Made by a program: the position numbers and the translations under genes. Shown here in pieces: positions 1 through 64,000 of a stretch of DNA of 64,000 nt (positions are counted from its first letter, which is position 1; every line of letters starts with the position of its first letter). Source of the stretch: Flavivirga aquimarina (GTDB lineage Bacteria > Bacteroidota > Bacteroidia > Flavobacteriales > Flavobacteriaceae). A model generated the notes under the pieces. That model searched no databases. It was not told the origin of the DNA and saw nothing but the letters and a program-made list of their open reading frames with translations. The stretch is from assembly GCF_030540835.1 (NCBI RefSeq), contig NZ_JAUOEK010000084.1, positions 1 through 64,000 on the forward strand, read 5' to 3'.

Positions 1-1531
1 CAAGAGAAATTATTTGCACAATTTCAATTGAGCGATCTCGTTCCCGAGCAGAACTTTTATAGACGCTTAAAAGGGGTATTGGATTTAGACTTTCTATACC
101 CAATGACCAAGGGCTATTATGGAGAAAGCGGACAAAAGAGCATAGATCCTGTAGTTTTCTTTAAACTCTGTCCGGTTGGCTATTTAGAGAATATTATAAG
201 TGATAGACACTTAATAAACCACTGTGGTTTACGTCTAGATATCTTATACTTTTTAGGTTATGATATAGATGAATAACTGCCCTGTCACTCTACGATAAGC
301 CGAACCCGACAATTGTATCCAGAAATTGTTTTTGAAGAGGTTTTTACAAGATTACTAGGTATGTGTGTAGACAAAGGTATGGTCAGCGGTCATACCCAAG
401 CCATAGACTCGGCACCAGTAAAAGCCAATGCTTCTATGGACACTTTAGAACTAAAAGTCCCTAAAGAAGATTTAGAATCTCATCTGCACCGAATTCGTCA
501 TATTAGTGCTATGGATAAAGAATCAGCTAGCATAAGGAAATCAAAACATAATAAAGCCCCAAAACCCAACAAGCAATAAGTGCCAGATCAAGTGAGTTGC
601 AGGCCATAAAAAGTAGAAACAAAAAATGGTGTAAAGACCAAGACCAACGCTCAGGAGCTGGTAACAAAGGTTCAAAGTACACCTCGAATAAAACCCATTA
701 CAGTCCCACTGATCCGGATGCCCGGATCAATGTCAAACCGGGCAAGGCAAGAAAGCTTAATTATATGGGTCAGTTAAGTGTAGACACCGGGCATCATGTG
801 GTTACAGATATCAAGGCGTACCATGCAGATGGAAAAGACAGTCAGTATTTACCCGGTATCTGTAACCGCTCAGAAAGACGTTTGCACAAACAAGGCTTAT
901 TATGGCATACTTGTATAATACGGGCTATAGTAGTGGGGAGAACTATGCTTTTTTAGAAGCAAAGGGTCTATGCAGTTATATTCCGCTCCATGGGACTTAC
1001 AAAGGCGGGCCAGATGGGTTTAAGTACCACAAAGCGGACGATTGTTATACCTGCCCCCAAGGAAAAGTAATACCCTTTAAAAAGGTATTTTTCGAGAAAA
1101 AGAATCATACCAAAAAGAAGGAATACAGAGCATTAAAGCCTGTTTGTGTAGACTGCCCAATACGATCGGCATGTTTAGGTAAATCGGCACAAGAAAAGAA
1201 ATTTACCGTCACCTTTTATCGAGAAGGGTATGAGCGTAATAATGCCCGGGTAAACAGCCCGAGAGGCAGCTACATGAAAGGCAAAGGCCAAAGTACCGTA
1301 GAACCTGTATTAGGAACGCTAACTCAGTTTTTAGGACTTCGAAAAATAAATACCATAGGCATTGACCAAGCTAATAAAGTAATGCACTTATCAGCCATAG
1401 CTTATAACCTGAAAAAGTATTTAAAATTCACTGCTAAAACTGTAAAAAGTGATACCAAAGCAGTGTGTTATGTTATTTTAAACATAAAAACCTTAATAAC
1501 ACTTCAAATAAGACTTTTAACAAGCTCCTGA
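1..1531 (+). pseudogene. IS1182-family transposase, broken, 5' end outside window
   Basis: The translated pieces read as one transposase of the IS1182 type: an N-terminal part with YRRLKGVLDLDFLY and DPVVFFKL, a middle part with HTQAIDSAPVKANAS, and a C-terminal part with a cysteine cluster (CYTCPQGK, CVDCPIRSAC) and YNLKKYLKF. The reading frame is already open at base 1, so the gene starts before the window. It is interrupted by a stop near 274 and by frame changes near 580-600 and 900-950, so a full protein cannot be made. The sequence after the stop, up to about 1584, ends in TTAGTGCCTTGTGCAAC, which recurs beside the second fragment near 6320 and is probably the element's right end. It lies next to the cassette-like region. 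Confidence 0.9.
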
Positions 1532-1598
1532 ATTTGAAAACAAACAAGAGCTTCTAAATTTTAGTGCCTTGTGCAACGATTACCGTTGTTGTGGTGCG

Positions 1599-2534
1599 TT
1601 ATTTTTTGCCATCATTTATAAAATCAATCGGAATATCAAATTGAGTTTCTGTTTGATTTGTTTCTTTTTCGTTAACGATATTTAATAGTCTATTAATTAA
1701 TGGTAGAGCAAATTTTGGATATTTATGACCATATCCAATGTGTGTTTTAGTTTTGTTGTCATCAAATATCTGAATTTTAATTAAAGAGCCGTGTGATGAA
1801 CATCCTTTGCTGTCAATATTAAAATGAAAAAAACCACTTTTTCTCAAGTCCGAGTTCAATTCATTAAATTGATTTTCAGACAATGTGTCTTCGTAAAAAA
1901 AATCTTTTGAAATATATTCTTTTCTTGGTTTGCCTTCTTCAAATGGTTTCACTTTTTTAAATGCTTTAAAAGTTCCGTCACTATTTATTTCAAGATATTC
2001 ATAATGCTCTTGAAACCAGCCATTGCTTTTACTTGATATTCTGATTTTTGACCAACTTATTTCCTCAAAAAGAATTTTAGAATTATACAATTTGATTGTT
2101 TGAAAGTAACTTGGCGTGTAGCTACTATCGGAAATGATTTTCTTTGTTTCGTTGTGCGGTCTGTTTTTTAACCAAGCAGATACTGCAATTGCCGAACGGT
2201 TAATTGGATTAAGAATTAAGCTGTCAGAAGTGAACTTATTAATTTTATACCATGAATTGGTTGTTACAAAGTCTGTACAAGGTATCCAAACAGGTTTTCC
2301 GTTTTCGTCTAATGATGAACATTCATTTTTTGGATAAACGTGTTTAATTTTTAATGTATCGTTTGATATCGTGTAACCATTAAAAAAATCAAAAATATCA
2401 CTTCCAATTTTCCCTTCAATTTCCGTAATAAATGTTTCTTGATTATTAAATAACCAAGAGCCTTCTATTTCTTGACATTTTAGGTTGGAAGAATTAATTA
2501 ATATTATTAAAACTAAGATTTTAAATTTATTCAT
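1599..2534 (-). CDS. Exported protein of unknown function (311 aa)
   Basis: The first 20 residues (MNKFKILVLIILINSSNLKC) form a signal peptide and end in a cysteine that could be a lipobox, so the product is exported or a lipoprotein. The remainder is rich in beta-type segments and reads like many small Bacteroidetes secreted proteins (an EGSWLF lipocalin-like start near residue 24 and a second part beginning FEEISWSKIRI near 155). I do not recognise a family. The gene sits alone between the inverted repeats GTTGTGGTGC (1588-1597) and GCACCACAAC (2549-2558), so it is one of the cassette-like units. The upstream neighbour is copy 1 of the long repeat, whose AAGGAG lies 22 bases before the ATG. 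Confidence 0.75.
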   Translation of the reverse strand: MNKFKILVLIILINSSNLKCQEIEGSWLFNNQETFITEIEGKIGSDIFDFFNGYTISNDTLKIKHVYPKNECSSLDENGKPVWIPCTDFVTTNSWYKINKFTSDSLILNPINRSAIAVSAWLKNRPHNETKKIISDSSYTPSYFQTIKLYNSKILFEEISWSKIRISSKSNGWFQEHYEYLEINSDGTFKAFKKVKPFEEGKPRKEYISKDFFYEDTLSENQFNELNSDLRKSGFFHFNIDSKGCSSHGSLIKIQIFDDNKTKTHIGYGHKYPKFALPLINRLLNIVNEKETNQTETQFDIPIDFINDGKK

Positions 2535-2555
2535 GATTTTTCTTTAATGCACCAC

Positions 2556-2818
2556 AACTCCTTATATATACACTAAAAAGTGCGTTTATCCCTTAAATAA
2601 AGTCGGATATATACACCTTAATTATCTTTAGTTTAAAATCGAGAGTATTCAAATGTAAGAAAAACATTCTATCTGGAGCGGGGGAAATAGAAATACTGTG
2701 ATTTTTTAGTCAACCATTAATTTACAAGTAATCTACTGATTTGATAATAAGATTAATCATTGTTAGGTGTTTTTTAGATTTAGGAAAAGAATCACGGTTG
2801 CAAATCCGCGATATCGGG
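2556..2818. repeat. Long cassette-leader repeat, copy 1 (263 bp)
   Basis: First of four near-identical copies (others at 5696, 15813 and 19671). Read on the minus strand, it starts with GATATCGCGGATTTG and ends ATATAAGGAGTT, directly before the inverted-repeat boundary of the gene at 1599-2534. This copy has lost a few bases in the small hairpin near its high-coordinate end (ATCACGGTTGCAAATCCGCG). It contains TACATTTG on the minus strand, which fits the TAnnTTTG minus-7 box, but no good minus-33 partner at the usual distance. Confidence 0.9.
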
Positions 2819-3105
2819 GTAAAAACAGAGACATCCTACACCATTGGTGTAGTAGAATAAATAATAACAGATAACAAAGCTCATAATAAAGTAGATCAAC
2901 CTGCATCACAAAACAACGTGAGTGAATTAATTAGAATCTATTTAGTATCACATTTTTATAACAAGTGGACAGGGTATTAACTTATAATCATACAGATGCT
3001 GGTGACGGTCAGGAATCGATCACAAATAGGATGCTGAGCAAGTTATATCAAAAAGAAAAATAAATAAAATAGTAACTTTGAAACCCCGACAGCTATCGGG
3101 ATTGG
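2819..3105. other. Gene-free stretch between the long repeat and HxlR
   Basis: About 290 bases with no open reading frame that I can support on either strand. It contains a small hairpin (CTACACCATTGGTGTAG near 2836) and, just before the HxlR stop, a near-palindrome described separately. It may be the scar of a deleted gene unit, since no AAC or GTT cassette boundary of the usual type was found here. Confidence 0.5.
3085..3100 (-). terminator. Hairpin after the HxlR gene, possible terminator
   Basis: CCCGACAGCTATCGGG is a near-perfect palindrome immediately after the stop of the HxlR gene on the minus strand, followed there by GGTTTC. The U-tract is short, so it may be a generic repeat-type palindrome rather than a strong terminator. 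Confidence 0.4.
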
Positions 3106-3546
3106 CTAATGCTTTTCATAGGACACGGTGTTGTGGGTGGTTTTTATTCGGTCAACTATTTCCGCTGTCACTTTACTAAAATTTGAATTCACTTCACTTT
3201 TAAATTTACCATTAGCATTATTTCCTTCAATATTGTTTGCTCCCCATTTGTAAATTTCAATAACAATCGGAATTATTTCAATACCTTTTTCTGTTAACGA
3301 ATATAAATATGAGGATTTATTATACACATCTATTTCTTTTTTTAGAATATCGTTATTTAGCAATCGCTTTAATCGGTCAGCAAGAATATTTGTAGAAATC
3401 TTTTCGATGGTTACTAATTCATTAAAGTGCCTGTTGTCAAAGAAAATAAAATCTCTTAATATGAGTAATGTCCATTTGTCTCCAAAAATGTCAAGAGATA
3501 AGCTAATTGGACAGTCCGACCTTCTTTCAATCCTTTTCATATACAA
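3106..3546 (-). CDS. HxlR-family winged-helix transcriptional regulator
   Basis: The 146-residue protein has the HxlR signature: a cysteine near the start (RRSDCPISLSLDIFGDKWTLLILRDFIF), then RHFNELV, ISTNILADRLKRL and the wing YSLTEKGIEIIPI. HxlR proteins are dimeric repressors or activators that often sense electrophiles or oxidants through the N-terminal cysteine. The gene is divergent from the ketoacyl synthase gene at 3637, and their 90-base shared spacer holds a clear promoter and a palindrome, so it most likely regulates that gene and itself. The length is slightly above the usual 110-130 residues because of a C-terminal tail. Confidence 0.92.
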   Translation of the reverse strand: MYMKRIERRSDCPISLSLDIFGDKWTLLILRDFIFFDNRHFNELVTIEKISTNILADRLKRLLNNDILKKEIDVYNKSSYLYSLTEKGIEIIPIVIEIYKWGANNIEGNNANGKFKSEVNSNFSKVTAEIVDRIKTTHNTVSYEKH

Positions 3547-3561
3547 ATATAAAAAAAAGAA

Positions 3562-3592
3562 CTTGTAAAATAAAAGCTCTTTTGTATATTTG
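3562..3592 (+). promoter_or_regulatory. Promoter of the KAS gene, Bacteroidetes type
   Basis: TTG at 3563-3565 and TATATTTG at 3585-3592 are separated by 19 bases, matching the Bacteroidetes primary sigma pattern (TTG, about 19, TAnnTTTG). Transcription would start near 3600 and read into the gene at 3637. Confidence 0.7.
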
Positions 3593-3593
3593 T

Positions 3594-3610
3594 ACTTGTA
3601 ATATGCAAGT
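3594..3610. promoter_or_regulatory. Candidate HxlR operator
   Basis: ACTTGTAATATGCAAGT is an inverted repeat (ACTTG, 7 bases, CAAGT) directly downstream of the minus-7 box, so a bound dimer would block transcription start. The half-site ACTTGTAA is also present at 3561-3568, over the minus-33 element. Assignment to HxlR is inferred from position only. Confidence 0.5.
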
Positions 3611-3636
3611 GCTATTGTATGTTTTAAAATTAAATT

Positions 3637-4881
3637 ATGAATAGAGTAGTTATAACAGGCATGGGGGCACTAACACCTATTGGGAATTCTGTAGATGAGT
3701 TTTGGAAAAATGCTGTTGCAGGAAAAAGTGGAGCGTCAATAATTACAAAATTCGATTCCACCAATTTCAAAACTAATATTGCGTGTGAATTGAAGGGTTT
3801 TGAACCTAAAAAACATCTAAATCATTCAGAAATTAAACGTAGCGACCTTTTTACACAGTATGCTCTTTACGCAACTTCAGAGGCGCTTGTTGACAGTGGA
3901 TTAAATTTAGAAATTATTTCTCCTTTTGATGTTGGAGTAATATGGGGAACAGGTCAAGGAGGAATGAAAACTTTTGAAGATGAAGTGAAGTATTATGCTA
4001 AAAACAAAGAAAACCCAAAATTTAATCCATTTTTTGTTCCGAAATTAATAGCAAATATGGCATCAGGAATGATTTCCATTAAGTTTGGTCTAATGGGTAT
4101 TAATTATACTACGGTTTCTGCTTGTGCTACTTCAAACTCCGCAATAATGGATGCTTTCAATTATATTCGGTTAAATAAAGCCAAGGTAATTGTAACTGGA
4201 GGTTCTGAATCACCAATTACAGAGGCTTCTATTGGAGGTTTCACATCTATGAAAGCAATGTCCATTCAAAACACCTCTCCCAAAACGGCATCTAAACCAT
4301 TTGATATAAATAGAGATGGATTTGTAATGGGAGAAGGAGCAGGTACCTTGATTTTAGAAGAATATGAACACGCAAAAAAAAGAGGTGCTAAAATATATGC
4401 TGAAATTGTGGGAGCAGCTATGACTGCAGATGCTTATCATATTTCTGCAACACACCCAGAAGGAATCGGTGCAACTAAAGCAATGGAATTGGCATTAAAA
4501 GAAGCTAAATTGAATCCTGAAAATGTGAATTATTTAAACGCACACGCTACCTCAACACCAGTAGGGGATTTAAGTGAAATAAAATCAATTAGAAATGTTT
4601 TTGGTGACAAGCCTTTGAATCTAAAAATAAGTTCGACCAAATCAATGACGGGTCATTTATTAGGTGGTGCTGGAGCAATTGAAGCTATTCTGTCTATAAA
4701 ATCTATTGAAAAAGGAATAATTCCACCAACAATAAACACAGAGACTATTGATACGGAAATTCCTGGTTCAATACCCATTGTTCTAAAAGAAGCGATTGAT
4801 TTTGATGTTAAATGTGCTCTTAGTAATACTTTTGGGTTTGGAGGGCACAATGCAATTGCTATTTTCAAGAAAATGAATTAA
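3637..4881 (+). CDS. Beta-ketoacyl-ACP synthase II-like protein
   Basis: The 414-residue protein is a full-length FabF-type condensing enzyme, which extends an acyl-ACP with malonyl-ACP. The catalytic Cys163 (TVSACATS), His303 (NAHATSTPVGD) and His340 (STKSMTGHLLGG) are all present, as is the terminal NTFGFGGHNA motif. It stands alone under an HxlR regulator with no acyl carrier protein, reductase or dehydratase near it, so it is unlikely to be the housekeeping FabF. A stress-controlled change in fatty acid composition is one inference. It is the only plus-strand gene in the first 20 kb. No gene symbol is given because the housekeeping fabF is probably elsewhere. Confidence 0.93.
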   Translation: MNRVVITGMGALTPIGNSVDEFWKNAVAGKSGASIITKFDSTNFKTNIACELKGFEPKKHLNHSEIKRSDLFTQYALYATSEALVDSGLNLEIISPFDVGVIWGTGQGGMKTFEDEVKYYAKNKENPKFNPFFVPKLIANMASGMISIKFGLMGINYTTVSACATSNSAIMDAFNYIRLNKAKVIVTGGSESPITEASIGGFTSMKAMSIQNTSPKTASKPFDINRDGFVMGEGAGTLILEEYEHAKKRGAKIYAEIVGAAMTADAYHISATHPEGIGATKAMELALKEAKLNPENVNYLNAHATSTPVGDLSEIKSIRNVFGDKPLNLKISSTKSMTGHLLGGAGAIEAILSIKSIEKGIIPPTINTETIDTEIPGSIPIVLKEAIDFDVKCALSNTFGFGGHNAIAIFKKMN

Positions 4882-4901
4882 GTCGTTTTTTAATGTGTGT
4901 T

Positions 4902-5033
4902 TTACAACGGTTCGTGTGAAGGATAGTTGCGTGGTTAAGCAATCAACATAGCAAAAATGGAACGAACCAGAGGAAAATCTGAAGGATTTTCCGAGTAGGC
5001 CAGAACCAAGCAATTATTTTCACTTTGTTAGCC
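4902..5033. repeat. attC-like imperfect palindrome, element A
   Basis: Starts ACAACGG and ends TTGTTAGCC. Inner parts match the family: GTTGCGTGG on the left, CAAGCAATTA on the right, and a central hairpin GGAAAATC-TGAA-GGATTTTCC near 4973. It lies directly after the stop side of the gene at 5044-5688, read on the minus strand. Confidence 0.75.
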
Positions 5034-5043
5034 ACTGTGTTTT

Positions 5044-5688
5044 TTATTGAGTTGTAAATTCTTTTATATGTTCACGAATATATTTAATTCGTAAATAACT
5101 AACGCTTTCTATGTTTTCCAATTCGTAAAATTCATCATCAAGATTGTTCAATGGGTTGTCTTTATAAGATTCACTGAAACTTTCCATAGTTCCATCATCA
5201 AATTCAGCAAGTCGCACTTTGTTTTCTGCATAAATTTTATTGGCACGAGAAGTTAAATTCGCATATTTTTCCGCTCCGATTGTTTTAAATCCGATTTCCG
5301 CCATATTTGCATACTGTCCACTCGAATTAAAATAAAATTGATTATATCCACCATTATTTACCTCTCCTTCTAAAATCCAAGTAGACCAAAACGCCTGTTG
5401 TCCTTTAGATAATTTTTGAATATTAGTTAATTCATTTTTATAGTCATTTCCAATTATTTCATAGATATTATCAAATAATGTTTGTTCAAGATTATCATCA
5501 GAAATAGAGTCGATAATTTCCGATGTCAGAATTTTATATATTTTACGATTATTCCATTCTTCAAAAGATTTATCCATTTGAATTTCTTCTTTTGATTTAT
5601 TAGTGTCTCCCATTAACTTCCAGAAAACAAAGAAAATTATAAAAACTATTATTAGTAAAACAATATATAATGTCATAGGTTTTTGCAT
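5044..5688 (-). CDS. DUF4375-domain protein with N-terminal membrane anchor
   Basis: Residues 5-25 form one membrane segment (TLYIVLLIIVFIIFFVFWKL), so the protein is anchored with the rest on one face of the membrane. Residues about 85-205 match the DUF4375 family pattern: GQQAFWSTWILEGEVNNGGYNQFYFNSSG, followed by a helical part with IGAEKYANL. The function of this family is not established; it is common in accessory regions. The gene is a single-gene cassette-like unit with boundaries GTTAGCCAC (5027-5035) and GTGGCTAAC (5690-5698). The ATG follows AAGGAG of the long repeat by 9 bases, which gives a good ribosome binding site. Confidence 0.85.
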   Translation of the reverse strand: MQKPMTLYIVLLIIVFIIFFVFWKLMGDTNKSKEEIQMDKSFEEWNNRKIYKILTSEIIDSISDDNLEQTLFDNIYEIIGNDYKNELTNIQKLSKGQQAFWSTWILEGEVNNGGYNQFYFNSSGQYANMAEIGFKTIGAEKYANLTSRANKIYAENKVRLAEFDDGTMESFSESYKDNPLNNLDDEFYELENIESVSYLRIKYIREHIKEFTTQ

Positions 5689-5695
5689 TGTGGCT

Positions 5696-5967
5696 AACTC
5701 CTTATATACACACTAAAAAAGTGCGTTTATCCCTTAAATAAAGTGAGATATATACACCTTAATTATCTTTAGTTTAAAATCCATAATATTCAAATCTAAG
5801 AAAAATATTCTATCGAGAGCCGGGGAGAAATATAAATACTGTGATTTTTTTAGTCAACCATTAATTTACAAGTAATCATACTGATTAGGTGATAAGATTA
5901 ATTATCATTTGGTGTTTTTTAGATTTAAGAAAAGAATCACGGATTTAAGGTGCAAATCCGCGATATC
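5696..5967. repeat. Long cassette-leader repeat, copy 2 (272 bp)
   Basis: Same sequence as copies 1, 3 and 4 with small differences and a short insertion near the hairpin at its high-coordinate end. Its low-coordinate end is AACTCCTTATATA; on the minus strand this reads TATAAGGAGTT and joins the DUF4375 gene. At the other end it abuts an IS1182 transposase fragment directly. Confidence 0.9.
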
Positions 5968-5981
5968 TGGCAACAAGGTCG

Positions 5982-6242
5982 CTATATGAAATCCAAGCGG
6001 CAAAGTGCAGTAGAACCTGCCTTTGGAACGCTTACCCAGTATATGGGCTTAGGAAAATAAACACTATCGGAATCAAACAAGCCAACAAAGTGATGCATCT
6101 CTCTGCTATGGACTATAACCTCAAGAAATATCTAAAATTCATCTCTAAAACAGTAAAAAGTGATACCAAAGCAGTCTGCCATGTTATTTTAAACATAAAA
6201 GTCTTAATCACACTTCATATAAGACTTTTAACAAACCTTTAA
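5982..6242 (+). pseudogene. C-terminal fragment of an IS1182-family transposase
   Basis: The sequence encodes RYMKSKRQSAVEPAFGTLTQ and, after a one-base deletion near 6050, continues in another frame as NKVMHLSAMDYNLKKYLKF. It is clearly related to but not identical with the C-terminus of the element at 1-1531. Only the last quarter of the gene remains. The region to about 6336 ends with TTAGTGCCTTGTGCAAC, the same end as in the first element, and contains an AAGCTCCTTGAAAAAGAAGCTT hairpin near 6280 that could stop transcription from the IS. The left part has been replaced by the long repeat. Confidence 0.85.
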
Positions 6243-6400
6243 ATTTGAAAACAAACAAGCACTTCCAAAAAATAAAGCTCCTTGAAAAAGAAGCTTTTGA
6301 GTTAATTTCTGTGTTTTTTAGTGCCTTGTGCAACGATTACCATTGTTGTGTGTAGTTTTATATTTTATACTTTTTTATGATTTTAGCAAATTTTTCAGAT

Positions 6401-6670
6401 TTAATATAACTTCTTATTTACTTGTATAACATCCATAAACCCTAATTCTACTAGAGACTTTAAATCTGCTCTCGCAGTAAAACTTGAAATATTAAATCTA
6501 GCTTCTACTTCTTTAGTATTCAGAACTCTATCACTGTCATCATTTAGTAATTTTAGTAGCTGTGCAGTTCTTTCATTGATTTGAGGTATTTTCATAAATG
6601 TCTTGCCAACGGGTTTGTATAAGATTTGTGCGATTGATAGTTCGTAACATATTCGCTCCACAAATTGCAA
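6401..6670 (-). pseudogene. Fragment of a Fic-type protein: C-terminal winged helix only
   Basis: Residues 25-89 (PQINERTAQLLKLL, NTKEVEARFNISSFTARADL, LVELGFMDV) resemble the winged-helix tail often found at the C-terminus of Bacteroidetes Fic family AMP-transferases. The Fic catalytic motif HxFx(D/E)GNGR is absent and the upstream 90 bases do not restore it, so this is probably a left-over tail. The alternative is a small free-standing DNA-binding protein. On its stop side it is bordered by GTTGTGTGTAG (6345-6355), but the matching AAC end is missing, which also suggests damage. Confidence 0.55.
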
Positions 6671-6763
6671 TTATTTTTTGAATGTTTAAAACTACTAAAA
6701 TTTGAGCATAAATTTTATACGTCTTTGTTGCCAGTAGTGTTTTCTATTCCCGTTATTCTGTTT

Positions 6764-7555
6764 CTAATTCTTTTTCAAATATTCAGTTAGTGCTTCTAAA
6801 TACAGTTTGTTAAATGCAGTTCCAGAAAAAGGATTCTGACTGGTTACTAAATTTCTGTCTTTTACAGCATAGTTTGCCTTTGGTAACTTACTCCTATATT
6901 TTAGCCCCAATTTTTTTAATCTTTTGGCTATTTTTCTGTTTTTGGGCTTCCCTTTCATAATGAAACGCTCAATAACAAACTCCTCAAATGGCGAAACTGA
7001 ATTAACTTTAAAACCAATGTATGGATTTTCTTCTTTTGGTATTGTTAATATAAGACTTGGTGCGTGGCAAATAAGACCTGTTGGTTTATTTTCCTTTGCA
7101 AAGTACTTTAATAGAATAGGTATGTTAATATCATCTTTCAAATCTATCATTAAGCCTTGTCCCCCAGGAATTATTAAACCTATATAATCAGATTTGTTTT
7201 TAATAGCCTTTTCAAGTGTTTTTGGACTATTAAATAAACTATCCGTTTTAGTAAATGTTAAAGCTTCATTTTTCACTTCCAAGTTATTTTTCCAATACTT
7301 GTCATTTATACTTTCTTCATCTATTGTTGCAACAATTCCATTTGGTGTGGCAAAATCTACAGTATAGCCAGCTTCTGTTACAGATTTATAAGCAAGATAA
7401 AACTCATTCAAAAAAACACCTGTTTGCCGTAGTTTTTCTCCGTTGTTTAATTGTAAGGTATCTGATGCACTCATTACGAATAGTATTTTGTTGTTTTGTG
7501 CAGAAACTACGTTGGCTAGAAGCACTAATACTATTATTAAAGTCCTAATTTTCAT
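6764..7555 (-). CDS. DJ-1/PfpI family protein with signal peptide
   Basis: After a signal peptide (residues 1-19, ending VVSAQ), the protein has the DJ-1/PfpI fold of the Hsp31-like type: DFATPNG near 68, LIIPGGQG near 127 and the nucleophile elbow GLICHAP with Cys163 and His164. Members act as glyoxalase III, chaperone-like or stress proteins; this one would work in the periplasm. It is 263 residues, longer than the usual 190-230. It is followed upstream in the same direction by an SDR gene and a Crp-like regulator with 12-20 base gaps, so the three probably form one operon, with the regulator first. Confidence 0.87.
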   Translation of the reverse strand: MKIRTLIIVLVLLANVVSAQNNKILFVMSASDTLQLNNGEKLRQTGVFLNEFYLAYKSVTEAGYTVDFATPNGIVATIDEESINDKYWKNNLEVKNEALTFTKTDSLFNSPKTLEKAIKNKSDYIGLIIPGGQGLMIDLKDDINIPILLKYFAKENKPTGLICHAPSLILTIPKEENPYIGFKVNSVSPFEEFVIERFIMKGKPKNRKIAKRLKKLGLKYRSKLPKANYAVKDRNLVTSQNPFSGTAFNKLYLEALTEYLKKN

Positions 7556-7567
7556 TTTATGATGTTT

Positions 7568-8302
7568 TTAAATTGTAACGCCTTTCATTATTCTATCGGC
7601 AATTTTTGGACTAATTCTGTTTATGATTCTCAATAGTTTTACTTTGTGAATATTTACTTCATATCTATTGTTTTCATAAGCTTTTATAAATTCATCTACT
7701 AATCTTTGAGGTGAAATTTTTCCTTTACCTCTTCCTTTCGTCATTTCAGTATCTACTAAAGGTGGTATTATTTCAAATACTTTTATTTTATCTAATTGGT
7801 ATCGTAATGATTTTGAGAAAATGTGAATTGCTGCTTTTGTTCCGCAGTAGACAGCTGATTTGGCTTTGGGAACAATGGCTAAACCTGAAGAAACATTAAC
7901 AATAGCTGAATTAGAATTATTTTGTAGTACAGGAATCAATGAACTAATAAGTTTTATAGGTGAAGTCAGATTCGTACTTATTTCATTTTCAATTTTTTGT
8001 ATGGCATAAGTTTCGTCCAACAAAGTTTGGTTATACTGTATACCAGCGTTGTTTATCAAGACATTTATGTCTTTGTGTTCTTGTTTTATAAAATCTACAA
8101 GTCGGTCTAATTCCGATTGTGAAGAAATATCACATTTAAAAGAAGTAATTCGCTTGTCAAATCTTGCAAGTTCTTCTAGTTTAATTTCGTTTCTGCCAAT
8201 AGCTATTATTTGATTGTCCAGTTGGCAAAACCGCTCTGCCAATTCTCTGCCAATTCCTGAAGTAGCACCTGTAATAAGAATTTTGTTATTGTTCAATTTC
8301 AT
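7568..8302 (-). CDS. Short-chain dehydrogenase/reductase
   Basis: A classical SDR with the cofactor motif TGATSGIG near the start, LINNAG in the middle, and the catalytic Ser (VNVSSG), Tyr and Lys (VYCGTKAA). It resembles the DltE/YdfG-like cytosolic oxidoreductases of about 245 residues; the substrate cannot be told. I chose the ATG giving MKLNNNKILITGATSG because this is the normal SDR beginning. An upstream ATG at 8350 would add 16 hydrophobic residues unlike the family. It lies in the middle of a three-gene set with the DJ-1 gene and a Crp-like regulator. Confidence 0.88.
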   Translation of the reverse strand: MKLNNNKILITGATSGIGRELAERFCQLDNQIIAIGRNEIKLEELARFDKRITSFKCDISSQSELDRLVDFIKQEHKDINVLINNAGIQYNQTLLDETYAIQKIENEISTNLTSPIKLISSLIPVLQNNSNSAIVNVSSGLAIVPKAKSAVYCGTKAAIHIFSKSLRYQLDKIKVFEIIPPLVDTEMTKGRGKGKISPQRLVDEFIKAYENNRYEVNIHKVKLLRIINRISPKIADRIMKGVTI

Positions 8303-8367
8303 ACTCGTGATATTTAAAGCAAAATTCACGAGAATAAAACCTAGAAGCATTTACATATGTAAAGACT

Positions 8368-8934
8368 TTACTTTTTAGCTCTTATTCGACTTAATTGAGT
8401 TGGTGTAATACCTAAATATGAAGCAATGTGGTATTGGTTAATTAGGTTTTCTAAATTTGGATGTTCTTTTTTGAAAATTTCGTAGCGTTCTGTTGCTTCA
8501 AGCGTTACGAGTTCTATTTCTCGTTTTTCTTTTATTACAAACTTGTATTCGGCAAATATTCTAGAAAGCCTTTCAATTTTTGGGTAATCATTATAAAGCG
8601 AAGTGATTTTGTCAAAATTTGCAACTAGAATTTTACAATCCGTTAAACATTGAATATTTATTAAATTTTTCTGTTTTGTTGTTATTGAGGAATAAGCTGC
8701 AATAAAGTTTGAAGGTGTAAAGAAAGTTTTATTGTATTCAGTTCCCGACTTATTGCGAAAGAATGCACGCATTACACCTTCTGACATAAATGCTAATTTT
8801 GCTGAAAATTCTCCTTCTTTAGCAAAGTACTCGTCTTTTTTTAATTCCATTTCCGAAAATAAGGACGTAAATATCTCCATTTCATTTTCTGTAAAATGGA
8901 TAAATTTATTCAAATATATTTTCAGTTCATTCAT
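8368..8934 (-). CDS. Crp/Fnr-family transcriptional regulator
   Basis: Residues 1-115 resemble a cyclic nucleotide-binding beta roll (KKDEYFAKEGEFSAKLAFMSEGVMRAFF), and the C-terminus has a helix-turn-helix (IASYLGITPTQLSRIRA). At 188 residues it belongs to the short Bacteroidetes Crp-like type that often controls an adjacent oxidoreductase gene. The gene lies directly upstream of the SDR and DJ-1 genes in the same direction, so it probably regulates this set. It is followed at its start side by the AAC boundary of attC-like element B. Confidence 0.9.
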   Translation of the reverse strand: MNELKIYLNKFIHFTENEMEIFTSLFSEMELKKDEYFAKEGEFSAKLAFMSEGVMRAFFRNKSGTEYNKTFFTPSNFIAAYSSITTKQKNLINIQCLTDCKILVANFDKITSLYNDYPKIERLSRIFAEYKFVIKEKREIELVTLEATERYEIFKKEHPNLENLINQYHIASYLGITPTQLSRIRAKK

Positions 8935-8959
8935 TTTTGGTTAGGGTGTTCTTTTTTGT

Positions 8960-9109
8960 GACTAACGTTAAGTATATGGTTTGTTGCGTGTTTTAAGTAC
9001 CTAATTTAGCAAATACAAATCGAATAGAAAATCCGCAAGGATTTTCGTAAGTAGGCTAGAACTTAATGACATTAGGCTAGAACTAGCAATAAATTATACG
9101 GTGTTAGAC
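8960..9109. repeat. attC-like imperfect palindrome, element B
   Basis: Begins GACTAACGTTAAGTATATGG and ends ATACGGTGTTAGAC, so the outer arms CTAAC and GTTAG pair, followed by GTATA/TATAC and GTTGC/GCAAT. The centre is a hairpin GAAAATCC-GCAA-GGATTTTC (9027-9046). GTTAGAC fits the integron core GTTRRRY exactly. A partial internal duplication (AGGCTAGAACT, twice) lies near 9050-9085. Confidence 0.8.
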
Positions 9110-9118
9110 AACGTTTTT

Positions 9119-9808
9119 TTATTTATAAATTATTTTTTCCAATTCGTTTTTTTGTCCGTTATAAATTTCGAAAAAGTCAGTTGGTTTATTTGCTATTAAT
9201 TTTACTCTTTCTTCGTTGTCGTGATTCAGTCGGTATATTTTTCCTTTTTTGTCTACCGCAACGTAATTTCCGTCTTCCATATCCAAAATCGTATAGAACA
9301 ATTTTTCGTCCAATTCAATTTCGAATGCATAATCCAATTCCAATAGTTTAAGTTGTTCTTTTGTTAGAGTTTTTAAAGCTTTTTCAGCAATTTTTTGGTC
9401 AGGATTTTCCATTTTCAGATGTTCAAGTTTAATTGCACTTTTCTGAATTTGGTTTAAGTCAAATGTTTTGTGGAAATACTCTGGATTTTCAATCTCAATT
9501 TGGGTCAGCACATCGTGTAGATATTTTAACCTGACGGGTTCGTAAATTCCTGTCTTATGATTCAAAACTGAAATTCCAGTTATATAAAAGAAAGTTTTAT
9601 GATTCCGCTTAACTTCTTCATAGCCTTTTTCACTGCAACTTCTTAAAATGGAAATTGCACTTGGGTTTTTTACAAAGCTAAATCCGTAAAATTTTGAAAT
9701 TTCGATTGCCTTCGTTAATTCAGGCATTTCAGCACGCAACAATTCGGCAATTTTAAGCTCAAATTGTTCAATGTGTTTCTGCTTTATTTTTCGATTGAAA
9801 ATGTTCAT
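9119..9808 (-). CDS. Protein of unknown function (229 aa)
   Basis: No signal peptide or membrane segment is visible, so it should be cytoplasmic. The N-terminal half is charged and helical (EQFELKIAELLRAEMPELTKAIE), and the C-terminal third looks beta-rich (NYVAVDKKGKIYRLNHDNEERVKLI), somewhat like SMI1/KNR4-type immunity proteins, but I cannot assign a family. It is a single-gene cassette-like unit. Its boundaries GTTAGACAAC (9103-9112) and GTTGCCTAAC (9816-9825) are inverted copies of each other with one mismatch. GTTAGGC, read on the minus strand at the start side, is an exact integron-type core. Confidence 0.7.
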   Translation of the reverse strand: MNIFNRKIKQKHIEQFELKIAELLRAEMPELTKAIEISKFYGFSFVKNPSAISILRSCSEKGYEEVKRNHKTFFYITGISVLNHKTGIYEPVRLKYLHDVLTQIEIENPEYFHKTFDLNQIQKSAIKLEHLKMENPDQKIAEKALKTLTKEQLKLLELDYAFEIELDEKLFYTILDMEDGNYVAVDKKGKIYRLNHDNEERVKLIANKPTDFFEIYNGQKNELEKIIYK

Positions 9809-9825
9809 TTTAAATGTTGCCTAAC

Positions 9826-10015
9826 GGCAGTCTGTCTCAAAACAGTCCTTTATTATTGTTTTAAAAATATACAATTTTGTTTTCTCGAAGCAGAATCTTT
9901 TGCATAATTCCGTATATGTCATCGGAATTCAGGATTTTAATTTTTTCTTCTTCTGTCAGTTTTATGTCCATGAATGTAAAAGTAGGATTTTTTGGGATAT
10001 GAAAATTTGGAGATT
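9826..10015. other. Spacer with one end of the 109 bp MITE
   Basis: After the AACGG core, the sequence CAGTCTGTCTCAAAAC (9828-9843) is identical to the left terminal repeat of the MITE copies at 16906 and 18870, but the rest of the element is not present. No gene is supported in the remaining 170 bases. Confidence 0.6.
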
Positions 10016-10996
10016 TTACTTCTTTTCTAATTTTTGTAATCTTTTTTGTATTTCAAGAAGTTTATCATTTAGTGATTCTAATTCCTTAATTTTCTTTTCT
10101 TGCTGAATAGTATATAAAGTCAACTCCTCAATTTTTTTAAGAAGGGTCATATCCATTTTGGCCTGCATCACACCATTTTGTTCAAATTCTTTTGCGGATG
10201 GGATTTCAGGGAGATGACTATTTTTTTTAATGAAATTTTCAACATCTTTTAAGCTTCTTAAATTATAACCTTCTTTAAAAACATAATCAGGAGCAGGAAC
10301 ATTAAGGTCAATTTTAACTTCTTCTGCATGGATATTTCCCTTTACTGTAAGTTTCATATCGGGATTAGAAGTTCCTATCCCGACATATCCGTTTGAACCT
10401 ATTACAAGTCTATCAACATCATTGTTATCTCCAGTAAAGTTTTTAAAAATGTGAAACTTAGTAGTATTATTTCCTGTTTCAGATACTTTAAAACCTACAA
10501 AATCTCCTCCAGCATTTCCTAGAGGATCCCATAAGATTCTTGAATTCCCTGTTAAATTAGCATTGCCTTTGAATTGGGTATCTCCAACAGCATTAATTGC
10601 CAAAAGGCTAACATCATTACTATCTCCAGTAAAATTCCTATAAATATGGAGTTTGGTAGTATTGTTTCCTGTTTCAGATACTTTAAAGCCTATAAAATCT
10701 CCTCCAGCATTCCCTAAGGGGTCCCATTGGAATTTTGAATTTCCTGTTAAATTAGCGTCACCCATAAATTGAGTGTTTCCAGAGGCATTAATTGTTATGA
10801 GGTCAATATCATCAGTGTTATTCGTGAAATTCCTATAAATATGTAGTTTGGTAGTATTGTTTCCTGTCTCAGTAGCTTTAAACCCCACTAAATCTCCACT
10901 AGCGGATCCTTTTGGGTCAAGTTCAATTTTGCTTTCTTGTGCTTTTATTCCAAAACTAATTCCAATTAAAGCGATTATTAACATTGTTTTCTTCAT
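10016..10996 (-). CDS. Exported repeat protein with tail-fibre-like C-terminus
   Basis: A signal peptide (residues 1-19) precedes three repeats of about 62 residues, each with the pattern WDPLGNAGGDFxGFKVSETGNN, TTKLHIYRNFTG and NANLTGNS. Then follows a stretch typical of Bacteroidetes surface proteins: GYVGIGTSNPDMKLTVKGNI, PDYVFKEGYNLRSL and NSHLPEIPSAKE, ending in a coiled coil (residues about 285-326). The last part resembles the region before intramolecular chaperones of phage tail fibres. A surface or trimer-forming role is inferred. The internal repeats are also strongly conserved in DNA (10440-10900), which suggests recent duplication. Cassette boundaries are only clear on its start side (GTGGCTAAC near 11041). 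Confidence 0.75.
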   Translation of the reverse strand: MKKTMLIIALIGISFGIKAQESKIELDPKGSASGDLVGFKATETGNNTTKLHIYRNFTNNTDDIDLITINASGNTQFMGDANLTGNSKFQWDPLGNAGGDFIGFKVSETGNNTTKLHIYRNFTGDSNDVSLLAINAVGDTQFKGNANLTGNSRILWDPLGNAGGDFVGFKVSETGNNTTKFHIFKNFTGDNNDVDRLVIGSNGYVGIGTSNPDMKLTVKGNIHAEEVKIDLNVPAPDYVFKEGYNLRSLKDVENFIKKNSHLPEIPSAKEFEQNGVMQAKMDMTLLKKIEELTLYTIQQEKKIKELESLNDKLLEIQKRLQKLEKK

Positions 10997-11041
10997 AATT
11001 ATTATTTCTTATTATAGTTCTTTTTGTTTTTTCCAGCTTGT

Positions 11042-11173
11042 GGCTAACGTGTTTGTATGAGCAGTAGCGGATTTTTATGCACTTACTGTTCAGTTTAGCA
11101 CAAAGTTAGTTAAAAGCGGACACTTTCATTTTAGCACTTAAACGGCTATTGCTTATAGGACACATTGTTACCT
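11042..11173. repeat. attC-like imperfect palindrome, element C
   Basis: Starts GGCTAACGTGTTTGTATGAG and ends CACATTGTTACC. Inner parts AGTAGCGG and GGCTATTGCTTATAGG follow the family layout, but the central hairpin differs from the GAAAATCC type. It is the most divergent of the seven elements. Confidence 0.6.
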
Positions 11174-11180
11174 GTTGGCT

Positions 11181-12713
11181 TTATTCCTTTAGTTGTTTCA
11201 ATCTGTCAATCGCATTTTGATTTTTTGGATTCAACTCCAAAGACTTTTTGTAATTAAAAACGGCGTTTTGGTAGTCCTTATTATAAAAATACGCTTCGGC
11301 TAAACTGTCATACAGATTTGCTGATTTTGGATAAAGATGCAAAGCCAACAAAAAAACATTTACTCCTTGAACTTTCATTTCAGGGTCAAAAGATAATCGC
11401 AATCCTAAAGTGTTCAACATTCCTTCTTGAAGCTCAAGATTTGGATGATTGCTAATTGTTTTCTTATATAATGGGATTAAATCTTGATAATCCTGTTTGA
11501 ATGCCAAATCATTGAAATCTTTATATGTAAAGTCCTTTTCGATAGCTTTTTTCGTTTGTTTAAAAATCAAAATATCAGAAAACCCGTTTGCAATAGGCTT
11601 ATTTTCTATGAAATCAATTGCTTTTTTCTCATTTTTGAGTGTTGCATTTAAAAACTGCAAAGTATGTTGACAAAGCAAATTGTAGGAAGCCATTATTTTA
11701 TCATCACTTTTATCTTGCCTTTTATCTCTGTTAGCGAATAAGACACCGAAAGAACTAAAATAAGAATGCGATAGGTCGTGAAATCTATATCTGTAAATGT
11801 TGCTATATTTCAAAGAATCGTATAATTGAAATTTGTAGTTCAACTCTTCAGGGATTTTGTCTGTAGTTAGAACTTCCTTTGGAATTTCTTTTTGAGCGAA
11901 ATGGATATAAGGAATGGAAAGCTTATCTAAATTGAAATAGGGTGATTTTTCCAAAACAGGATAATTGTATCTTTCGGTGCCATCCAAACTAACAATTACA
12001 TTTATAGTCTTGTTTTTCATGACAGTAATAGCATTTGACAATCCACCAAAACTAAATCCCATTAATGCCACTTTTTCAAAATCAATATTCTCGTAGCTGT
12101 GAATTTCTTTTAGAAGAAACTCAACATCTCTCGATTGCGTTTCCATATCTTTTGTAGTACCGCCTTCCAACCAACGTGTATCTGTTCCTCTTGAAGGACT
12201 TGATATCACTACAAAACCGTTACTGGCTAAATACTCGAATAATGCAAAGTTTTCAATTGACGAGGCTTGATAACTTGGTGCATAAACTACTACTGGAAAT
12301 TTTCCGTCTAATAATGTTGGATTAGAAAAAGCATTTCCCTTTTCAGAAAGATGCGCCTTATTTTCTGATGTGTTCCATAAATAAGGAAACCAATCCAACA
12401 GAAAGTAATTCGGTAAATTTTTCCATTCTTCCTCTTCTTTTAAAACCTCTAAATAGTTTAAGACTGTTAATTGCTCAGAATTACTATCTTCTATTTTTGC
12501 GGGATACCAAATACTTATTGGAATGGGTCTCTTAATAAGTCGATTGTTAAACTCATTATGAATTTGATAGGTTCTTGTGCTATCATTGACTGTATAATGT
12601 TTAAAACCTACTTCATATTTTCCGGCTTTAAGCCCGATTTCTTTTAAGGATGTCTGTCCTTTCATAGAACAGACTTGAAGAAGTATTATGGTTACTAAAA
12701 TTATTTTTCTCAT
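11181..12713 (-). CDS. Alpha/beta hydrolase with C-terminal TPR repeats, exported
   Basis: A signal peptide (residues 1-19) is followed by a dienelactone-hydrolase or acetylhydrolase-like domain: PISIWYPA near 47, FPVVVYAPSYQ, and the nucleophile elbow ALMGFSFGG near residue 220. Acid and histidine residues are present later (VSLDGTE; YRFHDLSHSYF). Residues about 415-510 carry tetratricopeptide-like repeats ending LYDSLAEAYFYNKDYQNAVFNYKKSLELNP. The fused arrangement is found in Bacteroidetes secreted esterases; the substrate is unknown. It is the last gene of a three-gene set with a serine hydrolase and an AraC regulator. Its unit begins at GTTACCTG (11167-11174). Confidence 0.85.
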   Translation of the reverse strand: MRKIILVTIILLQVCSMKGQTSLKEIGLKAGKYEVGFKHYTVNDSTRTYQIHNEFNNRLIKRPIPISIWYPAKIEDSNSEQLTVLNYLEVLKEEEEWKNLPNYFLLDWFPYLWNTSENKAHLSEKGNAFSNPTLLDGKFPVVVYAPSYQASSIENFALFEYLASNGFVVISSPSRGTDTRWLEGGTTKDMETQSRDVEFLLKEIHSYENIDFEKVALMGFSFGGLSNAITVMKNKTINVIVSLDGTERYNYPVLEKSPYFNLDKLSIPYIHFAQKEIPKEVLTTDKIPEELNYKFQLYDSLKYSNIYRYRFHDLSHSYFSSFGVLFANRDKRQDKSDDKIMASYNLLCQHTLQFLNATLKNEKKAIDFIENKPIANGFSDILIFKQTKKAIEKDFTYKDFNDLAFKQDYQDLIPLYKKTISNHPNLELQEGMLNTLGLRLSFDPEMKVQGVNVFLLALHLYPKSANLYDSLAEAYFYNKDYQNAVFNYKKSLELNPKNQNAIDRLKQLKE

Positions 12714-12723
12714 AATTGTGTAT

Positions 12724-14232
12724 TTATTCTTTTTTTAGGAAATTAATTTCACTAAAGTCAACATCAAGTAGGCTTTCTTGGTCAAAGGATATTCCTAATA
12801 TTTTTCTGTCTGAATTGAAATTAAATGTTAAATATCCATCAGGCACTCTTATGTCGTACCAATCAATTTTGAATGTATCAAAATGCCAATGTTCTAACTT
12901 TCCTCTAAATATAGAAGAGCGTGAAAAAGAAATCTCTAGTTCTTTTTCGTTCAACGGTTCTATATTAATGTCTCCATACATTTTATCTGTGTATACTCCC
13001 GTATAACCATTTAAGCCAAGCGAAGGCGACGTGTTATTGACTCTTGTTTTGATTTTAGGTTCTCTATTTACCCTTCTATCTCTATACCCTTTAACAGTCT
13101 CATAAAAGTCAAGGGATTTATCCTCAAATATCTGTTCAAGTAATTTAGCTTTTAGCAAAAAGGAAGCTGGCTCTTTTGAAATATTGGTTAATATGATTAC
13201 ACCTATGTTTAGATTTTTTATCATAAAAAGCTTTGCAGCCATTCCATCAATGACACCATTATGTTCAATTAGTTTATCATTATTTCTCGGTGTAACCCAC
13301 CAACCAAAACCGTAGGAAGAGAATTCATTACCAAAAGGTGAGCCTTCAATAGGATAGATTATTTGGGGTTTGATAATTTCTGCGAGGGTCGATTTGCTTA
13401 TTATAGTATCTTGTTTAAAAACCCCATCATTAAGCAACATTTTCATATACTTGTTCATATCATTTGCTGACGAGTATATAAAACCAGCAGGTGCAAGATT
13501 ATCTCCTTTTTCTTGAGCAACTAGCATTTTCTTGTAATCTTCATTCCAAACGTGCGGAAACGCCAAATTTTTATTACTTTCTCTGACCGAAGAAATTGAG
13601 GTGCTATTTCTCATCTCAAGTTTATCGAATATCCTATTTTTTAGAAAATCATCCCAACTTGTTCTTGCAACCATGCTTACTATTTCTCCCGCAACGAGAT
13701 ACATCACATTTTGATACGCTGGTTTTTCCCGAAAACCTGATACTGGTTCTAAATATTTTAATTTTTTGATAATATCTTTTCTCGACAAATCTGAATGATA
13801 CCAAAGTGTTCCTCCACTAATTTCTTTAAGCCCGCTCCTATGAGTAAGTAAATCTCTAATAGTAAAATTTTCCGAAACGTAGGAATCATACAACTCAAAA
13901 TAAGGTAGATAGTCTTTTACCTTATCATCCCAGTCTATTTTTCCTTCATCTACCAGTATTCCAAGAGTTAAAGCCGTAAAAGATTTTGAAATTGAGCCTA
14001 TGCCAAAGATGGTGTTTTCATCAATAGGTAAGTTTTCATTGACTTTTCTCGTGCCAAATCCTTTTGAGTAAATAACAGAATCGTTTCTTACGATACCAAT
14101 TGAAAGACCAGTTACTTCAAAATCTTTCATTAGTTGGTTAATGAAAGGCTCAATTGCCTCAAGTTGTATCTTTTGAGGATAGGCATTAATCGTAATGCCG
14201 AAAAGAAATATCAAATATAAAAACTTATTCAT
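12724..14232 (-). CDS. Serine hydrolase, class C beta-lactamase-like
   Basis: The signal peptide (residues 1-19) and the motif S80-I-S-K83 (GIGSISKSFTAL), a YQNVMY motif around residue 168 and HNGV near 345 identify a class C beta-lactamase/penicillin-binding fold enzyme. The C-terminal 130 residues form an extra domain typical of periplasmic peptidase or esterase members. The natural substrate is not evident, and resistance should not be assumed. It lies 10 bases upstream of the alpha/beta hydrolase gene and downstream of an AraC-type regulator, all in one direction. Confidence 0.88.
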   Translation of the reverse strand: MNKFLYLIFLFGITINAYPQKIQLEAIEPFINQLMKDFEVTGLSIGIVRNDSVIYSKGFGTRKVNENLPIDENTIFGIGSISKSFTALTLGILVDEGKIDWDDKVKDYLPYFELYDSYVSENFTIRDLLTHRSGLKEISGGTLWYHSDLSRKDIIKKLKYLEPVSGFREKPAYQNVMYLVAGEIVSMVARTSWDDFLKNRIFDKLEMRNSTSISSVRESNKNLAFPHVWNEDYKKMLVAQEKGDNLAPAGFIYSSANDMNKYMKMLLNDGVFKQDTIISKSTLAEIIKPQIIYPIEGSPFGNEFSSYGFGWWVTPRNNDKLIEHNGVIDGMAAKLFMIKNLNIGVIILTNISKEPASFLLKAKLLEQIFEDKSLDFYETVKGYRDRRVNREPKIKTRVNNTSPSLGLNGYTGVYTDKMYGDINIEPLNEKELEISFSRSSIFRGKLEHWHFDTFKIDWYDIRVPDGYLTFNFNSDRKILGISFDQESLLDVDFSEINFLKKE

Positions 14233-14307
14233 AACAAAGAATACTCAAAATATTGCTACAAAATAAAATCTTTTCAGAGTAAAAAAATTGTATAAATGGA
14301 AACCGAA

Positions 14308-15114
14308 CTATATGGATAACCATACTACGTCTTCACTTGAATCTATACTTTTGAAAAACAAACTTGGATTGATATTGGTGAGCGATTTGAACTCCTTTAT
14401 AAAATGGGATTGGTCGTAAAAAAGACTTTTATAGGAAAGTTCTGTTAAGTTGTTTACCTTCTGAAAATCTAATAATGCATTTCTAAACTTGTGAACTTTA
14501 CGATATTCAGAAGGCGTTTTACCGACAGTATTAAAAAAGATTCTATTTAGATATTGTCTTGATATTTGGTGCTTTTTTGAAATGTCAGCAATACTATGAT
14601 CGCTCTCCAAATCCGCAATGATGTTTTCTATTCTATCCGTTTCAATATTTTTAAGTTTGGATAGCCAATAATTCTCAAGGTGCTCTATTTGTTCATCTCT
14701 ATTCTCTATATCAATGATGGATTGCATTTTCGTATTCAAATCATCGAATGGTTGAAAATCCATACAAAAACCACTAATAAAGTAATCTGAAAGGTTTGTA
14801 ATAAAATAATTGAGTCCAAGAGGCTTAAACTTAATTGTTATTTCATTGGTAGGTTCTTGAAACGTGACTTTAAAAGGTTTGGTATATCGTAATACTAAGT
14901 CGGTTACAACTTTTTCCTTCTCAGAAGGTGTTACTAAAATTTGTCCTTCTTCAATTTTTACATCTGAGTTTTGAGTGGTACTAACAAAGCATAAATTATA
15001 AGGAAAAGTTATATAATGTAAAGGCAATTTTGATTTCCCTTTTGCCATAAAATAATAACCATCAATATACCTTCTCAAGGTTTCATTTTTTGGCTTGTAA
15101 TGTTGGACGTTCAT
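14308..15114 (-). CDS. AraC-family transcriptional regulator
   Basis: The C-terminal 100 residues hold two helix-turn-helix motifs of the AraC/XylS type (SIADISKKHQISRQYLNRIF and LTELSYKSLFYDQSHFIKEF, followed by NINPSLFFK). The N-terminal 150 residues (MNVQHYKPKNETLRRYIDGYYF) match the sensor domain often paired with AraC in Bacteroidetes (DUF6597 type). It probably controls the two downstream hydrolase genes with which it shares orientation. The ATG is 75 bases upstream of the serine hydrolase start. Confidence 0.9.
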   Translation of the reverse strand: MNVQHYKPKNETLRRYIDGYYFMAKGKSKLPLHYITFPYNLCFVSTTQNSDVKIEEGQILVTPSEKEKVVTDLVLRYTKPFKVTFQEPTNEITIKFKPLGLNYFITNLSDYFISGFCMDFQPFDDLNTKMQSIIDIENRDEQIEHLENYWLSKLKNIETDRIENIIADLESDHSIADISKKHQISRQYLNRIFFNTVGKTPSEYRKVHKFRNALLDFQKVNNLTELSYKSLFYDQSHFIKEFKSLTNINPSLFFKSIDSSEDVVWLSI

Positions 15115-15249
15115 TTTTTTTTAGCTTCTGATTAACGTAAGATTATTGTGTTCAAAATCAACAATTTAAAATTAGTTGTTTTTTATCTCATTTTTCTCAT
15201 CTTCGTTAGCCATAGTACTAAAGACTCTTTTGGAGTCTATGAGGGATTG
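15115..15249. other. Leader region upstream of the AraC gene
   Basis: Between the AraC start and the AAC boundary at 15257 are about 135 bases without a gene. AGACTC-TTTTG-GAGTCT (15222-15238) is a perfect 6-bp hairpin. ATTAACG (15133) and CGTTAGCC (15204) resemble cassette cores, so a short remnant unit may lie here. Confidence 0.4.
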
Positions 15250-15250
15250 C

Positions 15251-15383
15251 AGGTAACGGTTGCGTATAAGAATAGTGCGGTTTTGAGTCCGAGGATTTTC
15301 CGTAGGAAAATCGGAGTGACCAAATACGCACTAGTCTTTGATTAAGCATAAAACTAAGCATTATTTTTATAGATTGTTGGCAA
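15251..15383. repeat. attC-like imperfect palindrome, element D
   Basis: Starts AGGTAACGGTTGCG and ends AGATTGTTGGCA. It contains an inner hairpin GATTTTCC-GTA-GGAAAATC near 15292, the reverse of the hairpin in the other elements, and the right-hand motif AAGCATTATTTTTATAG. Confidence 0.7.
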
Positions 15384-15389
15384 TAGTAT

Positions 15390-15803
15390 TTATTTAATTT
15401 TCCACAGTTCACTGTTTTTCAAAGTATAAGTTCCTGTAAACCAATTTATTGTTATTAAGTCGACTTTTACATTTTTGCATTCTGAACAATTAGCTATTTT
15501 TTCATTAAATTCAGTCGGAATGATATTGTTTTTCGATGACTTGAAAGATAATAAGCTTTTCCCATTTTCATCAATTCCAGAGATTCTAAATCCGAGAATT
15601 TTATAATTAATATTCTTCCTTTTTAGAAAATTAGATTTTAGTCGTATTGAATCTAACTGATTTATATTGAATAATTCAATTTCAACGTCAGAACGCTTTT
15701 CAAATTCCGCTGTTATTTTTTCTCTTTCTTCAAGACTCTGGGAAAAGCCAGAAAAATGAACAAAAGTAAAGACTATCAAAATAGAAACTTTCATTGTTTT
15801 CAT
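15390..15803 (-). CDS. Small exported protein of unknown function (137 aa)
   Basis: A signal peptide (about residues 1-21, ending HFSGFSQ) precedes a small soluble domain with one CSEC motif (residues about 107-110). No family is recognised. It is a single-gene cassette-like unit bordered by GTTGGCAAT (15377-15385) and GTTTCCAAC (15807-15815), which are inverted copies with a mismatch. The ATG lies 11 bases after AAGGAG of the long repeat, so translation would use the repeat's ribosome binding site. Confidence 0.7.
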   Translation of the reverse strand: MKTMKVSILIVFTFVHFSGFSQSLEEREKITAEFEKRSDVEIELFNINQLDSIRLKSNFLKRKNINYKILGFRISGIDENGKSLLSFKSSKNNIIPTEFNEKIANCSECKNVKVDLITINWFTGTYTLKNSELWKIK

Positions 15804-15812
15804 ATTGTTTCC

Positions 15813-16068
15813 AACTCCTTATATACACACTAAAAAGTGCGTTTATCCCTTAAATAAAGTCGGATATATACACCTTAATTATCTTTAGTTTAAAACCCAG
15901 AGTATTCAAATCTAAGAAAAATATTCTATCGGGAGCGGGGGAGAAATAGAAATACTGTGATTTTTTTAGTCAACCATTAATTTACAAGTAATCATACTGA
16001 TTTGGTGATAAGATTAATTATCGTTTGGTTAGGAAAAGAATCACGGATTACAAATCCGCGATATCGGG
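15813..16068. repeat. Long cassette-leader repeat, copy 3 (256 bp)
   Basis: Third copy, shorter by a deletion next to TTTGGTTAGGAAAAG near 16030. Read on the minus strand, it begins two bases after the stop codon of the gene at 16070 and ends in AAGGAGTT at the gene at 15390. No GTT-type boundary separates it from the upstream gene, unlike the attC-like elements. Confidence 0.9.
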
Positions 16069-16069
16069 T

Positions 16070-16852
16070 TTATTTCCACCATATAATTTTTTCTTTCTTT
16101 CTACTTTCTTCAATGTCTTGTTTATCGAAAGTCATAAAGCCCTCTGATTGTCTAGTTTTATCAGATTCAAAATCTTTAGGAACTCCAATAAATGAACCCT
16201 GGTGTGCTAAAACATAAGTTCTCCACCCATTGTCAATATATTTTGAGTTAAAAATATAAAACTCATTGTCGTAATGCTTAAACAAATCATTTCGTTTGGT
16301 TGGTGGAATTTGAATCCCCCAGCTACAATATTTTGGAGTGTCTTTTTTATAATCTTTCCATTCGCCTATAAATTCAGAAACACCTTCTTGTCCGTACCAA
16401 TCACTATTTACAACAAATCCAGTTGATGTTTTGTCATACATGGTTCTAAAGTCACCAAGGAATTGTCCTACGTGTGATTGCGTCTCATTTTCATTTAGTT
16501 CATAGTTTCCACTTAAAAATCCAAATGAATAATCAGGGTCTTCACAATCTAAATTCTTTTCGTCAAGTTTCATTGATTTTTGAATCAGAATTTTGCCTGT
16601 GAAATCACAAATATTTGAATTGACTTTCGATTTTCCAATCACGGAATAAGTCTTATCGTTTACCTTTGAAACTGAAATAAACCGAATTTCTATTCTCTGA
16701 TTATTTTTTCCAATTGTTCCTTGAAAAGTCTCACCAATCCAAATACCACTAAAATCATTTCGTAGCATATCTTTGCTTTCAATATAGCAATCTTGACCAC
16801 TAACGTGAACAGTCAAAAAAATCAGTGTTATTACTTGTAATATTCCTCTCAT
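16070..16852 (-). CDS. Exported protein of unknown function (260 aa)
   Basis: A signal peptide (about residues 1-19) precedes a domain that begins DFSGIWIGETFQGTIGKNNQRIEIRF and continues in alternating beta-like segments, reminiscent of lipocalin-type or META-like small secreted proteins. No family or catalytic residues are recognised. The start side has GCCAACG (16898-16904), an attC-like core. The stop side runs directly into the long repeat, and the matching boundary is missing. Confidence 0.7.
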   Translation of the reverse strand: MRGILQVITLIFLTVHVSGQDCYIESKDMLRNDFSGIWIGETFQGTIGKNNQRIEIRFISVSKVNDKTYSVIGKSKVNSNICDFTGKILIQKSMKLDEKNLDCEDPDYSFGFLSGNYELNENETQSHVGQFLGDFRTMYDKTSTGFVVNSDWYGQEGVSEFIGEWKDYKKDTPKYCSWGIQIPPTKRNDLFKHYDNEFYIFNSKYIDNGWRTYVLAHQGSFIGVPKDFESDKTRQSEGFMTFDKQDIEESRKKEKIIWWK

Positions 16853-16896
16853 ATTTATACTATCTCATTATTTCTTGGTATCGCTCATTCCATGCC

Positions 16897-17139
16897 CGCC
16901 AACGTCAGTCTGTCTCAAAACTAATTTTACTTCTCTGAGAATCTCATATTTGAGATTTTTCAAAGATACCTATCCGAATACCAAAACCAAAATAAGAGGT
17001 TTTGAGACAGTCTGACGGTCTCGGCTATGAGTAGTTGCGTGTGTTAGCACTTAACTTTGCAAGTACACACCAAACTGAAAATCTGCGAGGGTTTTCAGAA
17101 GTAGGCGAGAACAAGCAATTACTTATAGCATCGTTGTGC
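16897..17139. repeat. attC-like imperfect palindrome, element E, with MITE insertion
   Basis: Starts CCGCCAACGT and ends TAGCATCGTTGTGC. Without the 109 bp insertion at 16906-17014 the element would be about 130 bp. The inner parts are typical: TAGTTGCGTGTG, the central hairpin GAAAATCT-GCGA-GGGTTTTC near 17080, and CAAGCAATTACTTATA. Confidence 0.75.
16906..17014. mobile_element. MITE-like element, copy 1 (109 bp)
   Basis: Terminal inverted repeats CAGTCTGTCTCAAAAC and GTTTTGAGACAGTCTG match over 16 bases with one mismatch. It is flanked by ACGT and ACGG, nearly a 4-base target duplication. No coding capacity is present, so it depends on a transposase elsewhere. The sequence is almost identical to the copy at 18870. 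Confidence 0.85.
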
Positions 17140-17147
17140 GTTCGGCT

Positions 17148-17714
17148 TTATTCATTAATTCTTAAATAAATATTAGTTTCTTCCCAAACTTTTGCATCTC
17201 CAAAAATCAGAAGTAAAGCTCCTGAATTGTCAAAAATATCATTTAAAATCAAATCGTTATTTTGGTTTAATGCTATTCGTACTTTTTTTACGTCAACTCC
17301 ACCGAAGACGTATGGTATTCCTCTGATTATTGTATTGCGATTTTTGACATATAAAAACCCGTCATTTTTAAATTTATATCTAATTGTTTGACTTTTGACA
17401 ATGTTATTTTTCTTAATGAAGTCAATTTGCAATTTTCTGTCGTCAATAATCTTGATTTTGAATTTTCCTCCGCTTATTGTGTCAAAACTTATTGTATCAC
17501 TTTGTCCTCTTCCATATTTACGATAAAACTTGTTGTTTGCATTGTCAAAATATGGGTATTCAGTTTTTAATTTGTCAAACGCAAAAATAGAATAGGTACC
17601 ATTCAAATTGTTTACATTGGCATTATTTATTTTTACGTGATTTTCCGGATTATTTTTAAAAACACCACAACTAAAAAATAATAAGGACAAAAAAATTAAG
17701 TAGGTGTTTTTCAT
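17148..17714 (-). CDS. Lipoprotein of unknown function (188 aa)
   Basis: The first 16 residues end in a lipobox (LLFFSC), so the product is a lipoprotein. The rest is beta-rich, with NLNGTYSIFAFD near residue 38 and GIPYVFGGVDVKKVRIALNQ near 146, but no family is recognised. It forms a single-gene cassette-like unit with perfect 9-base inverted boundaries GTTGTGCGT (17133-17141) and ACGCACAAC (17747-17755). Confidence 0.75.
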   Translation of the reverse strand: MKNTYLIFLSLLFFSCGVFKNNPENHVKINNANVNNLNGTYSIFAFDKLKTEYPYFDNANNKFYRKYGRGQSDTISFDTISGGKFKIKIIDDRKLQIDFIKKNNIVKSQTIRYKFKNDGFLYVKNRNTIIRGIPYVFGGVDVKKVRIALNQNNDLILNDIFDNSGALLLIFGDAKVWEETNIYLRINE

Positions 17715-17748
17715 TCAAATTCTTTTCAGTTTCTATTTTGCGGCTGAC

Positions 17749-17880
17749 GCACAACGTATTTGTATATGGTTTGTTGCGTGTTTTAATCACCTAATTTAGC
17801 AAATACAAACCGAATAGAAAATCCGCGAGGATTTTCTTAAGTAAGCAAGAACTAGCAATAAATTATATTCGGTGTTAGCT
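17749..17880. repeat. attC-like imperfect palindrome, element F
   Basis: Starts GCACAACGTATTTGTATATGG and ends TATTCGGTGTTAGCT. The inner GTTGCGTG and CTAGCAATAAATTATA pair partly, and the centre is a perfect hairpin GAAAATCC-GCGA-GGATTTTC near 17818. It is very similar to element B, although the genes on either side are unrelated. Confidence 0.82.
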
Positions 17881-17884
17881 ACAG

Positions 17885-18292
17885 TTATTTATTTGGTTGT
17901 TGTTTCGGTTTTATTAATTTCATTAGCTCTTTCTTTTTGTACGGCATTCTCATTGTTCTTCGATTACTAATAAATCCGTAATCATTCCACATCAATTCCG
18001 CTCCATCTTCGATGTCTTCATAAATCGGTAACAATTCTCCGATACCAACAAAAATCCATTCCATTTCTATTTTGTCAGAATTCGTAAATTTATATTCCGC
18101 TTCTTTTCCGAGCTTTACAGCTTTATCAAATGCTTTTTCTGGTGAATCAGCCTTAATTAAATGATGATTTCCCCAAGTTGTCACTCTTCGCAATTCTTGC
18201 TTTTCATTTCGCTCAACAGGTTCGCATTTTTCAATAATCTCAACGATGTACCAATTCCCGTTTTTATTTGAAATCTTTTCTGCGTTTTTCAT
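17885..18292 (-). CDS. DUF4288-domain protein
   Basis: The 135-residue protein shows the pattern of DUF4288: WYIVEIIEKCEPVE, a middle helix SPEKAFDKAVKLGKEAEYKF, and MEWIFVGIGELLPIYEDIEDGAEL. No signal peptide or membrane segment is visible, so it is cytoplasmic. The family is often found in accessory clusters and its role is unknown. The start codon overlaps the last base of the gene upstream (18292), so the two are translationally coupled and belong to one two-gene cassette-like unit. Confidence 0.85.
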   Translation of the reverse strand: MKNAEKISNKNGNWYIVEIIEKCEPVERNEKQELRRVTTWGNHHLIKADSPEKAFDKAVKLGKEAEYKFTNSDKIEMEWIFVGIGELLPIYEDIEDGAELMWNDYGFISNRRTMRMPYKKKELMKLIKPKQQPNK

Positions 18293-18843
18293 TATTCTCT
18301 TAAATATTTTGAAAATACGTTTGCATAACGGTCGTCAAAACTCAATTTTGTTATATCCTCAAAATTGTGCTTTGTATTTTTCTTGTCTAAAATGCCTTGA
18401 GCATTAAAATATCTTATCGAAATTGATTTTTTATTAATACGCTTTAACAGTCCAATGCAAAAAAAGTTTTGTTTAGGATGTTCGCATTCCGATATAATTG
18501 TTAATTCCGTTGCTTTAATATCTTTCACTATTGAATTCCAATCCGTTAAATCAACTTTATATTTAGCTTTTACTTCACTTATTAATCCTTCTTCTTTTAA
18601 AATCCGATGGATTGTTTTGTCATTCTTATTATATCTAACGTGTTTAATTGTTTGAATTGGAATGACTTGATAGCCTAAAACTCTGAATTCATCTGTTTCT
18701 TGAAGTAATATAAAATCAGATGACTTATCGAGAATAAATCCAGTAGAGGTTCCCTCAAAACCACCTTTTTTTCTTGTTAGTCGAACGTAAAGTTTTTCAG
18801 AACAATGTTTCTCTAATTTTTCTATTACTTTCTCTTTTTTCAC
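18292..18843 (-). CDS. Cytoplasmic protein of unknown function (183 aa)
   Basis: No signal or membrane segment is seen. The N-terminal third (KLYVRLTRKKGGFEGTSTGFILDKSSDFILLQ) looks like a small barrel. A second similar part, SECEHPKQNFFCIGLLKRINKKSISIRYFNAQG, suggests two Sm-like or SH3-like folds, but this is an inference from pattern only. It is coupled with the DUF4288 gene, and together they lie between GTTAGCTACA (17874-17883) and TGTAGCTAAC (18858-18867), a perfect 10-base inverted pair. Confidence 0.75.
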   Translation of the reverse strand: MKKEKVIEKLEKHCSEKLYVRLTRKKGGFEGTSTGFILDKSSDFILLQETDEFRVLGYQVIPIQTIKHVRYNKNDKTIHRILKEEGLISEVKAKYKVDLTDWNSIVKDIKATELTIISECEHPKQNFFCIGLLKRINKKSISIRYFNAQGILDKKNTKHNFEDITKLSFDDRYANVFSKYLRE

Positions 18844-18860
18844 GGTTCTGTTTTAATTGT

Positions 18861-19102
18861 AGCTAACGGCAGTCTGTCTCAAAACTAATTTTACTTCTCT
18901 GAGGATCTCATATTTGAGATTTTTCAAAGATACCTATCCGAATACCAAAACCAAAATAAGAGGTTTTGAGACAGTCTGACGGTCTTGTGTATGATTTCGT
19001 TGCGTGTTTCAGCAACTAATTTAGCAAATACAAACCGAATAGAAAATCCGAGAGGATTTTCGTAAGTAGGCGAGTACTAGCGATGAATTATATACGTTGC
19101 CA
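18861..19102. repeat. attC-like imperfect palindrome, element G, with MITE insertion
   Basis: Starts AGCTAACGG and ends TATACGTTGCCA. A 109 bp MITE sits at 18870-18978 with perfect ACGG duplications. The central hairpin GAAAATCC-GAGA-GGATTTTC lies near 19041. The right part CTAGCGATGAATTATATAC overlaps the stop codon of the gene at 19088. Confidence 0.78.
18870..18978. mobile_element. MITE-like element, copy 2 (109 bp)
   Basis: Same ends as copy 1 (CAGTCTGTCTCAAAAC and its inverse). The flanks are ACGG at 18866-18869 and ACGG at 18979-18982, a perfect 4-base target duplication. An internal hairpin around TCTCATATTTGAGA is shared with copy 1. Confidence 0.88.
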
Positions 19103-19663
19103 ACTGTGCTTTTCATTCAGTTCGTTTTCTAATATCGTTTGTATTTCTTTTCTTAAAATTCCTTTAGTTTGGGAAACGTTCCATTCTTTTTTTTCGCTCA
19201 AAGTGATAAAGAAAGGTTGACATTCCGATTCTCTGACTAAATAACACATTAACGTTCCGATTTCATTCACTTTTGAGTTTCCACTATACCAAATAAAAAG
19301 TCCGTCATTAGTAAATTCCGATACATATCTTTTCAGGTTATCTTTACTTTCTTGGTAAATATGCAAAGTTTTTGGATTTTCCTTTTTCACATACTGTTCA
19401 GCCGTTTTTTGATAAAAATCAGAAGATTCAACACGATTCGGATGAAAAGGCGGAATTGTTGTTTCTCCTTTCCAAATTGATAATCCAGACATTATTGTTC
19501 CAGAAAATTCCATCCATTTTTCGTCAAACCAATTATCTATTCGATTCACGAAAATATCAGTCGGATTCCAAAGGTTAATTCGGTTCTGAATTATTTTCTC
19601 GCAGTTGAGAATAAAATTCGGATTATCGTTATGTTTTTCTTTCAGCAGTTTCATTTTCGGCAT
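19088..19663 (-). CDS. Cytoplasmic protein of unknown function (191 aa)
   Basis: A soluble protein without a signal peptide, beginning MPKMKLLKEKHNDNP. It contains NLWNPTDIFVNRIDNWFDEKWMEFSG and a C-terminal segment with ESECQPFFITLSEKKEW, but I do not recognise the family. I used the ATG at 19663, 9 bases after AAGGAG of the long repeat; a TTG three codons upstream is possible. The last codons (SWQRI and stop) are read from the boundary GTTGCCAAC (19096-19104) and the attC-like element, so the stop codon is supplied by element G. The opposite boundary is GTTGGCAAC (19665-19673). Confidence 0.75.
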   Translation of the reverse strand: MPKMKLLKEKHNDNPNFILNCEKIIQNRINLWNPTDIFVNRIDNWFDEKWMEFSGTIMSGLSIWKGETTIPPFHPNRVESSDFYQKTAEQYVKKENPKTLHIYQESKDNLKRYVSEFTNDGLFIWYSGNSKVNEIGTLMCYLVRESECQPFFITLSEKKEWNVSQTKGILRKEIQTILENELNEKHSWQRI

Positions 19664-19670
19664 TGTTGGC

Positions 19671-19936
19671 AACTCCTTATATACACACTAAAAAGTGCGT
19701 TTATCCCTTAAATAAAGTCGGATATATACACCTTAATTATCTTTAGTTTAAAATCCAGAGCATTCAAATGTAAGAAAAATATTCTATCGGGAGCGGGGGA
19801 GAAATAGAAATACTGTGATTTTTTTAGTCGACCATTAATTTACAAGCAATCTACTGATTTGATGATAAGATTAATCATTGTTAGGTGTTTTTTAGATTTA
19901 GGAAAAGAATCACGGATTACAAATCTCCGATATCGG
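19671..19936. repeat. Long cassette-leader repeat, copy 4 (266 bp)
   Basis: Fourth copy, lying between the dnaN terminator and the first gene of the accessory region. Read on the minus strand, it starts GATATCGGAGATTTGTAATCCG and ends TGTGTATATAAGGAGTT, where the gene at 19088-19663 begins. As the copy next to the conserved gene dnaN, it could mark the border of the accessory region. Confidence 0.9.
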
Positions 19937-19951
19937 ATTTACTTATAAGAA

Positions 19952-19987
19952 CAAAAAAAGCAGCAATCTAATTAAAGATTACTGCTT
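19952..19987 (-). terminator. Intrinsic terminator of dnaN
   Basis: Read on the minus strand, AGCAGTAATCT and AGATTGCTGCT form an 11-base stem with one mismatch around TTAAT, followed by seven U residues. It lies about 60 bases after the dnaN stop. Confidence 0.85.
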
Positions 19988-20004
19988 CTGTATTATGAGA
20001 TTCC

Positions 20005-20042
20005 TGTCTGCACTTCGACTGCGCTCTGTGTGACACACAGGA
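20005..20042. repeat. Small REP-type palindrome near dnaN
   Basis: CTGTCTGCACTTCGACTGCG and the following CTCTGTGTGACA resemble short repetitive palindromes common in flavobacterial intergenic regions. It lies just after the dnaN stop codon, and no function is claimed. Confidence 0.4.
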
Positions 20043-20044
20043 AT

Positions 20045-21163
20045 TTAACTATTCAACATCACAGGCATTACCAACATCGTAATTTGCTCTCCTTCATCAA
20101 GTCCATCAATAGGTGTTAAGATACCGGCTCTGTTCGGCATACTCATTTCTAATTGTACTTCGTCTGATCCTAGGTTGTTTAGCATTTCGGTTAAAAAGCG
20201 TGAGTTAAAACCAATTTGCATATCGTCTCCCTGATAATCGCAAGTTAAACGCTCTTCGGCTTTGTTACTGTAATCGATATCTTCGGCAGAAATATTAAGT
20301 TCTGCACCAGCAATTTTTAAACGTATTTGATGTGTTGTTTTGTTAGAGAAAATACTAACACGTCTCACCGAGTTTAAAAACTGTGTTCTGTCAATCACCA
20401 ATTTATTTGGATTCTCTTTTGGAATAACCGCTTCGTAATTAGGGTATTTTCCATCGATTAAACGGCAAATCAGTTCAGAGTTTTCAAATGTGAATTTAGC
20501 ATTCGATTCGTTATACTCAATGGTTACATCTTCTTCGCTAGCAGCTAAAATACCTTTTAAAAGATTTAAAGGTTTTTTAGGCATGATGAATTCTGCAACT
20601 TGGTTTGCTTTAATATCTTCACGTGTGTATTTTACTAATTTATGTGCATCGGTAGCAACAAAAGTTAAACCTTCTGTTGAGAACTGAAAAAAGACACCGC
20701 TCATTACAGGGCGTAAATCGTCGTTTCCTGCTGCAAAAATAGTTTTGCTAATGGCTGTGGCTAATACATCTCCGGTAATTACTGTTTTACTCGGGTCTTC
20801 AAGAGCTACTGCTTTAGGAAACTCATTGCCATCTGCATAAGCCAAAGCGTATTTACCATGATTAGAGCTAATCTCAACAGTATTATTCTCTTCAACAACA
20901 AAAGTAAGTGGTTGCTCTGGAAATGTTTTTAAAGTATCTAATAACAAACGGGCAGGAATAGCAACACTGCCTTTGCTATCACTTTCAACATCGAGTGTAG
21001 ATGCCATAGTGGTTTCTAAATCACTTGCCGAAACTGTCAATTTAGTTTGGTCTAATTCAAATAAAAAATTATCTAAAATGGGTAAGGTGTTAGAGCTATT
21101 AATAACGCCCCCTAAAACTTGTAATTGTTTTAATAAATAGGTACTGGATACTATAAATTTCAT
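20045..21163 (-). CDS. dnaN: DNA polymerase III beta subunit (sliding clamp)
   Basis: The 372-residue protein has the beta-clamp pattern over its full length: MKFIVSSTYLLKQLQVLGGVI at the start, PILDNFLFEL, RDDLRPVMSGVFF-like AAGNDDLRPVMSGVFFQF near 157, the FATDAHKL region and the ending LVMPVMLN. Three similar domains of about 120 residues form half of the ring that keeps DNA polymerase on DNA. The gene is single, with its own intrinsic terminator, and forms the conserved border of the accessory region. Confidence 0.98.
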   Translation of the reverse strand: MKFIVSSTYLLKQLQVLGGVINSSNTLPILDNFLFELDQTKLTVSASDLETTMASTLDVESDSKGSVAIPARLLLDTLKTFPEQPLTFVVEENNTVEISSNHGKYALAYADGNEFPKAVALEDPSKTVITGDVLATAISKTIFAAGNDDLRPVMSGVFFQFSTEGLTFVATDAHKLVKYTREDIKANQVAEFIMPKKPLNLLKGILAASEEDVTIEYNESNAKFTFENSELICRLIDGKYPNYEAVIPKENPNKLVIDRTQFLNSVRRVSIFSNKTTHQIRLKIAGAELNISAEDIDYSNKAEERLTCDYQGDDMQIGFNSRFLTEMLNNLGSDEVQLEMSMPNRAGILTPIDGLDEGEQITMLVMPVMLNS

Positions 21164-21247
21164 GTATTTATACAGAGTTTAGTTTAAATAATGCTACTTA
21201 CAAATATATTCGATATGTACTTAAATTGGAAACAAACTTATTAACAT

Positions 21248-22915
21248 TTACGAAGTATACTTTTTCTTTCTGAAGTAATTAAACCCTAATCCGAATAGAC
21301 TTAATAACACCACTGGTAATGCGATATTTATAAGTTGCCATTTGGTTTTTTGTGCTGTTATTTTTTGCTGATCGAGAAATGCTATCGCAATTTCTTTGGA
21401 TCGAATGTTTATAAGTCCATCGTCGTCCAATAAATAATTTACTGCATTTAGTAAAAATTCTTTATTGCCGTAAGTTTTTCCCGTCCAACGATCAAAACCT
21501 AATTCTTGCGGGGTATTTTTTATAACATCGTTTTTAATAACATCACCATCTGCAATAACAATCATTTTAGTGGGGATGCTTTTATCTTTTCCTTCTTTAA
21601 GCTGAAAAGGTTTGATACGGTTGTTGTATACCGAAGTAAACGTACCCTCTAATAAAACCGCTAGGGTTTGATTTCCTTTGTTGAATAAAGTTGGGTCTAG
21701 TTCTTTAGTAACAATATCTAAACTAATTTCTCTTGGTATACCTTCCAACTTAGTTAGCGGAGCTGTTTCTAAAAGAATGGTTTTCTTAATGTCGTTTTTA
21801 AGTGTATCTATTTGATTTGCAAAATCAAACTTTACCAAATTTAGATTATTAACTATAGGATGGTTATTGTTTATTCCGGCTAATGGCGAATACGGCCACC
21901 TTAAAGGCTGAAACTGAGATTCGCTTCCACTACCCATAGCCAAAGTTATAGGAGCAGAGTAAAGCGTACTAATCATGACAGGATTAATACGAACCCCATA
22001 TTTGAAAAAGAAATCGGTTAGATTTAAGTCTCTGGAAACTGCGAAATTTTTACCGGAATCGTTGTATAAACTATCTTTTTCGATAGCAACAGCATCAATT
22101 AACCATAGGCTTTTTCCACCATTCATAGTGTATTGGTCTAAGACTAGTTTCTCAGCTTCGGTAAAAGCTTCAGTTGGTTTAGCAGATATAATTAAATCGA
22201 AATCATTTAAGTCTTTTAATGTTTTTTGAGAACTATTAGTAACACTATCTAAAGTAAATGGCGCAATAAAATAGTACTCACCAATCTTTTTTACAAAATC
22301 GGCAATGTATTTATCTTCAAGCTGTTTGTTACCTTTTAAAATAGCAATTTTTCTGCGTTTAGGTTTTATTAATTTACTAAAACCATCGGCAAAGGCATAC
22401 TCTAAATGTTGTACCGAATTGGTAACTATTTCTTGTTGTAATGCTCCTATTTTATTTTTAATTAGAGGAATAGTAACTGTTTGGTCGTTAAAACTTGCTA
22501 ACGCCCATGGAAAAATAATGGCTTGTGAAGATTTTCCACTTTCTTGAACGCTTAACTGCATAGGTTTTAATCCACGTTGTGTAAGCTGCTGTATGTTTCG
22601 TTCTCGTGTTGCTTCGTCTTCTAACGGATTAATAAAATTGAAAATGATGTTACTGTTTTTTGCTGCAAACTCTTCAAGTAGTTGTTTGGTTTCTCGTTGT
22701 AAACGTTTGAATTCTGAAGGAAAATCATCGCCGCTTAAAAATATATCTATGATAATGGGTGATTCTACATCTTTGATAATATTTATGGCAGATTCGCTTA
22801 GTGTGTAACGATTATCTGTAGTTAAATCAAATCGTTTGAAAACTTTGCTACTTAAAACATTAATAGCAATGATTACAAGTAGGAGTATGGTTATATGTTT
22901 AATTTTTTTATTCAA
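21248..22915 (-). CDS. gldG: Gliding motility-associated ABC transporter substrate-binding protein GldG
   Basis: The 555-residue protein has one N-terminal membrane segment (residues about 6-24), a large periplasmic domain of the GldG type (FDLTTDNRYTLSESAINIIKDVESPIIIDIFLSG) and a C-terminal membrane segment (residues about 530-550). With GldF and the ATPase GldA it makes an ABC-type complex associated with gliding in Flavobacteria. Its start overlaps the stop of the small gene at 22908 by 8 bases, so translation is coupled. GldA is not in the window. Confidence 0.95.
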   Translation of the reverse strand: MNKKIKHITILLLVIIAINVLSSKVFKRFDLTTDNRYTLSESAINIIKDVESPIIIDIFLSGDDFPSEFKRLQRETKQLLEEFAAKNSNIIFNFINPLEDEATRERNIQQLTQRGLKPMQLSVQESGKSSQAIIFPWALASFNDQTVTIPLIKNKIGALQQEIVTNSVQHLEYAFADGFSKLIKPKRRKIAILKGNKQLEDKYIADFVKKIGEYYFIAPFTLDSVTNSSQKTLKDLNDFDLIISAKPTEAFTEAEKLVLDQYTMNGGKSLWLIDAVAIEKDSLYNDSGKNFAVSRDLNLTDFFFKYGVRINPVMISTLYSAPITLAMGSGSESQFQPLRWPYSPLAGINNNHPIVNNLNLVKFDFANQIDTLKNDIKKTILLETAPLTKLEGIPREISLDIVTKELDPTLFNKGNQTLAVLLEGTFTSVYNNRIKPFQLKEGKDKSIPTKMIVIADGDVIKNDVIKNTPQELGFDRWTGKTYGNKEFLLNAVNYLLDDDGLINIRSKEIAIAFLDQQKITAQKTKWQLINIALPVVLLSLFGLGFNYFRKKKYTS

Positions 22916-23393
22916 AGGTCTTCTCTAATTGGTATTGTTTAACACGTATTACAGTATTGTTATTGTATATAAGCTCTATACATTCTTGCATATTATTAAA
23001 AGCTCCCGGTTTAAAACCTAAATTGTAATTCCACATATCGGACGATGTTGCTTTTATACTATCGTTCCAACCAAACCATTCGCTTTTTCCTAAAAGGGTT
23101 TCCACTTCTTTTTTGCTTTTTCCAAGAAACAAACTTTCGTCAATTATTTCTTTACTCATTTCGTAACGTAATGACGGTTTATCTTTCCATGCTTCGGCAT
23201 TGAAATGTTTTTGATGGTGGTAACTACTAAAAATGTTTAATATGGGGTAAAATACATAAAAATAGGCAAGGGGTGCTAATACCAAACTTATTAATAAACT
23301 TACCCATTTGCGTTTGTCTATAGTGTTAGCAAACAACCAAATTAGTACAAAAACAAGTACAAAAAGAATAATAAATAAAGGAGTGAAAATCAT
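22908..23393 (-). CDS. Small membrane protein between gldF and gldG, BamE/SmpA-like pattern
   Basis: Two membrane segments occupy residues about 3-22 and 32-55, and the remaining 100 residues form a soluble domain. The domain has LFLGKSKKEVETLLGKSEWFGWND and ends with VIRVKQYQL, a layout seen in BamE/SmpA-like folds (two helices, then a sheet). Both ends overlap their neighbours (4 bases with gldF, 8 with gldG), so it is a true member of the operon. No function is known to me. Confidence 0.75.
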   Translation of the reverse strand: MIFTPLFIILFVLVFVLIWLFANTIDKRKWVSLLISLVLAPLAYFYVFYPILNIFSSYHHQKHFNAEAWKDKPSLRYEMSKEIIDESLFLGKSKKEVETLLGKSEWFGWNDSIKATSSDMWNYNLGFKPGAFNNMQECIELIYNNNTVIRVKQYQLEKTFE

Positions 23394-24109
23394 TGCTTCT
23401 CTTTAGTAATATTTATTTTGGTTAGCATTAAAAAGAAAATAGTGACGCTTAAAAAGTACAAAATATCACGGGTATCGAGCACGCCACGGCTCATACTTTT
23501 ATAATGTAAGCTCATGCCTAATTGTTCTATAAAATTGCTTGAAGCAAAATCGGCAATGCCTTCAAAACCTATATAAAACAGAAAACAAATAAAAACGGCT
23601 GTGATAAATGATACAATTTGATTGTCTGAAAGGGAAGAGGCAAACACTCCAATGGCTGTGTAAGCCGCAATTAAAAATAATAATCCGAAGTAAGAACCTA
23701 GTGTACTACCTGTATCTATATTACCAATAGGGTTTCCTAACTGGTAAACGGTATAAACATAAAGTAAGGTTGGTAAAAGGGCTATTAAGATTAAAATAAA
23801 GGCACCAAAATATTTTCCTAAAATGATGTTTATATGTGATATTGGTTTTGTGAGTAAGAGTTCGAGAGTACCCTGTTTTTTTTCATCCGAAAAACTGCGC
23901 ATAGTAACTGCAGGAATTAAGAATATTAAAATCCAGGGTGCCAATAAAAAGAAAGGCGATAAGTCTGCAAAACCATAGTCTAAAATATTAAATTCTCCTT
24001 TAAACAACCATAAGAATAAACCATTTAAAACTAAAAAAATAGCAATGACCAAATAACCTATGGGAGATGCAAAAAATGAGTTTATTTCTTTTTTAAGTAT
24101 GGCTAACAT
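23390..24109 (-). CDS. gldF: Gliding motility-associated ABC transporter permease GldF
   Basis: The 239-residue protein has six membrane segments and the ABC-2 type permease pattern, starting MLAILKKEINSFFASPIGYLVIAIFLVLNGLFLW, with MRSFSDEKKQGTLELLLTKPIS in the first cytoplasmic loop. It is the membrane channel part of the GldA-GldF-GldG complex. It is the first gene of the operon here. Confidence 0.95.
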   Translation of the reverse strand: MLAILKKEINSFFASPIGYLVIAIFLVLNGLFLWLFKGEFNILDYGFADLSPFFLLAPWILIFLIPAVTMRSFSDEKKQGTLELLLTKPISHINIILGKYFGAFILILIALLPTLLYVYTVYQLGNPIGNIDTGSTLGSYFGLLFLIAAYTAIGVFASSLSDNQIVSFITAVFICFLFYIGFEGIADFASSNFIEQLGMSLHYKSMSRGVLDTRDILYFLSVTIFFLMLTKINITKEKQ

Positions 24110-24202
24110 GTATCTTCTTTTGTAATTGCTACGGGTTATTTTTTTATTTTATTCAAATGTATCAATTTGTCTCGCAATGCCCTTATATTATTGGCTAAAA
24201 TT

Positions 24203-24748
24203 TTATAATGTGCTTAATATGGCTTTAAAACTATCAACTTTAATACGGCCTTTTGTCGGTATCATATTTTGCCACACCCAATTGTAATGTTCAATAACTT
24301 CTTCTGCTTTAAGATGTGGTCTGTTCCCTGTTGTATGTGCATCTTTTACCACTGTAACGTTGTAGTCTTTTGCTAAGGCAGATTGTATAGTTGCTTCTAC
24401 ACAAAAATCGGTAGCACAACCTGTAATATATAATTCGTTAATATTATAAGTTTCTAATTTAGATTTAAGATTTGAATTATAAAACACATCATTAGCATAT
24501 TTACTTATTAGTATATCTTCTTTAGATACTTGTAAATCTGACAATATTTCCCATGCTTCAGTATTAGGAATAAAGTCATTATGCTTTGTACCATCGTGTT
24601 GAATGTAAAAAACATGATTTCCAGAAGTTCTAAACCTGTCGGCTAATAAATTAATTTTGTTTATCACACCATGTGTATCATATCGCGGCGTTTCTGGAGT
24701 AAAAGACCCTTTTTGCATATCGATTACTAAAAGTGCTTTATGGTTCAT
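24203..24748 (-). CDS. Isochorismatase-family cysteine hydrolase
   Basis: The catalytic triad of the family is complete: Asp10 (LLVIDMQ), Lys83 (LISKYANDVFY) and Cys116 (TGCATDFCVEAT). At 181 residues it has the usual length. Relatives hydrolyse nicotinamide, ureidoacrylate or unknown amides, and the sequence does not tell which. It follows a small monooxygenase-like gene by two bases and is cotranscribed with it. Confidence 0.9.
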   Translation of the reverse strand: MNHKALLVIDMQKGSFTPETPRYDTHGVINKINLLADRFRTSGNHVFYIQHDGTKHNDFIPNTEAWEILSDLQVSKEDILISKYANDVFYNSNLKSKLETYNINELYITGCATDFCVEATIQSALAKDYNVTVVKDAHTTGNRPHLKAEEVIEHYNWVWQNMIPTKGRIKVDSFKAILSTL

Positions 24749-24750
24749 TA

Positions 24751-25065
24751 TTAGCTCAAAGTTTCTAATTTATCGACGCTCCATGCAATTGGAGGAATAT
24801 TAAATAGGGGTTTGGTTTTAGCCCAAACGTTTTTAAAAATTTCAGATTGCCTATAGTTTTCTAGGTTCTCTTCCGTTTCCCAATAGCTGTATGTGAAAAA
24901 TATGGTTGGCTCATTTTTATCTCTATAGAGTTCTAAAAACTTACAGCCTTTAAAAGATCTTATCTTCTCTTTATTGGCATCAAAATTAGCGAGAAAAGTT
25001 TCGATGTTTTCTTCGTAAAATCCCATTTTCACAATTCTTACAAACATAAAATTATTTTTTGCCAT
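24751..25065 (-). CDS. Antibiotic biosynthesis monooxygenase (ABM)-fold protein
   Basis: A 104-residue ferredoxin-like fold protein with the ABM pattern: FVRIVKMGFYEENIETFLANFDANKEKIRSFKGC, LELYRDKNEPTIFFTYSYWETEENLENYRQSEIFKNVW. Such proteins are dimeric cofactor-free oxygenases or quinol/haem-related proteins; the exact reaction cannot be told. It forms an operon with the downstream isochorismatase-family gene and the upstream SAM hydrolase-family gene. Confidence 0.88.
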   Translation of the reverse strand: MAKNNFMFVRIVKMGFYEENIETFLANFDANKEKIRSFKGCKFLELYRDKNEPTIFFTYSYWETEENLENYRQSEIFKNVWAKTKPLFNIPPIAWSVDKLETLS

Positions 25066-25094
25066 GTCCGCTTTTGGCTTTACACAAGATACAC

Positions 25095-25943
25095 TTAAAC
25101 GAACTTCTCATCTTTTATAAAATTAACACTAACCGTATCCATTAAACCAAGTCCCATGAGTGTTGATGCACTACCAACAGTACCGCTATTACTTTTATAA
25201 ACGGCAATTTCTAAAAAATTGCCGGAATTAAAAACTACCAAGCCTCTGCCTTCATCGTTGCGTTTGTTTTCTTCTATGTTGAAATTAACAATATCGCTGT
25301 ATTTTTTAAAAATAGTTTTAAACTTGTTGTTTCGTGCCGAAATTTCGAAAGCACGTCCTTTCTGTATCGTTTCAAAAAAGCTTCTTTTAATATTAGTAAC
25401 GACATTTCCGTAATTATCAATGTAAATAACACTGCCTATAATTTGCGTTTTATCGTCATTTACATAAGGTACGATATTCTTAATAGGCTTTATTTTACTA
25501 ATGGGTTTCCCTATAACATCTAAAGTGCCACCGCGTGCAATATGACATGCTGCTTTTACAAATATGTCTAACACAGGAAAGCTTGTTTGTATTTTATCGT
25601 GAATATTAATTTCCACTATTTTTTCTGGCGCAATTTCAGATGAAATCATACTCATAATACCGTTATTAGCACAGATAAAAAAATGATCGTCAAGCTTTAC
25701 AGCTATATGTTTGTTTTCTGGATTTATCTCAGAATCGATACCAATAATGTGTATGGTGCCTTTTGGAAAACTGTGATAGGCATTTTGTATAATGTAAGCC
25801 GCTTCAGGAATACTAAAAGGCGAGATAGAATGAGAGATATCAACAATTTTAACATCGTGGAGTTCGCTATAAATAGCCCCTTTTGTTGCGCCAGCAAAGT
25901 GATCTTTTTCACCAAAATCAGTAGTTAAGGTTATTATCGCCAT
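25095..25943 (-). CDS. S-adenosyl-L-methionine hydrolase/fluorinase-family protein
   Basis: The protein starts MAIITLTTDFGEKDHFAGATKGAIY and has VDISHSISPFSIPEAAYII, IIGIDSE and FICANNGIMSM, the pattern of the DUF62 family of SAM hydroxide adenosyltransferases. These split SAM into adenosine and methionine. The C-terminal domain with YIDNYGNVVTNI and VYKSNSGTVGSAS is present. I chose the ATG at 25943; a TTG two codons earlier is possible. Confidence 0.92.
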   Translation of the reverse strand: MAIITLTTDFGEKDHFAGATKGAIYSELHDVKIVDISHSISPFSIPEAAYIIQNAYHSFPKGTIHIIGIDSEINPENKHIAVKLDDHFFICANNGIMSMISSEIAPEKIVEINIHDKIQTSFPVLDIFVKAACHIARGGTLDVIGKPISKIKPIKNIVPYVNDDKTQIIGSVIYIDNYGNVVTNIKRSFFETIQKGRAFEISARNNKFKTIFKKYSDIVNFNIEENKRNDEGRGLVVFNSGNFLEIAVYKSNSGTVGSASTLMGLGLMDTVSVNFIKDEKFV

Positions 25944-26088
25944 TGGCAAAATTGTTGATATGTTTTTAGCGTTAAGTCACTCAAATTTATGTATTTTTGA
26001 GTTTTAACAAAACTAATAAAATCATTTCATCGAATTAAATATTATTTTCATTTAAATTGGGTGATATGCAAAAAATAAGTATACGCCT

Positions 26089-27042
26089 TTGAACGAAATT
26101 GTAATCGAACTTGAAGAAATCACTCCAAAAGAGTTTTTTGGAGCTCAAAACGCTAATATTGAACTCCTAAAAAAGTATTTTCCTAAACTTAAGATAGTCG
26201 CAAGAGGTAATAAAATAAAAGCTTTTGGCGATGAGGAATTATTAGAAGAATTCGATCGTAGAATTACGATGCTTTTAAAGCACTTTGCAAAGTACAATAA
26301 ATTAGATGAGAATGTTATTGAGCGTGTTTTAACAAGTCAGAGTAGCGATGATTATACTACCTCAAAACAAAGTGGTGAAGTTATCGTGCATGGTGTTCGT
26401 GGTAAACTTATTAAAGCACAAACAGCTAACCAACGTAAGATGGTAGACCTTATGCGCAAAAACGATATGGTTTTTGCTATTGGCCCTGCCGGTACTGGTA
26501 AAACTTATACAGGAGTTGCTTTGGCAGTTCAAGCTTTAAAAAACAAGGAAGTTAAGCGTATTATTTTAACTCGTCCGGCAGTAGAAGCCGGAGAGAATTT
26601 AGGTTTTTTACCGGGTGATTTAAAGGAAAAATTAGACCCATATATGCAACCTTTATATGATGCGTTGCGCGATATGATTGCCCCCGAAAAATTAGCACAT
26701 TATATAGAAAACGGTACGATTCAAATAGCACCTTTAGCGTTTATGCGTGGGCGTACATTGGATAATGCTTTTGTAATATTAGATGAAGGGCAAAACACCA
26801 CACATGCGCAAATGAAAATGTTTTTAACGCGTATGGGTAAAAATGCCAAGTTTTTATTAACCGGCGATCCCGGACAAATTGACTTACCGCGTCGTACAAT
26901 TTCTGGTTTAAAGGAAGCGCTTTTAATTTTAAAGAATGTTGAAGGTGTAGGGATGATATTTTTAGATGATAAGGATGTGATTCGCCATAAACTGGTTAAA
27001 AAGGTGATTGCAGCGTATAAGAGTATTGAGAATAGGGATTAA
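26089..27042 (+). CDS. phoH: PhoH-family ATPase
   Basis: An N-terminal KH-like part (residues 1-95) precedes the PhoH ATPase domain with Walker A GPAGTGKT (residues 132-139), RPAVEAGENLGFLPGDL and Walker B FVILDEGQN near 230. PhoH proteins are predicted RNA-linked ATPases, often next to ybeY in other genomes. The start codon is TTG: the ATG and GTG codons upstream run into stops at once, and homologues begin at about this point. It is followed by hairpin repeats that may end the transcript. Confidence 0.94.
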   Translation: MNEIVIELEEITPKEFFGAQNANIELLKKYFPKLKIVARGNKIKAFGDEELLEEFDRRITMLLKHFAKYNKLDENVIERVLTSQSSDDYTTSKQSGEVIVHGVRGKLIKAQTANQRKMVDLMRKNDMVFAIGPAGTGKTYTGVALAVQALKNKEVKRIILTRPAVEAGENLGFLPGDLKEKLDPYMQPLYDALRDMIAPEKLAHYIENGTIQIAPLAFMRGRTLDNAFVILDEGQNTTHAQMKMFLTRMGKNAKFLLTGDPGQIDLPRRTISGLKEALLILKNVEGVGMIFLDDKDVIRHKLVKKVIAAYKSIENRD

Positions 27043-27050
27043 TCCCCATT

Positions 27051-27090
27051 GTCCTTCGGACATTTCCCCAAAGGGGAAAAATATTTTATT
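27051..27090 (+). terminator. Double hairpin after phoH
   Basis: GTCC-TTC-GGAC (27051-27061) and TTCCCC-AAA-GGGGAA (27064-27078) follow the stop codon by about ten bases and are followed by AAATATTTTATT. The second hairpin is a common flavobacterial intergenic repeat and may stop transcription. Confidence 0.55.
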
Positions 27091-27141
27091 GATGGTTAGA
27101 AGGTTGAAGATCATTTACATACTAGAAATCGATTAGTTTAT

Positions 27142-27180
27142 AAATAAGTAAATAAAAATATACAAATAAGTAAATAAAAA
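27142..27180. repeat. Tandem 17-base direct repeat upstream of purC
   Basis: AAATAAGTAAATAAAAA occurs at 27142-27158 and 27164-27180, in the leader 22 bases before the purC start. It is AT-rich and could be a slippage product or part of the promoter region. Confidence 0.5.
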
Positions 27181-27202
27181 CTCGTAAAGAGTAAAAATAT
27201 AA

Positions 27203-28150
27203 ATGAGTAATACCATTACAGACACTAATTTCAATTTTCCGAACCAAAAAAGTGTTTACAAAGGAAAAGTAAGAGAAGTATATAATATTAATGATGAGCA
27301 ATTGGTAATGATTGCTACCGATAGGTTATCTGCTTTCGATGTGGTGATGCCTAAGGGAATTCCATACAAAGGACAAATACTAAACCAGATAGCTACCAAA
27401 ATGATGGCTGCTACCGAAGATTTGGTGCCTAATTGGTTAACGGCTACTCCAGATCCGAATGTTGCGGTTGGATATTTATGTGATCCTTTTAAGGTAGAAA
27501 TGGTGATTCGAGGCTATATGTCTGGCCATGCTGCACGCGAATATAAAGCTGGTAAACGTATGCTTTGTGGTGTACCTATGCCAGAAGGGATGAAAGAAAA
27601 TGATGCTTTTCCAGAGCCTATCATTACACCAGCTACTAAAGCTGAAATGGGCGACCATGACGAGGATATTTCTAGAGAAGATATTTTAAAGCGAGGTATC
27701 GTTTTAGAAGAAGATTATGTGGTTTTAGAAGATTATACGCGTAAATTGTTTCAACGTGGTTCTGAAATTGCTGCATCTCGTGGACTTATTTTGGTGGATA
27801 CTAAATATGAATTTGGTAAAACCAAAGAGGGCAAGATTGTATTGATTGATGAGATACATACGCCAGATTCGTCACGTTATTTTTATGCTGAAGGCTATCA
27901 GGAACGTCAAGATAGAGGAGAAGCACAAAAACAGCTTTCCAAAGAGTTTGTGCGTCAATGGTTAATCTCTAATGACTTTCAGGGATTAGAAGGGCAAACG
28001 GTTCCTTTTATGAGCGACGACTATATTGAAACTGTTAGCGAACGCTATATCGAGCTTTACGAAAATATTACTGGCGAAACTTTTGTAAAGGCTAATGTTT
28101 CTGATATACAAGCACGTATTGAGGGTAACGTATTGGAGTTTTTAAAGTAA
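27203..28150 (+). CDS. purC: Phosphoribosylaminoimidazole-succinocarboxamide synthase
   Basis: The 315-residue protein has the SAICAR synthase pattern: [14 protein letters not shown] at the start, [47 protein letters not shown], and [17 protein letters not shown]. It joins aspartate to CAIR in purine synthesis with ATP. The length fits the longer form found in Bacteroidetes and yeast rather than the 240-residue form of E. coli. It stands alone, and the next gene converges on it 3 bases downstream. Confidence 0.97.
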
Positions 28151-28153
28151 GTT

Positions 28154-29029
28154 CTATAAAACTTTTACGTAGAGGCTTTCACCGTTATTTTTAATTTTAA
28201 TTTCGATTTCCAGTTTGTCAAATAAACGGTATATATCCCGTTCTATATTACGAGTGGTGTGCATGTATGAATAACGATATTCGCCTACATATAAGTTAAA
28301 CTCATTTACCTTATCAATTTTTACATAATGCTCATGAGCCGTTTCAGTGAGCCAATCTTCAATGATAAACTTTAAGCGATCATTATCCTTTGAAGCTATT
28401 TTCGAGTCCATTGTCAGTTTCGAGTTCTTATCAAAACTAAAATCGATAACGGCTGTTTTACCATCTTCATATTGCTTGTTCCATTTTGTTATGATTTCCT
28501 TCATGAAGGAATCAAAACACGAATCGTCTTTACCATAATCTTGATTCATGGCACTCATGGTCAAGCTGCCTACATCTTTTGTATAAAACATGTTGGATTC
28601 ACATGTTTTTGTACCTAATGAGTTTGCAGACGAGACCTCATTTGCTTCTAAAATAATCCTTACCAAATTACCTGCATTAGATTCTACATACATAAGGTCT
28701 AGTTCGACCACTACATCGGTTGTAATATTTCTTATAAGTAAATCTCTAAATTTATCTTTTGAAAGATGCTGCACTTTAGGGTCTGAAATGATTCTTTTAA
28801 AAAGTGCCTCAAAATCTTTAGTATCGTACCCATATTGATCAAACCCATCTTTTATAGAAGCTATTCCTACCCTGATAACAGGTTCGTTATCTACCAATGT
28901 ACGGATATCTTCATTTTCGTTAGCTCTGGGTATTACCATAATACTAGGTAACACCTCTTTGTCTCTTTGTCCCAGAACTGTATTGCAGAAACTCGTAATT
29001 AACAATACATAAATTAAATACTTTTTCAT
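28154..29029 (-). CDS. Exported protein of unknown function, DUF6175-like
   Basis: A signal peptide (residues 1-20) is followed by PSIMVIPRANENEDI, a region EPVIRVGIASIKDGFDQYGYDTKDFEALF and a middle with TTDVVVELDLMYVE, the general pattern of DUF6175 proteins of Bacteroidetes (tentative). The C-terminal half is unfamiliar. It lies 8 bases after the CsgG/LpoB-like gene and shares its direction, so the two proteins likely work together in the periplasm or outer membrane. Confidence 0.72.
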   Translation of the reverse strand: MKKYLIYVLLITSFCNTVLGQRDKEVLPSIMVIPRANENEDIRTLVDNEPVIRVGIASIKDGFDQYGYDTKDFEALFKRIISDPKVQHLSKDKFRDLLIRNITTDVVVELDLMYVESNAGNLVRIILEANEVSSANSLGTKTCESNMFYTKDVGSLTMSAMNQDYGKDDSCFDSFMKEIITKWNKQYEDGKTAVIDFSFDKNSKLTMDSKIASKDNDRLKFIIEDWLTETAHEHYVKIDKVNEFNLYVGEYRYSYMHTTRNIERDIYRLFDKLEIEIKIKNNGESLYVKVL

Positions 29030-29037
29030 ATATAAAA

Positions 29038-29913
29038 TTAAATGTTGATAAGGTTATTTTTTACGGATTTACAAACCAGAACGGTTTCTTTATCATTAAA
29101 TTTTTGGGCTAATTCTTCTCCGCCTTTTGTTATTTTACCTTCAGATACTTCTCCCTGTACCTTACTAACCTTAAAAACAGCTATTTCGCGCTCTCTTTTT
29201 TTCTTTCCTTTTGATGTTTCTACATAAGTGACTTCACAGATACTAAACTTATCATTTTTATGCATACCATCGTCAATACCAGCATTTACTAGTACTGTTT
29301 TTACGACAGTGCCTCCTTTTTTATTATTTACTTCTTCAAGGTCTACGATATCTGTGTAAAAAGAAACATATTCTTCGATGAAATCATTAATCTTTTTTTC
29401 TAATAATAATAAAGCATTAATAAAAGCTTCGTCCTCTGTTGAACTACCAGTTAAACCTAATGAACCTATAGTACGGCTTGTACGATTTGGACATATTACC
29501 TTAGAAATCATGAGTTCTCCCGTTTCAACATCGCTAACATTAATACTAAAAGATAAATCACATTTTTTCTCCCCGCTTTTTATAGTAGAATAACTTGATA
29601 TAAGAATTTTGCCTCCAATAATGTGTTTAGCTCCTTTACTTCTGCCTTGTTTTACTACATATCCATTAATAAAATCTATGTTCTTCTGTATTTCTTTTTC
29701 AGCAAATATGCTTGTTTTAGTATACATTGTTCTGTCCAATGCAGTAAATCGCTTAGAATTAACAAAAACTTCTTTTATTTTTTCAGTTATCATTTCTGCT
29801 TCTTTCCAATTATCTGCATTTATAGCTTTGAAAGTCTGCAAGCCAATAGTTGTTTTTTGAGCAAATCCTATTGTTATAAAAAACAATGAAGTTATTAGTA
29901 ATATTTTTTTCAT
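29038..29913 (-). CDS. Exported CsgG/LpoB-like protein
   Basis: A signal peptide (residues 1-18, ending GFAQ) is followed by IGLQTFKAINADNWKEAEMITEKIKEVFVNSKRFTALDR and GAKHIIGGKILISSYS, DVETGELMISKVI. This layout (secretion signal, conserved NxxxF-type helix, then sheets with an INVSDVETGE segment) fits CsgG-fold proteins, which form outer-membrane curli pores or act as lipoprotein activators such as LpoB. The CsgG transmembrane hairpins cannot be identified from sequence alone. It is the first gene of a two-gene operon. Confidence 0.75.
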   Translation of the reverse strand: MKKILLITSLFFITIGFAQKTTIGLQTFKAINADNWKEAEMITEKIKEVFVNSKRFTALDRTMYTKTSIFAEKEIQKNIDFINGYVVKQGRSKGAKHIIGGKILISSYSTIKSGEKKCDLSFSINVSDVETGELMISKVICPNRTSRTIGSLGLTGSSTEDEAFINALLLLEKKINDFIEEYVSFYTDIVDLEEVNNKKGGTVVKTVLVNAGIDDGMHKNDKFSICEVTYVETSKGKKKREREIAVFKVSKVQGEVSEGKITKGGEELAQKFNDKETVLVCKSVKNNLINI

Positions 29914-30224
29914 GTTATTATTGGTTTAGTTTGTTGTATGTTTTTTATAAAGAATTACTTACATAATAATTGAGATGTCATTATGTCTCTTTGTTATAAC
30001 AGAATAAGGTTAAATAAAAGGTAAGTAAAATGGGGGCTCAAAGACATTTTTATTTTAATAAGTAATATTGTTCTTAATAAAAATGTAGGGTATTTTTGCC
30101 AAATATATAAAATTATTAGTAACTTTCTGACCTTATTCCGGTTAGCATAAAAAAACTAGATGTAATGCGTTTTTTTATGATTAAATGACAAAAAATAATA
30201 GAATTATATAGCTAAGATAAATTT
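29914..30224. promoter_or_regulatory. Divergent spacer between the CsgG-like and protease operons
   Basis: About 310 bases with no gene. Both flanking operons must have their promoters here. I see no TAnnTTTG box with a good minus-33 partner on either strand, and no repeat worth naming. Confidence 0.4.
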
Positions 30225-31280
30225 ATGAAGCAGCAATTGTGTGCGCCCCTCCTTTTCTTTTTTTCTTGTTTTCTTTTTGCCCAGGAAACTGTTTTTGTTA
30301 AAAGTACAGAAATAGGTAATGGGATTATTTGTGAACGTGCAGGTGAATGTTTTGTTATAACTCCAGCCCATGTAGTATCTGAATCTGTGAGTGATATTTT
30401 GGTTCGTAGTGCCAATAGAATTAATAATACTGCAAATTTAATTGATGCCTATGAAGCAGATTTAGCGATTCTGGGTATTACTAAAAGTTCCAGTACTACT
30501 TGTAAAAGTTGGGATATTTCCGATCAATTTGATAGAGCTATCGATAATGTATCAAGCGGGTTTGTTGAATATTTGGATGAATTTGGAGCATCTAATATGG
30601 TTCATGTTAATATAACGTCAAAAGACCAAACGAGCTTTATTATCATTCCACAAAATGCCAATATAGGCTTTAGGAAAGGTATGAGCGGTAGTTCTTTTTA
30701 TATTAATTATCAAGGCGAAAAAATCTTAGCTGGTATGTTAATGAGTATGGAAGATGACTCAAAGCAAGCTTTTGTATATCAAATAGATGATATTATGAGA
30801 ACTTTAGCGTCTTTTTTCGATGTAAAAAGGCAAGTTGAAACTACTTATAACGGACCAAAAAGGTTAGGAGTTATGCTTCTTAAAGATAATAACAGGTATG
30901 TTGAGGTGAACAATAAATTAGTAACCAACATTAATAAAGGAACATCCTATAAAGCTTATGATAAATTTGCTGAGAATGATTATGTAGAGAAAGAATTCGA
31001 TAATATTGTTTTGGGACGTAGTGACTTGGTTATTCCAAGCAAATTAAGGAAAGAACTAGACCAGTTGTTCTTGGGAAATGTCATTTTTGAAACCGAAACG
31101 AATAGAAAGAACATGCATACGGTATATGTCAGGTTAAATGCCAGTTTGTATTTAACAAACAACCTTAATGTAATAGATTCCTATAGCTTTATGGGAAAAG
31201 GATTGGGTTTTGATGAAAAAACTGCTGAGAAACAGGCTATAAAATCATTATTAACTAACATGGAAAATCAATTTAAATGA
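30225..31280 (+). CDS. Exported trypsin-like serine protease with C-terminal extension
   Basis: After a signal peptide (residues 1-19) there is a compact trypsin-type domain with His49 (FVITPAHVV), Asp79 (YEADLAILG) and Ser154 (GMSGSSF), so the catalytic triad is complete. The last 170 residues contain YVEVNNKLVT and TVYVRLNASLYLTNNLNVIDSYSF-GLGFDEKTAEKQAIKSL, similar to the N-terminal part of CsgG/FlgT-type proteins. This suggests a protease linked to the neighbouring CsgG-like proteins. The stop overlaps the next gene by 4 bases. Confidence 0.82.
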   Translation: MKQQLCAPLLFFFSCFLFAQETVFVKSTEIGNGIICERAGECFVITPAHVVSESVSDILVRSANRINNTANLIDAYEADLAILGITKSSSTTCKSWDISDQFDRAIDNVSSGFVEYLDEFGASNMVHVNITSKDQTSFIIIPQNANIGFRKGMSGSSFYINYQGEKILAGMLMSMEDDSKQAFVYQIDDIMRTLASFFDVKRQVETTYNGPKRLGVMLLKDNNRYVEVNNKLVTNINKGTSYKAYDKFAENDYVEKEFDNIVLGRSDLVIPSKLRKELDQLFLGNVIFETETNRKNMHTVYVRLNASLYLTNNLNVIDSYSFMGKGLGFDEKTAEKQAIKSLLTNMENQFK

Positions 31281-32011
31281 AAAAAAACACAGTATTAACC
31301 GTTTTTTTATTGGCGTTGTTTTTTAACGCCATGGTTTCAGCCCAAGAAAAAAAGTCACCAATTAAACCGAATCAAGAAACTGTAAACAATAATAAATGGG
31401 AGGTCTGGACAGATAAAGTACCTGTTAGTGGTAATGTAAGGGTTGGTTTAATGTTTGATAGCGATGAAAATAACCTAAACCCTGAGCATTTTTTTGCTAG
31501 AATTCCAGAGGTTAAATTAACTACTAATCTTTGTGTAGAGATCAGCTCAAAAGATGGGCGCTATTCAGCAAAACGTAGTTACACAATTACACCTACAGAT
31601 GATGATGTACAAGAGTTTTTTTGGCCAACAAAATATAAAAAAGCTTTGTCAGCGTTCAAAACTGAAGAGTTGGTTATTTTGGCTTCTTTAAGCGATGACT
31701 GTAATTCAAAACCGGATGCTTATGTAATAAGTAGTTGGAACTCTATACCTTCTGATGTGATAGAAACCAGAAGTGTCTCTGTATATGTAAATTCTATCTC
31801 ATCGACCAGCTTGATCGTAGACAATGATACAGGAGGCTCCATTAAATGTAGCGATTTAGAGTCTCCTATGGTAGCTTATAATAAAAAAGGCACCATCCCG
31901 GATAATAAGGTAAAAGACACCTCGACTATTGTTATAAAGCAAATGAGACGAAGAGGGCCCAAAGTGAGCTTCGTAAAATATGAATTATCATTGAAATACT
32001 CTAAAAATTGA
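31277..32011 (+). CDS. Exported protein of unknown function (244 aa)
   Basis: A signal peptide (about residues 1-22, MVSAQ end) and a beta-rich body (WEVWTDKVPVSGNVRVGLMFDSDE; ARIPEVKLTTNLCVEISSKDGRYSAKRSYTI) are visible, without a known family. Its ATG overlaps the protease stop (ATGA), and its TGA overlaps the TTG start of the next gene, so the three genes are translationally coupled. Confidence 0.72.
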   Translation: MKKNTVLTVFLLALFFNAMVSAQEKKSPIKPNQETVNNNKWEVWTDKVPVSGNVRVGLMFDSDENNLNPEHFFARIPEVKLTTNLCVEISSKDGRYSAKRSYTITPTDDDVQEFFWPTKYKKALSAFKTEELVILASLSDDCNSKPDAYVISSWNSIPSDVIETRSVSVYVNSISSTSLIVDNDTGGSIKCSDLESPMVAYNKKGTIPDNKVKDTSTIVIKQMRRRGPKVSFVKYELSLKYSKN

Positions 32012-32949
32012 GCGCTAAAAAGAAACGCAAACGGAAGCAGAAGCAGTTTACATTATTTAAGAAGCTGATTTTTGTTGCAGTAATGGTATTAACACCTATT
32101 ATTACTATTCAGGTATTTAATCTTTTCCCCTCAACTTTTAGTGTTTCAGTTAAAACCGAGCTTTTAAAATTTAAAACTATTGACCATAACAATTCTAAAA
32201 TACCTTTATATGATGTAAAAGTATTTATTAGAGAAGACGATAGTATAGGCATTGATGGATACCATGGAACCTTTAAAATAGCAACAGGAGCAACTACAAC
32301 TATTGAAAGGATTTCAAATAGCTATCTTACTATTGAAATTAAGGTGAGTAAAGGTGAAAGTGCTGGAACCTTTTATTCTCCTGATGACGACGAGGTGACA
32401 CATAAAGCTGATAATTATGTGTTATTTTATATTGATGATATTGCAGATAGGATTAATAGAGGAGAAACTATAATTGTTCCTATAACCGGCGAAATTACTA
32501 TTGGACGTACTATTAATTATGAAACCTATGGTAATTCCAATGCTATTGTAAGATGTGGGGGAGTTACTGTAATAGGTCGATCAATATTTTGGGGGCCTTA
32601 TTTTAAATCCAATACATACGATTTAAATACTGGAGATCAATTTATTATCACAAATTATGATAAGGACAAAAAAGTTAAAGTTTATGGGTTTGCAACTATA
32701 AATGAAGAGATAGGGATGACAGCTACATATAAGGCTATTGGAAAAGAGGGGATAATAATCACACCTGGACCTATGGATGATAATTCAGGCTATAATATTT
32801 CAACAACAATTTTTGATAGGTTCGAGAAAGATCGAAATGTAAAAATAATTTCATTAATGTTTGTTATTTTGGTTACTATAGCTGATATTTTACCTTTGGT
32901 TAAAGAAGTTTTTCCTGATGTTTTAAGTAAATCAAAGAAAAAGAAATAA
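32008..32949 (+). CDS. Membrane protein of unknown function (313 aa)
   Basis: A very basic N-terminus (SAKKKRKRKQKQ) precedes one membrane segment (residues about 19-38, LIFVAVMVLTPIITIQVF), a periplasmic beta-rich domain of about 210 residues with repeated ITIGRTINYETYG-like strands, and a second membrane segment near the C-terminus (residues about 278-297). The start is TTG, fused to the TGA stop of the previous gene, and no better start exists. It is the last gene of the protease operon and is followed by a terminator hairpin. Confidence 0.72.
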   Translation: MSAKKKRKRKQKQFTLFKKLIFVAVMVLTPIITIQVFNLFPSTFSVSVKTELLKFKTIDHNNSKIPLYDVKVFIREDDSIGIDGYHGTFKIATGATTTIERISNSYLTIEIKVSKGESAGTFYSPDDDEVTHKADNYVLFYIDDIADRINRGETIIVPITGEITIGRTINYETYGNSNAIVRCGGVTVIGRSIFWGPYFKSNTYDLNTGDQFIITNYDKDKKVKVYGFATINEEIGMTATYKAIGKEGIIITPGPMDDNSGYNISTTIFDRFEKDRNVKIISLMFVILVTIADILPLVKEVFPDVLSKSKKKK

Positions 32950-32955
32950 TTTATT

Positions 32956-32985
32956 ATAGAAATTTTTCAATTTCTATCAGTTTTT
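32956..32985 (+). terminator. Terminator after the protease operon
   Basis: ATAGAAATT-TTTC-AATTTCTAT is a perfect 9-base stem, followed by CAGTTTTTC. It stands 7 bases after the operon's stop codon. Confidence 0.65.
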
Positions 32986-33124
32986 CAAAAACTAAATTAT
33001 TTCTTTTCCTTCTTTTTTGACTTACTCGGTTTTAACCAAAAGGCTAAAAGCAATTCATAAATCTAAGAAATATGATAAACTTTCTATTTAGAATATAGAT
33101 CACAAATCATTTCATTGCTAAATA

Positions 33125-35005
33125 TTAATAACTCATAAACCAGACATCAAGTGTCGAACTATATATAAATGAGAGTGTTTCATGAAATTGACTTCCAAAT
33201 GTTACTGAAGAATAGGTAGCATTAAATGCATACATCGTTTTTCCGTTTCCGTTTATCCCAGCGGTAGATGTAGTGCTGCATACTTTAATAAATTGCCCGT
33301 CTACTGGAGATGCAGGTAGCGTAGCAGTGTAATTACCATTAATAATTACAATATTATCACTTGAGGTTAGTGTTGTATTTGCACTAATGGTTTTTACAGA
33401 TAAACTACTACTAGATGGCGTTTCCCAAGTGGCATTTCCAGACGCATCAGAGGTTAATACTTTACCATCTCCAGGTGTTCCTCCGTTAAGCTTAATCGTA
33501 CCTGTTTCAAGTGCTACATTACTTCCTGTTCCTAATTGTACAGCAGTTAACGCGCTATTCCCTATTTGTACTTTGTTGCTTGCAGATACCGTAGCACCGT
33601 TTCCTATGGCAGTGGCATTTGTTAAGGTACCACTGGAGACATCGGCATCATAACCTATAGCAAGGTTGTAGTCTCCTGAAGTTATAGCATTTCCTGCTTG
33701 ATAACCTATCGTAATATTTCCTTCACCGTCATTGTTCAATCTACTCGAATTATTTCCTAATGCAATATTGTTGCTCCCTGTTGATTCTTCATATAAAGCA
33801 GCTAAGCCTAAAGCGATATTATTGGAACCGCTATTACCTTGTCTGTAAGAAAGTGTTCCTAATGCAATATTGTTTGCTCCGGATGTGCCTTGATAATTGG
33901 CATTTTGTCCTATAGCTATGTTACCATCTCCTTCTGCGGCATTTCTATTAGTGGCCGTACCTATAGCAACATTATTGCTCCCTGTTATAGAAAACCCTGC
34001 TTGTTCTCCAATAGCAACATTGTTAATTCCGGATGCATTGGAAACCAATGCATTTATACCTATTGAGGTATTTGTGGCAACACCTGCTGTTCCGTTTCCA
34101 ATAGTCAATCCTTTTACTATAACATTAGCATCAAAAGTTTTGGCACCTGTTATGGTTTGAGCAGTATTTAAGGTTACCAAGTTTGTAATGGCACCAGCAT
34201 TAGTAGCAATACCGGAAATATCTTGGTCACCAGTATTGGTACCACTTTGGTTAGCTAACAGCGTTTTTTCAGCATCAGTAAAAGCATTGGTATCCGCATT
34301 ATTTTCATAAGCTGTTTTAATTTCGGCATCAGTTTGGTCAGCAGTGGCATTAGCTTCGATATTGGCTAATTTATTGGCATCAGCAGTTGGATACGTTTGT
34401 TTAGCAGTATTTAGAGCAATAGCAGTATTTTGAGTCGTTTGCTCCGTTTCAATATCGGAAATATCACTAGCATTGGTAGCAATGCCGGAAATATCTTGGT
34501 CTCCAGTATTGGTACCAGATAAATTACTTAAATTAGTGATGTCGGTGGAAGTAATATTATTAGCTTCACTACCAGTAAAAATAGGGTCGGTTTCAGTAAA
34601 GCTATCAGCAGTTTTGGCATGTAGCGCATAAGGAACGCTCATTAATTGACTAGTTCCGGTTATACTATATGAACTACCACCGGTCGGATCAATTTCAGTT
34701 TTAATAAAATAAGCATTGTTTCCCCATCCAATAGAATTAAAAGTACCACTTACTATGGTTCCTGTGCCTATTTCTATGGTTAATAAACCATTGTCATTGG
34801 TAGTTGGGTTTTGTGTTTCGACATAAACAGCAGAACCACTGGAAGATCCTTGTAAAATACTAATTTGCATACCAACGCTTTGGTTGGCTAATATTTGGTC
34901 ACTAGCATTTCTAACAATAGCTTGATAGCTCATTTTATCAGGGGCTTGGGCTATAGCAGAAAATGAGGCTATAGATAAAACGATAAGTAAAGTAATTTTT
35001 TTCAT
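33125..35005 (-). CDS. Exported YadA-head-type repeat protein
   Basis: A signal peptide (residues 1-19) precedes a beta-sandwich region (PDKMSYQAIVRNASDQILANQSVGMQISI), then a long middle part with several DQDISGIATNA repeats and a series of about seven 14-residue units of the type SNNVAIGTATNR, GNIAIGQNANY, NNIALGTLSYR, typical of the head of trimeric autotransporter adhesins (YadA) and of tail-fibre proteins. The C-terminal part (residues about 535-626) is a Bacteroidetes-type terminal domain. It may be a surface adhesin or fibre. It lies in one operon with the T9SS cargo protein upstream. Confidence 0.85.
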   Translation of the reverse strand: MKKITLLIVLSIASFSAIAQAPDKMSYQAIVRNASDQILANQSVGMQISILQGSSSGSAVYVETQNPTTNDNGLLTIEIGTGTIVSGTFNSIGWGNNAYFIKTEIDPTGGSSYSITGTSQLMSVPYALHAKTADSFTETDPIFTGSEANNITSTDITNLSNLSGTNTGDQDISGIATNASDISDIETEQTTQNTAIALNTAKQTYPTADANKLANIEANATADQTDAEIKTAYENNADTNAFTDAEKTLLANQSGTNTGDQDISGIATNAGAITNLVTLNTAQTITGAKTFDANVIVKGLTIGNGTAGVATNTSIGINALVSNASGINNVAIGEQAGFSITGSNNVAIGTATNRNAAEGDGNIAIGQNANYQGTSGANNIALGTLSYRQGNSGSNNIALGLAALYEESTGSNNIALGNNSSRLNNDGEGNITIGYQAGNAITSGDYNLAIGYDADVSSGTLTNATAIGNGATVSASNKVQIGNSALTAVQLGTGSNVALETGTIKLNGGTPGDGKVLTSDASGNATWETPSSSSLSVKTISANTTLTSSDNIVIINGNYTATLPASPVDGQFIKVCSTTSTAGINGNGKTMYAFNATYSSVTFGSQFHETLSFIYSSTLDVWFMSY

Positions 35006-35009
35006 CTGG

Positions 35010-35555
35010 TTAGTTTTTAATTATTTTAAAAGTTTGAACTTTTTGATTTAAGGTGTTGTTAATTTTTAGAATATATGTTGCCATTTGTAAATGGTCTACA
35101 TTAATCCTTGTGGTATTATCTGTTACAGTTCCGTTGCTTATTAATTTTCCGGAAGTGTTGAATAGTTTATAGGATAAGGTATTGGGTTTAAAATCATCAA
35201 CATGAATATTTAAAATAGATGTTGTTGGGTTAGGGTAGGTGGCAATTTCTAAGTTGGTTTCCATATCTATAACAGTTAACGTTGAAGAGTCAAAATAAAA
35301 TTGAATCCCTTGAATTATGGAACCATTTGAACCGGTAGCATTTTGTTGGATTATTTGACCAACAGAATAGCTAACCGAACCTCCAGTATCTGATATGCTA
35401 TTTCCGGAGGTTAATACGATTTCTTGGGCCTTTATTTGGCTAACGTATATTAATAGGAAAAATAAGAGTAAGATTAGCCTATGGTTTAAATAAAATTGTC
35501 GTGTATTTCTAAAGTTGATTTGTTTCATAATTTTTGATTTAAAATTCAAAATCAT
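35010..35555 (-). CDS. T9SS type A sorting domain-containing protein
   Basis: A 181-residue protein with an N-terminal signal (about residues 23-43) and a C-terminal sorting domain (residues about 100-181: TYPNPTTSILNIHVDDF, LSYKLFNTSGKLISNGTV, LQMATYILKIN, TFKIIK), recognised by the type IX secretion system. The middle holds a short region LTSGNSISDTGGSVSYSVGQIIQQN often seen in such small T9SS proteins. It is 4 bases upstream of the YadA-head protein gene and probably serves as its partner. Confidence 0.88.
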   Translation of the reverse strand: MILNFKSKIMKQINFRNTRQFYLNHRLILLLFFLLIYVSQIKAQEIVLTSGNSISDTGGSVSYSVGQIIQQNATGSNGSIIQGIQFYFDSSTLTVIDMETNLEIATYPNPTTSILNIHVDDFKPNTLSYKLFNTSGKLISNGTVTDNTTRINVDHLQMATYILKINNTLNQKVQTFKIIKN

Positions 35556-35835
35556 CGATAAAATGATTAAAATATCCGTTCAAATGTATAATTTAAATAT
35601 TAAATAACAAAAAAATCTTACAAAAAATAAAATTTGTAAGATTAAGATTTGCTTTAAGAATTGATTTTTTCTATTGTGGATTTTACTTTTTTTAAAGGTT
35701 TTACTAATTTAGTAGAGAGCATAAATACCCTATGTTTTTAGCATGTTTAAAATAGACTTTTGCTAAAACAAATTAAAAGGTCTTTATAAGTTTATTAGGA
35801 CTCTTTGCTTAAATATTAAATGATATGTATGCTAA

Positions 35836-36046
35836 TTAATGTAGGCAGTACTCTGTTAAAGGGAGCCATTTAGAAACTATTTCTACGCCTTCATTAACCT
35901 TAATTTCCCATGCTTTAAGTTTAGACTCTAAAGTTATTGGTCAATTCAGGGTTTTCTAAACTTAAATCTCTATTCTCTTGTAAGTCGTTTGCTAGATTAT
36001 AGAGCTCAATTTTATCTCCAATCTTTCTTTTTTTTCGAATGTAAAA
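35836..36046 (-). pseudogene. Remnant of a sulfatase gene C-terminus
   Basis: On the minus strand the sequence reads IRKKRKIGDKIELYNLANDL followed by QENRDLSLENPELTNNF, and, after a frameshift near 35930, KLKAWEIKVN. This matches the C-terminal part of arylsulfatases (ELYNL, then NPEL, then LKxW). No other part of the gene is present. It overlaps the last codons of the HAD phosphatase gene by about 30 bases, which suggests a deletion that joined the two. Confidence 0.72.
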
Positions 36047-36686
36047 TATCTAACAAATCTGTTGGATGATTTAATATGTATTTGGCACCACTTTCAATTA
36101 ACTCTTTCTTATCTCTAAAACCCCACGTTACGCCTACAGCTAACATATTAGCGTTTTTTGCTGTTTGAATATCAATATTTGTATCTCCAACAAAAATGAT
36201 GTTTTCTGGTTTTATATTTAAAGTTTCGCTTATTTCTAGTGCTTTTATAGGATTAGGTTTTTTATTAACTTCTTTAGTTAAACCAAAAACAGGATGAAAA
36301 TAATTAGGCAAAAGACTTGACACCACTTTTTTAGTAAGTATATCTGATTTATTAGACAATACACTTAATTTGAGTTTTTGAGATTTTAATTGATTCAACA
36401 GTTCCAAAATACCATCATAAGGTTTAGTTTTAACGGTGCAATTATTACTGTAAACATCCATCATTGCATTAAAGCAAGTATTAACGATATCATGCGTTTT
36501 ATGTGTTTCAGGCAATGCTTTTATAACTAAATTTTTAATGCCGCTACCAACAAAGTGATTATAAGCTTTGTAGTTATGTGTAGGATAACCAAAATTATCA
36601 AGAACCAAATTCATAGAATCTCCCAAGTCTTCAATAGAATTTACAAGGGTTCCGTCTAAATCAAAAATAATGGCTTTATATGTCAT
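36012..36686 (-). CDS. HAD-family hydrolase, phosphoglycolate phosphatase-like
   Basis: The motifs of the HAD superfamily are present: Asp9 and Asp11 (FDLDGTLVNS), a cap domain (residues about 18-88), VLSNKSD near 113, KPNP near 143 and FVGDTNIDIQTAKNA near 161. The length and cap resemble Gph-type phosphatases that hydrolyse 2-phosphoglycolate, but the real substrate cannot be told. The C-terminal residues KKKKDWR run into the sulfatase remnant, so the true original end may be different. Confidence 0.9.
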   Translation of the reverse strand: MTYKAIIFDLDGTLVNSIEDLGDSMNLVLDNFGYPTHNYKAYNHFVGSGIKNLVIKALPETHKTHDIVNTCFNAMMDVYSNNCTVKTKPYDGILELLNQLKSQKLKLSVLSNKSDILTKKVVSSLLPNYFHPVFGLTKEVNKKPNPIKALEISETLNIKPENIIFVGDTNIDIQTAKNANMLAVGVTWGFRDKKELIESGAKYILNHPTDLLDILHSKKKKDWR

Positions 36687-36705
36687 AATTCTTGCTAAGT
36701 TAAAG

Positions 36706-37497
36706 TTAATAGTTGTAGTATATCGTACGTTCGTTTACTGGTTGTTCATTTCTATAATTATTTAAAGGCATATTATCTCTTAATTTTATAACTTCCTCAA
36801 CCGATAAAATGATAGGTTCTTTAAATACAATCCAATTAACACTTTCCGAACAAGGTGGCGTTGTTAATGAGCCACCATAAGAATAATAGTGTTTGTCTTC
36901 TAAAAATAAACTAGATAAATCAATGTTTTGATGAATGTCTTTTGTCTTCCCTGTTTCTATTGGTAGAAAACTTTCAAAGAATTCAAAGAGCTGACTTTCA
37001 TTACCTTCTTCACCCAAAATGCCAATAACGGTTATTTTACCTGTTTTGTTCAAGTGAACCAAATGCATTTCAATAGGATAAATGATACCATTTACTTTAT
37101 GTTCTGATGGTTCATGAAAATGAATTTGTTTTAAGTAATACGTCTCATTTTTGTAATTTATAGAATCTCCGGCTTCAAAATCAAACTGGATTGAATGTCC
37201 ATTGTTTTCTACTTCACTAATCAAAGTTGTAGGTGTGTATAATATCTTTAAATCGGTTTTTGCAGGTACTGAATCTGTGTCTTTGTGTATAATATTAATT
37301 GGAGATTGTTGCTTCCCATTACAATCCGAATTTTTTTCAATTTCTGCCCAATGCTCAGGAGCAGTTTCTCCAGAATAACTCCAGTGTGGTATTGCCTTTT
37401 GATGATCGTTGTTTAGGTGAACAATTTTTTTTGAATCATTGCAGGATATAAGTATTGAGAGTGTAAGGGTAATAACTAAAACTATTTTTGTATTCAT
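36706..37497 (-). CDS. Alpha-type carbonic anhydrase, lipoprotein
   Basis: The lipobox LILISC with Cys19 suggests anchoring to the outer face of a membrane. The enzyme part begins WSYSGETAPEHWAEI and has the zinc ligands His126 and His128 (QIHFHEPSEH) and His145 (EMHLVHLN), plus SLTTPPCSESVNWIVF near 222, a conserved alpha carbonic anhydrase motif. It interconverts carbon dioxide and bicarbonate in the periplasm. It lies 19 bases upstream of the HAD gene and may be cotranscribed with it. Confidence 0.95.
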   Translation of the reverse strand: MNTKIVLVITLTLSILISCNDSKKIVHLNNDHQKAIPHWSYSGETAPEHWAEIEKNSDCNGKQQSPINIIHKDTDSVPAKTDLKILYTPTTLISEVENNGHSIQFDFEAGDSINYKNETYYLKQIHFHEPSEHKVNGIIYPIEMHLVHLNKTGKITVIGILGEEGNESQLFEFFESFLPIETGKTKDIHQNIDLSSLFLEDKHYYSYGGSLTTPPCSESVNWIVFKEPIILSVEEVIKLRDNMPLNNYRNEQPVNERTIYYNY

Positions 37498-37587
37498 GGT
37501 ATTTATAAGAGTTTAAAACCCAAATTTAATTAAGCCATTTAATCAAAAACCTTACTTTTATCATGTTTTAGATTCAATTTTAGAAAA

Positions 37588-37769
37588 TGAACTCATCTTG
37601 ACTTTTTCTATTTCCTAAAACCTGCCTGCCGGCAGGCAGGAACGGCTAAAATTCGCCCATATTTCGTTACTTTTTTTATGCTTAGCGATGCTATGCTTTT
37701 CAAAAAATGTCTCATCTGAACAAATTTTATCTCATTTTCGGTTAAAAACAAAAAGTCAAGATGAGTTCA
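37588..37769. repeat. Inverted-repeat element, MITE-like (182 bp)
   Basis: TGAACTCATCTTGACTTTTT (37588-37607) is repeated perfectly in inverted form at 37750-37769. Inside lies a 20-base perfect palindrome of CCTGCC and GGCAGG units (37621-37640) and an AACGGCTAAAATTCGCCC stretch. No coding capacity was seen. It fills the convergent or empty space between two genes of the same direction. Confidence 0.8.
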
Positions 37770-37805
37770 ATTATTAACTATTTCGTTTTCGAAATTGAAT
37801 GCAGA

Positions 37806-38900
37806 TTATTGAGCGTTTAAAAATATATTCACTATAGTTTCAATAGTGTTTTCATATTTAACATTTGAAGAGTTTGATAATGCTATAATAACAAGTTTTT
37901 CTTTTGGAAAAATTTCTAACTTAGTAACACCTCCAACCGAACCGCCATTATGTCCATAACCTTTTAACTTACCTCTTTTAATAACCCCCCAACCAATACC
38001 ATAGCCTGTTTTTTTACCATTATTAAGTTTTTGCGAAGTAGTTAATGTTTTAGTCGTGTTTTTTGTTAATAGCGTCTCATTAACCATGGTGTTTCCAAAC
38101 TTAATAATATCATGTGTAGTCGAAATAAATCCACCGCCTGCCCATTTGTAGCTGTTATCTACATAGGTAGCATTTTTAATTTTTAAGCTATCTGTTTGAT
38201 AAAATGCACTTCGGTTTAGTATAATATTTTCGTTTTTATCTGCATAAGTATTATTCATATTTAATTTAGAAAAGATATTATTTTGCATAAAATCTAAAAA
38301 CGGAATACCACTGGCACCTTCAACAATAGCACTTAGTAGATTAAAACCATAAGAAGAATACATATATTTTTTACCTGGTTTGAATAAAAGAGCATCATTT
38401 TTGAAAATTTGGATACCTTCTTCAACTGAATAATAACGTTTAGCTGATAAAAATTCATCATTTTTATATCCTCTAATCCCTGCAATATGTCCAGCAATTT
38501 GTCTTACAGTAATCGGGTGTTTTTTCTCAGGAAAATAAGGAACATAAGTTTGTACAACATCATCTAAATTTAGTTTGCCTTCATCAAGTAACTTTCCAAT
38601 CGCCATTGCGGTAAAAGGTTTTGAAACGCTTCCAATTCTAAAAAGTGTTTTTCCTGAAATAATAGGAACTTGATGTTCTAGATTTGCATAACCAAAACCT
38701 TCAGACCAAATGATTTCACCATTAATAGAAATAGCAATATCAATTCCTGGGATATTTTGTTTTTGTTGAAGCGAATCAATGATACGATGTGCCTTAAAAA
38801 TGGCAGAAGAATATTTAGGGTTCTTAATATCTTGGCTTCCAACATTCGTTACATTAAAAATGAAAATAAATAACAGAATGAATTTAATCAGGAATTTCAT
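37806..38900 (-). CDS. Serine hydrolase, class C beta-lactamase-like
   Basis: A signal peptide (residues about 1-22) and the motif S91-V-S-K94 (IGSVSKPFTAMA), YSSYGFN near 181 and GHNGGSVGG near 317 mark a class C penicillin-binding fold hydrolase. The protein has 364 residues, without the extra C-terminal domain of the homologue at 12724. Substrate unknown; periplasmic peptidase or esterase activity is likely. Confidence 0.9.
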   Translation of the reverse strand: MKFLIKFILLFIFIFNVTNVGSQDIKNPKYSSAIFKAHRIIDSLQQKQNIPGIDIAISINGEIIWSEGFGYANLEHQVPIISGKTLFRIGSVSKPFTAMAIGKLLDEGKLNLDDVVQTYVPYFPEKKHPITVRQIAGHIAGIRGYKNDEFLSAKRYYSVEEGIQIFKNDALLFKPGKKYMYSSYGFNLLSAIVEGASGIPFLDFMQNNIFSKLNMNNTYADKNENIILNRSAFYQTDSLKIKNATYVDNSYKWAGGGFISTTHDIIKFGNTMVNETLLTKNTTKTLTTSQKLNNGKKTGYGIGWGVIKRGKLKGYGHNGGSVGGVTKLEIFPKEKLVIIALSNSSNVKYENTIETIVNIFLNAQ

Positions 38901-38936
38901 ATTTAAATAACATTTAAAGCCTTAGTCGTAAAGCAA

Positions 38937-39311
38937 TTATTTAGTTTTCTTTTTTTTAGGTTTACTGGCTTTAGCTAATGGGTTAAAATTAATACATAAA
39001 TCTAACCAATACGATAGATCGTCTTCGGTATCAAACCCTTCAGGTGTTACGAAAATATAACCTCTCATGGGACGTCCGGTAAAGTCCATTGGTAAACATT
39101 CTGGTTTTTCGAGTTCTTTTTCATAAATAGATTCACCAATTCTGGCCATGAGTAAACTATCGCCGTACTTTTTATCAATATGGATGCCGCAAAGCATTTT
39201 ATTATCTACTTTAAAACACAAGCCACCCATCATTTTCAATTCATCAAAAGAAGTTCTTTTTTCTTTTAATTGTTGCCGAATTCTATCGGCTAAATATTCA
39301 TCATAAGCCAT
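38937..39311 (-). CDS. TfoX/Sxy N-terminal domain protein
   Basis: The 124-residue protein matches the N-terminal TfoX domain: YLADRIRQQL, FDELKMMGGLCFKVDNKMLCGIH, LLMARIG, PMDFTGRPMRGYIFVTPEG. In Gammaproteobacteria this domain belongs to a competence regulator; the free-standing forms in Bacteroidetes have no proven function. The C-terminus is lysine-rich (KPKKKKTK). The gene is 6 bases before the acyltransferase-like membrane protein gene. Confidence 0.9.
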   Translation of the reverse strand: MAYDEYLADRIRQQLKEKRTSFDELKMMGGLCFKVDNKMLCGIHIDKKYGDSLLMARIGESIYEKELEKPECLPMDFTGRPMRGYIFVTPEGFDTEDDLSYWLDLCINFNPLAKASKPKKKKTK

Positions 39312-39317
39312 AAAACA

Positions 39318-40406
39318 TTAATTTTTAAATCGGTCTACTAATTTACGTATCATGTTATATACAAATGTATTGGTTTTTGCATAATAAAAAGCTATAAAAC
39401 AAGCCACTACTATAAATAATAGAGCCCCAAAAATTGCTTGAGTTGGATTTAACGAATGATTTAAAAACCGTTTTAGTCCGTAACCTGTATAACTTCCAAA
39501 AAGAATAATGAAATGAATAACATAAATAGACAGTGTTTTTTCTCCTATTCTAGCTATTATAGATTGTTTTAAAAAACGTTCGAATGTGTAAAACAACCCA
39601 AATAAGATTAGTACATTTCCTAAGCGTGTGAACAAATAATTATAATTGGCGCTGAGAATAAGTAGCTCAAAATTAGTTAAATAATAGAGTTCTTTTAAGA
39701 ACCAAGAAGAGTAATAAATAAGTAAATAACCAATTACAAAGTAAGTGATTATAGTAAAATTTTTAAATCGATTTCGGTGCGCATGCCTAAAAAATATAGT
39801 AGATAAAAATGCGCCAAAAGCAGAATAACCAAACCATGGTAAAATGGTAAAGATAGAGCCATTAACCTTGGTCATATAATTAGCAATTGGTAGTGGTAAG
39901 TTTTCTATAACCAAATTTCTATATAAGGGTTCGGTAATAAAACACAAGCAACCTATTATAAAAAGAACGATAGAAAATATGTAGCTGTAATGTTTAAACA
40001 AAATATGCAAACAAACCAAAATGATTAGTGATAAACCAATGCATTGCAGCACATCAATTACAAAAAAATAAGAACTAAAGTAACCACTAAACCAGCTCAC
40101 TAAATTAATACGGAGACTATAACCAATACCAATAAGTAGAAGCCCTCTAAAAAAGCCTTTTTTAATTCTTAATTGGTCGTCACCTTTAGCATGAGCACGT
40201 AATAACAAATATGCAAAAACCAAACCAGAAATAGTAAAAAAAATGGGTGCCGTTATGCCTCTAAAATAAGACCATATATTGTAAACTATATTGCTAGAAT
40301 CTCTATAAATAGGATTAATTAATGTATCAATAAAATGCCCTTGAAGCATCATTAAGATAGCAAATGCTCTAACAGCATCAATAAAATACAGGCGGTTTGG
40401 TTGCAA
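39318..40406 (-). CDS. DUF1624/heparan acetyltransferase-like membrane protein
   Basis: About ten membrane segments are visible over 362 residues. The N-terminus RLYFIDAVRAFAILMMLQGHFIDTLI, with histidine in the first helix pair, matches the DUF1624 type, related to heparan-alpha-glucosaminide N-acetyltransferase. These enzymes carry acyl groups across the membrane to sugars; the acceptor here is unknown. It is the first gene of a two-gene set with the TfoX-domain gene. Confidence 0.87.
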   Translation of the reverse strand: MQPNRLYFIDAVRAFAILMMLQGHFIDTLINPIYRDSSNIVYNIWSYFRGITAPIFFTISGLVFAYLLLRAHAKGDDQLRIKKGFFRGLLLIGIGYSLRINLVSWFSGYFSSYFFVIDVLQCIGLSLIILVCLHILFKHYSYIFSIVLFIIGCLCFITEPLYRNLVIENLPLPIANYMTKVNGSIFTILPWFGYSAFGAFLSTIFFRHAHRNRFKNFTIITYFVIGYLLIYYSSWFLKELYYLTNFELLILSANYNYLFTRLGNVLILFGLFYTFERFLKQSIIARIGEKTLSIYVIHFIILFGSYTGYGLKRFLNHSLNPTQAIFGALLFIVVACFIAFYYAKTNTFVYNMIRKLVDRFKN

Positions 40407-40548
40407 ATTGGTTAAATTGGTTATGCCTAAATATACTTTTAATTATTTAAATCGAAAAAAGTCTCTAAGACTTGCCTCGGAATTTCCGCTGAATTGTCAT
40501 TCTCGCAAAAGGGGAATCTTAATAAATTGAAATTGATATATTTATAAA

Positions 40549-41928
40549 ATGATTATAACTAAAAACGTATCAATAGATGAATTGATTAAAGCCTTTTCTA
40601 ATTATGCTTGGGGGTTGCCATTAGTTATTTTATTAATTGGTGGCGGACTTTACTTGCTCGTACTGTCGAGGTTTTTACCTTTTCGATTTTTAGGTCATGC
40701 TATTCAAGTATTACGTGGTAAATATGACGATCCGGACGACCCCGGGCAAATAAGTCATTTTAAAGCTCTAACAACCGCATTATCTTCTACCATAGGTATG
40801 GGAAATATTGCAGGTGTTGCAGTAGCCATTTCGGTTGGAGGCCCCGGAGCTATGTTTTGGATGTGGGTAAGTGCTGTTGTGGGCATGTCTACAAAGTTTT
40901 TTACTTCCACTTTAGCAGTTATGTATCGTGGAAAAGATAGTCGTGGAGAATTACAAGGTGGTCCTATGTATTTTATTATGGAAGGTTTGGGGAAATCTTG
41001 GAAACCACTGGCCATTATGTTTAGTTTATTTGGAATGATAGGAGCTTTACCCGTAGTAAACGTTAATCAGTTAACCCAAGCCATAAACGATATTGTATTA
41101 ACCCCGAATGGTGTTGAGGTCGGCCTGAAATCGAATTTTATTTTGGCTATTATATTAGTGGTATTAACATCGGTTATAATATTGGGTGGCTTAAAGCGTA
41201 TTAGCAACGCAGCCTCAAAAATGGTACCTTCTATGGTGTTATTATATTTTGGTTTGGTGCTATTTATTTTAATTTCTAATTACGAATTAGTCCCCAAGTA
41301 TTTTATTATGATTTTTACAGATGCGTTTGCTGCTAAAAATTATAGTGGAGCCCCGTTTTTTGGAGGTGTTCTTGGAGCCCTCATTTTATTAGGTATTCGG
41401 CGTGGAGCATTCTCTAATGAGGCAGGTATAGGAACAGCCCCCATGGCACATGGCGCTGCAAAAACGGATGAGCCGATACGAGAAGGACTTGTTGCTATGT
41501 TGGGGCCAGCAATTGATACACTGGTAGTTTGTACACTAACAGCTTTGGCCATTTTGGTTACAGGAGTTTGGGAAACCACAACAGATAATGGAGTAAGTTT
41601 AACGGCTTCAGCCTTTAGCCATGCAATGCCGGGCTATGGCAAGTATTTACTCATGGTATGTGTCTTAATATTTAGTGTCTCTTCACTATTCTCTTATGCT
41701 TATTATGGCACCAAATGTATGTCGTTTATAATTGGCGCAGATAAAAAGCATTATTACAATTATATTTATATTATTAGTATCATATTAGCAGCTACAACAC
41801 CATTTAGTGTGATGCTAAATTTAATAGATGGAGTATTTGCGTTAATGGCCATTCCTACGATGCTTGCAACACTAATCTTAGCACCAAAAGTTATAAAAGA
41901 AGCTCGGAAATATTTTAAAAGATTATAG
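40549..41928 (+). CDS. Sodium:alanine symporter family protein (AGCS)
   Basis: The 459-residue protein has about 11 membrane segments and the family signature ALTTALSSTIGMGNIAGVAVAISVGGPGAMFWMW, with LQGGPMYFIMEGLGK and RGAFSNEAGIGTAPMAHGAA. It imports alanine, glycine or related amino acids with sodium. It is a single gene, and its promoter must lie in the 140 bases from 40407. Confidence 0.95.
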   Translation: MIITKNVSIDELIKAFSNYAWGLPLVILLIGGGLYLLVLSRFLPFRFLGHAIQVLRGKYDDPDDPGQISHFKALTTALSSTIGMGNIAGVAVAISVGGPGAMFWMWVSAVVGMSTKFFTSTLAVMYRGKDSRGELQGGPMYFIMEGLGKSWKPLAIMFSLFGMIGALPVVNVNQLTQAINDIVLTPNGVEVGLKSNFILAIILVVLTSVIILGGLKRISNAASKMVPSMVLLYFGLVLFILISNYELVPKYFIMIFTDAFAAKNYSGAPFFGGVLGALILLGIRRGAFSNEAGIGTAPMAHGAAKTDEPIREGLVAMLGPAIDTLVVCTLTALAILVTGVWETTTDNGVSLTASAFSHAMPGYGKYLLMVCVLIFSVSSLFSYAYYGTKCMSFIIGADKKHYYNYIYIISIILAATTPFSVMLNLIDGVFALMAIPTMLATLILAPKVIKEARKYFKRL

Positions 41929-42460
41929 AATAAAAGCATTTAAACCTTAAATCGAATAGTGAAAAAGTAGCGAGTTAACTTTGGCTTTTAATTTTTATGT
42001 AGTAACTTGATATCTTTGATAAATTTTTTCTTGATGCTGTTTAGAAGGGCATTACAAAAAGAAACAAGCAAAATATTTTTTTACAAAGAATAGAATTCTT
42101 TTAAGGTGATTTGGGTGTAATAATAAAACTCAATCGAGATTATTTTTTACTTATTTTATTAGTAATATGGGCAAAAGTATTACTTCTATTTGCAGAAGGA
42201 TAAATGTAGATAGTATAAGCACAAAAGTTTAATAATACATTCTAAAATATCATGTCTTTTACACGTTAAAATGACTATATGTAATAATTTGAAAACGCCA
42301 TTTTATAGAGTTAAGCTAGTATCAAAATAACGTTAAAGCGTGGGTAGTCAAATATTTATAAAAAAATAAGTGTAATTAAAATTTATTATATAAATTTGAC
42401 TTTTTAAACGTTAAAAAGACGTTTAATTGTTTTTAAGAGGTGATTTTTCTATTATTATTT
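41929..42460. other. Gene-free AT-rich stretch
   Basis: About 530 bases without a supportable gene. TAAATTTG (42391-42398) fits a minus-7 box, but no good minus-33 partner is seen. A direct repeat AACGTTAAAA/GACGTTTAA lies at 42409-42426. The stretch would have to hold the promoter of the Nramp-like gene set. Confidence 0.4.
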
Positions 42461-42744
42461 ATGAAAAATAAAAGAAAGAAAACCGTTTTATACAAAGATT
42501 TAAGCACTTTGTAGTAATTACTTTTGCGATAAGTCTATTCAATTGTGTTGAGCAAATAAATTCAAATAATAAGGATGTTGATAATGCTAGTTTAACTAAT
42601 GATATAATTAAACAAGTGGTGGTCGTTGAGTACTTAATTACAAAATATAATTCTCTAGAACAAGATTTAAAGTTCATAGCAGAAAAGACAAACACAAATA
42701 TTTTTATCGTAAAAAAACATAATTATGAGTTCAACATTACGTAA
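42461..42744 (+). pseudogene. Frameshifted small lipoprotein gene overlapping the Nramp-like gene
   Basis: An ATG at 42461 opens MKNKRK and then stops at 42512, but another frame is open from 42472 to 42744 without a start codon and reads NRFIQRFKHFVVITFAISLF, then NCVEQINSNNKDV. The join of the two gives a lipoprotein-type signal (AISLFNC) and about 70 more residues (IAEKTNTNIFIVKKHNYEFNIT). The last 20 bases overlap the start of the Nramp-like gene. The most likely reading is a small lipoprotein gene damaged by a frameshift; programmed frameshifting cannot be excluded. Confidence 0.45.
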
Positions 42745-43978
42745 AAGGTTTTCTAAATGGCTAGCTTTATTTTTACCGGGAATTTTTCTTCTTGGATTTA
42801 ATATTGGTACTGGTAGTGTAACCGCTATGGCAAAAGCAGGAGCTACTTATGGAATGTCTTTATTATGGACTATCGTAGCATCATGTTTAACAACATTTTT
42901 TATGATAAGTTTATATGGGCGTTATACTTTAGTTACAGGCGAAACAGCATTACAGGCATTTAAAAAGCATATCCACCCAGGAGTTGGCATCTTTTTTATA
43001 GTAGCATTAACCGCAGGGGTTTGTGGTAGTGTTATGGGCGTTATGGGAATAGTTGCAGATATTTGTTATGAATGGTCTAAAAGTGTCGTAGAAGGCGGCA
43101 TAGCGCCAGTTTATTTTGCTGGCTTTTTTATTGCTTTAGTCTATTTTATTTTTTGGAATGGAAAAACGCAGTTTTTTGAAAGAGCTTTAGCAGTAATAGT
43201 GGCAATTATGTCTGCCAGTTTTTTGCTAAACTTTTTTATAATGATGCCACCACCAATAGATATAGTAAAAGGACTTATTCCAAATATTCCGGAAACATTA
43301 GAAGGCGGTAAAGGCCCCTTTTTAGTAATTGCCTCTTTGGTAGGAACCACAGTATTCTCCGGATTATTTATTATCAGGACAACCCTAGTAAAAGAAGCAG
43401 GTTGGACTATTACAGATTTTAAAAAACAACGTAATGATGCTATAGTATCGGTTACCCTTATGTTTGTTATAAGTGCTTCAATAATGGCAGCTGCGGCAGG
43501 AACATTATATGTAGAAGGTTTAGGTTTGTCTAAAGCCTCACAAATGATAGAATTGTTAGAGCCTTTGGCAGGAAGTTTTGCAACGTCAGTATTTGCTATT
43601 GGTATTATTTCGGCAGGGGTATCATCCCAGTTCCCAAATATTTTAATGCTGCCTTGGTTACTATGTGATTATAATAATTCGGAACGAAAGATGACACTTC
43701 CTAAGTATCGCGTCATGGTATTATTAATATCGTTATTGGGATTGGTGGTTCCTATTTTTAATGCGCGACCAGTTTTTGTAATGATCATTTCGCAAGCATT
43801 TAATTCAGTTATCCTGCCAGTAACCGTAGCAGGTATTTTATACTTAACTAACCGTAAAGATTTAATGGGAAAACATAAAAATTCAACACTAACAAATGTG
43901 TTTTTAGTGTTGATATTATTGTTTTCAATTTTCACTTCTACAATAGGAATAAAAGGTGTAATACAATTAATAAATTAG
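42725..43978 (+). CDS. Nramp-fold transporter lacking the metal-site motifs
   Basis: The 417-residue protein has about 11 membrane segments and the general Nramp pattern (FLPGIFLLGFNIGTGSVTAMAKAGATYG in segment 1; SLVGTTVFSGLFIIRTTLVKEAGWT in segment 6). The DPGN motif of segment 1 is replaced by NIGTG, and the MPH motif of segment 6 by FSG. Since these residues hold the metal ion in true Nramp proteins, a manganese or iron role is doubtful. It lies 4 bases before manA in one operon, so a sugar- or carbohydrate-related substrate is an alternative inference. Confidence 0.82.
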   Translation: MSSTLRKRFSKWLALFLPGIFLLGFNIGTGSVTAMAKAGATYGMSLLWTIVASCLTTFFMISLYGRYTLVTGETALQAFKKHIHPGVGIFFIVALTAGVCGSVMGVMGIVADICYEWSKSVVEGGIAPVYFAGFFIALVYFIFWNGKTQFFERALAVIVAIMSASFLLNFFIMMPPPIDIVKGLIPNIPETLEGGKGPFLVIASLVGTTVFSGLFIIRTTLVKEAGWTITDFKKQRNDAIVSVTLMFVISASIMAAAAGTLYVEGLGLSKASQMIELLEPLAGSFATSVFAIGIISAGVSSQFPNILMLPWLLCDYNNSERKMTLPKYRVMVLLISLLGLVVPIFNARPVFVMIISQAFNSVILPVTVAGILYLTNRKDLMGKHKNSTLTNVFLVLILLFSIFTSTIGIKGVIQLIN

Positions 43979-43982
43979 AAAT

Positions 43983-45077
43983 ATGAGCAACGATTTAAGT
44001 CAATATGCATACATCCCTTTAAAACAAAAATCTAATCGGGTATGGCGTACTTACGAAGGTGGTGCATTAATTGACAAATGGAAAATGGACACTTCCGAGG
44101 TTGACGGTAGCATGCCGGAAGAATGGATTATGTCTACAGTTACAGCAAGAGGGAAATGGAGACCAGAAGACGAAGGACTGTCATTAATAGAGACAACATC
44201 AGGGCTAAAACCTCTTAAGGAATTAATAGAGTCTGATAAAGCACTTTTCTTAGGGGAAAAGGTTGCCGAAAAATATGGAACTACAGGGGTTTTAATAAAA
44301 ATGTTAGATTCTAAAGAACGTTTAACCATACAAGTACATCCAGATAAGGAATATGCGAAATCTGTGCTTAAATCGAATTTTGGTAAAACAGAATCTTGGT
44401 ATGTATTGAATAACCGTGAAATCAATGGGGAAAAACCTGTGGTTTATATGGGCTTTAAAGAAGGTGTAACCCGAGAGCTTTGGAATCAGCATTTTAAAAA
44501 CCAAGATGTAGAAGGCATGCTAAATTGCCTTCATAAAATAGACGTAGAGCCTGGTGATGCATTTATGATTTATGGGGGTGTGCCACACGCCATTGGTAGT
44601 GGATGCTTTTTAATGGAAGTGCAAGAACCTACAGATTATACCATGAGAGTTGAAAGAGTAACTCCCGGAGGTCTCTCAATTTCAGATGAATTAATTCATC
44701 AAGGTGTTGGAGAAGAAATGATGTTAGAATGTTTTCATTATAACACATCCTCTTATGAAAAAGCCATAAAACAATGGAAAGTAGAACCAGAAATAATCGA
44801 TGACTCAGCTTCATATACATTAAAATCTATTTTCAATGAAAAACATACCGATTGTTTTGGGCTTGAAGAACTTGATTTAAATGGCACCTATACAATTAAA
44901 TCTAATGCGAGTTTTCGTGTAGCAGTGATATACTCAGGAGAAGGTACCATGATTTGTGAAGGCGAGACCTATACATATAAACAAGGCGATGAGATTTTTT
45001 TATCAGCTGCAATTAAAGAAATAACATTCAAGTCTAATTCTGCATCAAAAATATTACTGTGTTATCCACCTAAATGA
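43983..45077 (+). CDS. manA: Mannose-6-phosphate isomerase, class I
   Basis: The 364-residue protein has the class I pattern with zinc ligands in LTIQVHPDKEYA, EKPVVYMGFKEG and YGGVPHAIGSGCFLMEVQEPTDYTMR. It interconverts mannose-6-phosphate and fructose-6-phosphate. It follows the Nramp-fold gene by 4 bases. A short hairpin GATTTT-AGT-AAAATC (45076-45090) overlaps its stop codon. Confidence 0.92.
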   Translation: MSNDLSQYAYIPLKQKSNRVWRTYEGGALIDKWKMDTSEVDGSMPEEWIMSTVTARGKWRPEDEGLSLIETTSGLKPLKELIESDKALFLGEKVAEKYGTTGVLIKMLDSKERLTIQVHPDKEYAKSVLKSNFGKTESWYVLNNREINGEKPVVYMGFKEGVTRELWNQHFKNQDVEGMLNCLHKIDVEPGDAFMIYGGVPHAIGSGCFLMEVQEPTDYTMRVERVTPGGLSISDELIHQGVGEEMMLECFHYNTSSYEKAIKQWKVEPEIIDDSASYTLKSIFNEKHTDCFGLEELDLNGTYTIKSNASFRVAVIYSGEGTMICEGETYTYKQGDEIFLSAAIKEITFKSNSASKILLCYPPK

Positions 45078-45202
45078 TTTTAGTAAAATCTTACAAAAAG
45101 TGTTAAAAAAGCAGTACAATTATTTAGAAATTAATTGTAAAAATGAAAAGAATTTATTATCTGAAATGATATATTAGCATTTCAATTTTCAAAAACTAAA
45201 TT

Positions 45203-45460
45203 ATGACAGACAAATCAAATGCAAAAGCTTACTGGAAAGAGAATATAAGATATCTTTTTATTTTATTAGGAATATGGTTTCTAGTATCCTTTGGAGCAGG
45301 GATTATTTTTAAAGATGCCTTAAACACAATAAAAATTGGAGGTTTTAAATTAGGATTCTGGTTTGCTCAACAAGGGGCTATGTATGTGTTTGTCATTTTA
45401 ATATTTGTCTATGTTCGAATAATGAATAAGCTTGATAAAAAATATGGTTTTGATGTATAG
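45203..45460 (+). CDS. DUF4212 small subunit of a sodium/solute symporter
   Basis: The 85-residue protein has two membrane segments and the DUF4212 pattern: AYWKENIRYLFILLGIWFLVSFGAGIIF, GFKLGFWFAQQGAMYVFVILIFVYVRIMNKLD. It is always found next to a sodium:solute symporter of the acetate/pyruvate type and is thought to be its accessory subunit. Its end overlaps the start of the large subunit gene. Confidence 0.93.
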   Translation: MTDKSNAKAYWKENIRYLFILLGIWFLVSFGAGIIFKDALNTIKIGGFKLGFWFAQQGAMYVFVILIFVYVRIMNKLDKKYGFDV

Positions 45461-47228
45461 TTTAGTAGCTGAAGGAATTGGTGTTCAAAATTGGACATAT
45501 ATATTAGTAGGGATTACATTTGCACTATATATAGGAATAGCCATTTGGTCTAGAGCAGGTTCTACAAAAGAATTTTACGTAGCAGGTGGCGGTGTATCAC
45601 CATTAGCCAACGGTATGGCTACAGCAGCAGATTGGATGAGTGCTGCATCATTTATTTCCATGGCGGGAATCATTTCATTTGCTGGTTATGACGGAGCAGT
45701 ATATTTGATGGGGTGGACAGGTGGTTATGTGCTTTTGGCACTACTTTTAGCACCTTATTTACGTAAGTTTGGAAAATTCACAGTACCAGATTTTATAGGA
45801 GACCGATATTATTCTAAAACAGCCAGAATTGTTGCAGTACTCTGTGCCTTATTAGTATCGTTCACTTATGTTGCAGGACAAATGCGAGGTGTTGGTATTG
45901 TTTTCTCTCGTTTTTTAGAAGTTGATATTAATACAGGGGTTATTATAGGAATGCTTATTGTTTTATTTTATGCTGTTTTGGGAGGCATGAAAGGTATTAC
46001 CTATACACAAGTAGCACAATATTGTGTCTTAATCTTTGCCTTTATGGTACCTGCTGTCTTTATATCCATTCAAATGACAGGAAATCCAATTCCGCAATTA
46101 GGGTTTGGTAGTGAATTAGCAGATGGTTCCGGAACATATTTATTAGACAAACTGGACGGACTTAGCACCGAATTGGGCTTTGCTGAATATACTGAAGGTT
46201 CAAAGTCTTTAATAGATGTTTTTGCCATAACATTAGCATTAATGGTTGGTACAGCAGGTTTACCACATGTTATTGTGAGATTTTTTACGGTAAAACGTGT
46301 AAAAGATGCTAGAAAATCTGCAGGTATAGCATTATTGCTAATTGTAATATTATATACTACGGCACCAGCGGTGGCTGTATTTGCAAGAACCAATATGATC
46401 GAAACCGTTTCAAATAAAGCGTACTCAGATGTGCCGGAATGGTTTAAAAAATGGGAAGAAACAAATTTGATAAGTTTTTCAGATAAAAATTCAGATGGAA
46501 AAATTCAATACTTTTCAGGCGATGCTTTTTTGAAAGGAGAAGATGGTAAATTTGATTTTGAAAAACCAAACCCAAATACAGAGAATGAGCTTTATGTAGA
46601 CAGAGATATTATGGTATTGGCAAATCCGGAAATTGCGAAACTACCCGATTGGGTTATTGCTTTAGTTGCAGCAGGTGGGTTAGCAGCAGCATTATCTACA
46701 GCAGCAGGGTTGTTATTAGTGATTTCAGCTTCAGTTTCTCACGATTTAATTAAGAAAATTGTAAACCCTAAAATTTCAGAAAAAGGGGAATTAGTAGCAG
46801 CACGTTTGTCTGCAGTGGGGGCCGTATGTGTGGCAGGTTATTTTGGTATTAATCCACCAGGGTTTGTCGCAGCAACAGTAGCTTTGGCCTTTGGTCTGGC
46901 TGCGGCATCATTCTTCCCGGCCATTATTTTAGGCATTTTCTTTAAAAGAATGAATAAAGAAGGTGCTATTGCAGGCATGGTAGTAGGTATTGTTACAATG
47001 CTTTTATATATGGTGAAATTTAAACTAGGTTGGTTCGATGATGTTGTACCTGATAAAAGTGAATGGTGGTTTGGAATTTCCCCTGAAGGTTTTGGAACTA
47101 TAGCTATGGTGCTTAATTTTATTGTATCCATAGTCATTATGAAATTTACAGAAGCACCGCCTAAAGAAGTTCAAGAAATTGTAGAAAATATTAGAATACC
47201 AAGTGGGGCAGGGGAAGCAACACATTAA
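45444..47228 (+). CDS. Sodium:solute symporter, large subunit of the DUF4212-linked type
   Basis: About 13 membrane segments and the SSS signature (FYVAGGGVSPLANGMATAADWMSAASFISMAG; GGMKGITYTQVAQYCVLIFAF; GLPHVIVRFFTV) are visible. A periplasmic loop of about 90 residues between 330 and 400 is typical of this subgroup. With acs and the neighbouring cNMP/CBS gene, this suggests uptake of acetate or another short carboxylate. I use the ATG at 45444; a TTG at 45432 or an ATG at 45453 are possible starts. The next gene, acs, starts 125 bases later. Confidence 0.92.
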   Translation: MVLMYSLVAEGIGVQNWTYILVGITFALYIGIAIWSRAGSTKEFYVAGGGVSPLANGMATAADWMSAASFISMAGIISFAGYDGAVYLMGWTGGYVLLALLLAPYLRKFGKFTVPDFIGDRYYSKTARIVAVLCALLVSFTYVAGQMRGVGIVFSRFLEVDINTGVIIGMLIVLFYAVLGGMKGITYTQVAQYCVLIFAFMVPAVFISIQMTGNPIPQLGFGSELADGSGTYLLDKLDGLSTELGFAEYTEGSKSLIDVFAITLALMVGTAGLPHVIVRFFTVKRVKDARKSAGIALLLIVILYTTAPAVAVFARTNMIETVSNKAYSDVPEWFKKWEETNLISFSDKNSDGKIQYFSGDAFLKGEDGKFDFEKPNPNTENELYVDRDIMVLANPEIAKLPDWVIALVAAGGLAAALSTAAGLLLVISASVSHDLIKKIVNPKISEKGELVAARLSAVGAVCVAGYFGINPPGFVAATVALAFGLAAASFFPAIILGIFFKRMNKEGAIAGMVVGIVTMLLYMVKFKLGWFDDVVPDKSEWWFGISPEGFGTIAMVLNFIVSIVIMKFTEAPPKEVQEIVENIRIPSGAGEATH

Positions 47229-47353
47229 TTCGTGTAAAATTTAGTACTTCATATAGAATATAAATAAAGTGCTCGAGCACATTTTTAAAATAAGTGATTG
47301 AATATTACTTATTTTTTCTACTTTTATGCACCAAAAACACTAAATAAGATCAA

Positions 47354-49261
47354 ATGAGTAATTACCATATAAAACACTTAGAAGAATATTATCAAGTATA
47401 TAGAAAGTCTGTAAGAGAACCAGAGAATTTTTGGGAAGAAGTAGCCGAAGAGCATTTTATGTGGCAAAAAAAATGGGACCGTGTACTAAGTTGGGATTTT
47501 AGCAAACCCGAAGTAAAATGGTTTGAAGGTGCCCAACTAAACATTACAGAGAATTGTATTGATAGGCATTTAGCGACGCGAGGAGACAAAACAGCTATTT
47601 TATTTGAACCCAATAGTCCAGAAGAAGCCGCAGAACATATTACTTATAACCAATTACACGAGCGTGTTAATAAATTTGCCAATGTCTTAAAAAGTCAAGG
47701 CATTAAAAAAGGAGACCGAGTTTGTGTTTATTTACCCATGATACCAGAATTAGCAATTTCCGTTTTGGCTTGTGCTAGAATTGGTGCCATACACTCGGTA
47801 GTATTTGCAGGTTTTTCTGCCACAGCATTATCTACAAGAATAAACGATTCAGATTGTAAAATAGTAATAACCAGTGATGGTTCTTATAGAGGCGCAAAAA
47901 CTATAGACTTAAAAGGTATTGTAGATGAAGCTCTAGAAGATTGCCCATGTGTAGAAACGGTTCTTGTTGCAAAGCGAATTCATTCTGAAATAGCTATGAA
48001 AGAGGGTCGTGATAAATGGTTACAACCTTTATTGGATGAGGCTTCAATTGATTGTGCCGCAGAAGTTATGGATGCCGAAGACCCACTATTTATATTATAT
48101 ACTTCAGGTTCTACAGGGCAACCTAAAGGCATGGTGCACACCAATGGAGGCTATATGGTATATACGGCGTATACCTTTAAAAATGTATTTCAATATAGAG
48201 AAAATGATGTGTATTGGTGTACCGCAGATATAGGGTGGATTACCGGACACAGTTATATTGTTTACGGACCATTAGCCAACGGTGCTACCACTGTTATGTT
48301 TGAAGGTGTACCAAGTTACCCAGATTTTGGACGTTTTTGGGAAGTCGTGCAAAAACATAAAGTCAACCAATTCTATACTGCACCAACCGCCATACGTGCT
48401 TTAGCAAAACAAGGTTCAGAGCTTGTAGAGCAATACGATTTGTCCTCTCTTAAAGTTTTGGGCTCGGTAGGTGAACCCATAAACGAAGAAGCATGGCATT
48501 GGTATAACGATAATGTTGGTAAAAAGAATAGCCCGATTGTAGATACTTGGTGGCAAACAGAGACGGGAGGCATCATGATAAGTCCTATTCCGTTTGTAAC
48601 ACCTACCAAACCAACTTACGCCACCTTACCCTTTATAGGAATACAACCTGCCTTAATGGATGAAAACGGACAAGAATTAAAAGGCAATCAAGTAGATGGC
48701 AGACTGTGTGTAAAATTTCCATGGCCAAGTATGGCACGGACTATTTGGGGAAACCACCAACGGTATAAAGACACTTACTTTTCAGCTTTTGAAAACAAAT
48801 ATTTTACCGGGGATGGTGCATTAAGAGACGAAGTAGGTTATTATAGAATTACTGGACGTGTAGATGATGTTATTATAGTATCAGGACATAACTTAGGAAC
48901 AGCTCCTATAGAGGATGCCATTAACGAGCATCCGGCGGTAGCAGAATCTGCCATAGTTGGGTTCCCTCATGATGTAAAAGGCAACGCGTTATATGGTTAT
49001 GTTATTTTAAAAGATACAGGTGAAAGTAGAGATCAAACCAATTTACGTAAAGAAATTAACCAGATTATTACAGAGCATATTGGCCCTATAGCCAAGTTGG
49101 ATAAGATTCAATTTACAAGCGGATTACCAAAAACCCGATCAGGTAAAATCATGAGACGTATCTTAAGAAAGATAGCTTGTAAAGAAACAAGCAATTTAGG
49201 AGATACCAGCACCCTTTTAAATCCGGAAGTAGTACAAGATATTATGGATAATGTTTTGTGA
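47354..49261 (+). CDS. acs: Acetate-CoA ligase
   Basis: The 635-residue protein is a complete acetyl-CoA synthetase: FWEEVAEEHFMWQKKWDRVLSWDF at the start, the AMP-binding motif LYTSGSTGQPKG, WWQTETGG, YFTGDGALRDEVGYYRITGRVDDVIIVSGH and the C-terminal lysine in GLPKTRSGKIMRR, which is the acetylation site in homologues. It activates acetate to acetyl-CoA. It is downstream of the symporter pair and convergent with the exonuclease gene, which is only 12 bases away. Confidence 0.97.
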   Translation: MSNYHIKHLEEYYQVYRKSVREPENFWEEVAEEHFMWQKKWDRVLSWDFSKPEVKWFEGAQLNITENCIDRHLATRGDKTAILFEPNSPEEAAEHITYNQLHERVNKFANVLKSQGIKKGDRVCVYLPMIPELAISVLACARIGAIHSVVFAGFSATALSTRINDSDCKIVITSDGSYRGAKTIDLKGIVDEALEDCPCVETVLVAKRIHSEIAMKEGRDKWLQPLLDEASIDCAAEVMDAEDPLFILYTSGSTGQPKGMVHTNGGYMVYTAYTFKNVFQYRENDVYWCTADIGWITGHSYIVYGPLANGATTVMFEGVPSYPDFGRFWEVVQKHKVNQFYTAPTAIRALAKQGSELVEQYDLSSLKVLGSVGEPINEEAWHWYNDNVGKKNSPIVDTWWQTETGGIMISPIPFVTPTKPTYATLPFIGIQPALMDENGQELKGNQVDGRLCVKFPWPSMARTIWGNHQRYKDTYFSAFENKYFTGDGALRDEVGYYRITGRVDDVIIVSGHNLGTAPIEDAINEHPAVAESAIVGFPHDVKGNALYGYVILKDTGESRDQTNLRKEINQIITEHIGPIAKLDKIQFTSGLPKTRSGKIMRRILRKIACKETSNLGDTSTLLNPEVVQDIMDNVL

Positions 49262-49273
49262 TTTAAAGTACTA

Positions 49274-49936
49274 TTAACTTAGTAGGTAGTCCCATTGTAG
49301 TTTTTTTCGTTTATCTAATCGCGATAAAATTTTTAAAAACACGATGGCAGTTATTAGGGCATCGCCATTAGCTGTATGTCTATCTACTTTAGGGACATTG
49401 AGTTCTTTGCATAAATCATCTAAAGAGTAATGATCTTTTAAGTTCTCGCGATAAATAACATGTTTAGATTGGTTAAACAGATATCCTGTGTCGATAAATT
49501 TATTTTTTAGTTTACCTAGTCCATGTCTTAGCAGCATCTCGTTTATCATATTTTTATCAAAATTAGCATGATGTGCAATTAAAACAGCATTTTTTATGTA
49601 AGCCAAAAATATTTTAATAGCTTCGAGTTCAGTCACTTTTTGTAAAGAACCTTTTTTCATTAATCCGTGAATCTTAACGGTTTCTGGATTAAAAACCTCT
49701 TGCTCTAAATAAAGTTCTAAACTATTATTTACATGAATAGATTTGCCAACAAAAGTAACAGCTCCAATAGATAGAATTCTATCATTTTTTTTATCAAAAC
49801 CAGTAGTTTCGGTATCAAAAGCGACAAAACGAGTGTTTTCAATCAGGCTTTTTTCTACATTTTTAAAATGACTAATATAATCCATCCAAAAATTAGGATA
49901 GTCCTTTTTACTTTTACGGAACCATTTAAGAATCAT
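49274..49936 (-). CDS. DnaQ-like 3'-5' exonuclease, DEDDh type
   Basis: The motifs FVAFDTETTGFDKKNDRILSIGAV (Exo I with the DE pair), a middle helix with LIAHHANFDKNMINEML (Exo II) and HTANGDALITAIVF (Exo III with HxxxxxD) are complete. Proteins of this type next to cNMP/CBS/DUF294 genes in acetate loci are known in many bacteria; they are thought to act in nucleotide or signal handling. The start codon follows the stop of the DUF294 gene directly. Confidence 0.92.
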   Translation of the reverse strand: MILKWFRKSKKDYPNFWMDYISHFKNVEKSLIENTRFVAFDTETTGFDKKNDRILSIGAVTFVGKSIHVNNSLELYLEQEVFNPETVKIHGLMKKGSLQKVTELEAIKIFLAYIKNAVLIAHHANFDKNMINEMLLRHGLGKLKNKFIDTGYLFNQSKHVIYRENLKDHYSLDDLCKELNVPKVDRHTANGDALITAIVFLKILSRLDKRKKLQWDYLLS

Positions 49937-51853
49937 TTAGGCAAAGTTTTTTAAATCAAATCTAATTTTTAAAATTTCTTGAATTTCATGAATGGGTTTA
50001 AAGCAACGTCTTAGTTTAAGTTTTTCCTCTTTAGTCAAGGTTTTTAAATCAATAAATTTACCAGAATTGTTGCGTAATAAACCTTGTTTGGTTTTAAATT
50101 TAGATAACGCCTTAAAAGCATAAGAACACGATTCGTATAATTCTTTGTTGTTAGGTTCGAGTTCTGCTAATTTTTCAAAACGTTTATAAGTATTATTAAC
50201 GCCTTTTATTTGTTTACTTAAAATGAGTAATCTAGCTGCGTCAATAAGTGTCATTAATGCTCTACTTTTAATATTAAAAAGTTCTTTTTTATCACCATTT
50301 TGTTCTACTAGAAACTGTTTGAAAAAACCAAGAGGGGATGGGCTTTTTATGGCTTCGCGCCCTAAAAATTTGTAAAATAAATTCGTTTTTTCTAAGGTTG
50401 TAAAAATAGTATCTGTAAGATCATTAACTAATGATTCATTGCCATACACCAAGTTGTAATCAAAAAATATAGAAGACAATAAAACCGCTTTTTCATCCGG
50501 TTTTAAAATCCAATTTTTAAATTGAGTTTTCCATTCGGTTAAAGATTTACACCACTCTGGGTTATTTGCCATCATATCGGCTTCACAATATTCAAACCCA
50601 ATTTTATTTAAAGATGTAGTAACCAGTTTAGCCAGTTCTAAAAAATAAGCCTGAGTTTCTGCATAGCGGTTTTCCGGAACATCTTCAAATACCAAAGCGT
50701 TATCTTGATCGGTAAAAAGTAACTGCTCTTTGCGTCCTTGACTGCCCAGTGCTAACCAAGAAAAAGCCACAGGAGGTTCAGTGGGCATTTTTTTTAGAGC
50801 TAATTCTACAGCACGAATAATAACGGCATCATTAATTTGCGAAATTATATTTATAATGTGCGATAGCGGGATGTTTTGCTCAATATAACTTTTTAATAAT
50901 GAATTTCCCTTAAGTCTGGCTGCACGTAATTTTTTAGTTCGTTTTGCACGATTTATTTCCTTAAGTATAACTGTTGGACTATTACCCAAAGTTACCAAAA
51001 CATCATGATGGGTTAAAACTCCAATAAGTTTAGAGTTAACTGTACCATCTTTAGTAATGCATAGATGTCCAATACTGTGTTTAATCATTTGCAATTGCCC
51101 ATCAGCTATAGTTAACCCTTTTTTACTTGTCATTACAGGCGAACTCATAATATTAGTTACAGGTGTTTCAATAGGAAATAAACCTGTAGCTATTTTATTT
51201 TTAATATCACTATTGGTAATAATACCTACCGGTTTTTTTGTGTCATCAACGACCACAATACAACCAATTTTATGATCGCTCATTTTTTTAGCAGCTTTTT
51301 TTAAAGAGGATTCCATAGAACATGTAATGGGAGACCTAGTATAATTAGCTGTTTGAAAATTCGCCATATCTTGAGATTTATTCGGCAAATAATCACCAAA
51401 AATTTCACCAGCTTCTTCTGCTGTATAAGGATCGAAAGCATTAGACGCGAACGCGGTAATTAAATATTTATGAATTTGGGTATTATAATCTGTTACCGAT
51501 TGAAAAACAGTAATTGGTATACCATATACAATGGATTCTTCATTTGCAGTAGCAGTAAGCTTATAAGGTTCTTTGGTTATAAGCGGACGCAGCCCAAAAA
51601 CATCACCAATATCATGAATATTGGTAATCTCTTTAACATCATCGCTACTATAATATAGATTTATGGCACCATCTCGTACTATATAAAAATTGTCATGCTC
51701 GATGTCATCCTTTTTAAATATAGTATCCCCTTTTTCTAAATAAGTTATAGTAACCTCAGTGGCAATTTGTAACAAAGCTCTATGAGAAAGCATATTAAAA
51801 GGGGGATAGCCCTGTAAAAAATCAGCAATACGTTCGGCTATAGAGTTTTTCAT
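49937..51853 (-). CDS. cNMP-binding, CBS and DUF294 nucleotidyltransferase protein
   Basis: The 638-residue protein carries a cyclic nucleotide-binding domain (residues about 15-125: NMLSHRALLQIATEVTITYLEKGDTIFKK), two CBS domains (residues about 170-290: ARSPITCSMESSLKKAAKKMSDHKIGCIVVVDD), a DUF294 nucleotidyltransferase-like domain (residues about 330-470: LALGSQGRKEQLLFTDQDNALVFED) and a helical C-terminal domain. The motif GSQGR with TDQDNALV fits the GlnD-type active site. It very likely regulates the neighbouring acetate uptake and Acs by a reversible nucleotide-linked mechanism, an inference from the conserved gene neighbourhood. Confidence 0.93.
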   Translation of the reverse strand: MKNSIAERIADFLQGYPPFNMLSHRALLQIATEVTITYLEKGDTIFKKDDIEHDNFYIVRDGAINLYYSSDDVKEITNIHDIGDVFGLRPLITKEPYKLTATANEESIVYGIPITVFQSVTDYNTQIHKYLITAFASNAFDPYTAEEAGEIFGDYLPNKSQDMANFQTANYTRSPITCSMESSLKKAAKKMSDHKIGCIVVVDDTKKPVGIITNSDIKNKIATGLFPIETPVTNIMSSPVMTSKKGLTIADGQLQMIKHSIGHLCITKDGTVNSKLIGVLTHHDVLVTLGNSPTVILKEINRAKRTKKLRAARLKGNSLLKSYIEQNIPLSHIINIISQINDAVIIRAVELALKKMPTEPPVAFSWLALGSQGRKEQLLFTDQDNALVFEDVPENRYAETQAYFLELAKLVTTSLNKIGFEYCEADMMANNPEWCKSLTEWKTQFKNWILKPDEKAVLLSSIFFDYNLVYGNESLVNDLTDTIFTTLEKTNLFYKFLGREAIKSPSPLGFFKQFLVEQNGDKKELFNIKSRALMTLIDAARLLILSKQIKGVNNTYKRFEKLAELEPNNKELYESCSYAFKALSKFKTKQGLLRNNSGKFIDLKTLTKEEKLKLRRCFKPIHEIQEILKIRFDLKNFA

Positions 51854-51944
51854 AAAACATTTTTGTTTTGGAGCTTGTGGTTTATTTAAAATATAGGAAA
51901 CAAATTTAATAAATAAGCACCTATGAAGTTTTGATGTTCTATGA

Positions 51945-52643
51945 TTATTTTATTGTAGAATCACAAGGTTTTACACGAGATTGTATAATGGTTCTGGTTA
52001 TAGGGTCTGTAAATACTCCTTTGTATATTGGATGCTCTCCCACATTTGTAAAGAATTCAAATTCATTATTGTGCCTAGTATAATGAATAACTGCTTCACC
52101 ATTTTTGAAAAAAATAGAATCTTTACATACATCTACTTTTTTAAATGTTTCTAATATTCCTTCATTTAGAGCCTTTTCCATATCACCACCAGAACACCTT
52201 ATTTTCTCATAATGATCGTCCACCCATATCATGCAATCCTTTTCATAATATTTAACAATGAAGAATATTAACCCGCTTAAAAGTATTACGATACTTATCG
52301 AAGAGATTAATAATTTCACTTTTAACCTTTTGGTAATTCCATCACAACTCTTTCTTATTTCAAAATCTTTAAAACTTTTGAAACCCAAATAATTACTTAG
52401 TGCATCTAGTGTAAAGTCTTGAGGAATAATTTTATCTATTTTTTTAGTTATATACCCCTTGTAATACCTGTTAAAAGTCATTTCGGTTATATCGATATTT
52501 AGCGTATCAAGAAACTTAATATTTAGATAATTAGCTAGACCTGATGACTTTCCAGAATCTAATTTAGCTTTATCAAAGACTAATTCCATAAGCTCTTGAA
52601 TTAGTTCTTCTTTACTTGATTGTATTTCTCTACTTTTCTTCAT
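51945..52643 (-). CDS. Membrane protein of unknown function (232 aa)
   Basis: The N-terminal 100 residues are helical and charged, with the segment MTFNRYYKGYI and the pattern LDALSNYLGFKSFKDFE found in several uncharacterised flavobacterial proteins. One membrane segment lies at residues about 112-133. The C-terminal 100 residues contain cysteines (MIWVDDHYEKIRCSGGD; KVDVCKDSIFFK) and would be periplasmic. It might be a one-component signalling protein. It is single and is divergent from the structured leader at 52891. Confidence 0.7.
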   Translation of the reverse strand: MKKSREIQSSKEELIQELMELVFDKAKLDSGKSSGLANYLNIKFLDTLNIDITEMTFNRYYKGYITKKIDKIIPQDFTLDALSNYLGFKSFKDFEIRKSCDGITKRLKVKLLISSISIVILLSGLIFFIVKYYEKDCMIWVDDHYEKIRCSGGDMEKALNEGILETFKKVDVCKDSIFFKNGEAVIHYTRHNNEFEFFTNVGEHPIYKGVFTDPITRTIIQSRVKPCDSTIK

Positions 52644-52890
52644 AAAATTTAACTATCTGATTTTTAATTGTTTATAATTATGATAGGTAAATGTTAGATA
52701 GATGTTGGTATTATGTTATCTATAATTTTAAAAATCTAAACGTCTTTTGTGCTGTAATCAATTAATAGTCGTGTAAAGCTAACATGACTAATGTACAAAA
52801 TTGATTTACAATGAAATACATTATACAATTACAATAGCCAAATGGAAAGTAGCTAAAGTGGTTGTATAAGGTTTCAACTTTCCAAAAAAC

Positions 52891-52970
52891 GAGAAAGACG
52901 TCTTCTCTCTTTTAGCAAAATGCTAATGCAATAGAGCATCTGAGAAAAACTCAGACAGCCACACTATTGC
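52891..52970 (+). ncRNA. Structured leader with three tandem stem-loops
   Basis: Three hairpins follow each other: GAGAAAGAC/GTCTTCTCTC (52891-52909), TTAGCA-AAA-TGCTAA (52912-52926), and a nested one in which GCAATAG (52928-52934) and CTATTGC (52964-52970) enclose CTGAG-AAAAA-CTCAG (52940-52954). The 22 bases that follow lead to the ATG of a small lipoprotein. Such a dense set of stems upstream of a gene suggests a regulatory RNA or a small RNA in itself. I cannot name a family. Confidence 0.5.
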
Positions 52971-52991
52971 CAATTTTTAAAATTTATTAAA

Positions 52992-53150
52992 ATGAATAAA
53001 TTATATTTAATAATACTTATGGTTTTCCTCAATATGGCTTTATTTTCATGTTCGCCAGAGGTTATAGAAGAAAATAATCCAACAGAAACAAAAGAAGTTG
53101 CATGTTGTGGAGAAGATGATCATATTCCGCCGCCTCCACCAGAGAAGTAG
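52992..53150 (+). CDS. Small lipoprotein (52 aa)
   Basis: The sequence begins MNKLYLIILMVFLNMALFSC, a lipoprotein signal with Cys20, and then contains acidic residues, CCGEDDHIPPPPPEK and the stop. Its small size, proline run and cysteine pair suggest an exposed peptide. It lies between the structured leader and the sensor kinase gene (39-base gap), so it may be cotranscribed with the two-component system and may be its signal or accessory. No family is known to me. Confidence 0.75.
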   Translation: MNKLYLIILMVFLNMALFSCSPEVIEENNPTETKEVACCGEDDHIPPPPPEK

Positions 53151-53189
53151 GAAATTGATTAATTAAAAACTAATTAATACTTTAGAGGA

Positions 53190-54854
53190 ATGAAAAAACT
53201 TACGGTTTCATTCCTCTTTTTTTATAGCCAAATTATAGGTGTTCTATTTTTCATAACTAGTCCAGTTAATGGTCAGCAATTACATGATAGTATAACTTAC
53301 TATCATAACATGGTTTTAAATTCCAAATCAAAAGATTCTTTACTTTCCGGATATATATATTTTAGAAATCAAAAAGAGCAAAACTTAAAAAATAAGGAAG
53401 ACATCAAGGCTATTTATAATTTAAGGATGATAATAATCACTCAAATTGATTTGGGGTTGATTTATGAAGCTGAATCGTCCGTTATAGAAGCATTAAAATT
53501 AATAGATAATCAGCAAGTTATAGATAATTCTTTAATGCAGGATAAATTAGCCTTATACAATAGTTTAGGAATGATTTATAGATCAATGAATAAGTATGAT
53601 AAAGCTATAGTTATATATGATCAAGCATTAGAGATTGCAAAAAGAACAAGTGATAGTATTTCATTGCATAATAATAAAGGCAACATTTATAAAGATTTGG
53701 GCGAGTTTATATTAGCTGAAAAAGAATTTAATATTGTATATAATGAAAGATTGAAAACCGGAAATGAACAATTATTAGCAAAAGCCTTAGATAACTTAGG
53801 ATCGGTGCAAGGAAAACTAGGAAATAAAAGGGGCTTAGAAAGAATGCTTGAAGCACTTACAATACGAATAAAAGAAAATGATGTTCAATATTATTATACA
53901 AATTATAAGCATTTAGCTGAATATTACAAAGATAGAGGAGAGGTTAAAGAAGCAAAGAGATATGCAAATTTAGCTTACGAAGCTGCGAGCTTATACAGAG
54001 AATCTTATTTAGAAGATGCTTTACCACGTTTATTAGAATTTAGTGATGACGGTCTGGTTTCAGAGTATATTAAAATGAATGACAGCTTAGTAAAAGAACG
54101 ACTTTTAGTCGATGAGAAATATTCGAGTGCTAAATATAACTTAGAAAAAGAACAACGACGAACTTTTAAAACCGAGCTTCAAAAAGAAAGGCAGGAAAAA
54201 TTGAAATTAATTTATCTGTTCTCAGGATTAACGGTTTTGCTCATTGCAATTTTTACAATTTATATTTTAAAGCTTCGACACAAAAAAGAAAAATTTCAAC
54301 AGGTTTATAATACAGAAATACGAATTTCAAAAAAAATCCATGACGAAGTGGCTAATGATGTATATCATGTTATGACTAAACTGCAAAGTAAAACAGATAC
54401 GAATGAGGTTATTTTAGATGATTTAGAAAATATTTATACCAGAACAAGAGACATTTCTAAAGAAAACAGTGCCATAGACGTTAAAGGCAATTTTAACGGG
54501 TTACTCAATGATTTACTGTTGAGTTATAAAAATAAGGAGGTTAATGTTATAACAAAAAACAGTTCGAAAATTGATTGGAATACTATAGCTGATATCAAAA
54601 AGACGACACTTTATAGAGTGTTACAAGAATTGATGACTAATATGCGGAAACACAGTCAAGCTTCTATAGTCGCATTAACGTTTAATCAAGCCAAAAATAG
54701 CATAGTAATAGATTACAAAGATAACGGTGTTGGTTGTGAATTATTTAAAAACAATGGGTTACAGAATGTGGAAAACCGTATTAAATCTATAAATGGGACC
54801 ATTACCTTTGAATCTCAGGTTAATAATGGTTTTAAAGTTAAGATTAAAGTATAG
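53190..54854 (+). CDS. Sensor histidine kinase with TPR repeats
   Basis: The signal (residues about 1-28) is followed by TPR repeats (residues about 60-280: NSLGMIYRSMNKYDKAIVIYDQALEIAK; NKGNIYKDLGEFILAEKEF), a coiled coil, one membrane segment (residues about 345-365) and a kinase domain. The phospho-accepting His lies in KIHDEVANDVY near 392, with the N-box ELMTNMRKHSQ near 478 and the G-box DYKDNGVG. This is the histidine kinase class used with LuxR-like regulators. It overlaps its partner gene nearly (2 bases), so the two form an operon. Confidence 0.93.
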   Translation: MKKLTVSFLFFYSQIIGVLFFITSPVNGQQLHDSITYYHNMVLNSKSKDSLLSGYIYFRNQKEQNLKNKEDIKAIYNLRMIIITQIDLGLIYEAESSVIEALKLIDNQQVIDNSLMQDKLALYNSLGMIYRSMNKYDKAIVIYDQALEIAKRTSDSISLHNNKGNIYKDLGEFILAEKEFNIVYNERLKTGNEQLLAKALDNLGSVQGKLGNKRGLERMLEALTIRIKENDVQYYYTNYKHLAEYYKDRGEVKEAKRYANLAYEAASLYRESYLEDALPRLLEFSDDGLVSEYIKMNDSLVKERLLVDEKYSSAKYNLEKEQRRTFKTELQKERQEKLKLIYLFSGLTVLLIAIFTIYILKLRHKKEKFQQVYNTEIRISKKIHDEVANDVYHVMTKLQSKTDTNEVILDDLENIYTRTRDISKENSAIDVKGNFNGLLNDLLLSYKNKEVNVITKNSSKIDWNTIADIKKTTLYRVLQELMTNMRKHSQASIVALTFNQAKNSIVIDYKDNGVGCELFKNNGLQNVENRIKSINGTITFESQVNNGFKVKIKV

Positions 54855-54856
54855 CT

Positions 54857-55522
54857 ATGTTTGTAAAAGTTTTGGTTTCTGAAGATATGGATGATATTAA
54901 CAAAGGGATATATGAATCACTTTGCGATTTGGGGATTCAGGAAATTCATCAAGTACAATATTGTGATGATGCTTATTTGAAAATAAAAAGAGCCATTTTA
55001 GACGATGCGCCTTACCAACTGCTTATTACAGATTTATCTTTTAAATCTGACCATCGTGAACAGCGTTTTTCTTCGGGAGAAGATTTAATTAAAATTATAA
55101 AAGAACAATTTCCTGATTTAAAAATCGTAGTATACTCCGTAGAAGATCGACTTCAAAAAGTTAGAACTTTAATGACTTCTAATGGTGTTGATGCTTATGT
55201 GTGTAAAAGTAGGAGAGGGTTAATAGAGTTATCGAAAGCTATTCATACTGTTTTTAAAAATGAAACATATGTATCGCCTCAAGTAGAACAAGCACTAAGC
55301 AATAAGGCAGATTTAGAGATAAATGATTATGATATAGAGCTAATTAAAGAACTTTCAAATGGTTTATCACAAGAAGCCATTAGTATGCTTTTTAAGAAAA
55401 ATGGAATAACTCCAAATAGTGTAAGCTCTATTGAAAAGCGTCTTAATAAACTACGTATTGAATTTAAAGCTAATAATGCCATACACTTGGTGGCTATAGT
55501 TAAAGATTTAGGGTTAGTATAA
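54857..55522 (+). CDS. Response regulator with LuxR-like C-terminus
   Basis: The receiver domain covers residues about 1-125, with the acidic pair in SEDMDD, phospho-accepting Asp in LLITDLSF near 59, Ser in VVYS and Lys in VCKS. The C-terminal part (residues about 155-221) holds a LuxR-like helix-turn-helix (DIELIKELSNGLSQEAISMLF and SSIEKRLNKLRIEFKANN). It is a transcription regulator and the partner of the adjacent kinase. The target genes may be the small-protein genes downstream, but there is no direct evidence. Confidence 0.92.
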   Translation: MFVKVLVSEDMDDINKGIYESLCDLGIQEIHQVQYCDDAYLKIKRAILDDAPYQLLITDLSFKSDHREQRFSSGEDLIKIIKEQFPDLKIVVYSVEDRLQKVRTLMTSNGVDAYVCKSRRGLIELSKAIHTVFKNETYVSPQVEQALSNKADLEINDYDIELIKELSNGLSQEAISMLFKKNGITPNSVSSIEKRLNKLRIEFKANNAIHLVAIVKDLGLV

Positions 55523-55652
55523 ATTCACTAAGGTTTCTGGTAAAATAGAAACTTAATTTTCACTTTGCGGAATTCCGTAAAATAATGAATCTTTTGCTTC
55601 ATATCATTGTATAGCTATTAATAAGTATTATTAACATAAAGAGGAGGGAATG

Positions 55653-55682
55653 GCACGTCTTAATTTAAGGCGTGTTTTTTTT
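55653..55682 (+). terminator. Intrinsic terminator after the two-component system
   Basis: CACGTCTTAA and TTAAGGCGTG form a 10-base stem with one G-U pair, followed by eight T bases (55675-55682). It separates the regulatory genes from the small-protein genes downstream, which must have their own promoters. Confidence 0.88.
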
Positions 55683-55782
55683 GATATGCGATGTGGGTTT
55701 CCGTAAGGAATATGCTCTCAATGGTTTTAGGTTTGGGGTATTATTAATATTTAAAAATTTAGAAATTTAGAAATTTAGAAAT

Positions 55783-55932
55783 ATGGCAGTAAAACACATA
55801 CCAACCGAAGAAGTCCACAAAGGATATAAAGGAGGAACTACAAGATGTGGTTTTGATACTAATGACCATATAGGTCATTGGAAAAGTACTACTGAAAAAA
55901 TAACATGTAACAAAAACGGATGTAAAAATTAA
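55783..55932 (+). CDS. Small protein (49 aa), cysteine-containing
   Basis: It begins MAVKHIPTEEVHKGYKGGTT, then RCGFDTNDHIGHWKSTTEKI, TCNKNGCKN and stop. Three cysteines (residues 22, 43, 48) and several basic residues suggest a structured or metal-binding mini-protein. No signal peptide is present. The leader before it has a tandem of TTTAGAAAT units. No family is recognised, but conserved motifs make a gene likely. Confidence 0.6.
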   Translation: MAVKHIPTEEVHKGYKGGTTRCGFDTNDHIGHWKSTTEKITCNKNGCKN

Positions 55933-56028
55933 CATTATTAGAATATTATAAACCTTTATAAAACCCCCATAAATTTTGGTTCTTAACTTTTGGGTTTAAA
56001 ATATTATTAATCTTAAAAATTTAAAACA

Positions 56029-56199
56029 ATGGCAAAATCACCATTAGGAACTCCGGTACTTACAGGAGAAAAATGTCCAGAGTCTGGAAATTGGGAAGCA
56101 CAAAGTATACCATCTGCAATCATTCCTTTAACAAAAGGAGAAACGTTTCCTCCTTATAATAATCAGTCCATTATTTGGAAGCTTGTAGAGTATATTTAG
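56029..56199 (+). CDS. Small protein (56 aa), YjzC-like pattern
   Basis: The peptide reads MAKSPLGTPVLTGEKCPESG then NWEAQSIPSAIIPLTKGETF, and ends PPYNNQSIIWKLVEYI. The pattern TGEKCPESGxW followed by KGETFPP and a WKL ending recalls small YjzC-type proteins of unknown function, but I can only call it tentative. It is preceded by a leader similar to that of the previous gene (TATTATTAATxTTAAAAATTTA). Confidence 0.6.
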   Translation: MAKSPLGTPVLTGEKCPESGNWEAQSIPSAIIPLTKGETFPPYNNQSIIWKLVEYI

Positions 56200-56297
56200 A
56201 ATTGTGAAATTAAAACTTAGAGCCTTGTGGAATTCCGTAAGGTTATGACTTTTAAAGGGTTTATGTTTGAAGAATTAAATGTTAAAATAATATAATT

Positions 56298-56540
56298 ATG
56301 GCAAATTATCATGTTTCAAAAGATAATGAAAAACAACAATGGCGAATTAAAAAAGAAGGAGCTACTAAAGTAAGTGGATATGCAGACACACAGAAGGAAG
56401 CTGAAAAAATAGCAAAAGAATTATCAGTTAATTCTGGAGGAGGAGAAGTTAGAATTCATGGATTAGACGGGAAAATAAGAGATTCCGATACAGTAAAGCC
56501 TGGAAATGATCCTAGATCATCTAAAGATACCAAACATTAA
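56298..56540 (+). CDS. DUF2188-domain protein
   Basis: The 80-residue protein has the DUF2188 pattern: NYHVSKDNEKQQWRIKKEGATKVSGYADTQKEAEKIAKEL and EVRIHGLDGKIRDSDT. It is a small beta-alpha-beta protein of unknown function that is common in accessory gene sets. It is 9 bases upstream of the DUF4177 gene. Confidence 0.9.
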   Translation: MANYHVSKDNEKQQWRIKKEGATKVSGYADTQKEAEKIAKELSVNSGGGEVRIHGLDGKIRDSDTVKPGNDPRSSKDTKH

Positions 56541-56549
56541 TTTAAAATT

Positions 56550-56780
56550 ATGGAATACAAAGTAATACCATTCGTAGCGTCAATAGATTCTAAAAAAGGA
56601 AATTCAACACATGTTGCTGACCAATTTGAAGAAATTATTAAACACTATTCAAATCAAGGGTGGAAATATGTTCGGTTGGAAAGTGTTTCAACCTTTGTTC
56701 AACCAGATGCAGGATGTTTTGGTCTTGGAGCAAAACCAGGTTATACAACTTCTAGACAAATGGTTGTGTTTAGTAAATAA
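56550..56780 (+). CDS. DUF4177-domain protein
   Basis: The 76-residue protein matches DUF4177: MEYKVIPFVASIDS, then a helix VADQFEEIIKHYSNQGWKYVRLESV and a final QMVVFSK strand. A GC-containing loop with DAGCFGLGAKPG is inserted before the last strand. No enzyme activity is known for the family. Confidence 0.88.
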   Translation: MEYKVIPFVASIDSKKGNSTHVADQFEEIIKHYSNQGWKYVRLESVSTFVQPDAGCFGLGAKPGYTTSRQMVVFSK

Positions 56781-56782
56781 TA

Positions 56783-57058
56783 ATGAAATATTTACTCCTA
56801 ATAATCATCAAGTTGTATTGGAAATATATTCCAGAATCCAAACGCAGAAAATGTTTGTTCAAAACATCTTGTTCAAATTATGTATATAAAATCACTAAAG
56901 AAAAAGGACTCATAAGCGGATTTAGAGCAATGATATTCAGAATAAATAATTGTAACTCCAATCACAATATAATTGAAGTGGATAAAAAAAAATTGTTAAT
57001 CACAAATACTCATAAAGTGTTTAATGAATGTGAAATCAATCAATACTTTTTAAAATAA
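56783..57058 (+). CDS. YidD-like membrane protein insertion factor
   Basis: The protein begins MKYLLLIIIKLYWKYIPESKRRKCLFKTSCSNYVY and continues GLISGFRAMIFRINNCN, the pattern of YidD (a small membrane-bound protein with RCxFxPTCSxY and a terminal RCNP-like motif), which helps YidC insert membrane proteins. It is truncated in its C-terminal motif compared with typical YidD and follows the DUF4177 gene by 2 bases. A standard yidD is usually near rpmH; this second copy in an accessory set is unusual. Confidence 0.82.
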   Translation: MKYLLLIIIKLYWKYIPESKRRKCLFKTSCSNYVYKITKEKGLISGFRAMIFRINNCNSNHNIIEVDKKKLLITNTHKVFNECEINQYFLK

Positions 57059-57064
57059 CAAATA

Positions 57065-57196
57065 ATGGCAAAGAAAACAGTACCCGTTAAACCTCATAGA
57101 AGGTCTACTCCAACACCAAAACCAAATCCTAATAAATCTAAACCTGGACCTAAAACGGTACCTGTTAAACCTCACAAAAGAACACCTCCAAAGTAA
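57065..57196 (+). CDS. Proline/lysine-rich small protein (43 aa)
   Basis: The peptide MAKKTVPVKPHRRSTPTPKP then NPNKSKPGPKTVPVKPHKRT PPK carries two copies of KTVPVKPH(R/K)R and is strongly basic. Low-complexity, without a signal peptide; its function is unknown. The gene begins 6 bases after the YidD-like stop, in one transcription unit. Confidence 0.6.
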   Translation: MAKKTVPVKPHRRSTPTPKPNPNKSKPGPKTVPVKPHKRTPPK

Positions 57197-57204
57197 AGTG
57201 AATT

Positions 57205-57423
57205 ATGAAAAAAATAATTATAATTCTATCTATATTTTTTATAGCCTGTTCAGCCGGTGAAACTAATGTTGAAGACTTTGAGCATGACGATAATATTTTA
57301 TCAGAGTGGACATGTGGTACTTACAATGGGAAAATGCTTTGGACTGGACCAAAAGGCGGTTGTTATTATTACAATAGCAATGGGAATAAGACATACGTTG
57401 ATAGGTCAGAATGTAACTGTTAA
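57205..57423 (+). CDS. Small lipoprotein (72 aa)
   Basis: A lipoprotein signal (MKKIIIILSIFFIACS with Cys15) precedes an acidic spacer and the motif WTCGTYNGKMLWTGPKGGCYYYNSNGNKTYVDRSECNC. Four further cysteines in the last 40 residues could make two disulfide bonds. The pattern recalls PBCV-type or DNA-uptake-like small cysteine-rich secreted domains, but no family can be named. Confidence 0.72.
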   Translation: MKKIIIILSIFFIACSAGETNVEDFEHDDNILSEWTCGTYNGKMLWTGPKGGCYYYNSNGNKTYVDRSECNC

Positions 57424-57434
57424 TTCAAAACAAA

Positions 57435-57803
57435 ATGAAAACTACAATTACATTTAACCTTAAACCTGTATCAATTATTTGCGCATTCTTGCTCTTTATT
57501 GCGGTTTTAAAATTACCAATAGAATACTATACGTTTTTGAGAATTGTCATTTTTATTGGGTCACTATTAGTCATAGTATCATTATTAAAACAAGTAATTT
57601 GGGTAATTATTTTTAGCATTATAGCCATTTTATTTAACCCAATAATCCCAATTTACTTATATCATAAATCTTATTGGATTCCTATCGATATTATTGCGGG
57701 TATACTATTTCTTTTAATTCTGTTTTTTAATAACCCAAAAGAAGGGTCTAAAAAGACAGAAACCAAAAAACAACGTGAATTTAAAAGAGATAAGATTTAT
57801 TAA
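57435..57803 (+). CDS. Small membrane protein, DUF6804-like (122 aa)
   Basis: Four membrane segments are visible between residues 10 and 105 (IICAFLLFIAVLKLPIEYYTFLRIVIFIGSLLVIVSLLK; VIWVIIFSIIAILFNPIIPIYLY; IIAGILFLLILFF), followed by a lysine-rich tail. The NPIIPIYL motif is typical of DUF6804. It belongs to the same transcription unit. Confidence 0.75.
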   Translation: MKTTITFNLKPVSIICAFLLFIAVLKLPIEYYTFLRIVIFIGSLLVIVSLLKQVIWVIIFSIIAILFNPIIPIYLYHKSYWIPIDIIAGILFLLILFFNNPKEGSKKTETKKQREFKRDKIY

Positions 57804-57828
57804 ACTATTTAAAAACAGTTAATCAATT

Positions 57829-58233
57829 ATGGAGGAGATAATAATTACTACCGAATTGAAAAGTCATTTTTTGCGATTATACCAAATTGCATTGACCGAT
57901 GATAATTTCAGCCATTTAGAAATGCAATTATTATACAAATTTGCCGAAGAAAGAGCTATCTCTAAAATTGAATTGGATACCATTTTAACAGGATATTCTG
58001 GCGATGTCATTATTCCAGAAACTTTAGAAAATAAAATTGAATATCTCTATGATTTTGCCTTGATGATTTGGGCTGATAAAATTGTAAGTCAGGATGAGGA
58101 AATAATCTTAAAGAAGTACATCAAAAACTTTGGTTTTTTAGAAGTAAACGTTGACGATTTGTCTAAATACCTTTTAGAAAGTGCAAAGCAGGATAAATCT
58201 AAAACAGAGATATTGAAAGAACTTAAAGATTAA
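57829..58233 (+). CDS. TerB-like helical protein (134 aa)
   Basis: The all-helical protein starts with ELKSHFLRLYQIALTDDNFSHLEMQLLYKFAEERAIS and continues with KIEYLYDFALMIWADKIVSQDEEIILKKYIKNFG, a pattern of TerB/tellurite-resistance-like metal-binding helical bundles (acidic residues ALTDD and ADKIVSQDEE). TerB-fold proteins bind divalent metals and membranes. It lies 6 bases upstream of the coiled-coil membrane protein gene. Confidence 0.7.
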   Translation: MEEIIITTELKSHFLRLYQIALTDDNFSHLEMQLLYKFAEERAISKIELDTILTGYSGDVIIPETLENKIEYLYDFALMIWADKIVSQDEEIILKKYIKNFGFLEVNVDDLSKYLLESAKQDKSKTEILKELKD

Positions 58234-58239
58234 ATTGTT

Positions 58240-59505
58240 ATGGGGTTATTAAAAAAACTTACGGAATTGACTTCTCAAAACGGAAAAATGGATATCGCAA
58301 AACCAGAATCTGTAGAAGAGGAAAAATTAACCTATCATGCAGATGGTTATAACAGTTCCAAAGCATGTCAAGGTATTGGTTATAATTTGCAAATATCATT
58401 AGATACCATATATCAAAAATTTGAAAACAAATGTAAAGTAGATTATCATGACCAAGAACGTTTAAAACAACCTTATGTAACAGAACAAAAAGGTAAAAAA
58501 ACAGCACTATTAAATAAAACAGAAGAGCTTGAAAAAATAGAAAGCAATGTAATTAGTGTTAACGAAGAAATAGATGAACTTAATCAAGATTGTAGAAAAG
58601 TAAAAACACATCCAGAAGATTTTTTTGTTGATATAGATAAAAAAGCATCGGCTAAATTCTGGATAGGTATGAGTTTTTTATTGCCGCTAGCTGCTTATAT
58701 ATTTGTGTTTTATATATCAACATCTTTCTCGGCTTTTTTTAGAGAATTTGACCCAGGAATTAGTTTGTTTCAAGGGATGTTTGACCCTAAAGCAATTTCA
58801 AAAGCTTATGAAGATGGTATACTAGAATTGTGTTTTGTACTTTTTATTCCATTTGTGTTTTTCGCATTAGGTTATTTAATACATATGTTTCAAGAGAAAA
58901 GAGGGGTTGCTAGTAAACTTAAAATCACAAGCCTATTTATTATCACGTTTTTATTTGACGCTATATTGGCTTATTTGATAGATGAAAAATTATATAATCT
59001 CAATAAAACATTTAATAGTGAGTCTTTTAATATCTCAGTGGCTTTTCAAAGCGTGAGTTTTTGGTTGATTATTTTTGCTGGCTTTGTTTCTTACATTGTT
59101 TGGGGTTTAGTCTTTGATTTTGTAATGAAAGAACATGCAGATAGAGATAAAATCAAGTCTTTTATCAAGGAAAAAAGAGAAGCGATTTTTGAAAAAGAAA
59201 AGGTGCTTTTAAAACTAAAAGATAAAATTAACAAAATAGAAGAGGAAACTTCTAAGCTAAAAATTAGAATATCTGAACTTCAAAACATTATTGATGGTCT
59301 CATACTTCCAGTTATGAATTATAAAGCTTTGTCTACTGAGTATTTTCAAGGTTGGCTTCAATATATAGCAGCAGAAATGGGTTTAGGGAAAAATGAGCAA
59401 GATGCTAAATTATTAGAATGTAGTAACGTCTATGAAAAACATATTAAGAGTTTAGAATTGGATACAGATACCTATCAGAATAAAGTATATACTAAAACAT
59501 TATAG
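58240..59505 (+). CDS. Coiled-coil multi-span membrane protein (421 aa)
   Basis: A long N-terminal coiled coil (residues about 70-130), four membrane segments (residues about 143-165, 190-215, 225-245, 265-290) and a second coiled coil (residues about 300-360, EKREAIFEKEKVLLKLKDKINKIEEE) are visible. No enzyme motif is present. It may serve as a membrane scaffold for the neighbouring TerB-like and vWA-like proteins. No family is known to me. Confidence 0.72.
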   Translation: MGLLKKLTELTSQNGKMDIAKPESVEEEKLTYHADGYNSSKACQGIGYNLQISLDTIYQKFENKCKVDYHDQERLKQPYVTEQKGKKTALLNKTEELEKIESNVISVNEEIDELNQDCRKVKTHPEDFFVDIDKKASAKFWIGMSFLLPLAAYIFVFYISTSFSAFFREFDPGISLFQGMFDPKAISKAYEDGILELCFVLFIPFVFFALGYLIHMFQEKRGVASKLKITSLFIITFLFDAILAYLIDEKLYNLNKTFNSESFNISVAFQSVSFWLIIFAGFVSYIVWGLVFDFVMKEHADRDKIKSFIKEKREAIFEKEKVLLKLKDKINKIEEETSKLKIRISELQNIIDGLILPVMNYKALSTEYFQGWLQYIAAEMGLGKNEQDAKLLECSNVYEKHIKSLELDTDTYQNKVYTKTL

Positions 59506-59507
59506 TT

Positions 59508-60434
59508 ATGAAACATATAAAGTTTTTAATCATTATTTTAGTATACACTTCATTATTTTGCTGTAAGAATGATAATAAAAAGGACGTTGAAATAACAGAG
59601 GATATTATTAAATCTGAAACTTCTAGTAATTGCCCTAAATATATTTTAGATCAAAAGAAAAACAACCTCAATATAAGTGTTCTATTAGATTTGTCTGATA
59701 GAATTGAGGAAACTAAAATAAAACAAAAGGACTCTGCCTATTTATCAAGTTTGGCAAAGTCGTTTGTAGCGCATGTACAGCATAAAAAACTAGTTTTACT
59801 TGAAGATAGAATACAACTGTTTTTTAATCCAGAACCTTCTGATGAAAAAATTAATGATATTGCTAAAAAACTGAAAGTTATTTTTACAAAAAACACTGCT
59901 AAGGATCAAATAGAAGAAACGATATCACTTTATAAAACAAAACCCTCTAAATTATATGATTTAGCAAAATTAGATGCGCAAAAAGCAGGAGGTTACCCTG
60001 GTTCTGATATTTGGCGATTTTTTAAAGATGATATTAAAGATTATTGTATTGATAATTGTCACAGAAATATACTTGTCATTTTAACAGATGGTTACATGTT
60101 CTATGATAAAACGGTTATGAAAGAAAAAAATAGGACATCGTATTTAACACCAAAAAGCTTAAATCAATTACAATTAAATAAAAGTAACTGGAAAGACGAA
60201 ATAGAAAAGAAAGACTTAGGCTTTATTCCTGCAACTATAGGCTTAAACGATTTAGAAGTTTTGGTAATTGGTATTGCTAGCCACAATGACGAAAATAATT
60301 ATGCTCAAGATATTATTGAAGTTTATTGGAAAAAGTGGTTTGATGAAATGGGAGTGAAAAAATATAAAATTAAAAATGCTGACATTCCTTCAAGCATTGA
60401 AAAAGTGATTTCAGATTTTATTTTAAAAGCGTAG
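59508..60434 (+). CDS. vWA-like lipoprotein (308 aa)
   Basis: A lipoprotein signal (Cys18/Cys19 in LFCCK) precedes a vWA-type domain: LNISVLLDLSDRIEE, with Asp61 and Ser63 of a MIDAS-like site, and later NILVILTDGYMFYDK with Asp near 188, and LEVLVIGIAS. MIDAS is incomplete (DxSDR, not DxSxS), so metal binding is uncertain. It is coupled to the coiled-coil gene (2-base gap) and is followed 4 bases later by DUF4236. Confidence 0.75.
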   Translation: MKHIKFLIIILVYTSLFCCKNDNKKDVEITEDIIKSETSSNCPKYILDQKKNNLNISVLLDLSDRIEETKIKQKDSAYLSSLAKSFVAHVQHKKLVLLEDRIQLFFNPEPSDEKINDIAKKLKVIFTKNTAKDQIEETISLYKTKPSKLYDLAKLDAQKAGGYPGSDIWRFFKDDIKDYCIDNCHRNILVILTDGYMFYDKTVMKEKNRTSYLTPKSLNQLQLNKSNWKDEIEKKDLGFIPATIGLNDLEVLVIGIASHNDENNYAQDIIEVYWKKWFDEMGVKKYKIKNADIPSSIEKVISDFILKA

Positions 60435-60438
60435 ATCT

Positions 60439-60684
60439 GTGGGTTTTAGGTTTAATAAAAGAATAAAGTTAGGAAAAGGATTAGGAATCAATGTAAGTAA
60501 GTCAGGAATTAGACCTAGCTATAAAAATAAAGGCGGTTCTGTAAACTCAAAAGGATATTCGATTCGAACAGGAATACCAGGGTTAACTTATAGAAATACA
60601 TTTAGTAAAGCTAAGAATAGTGGGTGTTTATTAATTGTAATTTTTTTCACATTAACTTTTTTAATATCGACAATTACATTTTAA
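60439..60684 (+). CDS. DUF4236-domain protein
   Basis: The sequence reads VGFRFNKRIKLGKGLGINVSKSGIRPSY and then RTGIPGLTYRNTF, exactly the DUF4236 pattern, and ends with a membrane segment (residues about 60-80). The start is GTG, directly after the previous stop; no ATG fits. The family occurs in many accessory loci, usually with unknown role. Confidence 0.9.
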   Translation: MGFRFNKRIKLGKGLGINVSKSGIRPSYKNKGGSVNSKGYSIRTGIPGLTYRNTFSKAKNSGCLLIVIFFTLTFLISTITF

Positions 60685-60702
60685 AGATTAAAAACAAAAA
60701 AC

Positions 60703-61023
60703 ATGGCTTGGTACATTTGGGTAATTTTATTTGTTATCGTATTTATTTTTATACTATATACAAGTAATAAAGCAAAAAGAGAGCGATTAATGAAAAAATA
60801 TAATGATGAAGAATTAGTTGATAAATTAATGCAGGGTATTTTTTGGCAAGGGCAAACAAAAAGAGAACTTAAGGATTCACTTGGTAACCCATCAGAGATT
60901 GATGAAAAAGTTTTAAAAACAAAAATAAAAGAAACATGGAAATACCAAAAAATAGGAAATAATAGGTATGCATTGAAAATTTTTGTTGAAAATGGAGTAG
61001 TAATTGGTTGGGATAAAAAATAA
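60703..61023 (+). CDS. Small membrane-anchored protein (106 aa), BamE-like pattern
   Basis: One membrane segment (residues 3-22) precedes KLMQGIFWQGQTKRELKDSLGNPSEIDEKVLKTKIKETWKY and YALKIFVENGVVIGWDKK. This is the SmpA/BamE-type fold pattern (helix GQTKxELxxxLGxP, then strands). Similar free-standing proteins are widespread; their function is unknown. Confidence 0.75.
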   Translation: MAWYIWVILFVIVFIFILYTSNKAKRERLMKKYNDEELVDKLMQGIFWQGQTKRELKDSLGNPSEIDEKVLKTKIKETWKYQKIGNNRYALKIFVENGVVIGWDKK

Positions 61024-61056
61024 TTGGCTTATCTTCAACGCAATAAAAATTAAAAT

Positions 61057-61539
61057 TTGCAAAAAGCTTTTCTTATCATATTATTGTTAATACCTTTTAT
61101 AGTTTTATCTCAAACTATTTCAGGCAAAGCAGTAGCCATAACAGATGGTGATACCTTCAAGCTATTAACCAAAGATTCCACACTTATAAAAGTCAGACTA
61201 GCCAATATAGATTGTCCGGAAAAAAAGCAGCCCTTTTCAGCAAAAGCAAAGCAGTTTGTGTCGGATGCCATTTTTGGTAAAATAGTCGAAGTTCGAGTTT
61301 TAAAGAAAGATAGGTACGGGCGTTACATAAGTAATGTAATTTATAACGATACCATTAGCCTCAATTACGAATTGGTTAAACAAGGTCTAGCATGGCATTA
61401 TGTAAAGTATTCTAAAGACAAAAACTTACAAAGTTTAGAAGATAAAGCAAAAGCAGATAAAGTTGGACTTTGGCAAGATAAAAATGCTATTGCACCGTGG
61501 GAATGGCGAGACCATAAAAAAAAGAAAGTGAAGCTATGA
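61057..61539 (+). CDS. Thermonuclease-family (SNase-like) exported nuclease
   Basis: A short signal peptide (residues 1-19) is followed by the SNase domain: VAITDGDTFKLL, VRLANIDCPEKKQPF, a catalytic arginine in KDRYGRYISNV and QGLAWHYVKYSKD. The key residues of staphylococcal nuclease (D, R, E, R) seem to be present. It would cut DNA or RNA outside the cytoplasm. The start codon is TTG, since no in-frame ATG precedes the signal. The stop overlaps the next gene by 4 bases. Confidence 0.9.
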   Translation: MQKAFLIILLLIPFIVLSQTISGKAVAITDGDTFKLLTKDSTLIKVRLANIDCPEKKQPFSAKAKQFVSDAIFGKIVEVRVLKKDRYGRYISNVIYNDTISLNYELVKQGLAWHYVKYSKDKNLQSLEDKAKADKVGLWQDKNAIAPWEWRDHKKKKVKL

Positions 61540-61946
61540 AAACATTACGTTTGTTTCTTTTTATTATTACCATAGCATTAACATCAAATGTAGCTGCTCA
61601 AACCGTTTATACCACTAAAACTGGAGAAAAATATCATAAGAGTAATTGTCGGTATTTAAAACATTCTAAAAAAGAGACCACAATAAAAAAAGCAAAAGCA
61701 ATGGGATATCAGGCTTGTAAAGTTTGTAAGCCAAAAACAGTTAACAAGAAGGCTGTTAATTATAATAGAAAAGAGACAAGCACGAAAATTAATTCAACTT
61801 CCAAAAATATTTTAGTAAGCATAACAAATCCAAATCAGAAGAGACAGAAAGCTACCATCCAGAAATACTATGTCTATTTTGCCGTTCCTAAAAGGTACAA
61901 TATAACACCCGGTCCCGATTTAACTTTACCGATTTCCCAATCATAA
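61536..61946 (+). CDS. Exported protein with Ada-like zinc-binding domain (136 aa)
   Basis: A signal peptide (residues 1-20) precedes the motif YHKSNCRYLKHSKKETTIKKAKAMGYQACKVCKP, with the C-x-H-type and C-x-x-C arrangement of Ada-like zinc-binding domains often found next to SNase-type nucleases. The ATG overlaps the stop of the nuclease gene. The C-terminal 24 residues are read from sequence that is also the 3' end of the convergent methyltransferase gene, so the original end may have been lost. Confidence 0.8.
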   Translation: MKTLRLFLFIITIALTSNVAAQTVYTTKTGEKYHKSNCRYLKHSKKETTIKKAKAMGYQACKVCKPKTVNKKAVNYNRKETSTKINSTSKNILVSITNPNQKRQKATIQKYYVYFAVPKRYNITPGPDLTLPISQS

Positions 61947-62644
61947 GTTTCAGTGCCTTCCAGATTTTCAACAAGGTTATTCATTTCCTTTACAGAATAT
62001 GTACGAAATGATGATACGATTCCGTCCCATAATACAAACAAAGGAACTATGGGAATTAAATAAGTGAAAATAATTCGTCCTATTTTAAATGGCCTTATAA
62101 AAGGAGTTGTAAAAAGAACACTTAAAGGAGAGAATATCATGGCTAAAATACTTGGAAAACTTCTTTCCTGTCCTTCAAAAACAGCAATGGAACTTTTAGA
62201 ATTAATCGCGTTTTGCAAAATTAATTTAGCATCTTTTGGTTTAAAATGATGTAAGGACAAGAATTGTGTTCTCAACCCCTTTAAATTGGCTGGAACATCT
62301 CTGGCATCAATAGGAGTTTCTATAAATTCGAAGTTATCGGCTTCCTTTTTTGTGAATTCAAAGGCCGAAATATTCGGATAAAAATCTGTAAGAACTATTT
62401 TTAAATCTGGAATATCCTTTTTTAATTCGGAGTTTAACCAAATTAAACCACCACCGCCTCCAGAGCCAAGGTCAGTGATTTGATTTAGATCACTTTTATC
62501 TAAGCCTTTTTTGATTATAGGGATAATAGGCTTATACAATTTTGTTTTATTGGATAAAAACTGTAAAAAGTCTGTTCCGTAATTCCTCAAAAAAGCCGGA
62601 AACCATTTTTGATCTTCAAATTCGAATAGATGTATTCTTCCCAT
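61874..62644 (-). CDS. Class I SAM-dependent methyltransferase-like protein
   Basis: The 256-residue protein has the SAM-binding motif ITDLGSGGGGGLIWL (residues about 55-70), followed by LKIVLTDFYPN (the acidic residue after strand 2) and IDARDVPANLKG. A hydrophobic stretch (residues about 165-210, SILAMIFSPLSVLFTTPFIRP...FTYLIPIVPLFVLWDG) suggests membrane association. The substrate is unknown. It converges on the gene at 61536 with 73 bases of overlap, which is unusually long. Confidence 0.85.
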   Translation of the reverse strand: MGRIHLFEFEDQKWFPAFLRNYGTDFLQFLSNKTKLYKPIIPIIKKGLDKSDLNQITDLGSGGGGGLIWLNSELKKDIPDLKIVLTDFYPNISAFEFTKKEADNFEFIETPIDARDVPANLKGLRTQFLSLHHFKPKDAKLILQNAINSKSSIAVFEGQERSFPSILAMIFSPLSVLFTTPFIRPFKIGRIIFTYLIPIVPLFVLWDGIVSSFRTYSVKEMNNLVENLEGTETYDWEIGKVKSGPGVILYLLGTAK

Positions 62645-62782
62645 TAATACGAATGCTATATGGTGTACTAAGATAATAAATCTTTTACCATCATAATAAC
62701 ATTTAAAGGTTGCAAAATTAATATGATTCGTATTAAAGATTAGTTAATTTAGCACATCTCCTAATAGGTTAAAATTACGGTT

Positions 62783-64000
62783 ATGAAAGACTTAGAAAAC
62801 ACTCCAAAAACAAAAAATAAGGTAACTATGACACAAGCCTTTAAAACGATTATATGGCCTCGGCGTAATTTGGTGTTTATTGGTTTAGTTTTAATAATCA
62901 TTAAAAGTTTAGCAGGCTTAGTATTGCCCTGGCAAAGTAAGGTGTTGTTAGATGAGGTTGTGCCAAGTAAAGACACAAGCCTGTTATATAATTTAGTGGC
63001 TATAGTTTTGGGAGCGATTTTAGTGCAATCGATTACATCATTTTTACTCACACGTATATTAAGTGTACAAGCGCAATATTTAATTAGCGAATTACGGGCA
63101 CAGGTACAGAAAAAAGTCCTTTCATTACCCATTAGCTTTTTCGATAACACCAAATCGGGAGCTTTAGTATCACGTATTATGAGTGATGTAGAAGGCGTTC
63201 GAAACCTTATAGGGACAGGGCTGGTACAGTTAGTTGGAGGAAGTTTTACAGCCATTATATCTTTGATTATTTTAATAAAACTAAACCCATGGATGACACT
63301 TTTTGTATTTGCGCCTTTGTCATTATTTGGATATATAGCACTAAGGGCCTTTAAATATATTCGTCCCGTTTTTAGAATCCGAGGTAAAATAAATGAAGAA
63401 GTAAAAGGGCGTTTAACCGAAACGTTAGCAGGTGTTCGTGTTATTAAAGCCTTTAATGCTGAAGCACAGGAAAACAAAATTTTTGAAAATGGCGTTGAAA
63501 AGCTCTTTCAAAATGTGAAAAAGAGCTTAACAGCTACAGCTTTAATGACGAGTTCTTCAACCTTTTTAATTGGTGTAGCAACCACAGGAATTATGGCTAT
63601 TGGAGGCTATTATATGATGCAAAGTGAAATGACTACAGGAGATTTTTTATTCTTCACACTCATTTTAGGTTTTATGATTGCGCCTATAGTACAGATGAGT
63701 AATATTGGGAGTCAGTTAACCGAAGCTTTGGCAGGTTTAGATAGAACAGAAGAGCTCATGAATATGACTGCGGAAGAAGATAATGATGAAAGAATCATTC
63801 AGCTAGAAACCATTAAAGGCGATATTGTTTTTGACGATGTATCATTTTCTTATGAAGAAGGAAAAGAAGTATTGCATAACATTAGTTTTAAAGCGCCGGC
63901 TGGTTCAACAACAGCTTTGGTGGGGAGTTCGGGGTCGGGTAAATCTACCATAGCAGGTCTATCGGCTACGTTTTTAAATCCGAAATCGGGTAAAGTAACC
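62783..64000 (+). CDS. ABC transporter, permease and ATPase fusion (3' end outside window)
   Basis: The open frame from the ATG at 62783 runs to the window edge (406 codons). It begins MKDLENTPKTKNKVTMTQAF, has about six membrane segments of the exporter type (residues about 30-330: LGLVLPWQSKVLLDEVVP, LPISFFDNTKSGALVSRIMSDVEG) and starts the ATPase domain with Walker A GSSGSGKST (residues 381-389). The full protein would be about 590 residues, a half-transporter of the MsbA/lipid-exporter type. The substrate cannot be told. An overlapping minus-strand frame of 238 codons (62761-63477) is a shadow. Confidence 0.93.
   Translation, partial: MKDLENTPKTKNKVTMTQAFKTIIWPRRNLVFIGLVLIIIKSLAGLVLPWQSKVLLDEVVPSKDTSLLYNLVAIVLGAILVQSITSFLLTRILSVQAQYLISELRAQVQKKVLSLPISFFDNTKSGALVSRIMSDVEGVRNLIGTGLVQLVGGSFTAIISLIILIKLNPWMTLFVFAPLSLFGYIALRAFKYIRPVFRIRGKINEEVKGRLTETLAGVRVIKAFNAEAQENKIFENGVEKLFQNVKKSLTATALMTSSSTFLIGVATTGIMAIGGYYMMQSEMTTGDFLFFTLILGFMIAPIVQMSNIGSQLTEALAGLDRTEELMNMTAEEDNDERIIQLETIKGDIVFDDVSFSYEEGKEVLHNISFKAPAGSTTALVGSSGSGKSTIAGLSATFLNPKSGKVT

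Follow-up and report, generated by a model that had tools for sequence, protein, structure and literature searches.

The window, a 64,000-nt stretch of Flavivirga aquimarina DNA, carried putative cassettes, attC-like sites and copies of a presumed attI-bearing repeat, all on the minus strand:

1588..2558, minus strand: cassette 1; one 311-aa ORF without a Pfam match; ends GTTGTGGTGC/GCACCACAAC, matching 10/10; start directly on attI copy A
2559..2817, minus strand: attI-bearing repeat, copy A; putative attI core in the part touching 2558, ...TATATAAGGA|GTT on the minus strand
4906..5030, minus strand: attC-like site of cassette 2; profile match, E 3.9e-14
5027..5698, minus strand: cassette 2; DMP19-like protein; boundary 9/9; start on attI copy B
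5699..5945, minus strand: attI-bearing repeat, copy B
8962..9107, minus strand: attC-like site of cassette 3; two profile pieces, E 1.0e-20 and 0.02, with an internal insertion of ~21 nt
9103..9825, minus strand: cassette 3; 229-aa ORF without a Pfam match; boundary 9/10
11044..11171, minus strand: attC-like site of cassette 4; profile match, E 3.6e-11
11167..15257, minus strand: unit 4, 4.1 kb; boundary 8/8; three genes, for a hydrolase/TPR protein, a PF00144 serine-hydrolase family protein with DUF3471 and an AraC-type regulator
15255..15379, minus strand: attC-like site of cassette 5; found by iterated profile
15376..15815, minus strand: cassette 5; 137-aa ORF without a Pfam match; boundary 7/8; start on attI copy C
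15816..16071, minus strand: attI-bearing repeat, copy C
17012..17136, minus strand: attC-like site of cassette 6; profile match, E 5.8e-26
17133..17755, minus strand: cassette 6; 188-aa ORF without a Pfam match; boundary 9/9
17752..17877, minus strand: attC-like site of cassette 7; profile match, E 1.6e-30
17874..18867, minus strand: cassette 7; two genes, one DUF4288, the other without a Pfam match; boundary 10/10
18976..19100, minus strand: attC-like site of cassette 8; profile match, E 7.2e-30
19096..19673, minus strand: cassette 8; no Pfam match; boundary 9/9; start on attI copy D
19674..19940, minus strand: attI-bearing repeat, copy D; flanked by the array on one side and by a putative DNA polymerase III beta subunit gene on the other

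The assignment of the gene beyond copy D to the DNA polymerase III beta subunit is our reading of it, and the element adjoining the stop side of cassette 1 is one that we take to be IS1182-like. Unit 4 may be one cassette or several fused cassettes, and its status as a single cassette is less certain. Two kinds of repeat had been missed in the original prediction, namely a 250-267-nt repeat common to the starts of units 1, 2, 5 and 8, and seven attC-like repeats of ~125 nt at stop sides, six of which were found by profile search and the seventh by an iterated profile. An Rfam search of window positions 1-20000 returned zero matches at E up to 1.

The original prediction had enclosed each unit in a short inverted pair, with GTT at the stop side and AAC at the start side. 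Coordinates and match counts held for seven of the eight pairs; the fifth pair existed, but its stop-side coordinate was one base off, as 15377-15384 matched at only 4 of 8 bases and 15376-15383 (GTTGGCAA against GTTGGAAA) at 7 of 8. A blind scan of the window, covering 60 nt on either flank of ORFs of at least 120 aa, found units 1, 2 and 6 again with matches of 10, 9 and 9 nt, respectively, each unequalled in 200 shuffles. Within 1-19.7 kb, 3 of 18 ORFs had flank matches of at least 8 nt, versus 1 of 37 in the remaining window. Units 3, 4, 5, 7 and 8 were not picked up by this ORF-flank scan; some of them are multi-gene or overlap with the ORF start, unit 8 being an example of the latter. 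Among neighbouring sites in the examined parts of the F. aquimarina genome, the partner-end match lay above all 10000 permutations; shuffles and permutations thus failed to reproduce the pairs, contrary to the chance origin that had been named as the alternative. A partner match of at least 9 nt was kept in 10 of 45 neighbouring site pairs from the same parts, indicating that the F. aquimarina array is worn and interrupted and that a case built from it alone would be weaker.

In relatives, the outer 10 nt of the ~125-nt attC-like site paired with the start of the same cassette. Neighbouring cassettes matched at 9-10 of 10 bases in 260 of 300 cases, compared with 3.4% for wrong partners, and the two ends of one and the same attC matched in only 28 of 300. 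In a first set of relatives, a match of at least 9 was found in 42 of 55, a level reached by none of 10000 permutations. The outer 6-7 nt of the site were cassette-specific, and the match ran across the gene, not inside the repeat; the predicted rule, by which boundary repeats are alike within a unit and unlike between units, was thus found again in hundreds of cassettes. R boxes of the IntI type follow the consensus RYYYAAC / GTTRRRY. As anticipated from the window, GTT was universal among sites of relatives (260/260) and GTTRRRY was rare (20/260). From these comparisons, the eight boundary pairs of the window read as the cassette ends of an integron-like system.

The inner part of the site covaried as a stem. 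With a hand-set stem over 78 sites, 90.0% of cells were paired, against 72.6% when the 3' letters were redealt and 22-51% when slid, and two-sided changes numbered 158 versus 48 in the control. Two positions of the stem were A.C mismatches, one in 74 and the other in 66 of the 78 sites, and the unpaired spacers measured 3 nt in 77 and 6 nt in 71. In the alignment, neither arm had extra bases in 51 of 78 sites, indicating no constant bulge; 1-4 extra bases occurred in the R''-L'' arm in 13 sites, 1-2 in the other arm in 17, and both in 3. RNAalifold on the first 21 sites returned zero pairs, which is explained by a rough alignment and by the fact that a single repeat takes its outer boxes from different cassettes. 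For the in silico fold, 43 rebuilt sites were chosen for matching ends, so its statistics are partly built in. The alignment covariation and the in silico fold together suggested that a single strand of the attC-like site forms an L stem on folding.

Of 249 Flavobacteriaceae genomes sampled, 219 contained such sites. Two genomes held one-direction tandem arrays of 47 sites in 65 kb (with 2 more on the opposite strand) and 40 sites in 40 kb, with a median cassette length of 788 nt. Constant gene order had been named as a finding that would speak against cassettes; among relatives, near-identical cassettes had different neighbours. In 95 cassette pairs at least 97% identical, both neighbours were unrelated in 84, one was shared in 11, and both were shared in none. 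Clustering at 95% identity or above gave 25 clusters, the biggest with 12 copies, and 246 pairs were at least 80% identical, 11 of them across different genomes, the best at 99.0% over 968 nt. By these comparisons, cassettes evidently move as exact units. The base directly before GTT was identical in 84 of 84 pairs, and 23 of 84 differed both two positions ahead of GTT and at the position immediately following it; these differences on both sides point to exchange within C|GTT.

In intact relatives, the array was preceded by a tyrosine recombinase, about 370-420 aa long (~380), that read toward it. This enzyme matched the Pfam Phage_integrase model (2.6e-40), and the catalytic R, K, H, R, H and Y were invariant in 13 of 13 aligned enzymes. 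In complete genomes, sites lay downstream of 22 of 27 recombinases versus 1 of 13 Xer controls, another of which had a site elsewhere; around the recombinases, 157 sites were downstream on the same strand and 7 elsewhere. Downstream sites were absent for 5 of the 27, two of these having 2 and 5 sites on the other strand or side, and internal stops were present in 7 of the 27. In the Bacteroidota enzymes measured, Lys and HxxR were spaced by 63-65 residues (69 in L123), versus 106-107 in six IntI, and alignment to IntI4 fell into two pieces that left IntI4 residues 199-246 unmatched. TIGR02249 gave 190-215 bits in nine enzymes, below its cut-off of 265, with controls at 489 and 458. By these comparisons, the recombinase lacks the additional domain that is specific to IntI and lies between patches II and III. 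The same nine enzymes scored 164-212 bits with the XerC and XerD models and did not reach their cut-offs (335 and 330). With NF040815, an NCBIfam XerA-type recombinase/integron integrase model with a cut-off of 220 bits, five of nine scored 223-243 and four 196-215; the two true IntI controls fell below the cut-off (193 and 179 bits). A pass here provides a model name, not a function.

In the recombinase tree, IntI formed one clade (100/100; 9 IntI rows in the first tree, 8 in the rebuilt one) with the array enzymes outside it, and array enzymes and Xer stood in separate clades (100/100). For the rebuilt tree, 21 rows of the first were dropped for speed, and the order of its deeper branches was not settled. 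At its N-terminus, the enzyme was longer by a stretch of about 95 aa (about residues 1-95), for which no PDB sequence match at E <0.2 was found. Structure prediction from 24 sequences reached pLDDT 85 and pTM 0.57, compared with a mean pLDDT of 39 from a single sequence, and fold search rows spanned residues 99-366, hardly covering the N-terminal stretch. The absence of a visible intI-like gene, also part of the original prediction, agreed with the F. aquimarina genome, where the matches listed (to about E 2e-11) were two integrase fragments (C140 and C172) and one Xer, and no intact integrase was among them; in relatives, the arrays were accompanied by a dedicated recombinase. An intact enzyme could have escaped the search, as the assembly consists of 184 contigs.

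The two remnants were followed by CATATATAACGA|GTT (C140) and CACATATAAGGA|GTT (C172), close to the window repeats' end, TGTATATAAGGA|GTT (TATATATAAGGA in copy A). Four of the eight window cassettes (1, 2, 5 and 8) start directly on these copies. Over 45 recombinase loci, a count that leaves out F. aquimarina locus L045, an attI-like GTT partner of the first attC lay at most 136 nt past the recombinase stop codon in 21, with at least 8 matching bases in 19 of those, and no attI was placed within that distance in the other 24. A palindrome stood beside GTT in 10 of the 21.

The boundary rule, the movement of exact units, the dedicated recombinase, and sites and enzyme of non-IntI type back the original prediction of integron-like cassettes in which either the attC family is divergent or the recombination system is a related one. 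That this is a true but divergent IntI integron, with an IntI minus the extra domain and ordinary attC sites of relaxed sequence, we consider unlikely, though still worth serious thought: the IntI clade holds no array enzyme, the Lys-HxxR spacing differs from that of IntI, GTTRRRY is confined to 20 of 260 sites, and NF040815 is an XerA-type model that true IntI controls failed. Movement by host XerC/XerD, as in Xer-exploiting phages and elements, with the neighbouring recombinase incidental, would have a precedent in Xer action on a folded strand in CTX phage, as described in PMC4792948, and the array recombinase and Xer are related enzymes. It is nevertheless very improbable, as the sites cluster 3' of the recombinase with the N-terminal domain and not of Xer genes, and the attI-like site, where found, is close after the array recombinase's stop.

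We give next to no credence to the repeats being mere dispersed palindromic elements (MITE- or REP-like) near genes, with the boundary pairs as a by-product. The site is a repeated palindrome, and MITE-like and IS elements are present in the window array, but the outer 6-7 nt match across the gene, whole genes travel along with the repeat up to a constant endpoint, and the sites are tied to one recombinase. The four ~260-nt window repeats might also be insertion-element ends rather than attI copies. An IS1182-like remnant directly adjoins copy B and matches the 1269-1558 element at 79% identity over 290 nt, and the searched 201-nt stretch occurred in 1 of 12 genomes of the genus, F. aquimarina itself; in view of the repeats' end, which resembles the bases after the two integrase remnants, and of all four copies meeting a cassette start at GTT, this is unlikely.

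The window very probably holds what is left of a worn integron-like cassette array. In intact relatives, the platform comprises the recombinase, an attI-like site mostly 27-136 nt past the recombinase stop, and cassettes that read in the same direction away from the enzyme's 3' end, each a short gene with its attC-like site. We propose single-strand exchange at C|GTT as its mechanism. In a free cassette circle, the bottom strand would fold, the 10-nt outer box, with GTT fixed at its inner end and the rest cassette-specific, pairing with its partner, and beneath it a 3/6-nt unpaired spacer would lead to a stem of 16 positions, two of them nearly always A.C mismatches. The presumed actor, the recombinase, would then cut within C|GTT, and the cassette would be joined to attI or another attC. 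As the cassette-specific bases differ between partners, a double-strand exchange with a shared overlap misfits, and single-strand exchange fits. In F. aquimarina, insertion elements have entered sites of the array, which is probably frozen, as its enzyme was found only as fragments.

The title of a 2001 paper by Messier and Roy reportedly calls the IntI additional domain necessary for activity; should the present enzyme be confirmed, that domain would not be the sole route to a cassette system. Integrons may even have arisen twice, a tentative idea to which we lend slightly less than even belief: a lineage of Bacteroidota recombinases that has no IntI domain would independently have come to recombine folded single strands, with the strand chosen by two conserved mismatches and not by bulged bases, and the attI core of some members, changing but always palindromic, may be read as a hairpin. 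With the enzyme confirmed, a second case would be available for questions on the evolution of strand choice, of direction and of single-strand exchange, the system may account for part of the gene turnover in Flavobacteriaceae, and it could provide a second parts set for gene shuffling. The IntegronFinder 2.0 survey gives one complete integron for Bacteroidetes proper, in Salinibacter ruber M1 (PMC9024848), whereas the present type of site turned up in 219 of the 249 genomes sampled from a single family. A review names Bacteroidota among other phyla with integrons. No description of the present system was found in open PMC papers, a scope outside which preprints and most subscription journals lie, so that prior publication is possible.

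The system appears to work like an integron, yet it falls outside IntI integrons by some of the features that define them. With sedentary chromosomal IntI integrons, it has in common a tyrosine recombinase, an adjoining attI, long one-direction arrays of short genes, palindromic foldable sites, the GTT exchange triplet and frequent integrase-less remnants, as well as R boxes of about 10 nt that are complementary and specific to each cassette, given as 9-11 nt for known attC in PMC2727003. Unlike in those integrons, the enzyme is without the additional domain, lies outside the IntI clade, has the extra N-terminal stretch and reads toward its array, and a palindrome accompanies GTT in nearly half of the attI placed in relatives. 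The R boxes rarely follow GTTRRRY, and in place of the extrahelical L'' bases of IntI attC, the L stem has two A.C mismatches that are nearly fixed, and it lacks a constant bulge. Xer systems differ in that hardly any sites accompany Xer genes, which have no N-terminal stretch and form a separate clade. In its present state, the window resembles integrase-less clusters, as no intact enzyme accompanies its sites and cassettes locally; it departs from those clusters in its type of site and in the presence of four putative attI copies.

The original prediction placed eight minus-strand gene units, each enclosed by an inverted GTT/AAC pair, between window positions 1588 and 19673; seven of the eight pairs were exactly as claimed, while pair 5 was shifted by one base, with 7 of 8 bases matching. 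A blind scan of ORF flanks, with no positions given beforehand, recovered units 1, 2 and 6, and 1 of 37 other ORFs reached the lower 8-nt mark. The genome comprises 5.29 Mb in 184 contigs; the window opens contig C75 and covers its first 64 kb. Missing Pfam matches are usual for cassette proteins, and 6 of the 10 window proteins first scanned had none (E up to 0.01). A ketoacyl synthase (plus strand) and a short ORF (minus strand) at 3106-4881 lay within the cassette region without cassette boundaries.

A repeat of approximately 125 nt, the attC-like site, adjoined the stop side of the units; read in gene direction, its first bases are NNNNNNNAAC, and it closes at the next unit's GTTNNNNNNN. 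BLAST with one copy yielded 30 matches in this genome, and a profile made from 21 of the genome's own copies, including three from the window, yielded 71 at E up to 0.1, including 64 at 0.001 or better, many of them clustered. Across 78 diverse sites, a 14-pair stem had 90.0% of cells paired and 158 two-sided changes, compared to 72.6% and 48 when the 3' letters were redealt, and 22-51% pairing when the partner was slid by 1-3 columns. Two in-stem positions were almost always mismatched, as A.C in 74 and 66 of the 78 sites, which read as T.G on the opposite strand. Spacers were 3 nt in 77/78 and 6 nt in 71/78 sites; the stem arms of 51/78 had no extra base, and extra bases were not constant. 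With G-T pairing disabled in the fold script, the bottom strand of rebuilt circle sites folded with a mean z of -4.8; in 35 of the 43 sites it was stabler than the top strand. Part of this result is built in, as the 43 were picked for matching ends.

In the loci of relatives, ends matched at 9-10 nt for 42 of 55 neighbouring cassettes, compared to 1.7% of wrong partners, and none of 10000 permutations came close. In a larger set (23 arrays chosen for richness in sites, with 337 sites and a profile partly derived from some of them), 260 of 300 neighbouring cassettes matched, compared to 3.4% of wrong partners and 28/300 for the two ends of one repeat. The 40 failing cassettes were longer (median 1766 vs 788 nt), as expected if an intervening site was missed. 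Because ends matched across a cassette and rarely within one repeat, the outer 10-nt box (R''/R') is the cassette's own, as in a circle opened at that point.

The 267 cassettes whose ends matched at 8 nt or more formed 246 pairs with an identity of 80% or higher across 90% or more of each member; 11 of these pairs joined different genomes, the best at 99.0% over 968 nt between different genus codes. Identity reached 97% or higher in 95 pairs: in 84, both neighbours were unrelated, and in 11 one neighbour was shared. The pairs are not independent of one another: clustering at 95% or higher gave 25 clusters, the largest of 12 copies. Within the 84 pairs, downstream sequences diverged at the base immediately following GTT in 41, upstream sequences at the second base before GTT in 45, and both in 23; the remaining pairs had a few more bases in common, three of them 48-125 nt on one side. 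Judged from sequence comparison, these divergence points place the exchange within C|GTT. The boundary core differed between the two cassettes in 107 of the 246 pairs, each matching its own other end, a match that was the entry condition for all 246.

Contig C140 of this genome carried two open pieces of 73 and 124 aa (the second inside a 148-aa open frame), which read like the opposite ends of a tyrosine recombinase; two gene units come next, their ends matching, by eye, at 6 nt (weak) in one and 8 nt in the other. A second recombinase fragment was located on contig C172. Full-length enzymes of about 370-420 aa occurred in relatives; a named-genome scan of at least 80 loci yielded enzymes from Algibacter, Winogradskyella, Seonamhaeicola, Mesonia, Zunongwangia, Flavobacterium, Algoriphagus and others. 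In the first profile search, several loci, among them those of Algibacter, S0862, Winogradskyella, Seonamhaeicola and a Sphingobacteriales MAG, had arrays immediately 3' of the gene, and nothing was found in many others. In 33 complete family genomes, the alignment of 27 recombinases ran from the N-terminal stretch through to the end; 7 of the 27 had internal stops. Within the fetched stretch, 22 of the 27 had downstream same-strand sites, 20 of them two or more, amounting to 157 sites against 7 elsewhere (at two of the five recombinases without downstream sites). The 13 Xer controls were the top Xer-like matches with one passed over; a lone site lay 8.3 kb downstream of one, and another had a site elsewhere.

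Other recombinases were also observed. Related enzymes without the IntI domain occurred at L131, L144, L145, L154, L156 and L163 (records of Undinarchaeales, Spirochaetota, Firmicutes, Woesearchaeota, Oceanirhabdus and Methanosarcinales), where the first profile search, covering this site type only, found no sites of the present type. Two complete genomes, G133 (eight copies) and G253 (several), had tyrosine recombinases of ~300 aa that matched without the N-terminal stretch, some of those in G253 sitting within attC-rich regions; these are possibly cassette-borne or transposon enzymes. Separately, a stretch of recombinase locus L113 (5896-6351, reverse-strand coordinates) was 88% identical over 461 nt to L150, the stretch occurring in one sampled complete genome and one uncultured Flavobacteriaceae contig.

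The GTT partner of the first attC lay at most 136 nt from the recombinase stop codon in 21 of 45 loci: 9/18 in the first set (two with only 6 nt matching) and 12/27 in complete genomes (one at -15, with a broken gene). At the other 24 loci, either the best partner lay farther off or the locus yielded no site. A palindrome with 11-13-nt arms, allowing a single mismatch at most, ended 4-6 nt before GTT in 10 of the 21 attI of relatives, with nine different palindromes in ten. Palindromes were present in 6 of 7 attI with a Winogradskyella-type-clade enzyme (L110, L113, L130, L149, L231 and L240; not L137), the enzymes of the other four palindrome-bearing attI being absent from the tree. Most non-palindrome attI had ATATAACCA or a variant just before GTT. 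Among all 28 sequences, a total that counts this genome's seven, 14 scored above the 95% level of shuffled sequences for inverted repeats. The four ~260-nt window repeats, which abut units 1, 2, 5 and 8, terminate in TATATAAGGA|GTT, and C172 and C140 have CATATAAGGA|GTT and TATATAACGA|GTT; by this comparison, each of these four units appears to start right at an attI copy.

Mobile elements were also observed at cassette boundaries. One, MITE-like and 113 nt long, has the inverted ends GTCAGTCTGTCTC...GAGACAGTCTGAC and lay at attC ends (window 18868-18980 and 16904-17016, with a fragment at 9826). A pattern search of fetched stretches of this genome placed it at CCGT after the apparent attC 3' end in 8/8 occurrences, the pattern itself requiring C before GT; the element seems to target attC ends. 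A second type comprised transposase pieces (DUF772, DDE_Tnp_1_6; window 1-1587 and 5981-6345, and L045:12480-12919 of this genome), which we take to be of the IS1182-like family, with an element end directly after the AAC of an R'' box.

With a model including the stem, sites (E up to 0.001) were detected in 219 of 249 sampled family genomes and 194 of 210 of good quality, with from one to at least 14 matches per positive genome; one or two matches do not establish an array. Of 218 genomes drawn from the phylum, 60 had sites (E up to 0.0001), including 14 of 22 family genomes, the eight misses being one genus code; counts outside the family are low estimates because the model comes mostly from the family.

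From these findings we infer a single-strand step, the base that is cut and the role of the enzyme. Compared to the IntI integron, the system fails three tested features (the extra domain, the clade and GTTRRRY) and, by alignment, a fourth, the extrahelical bases; the cassette system nonetheless works like an integron.
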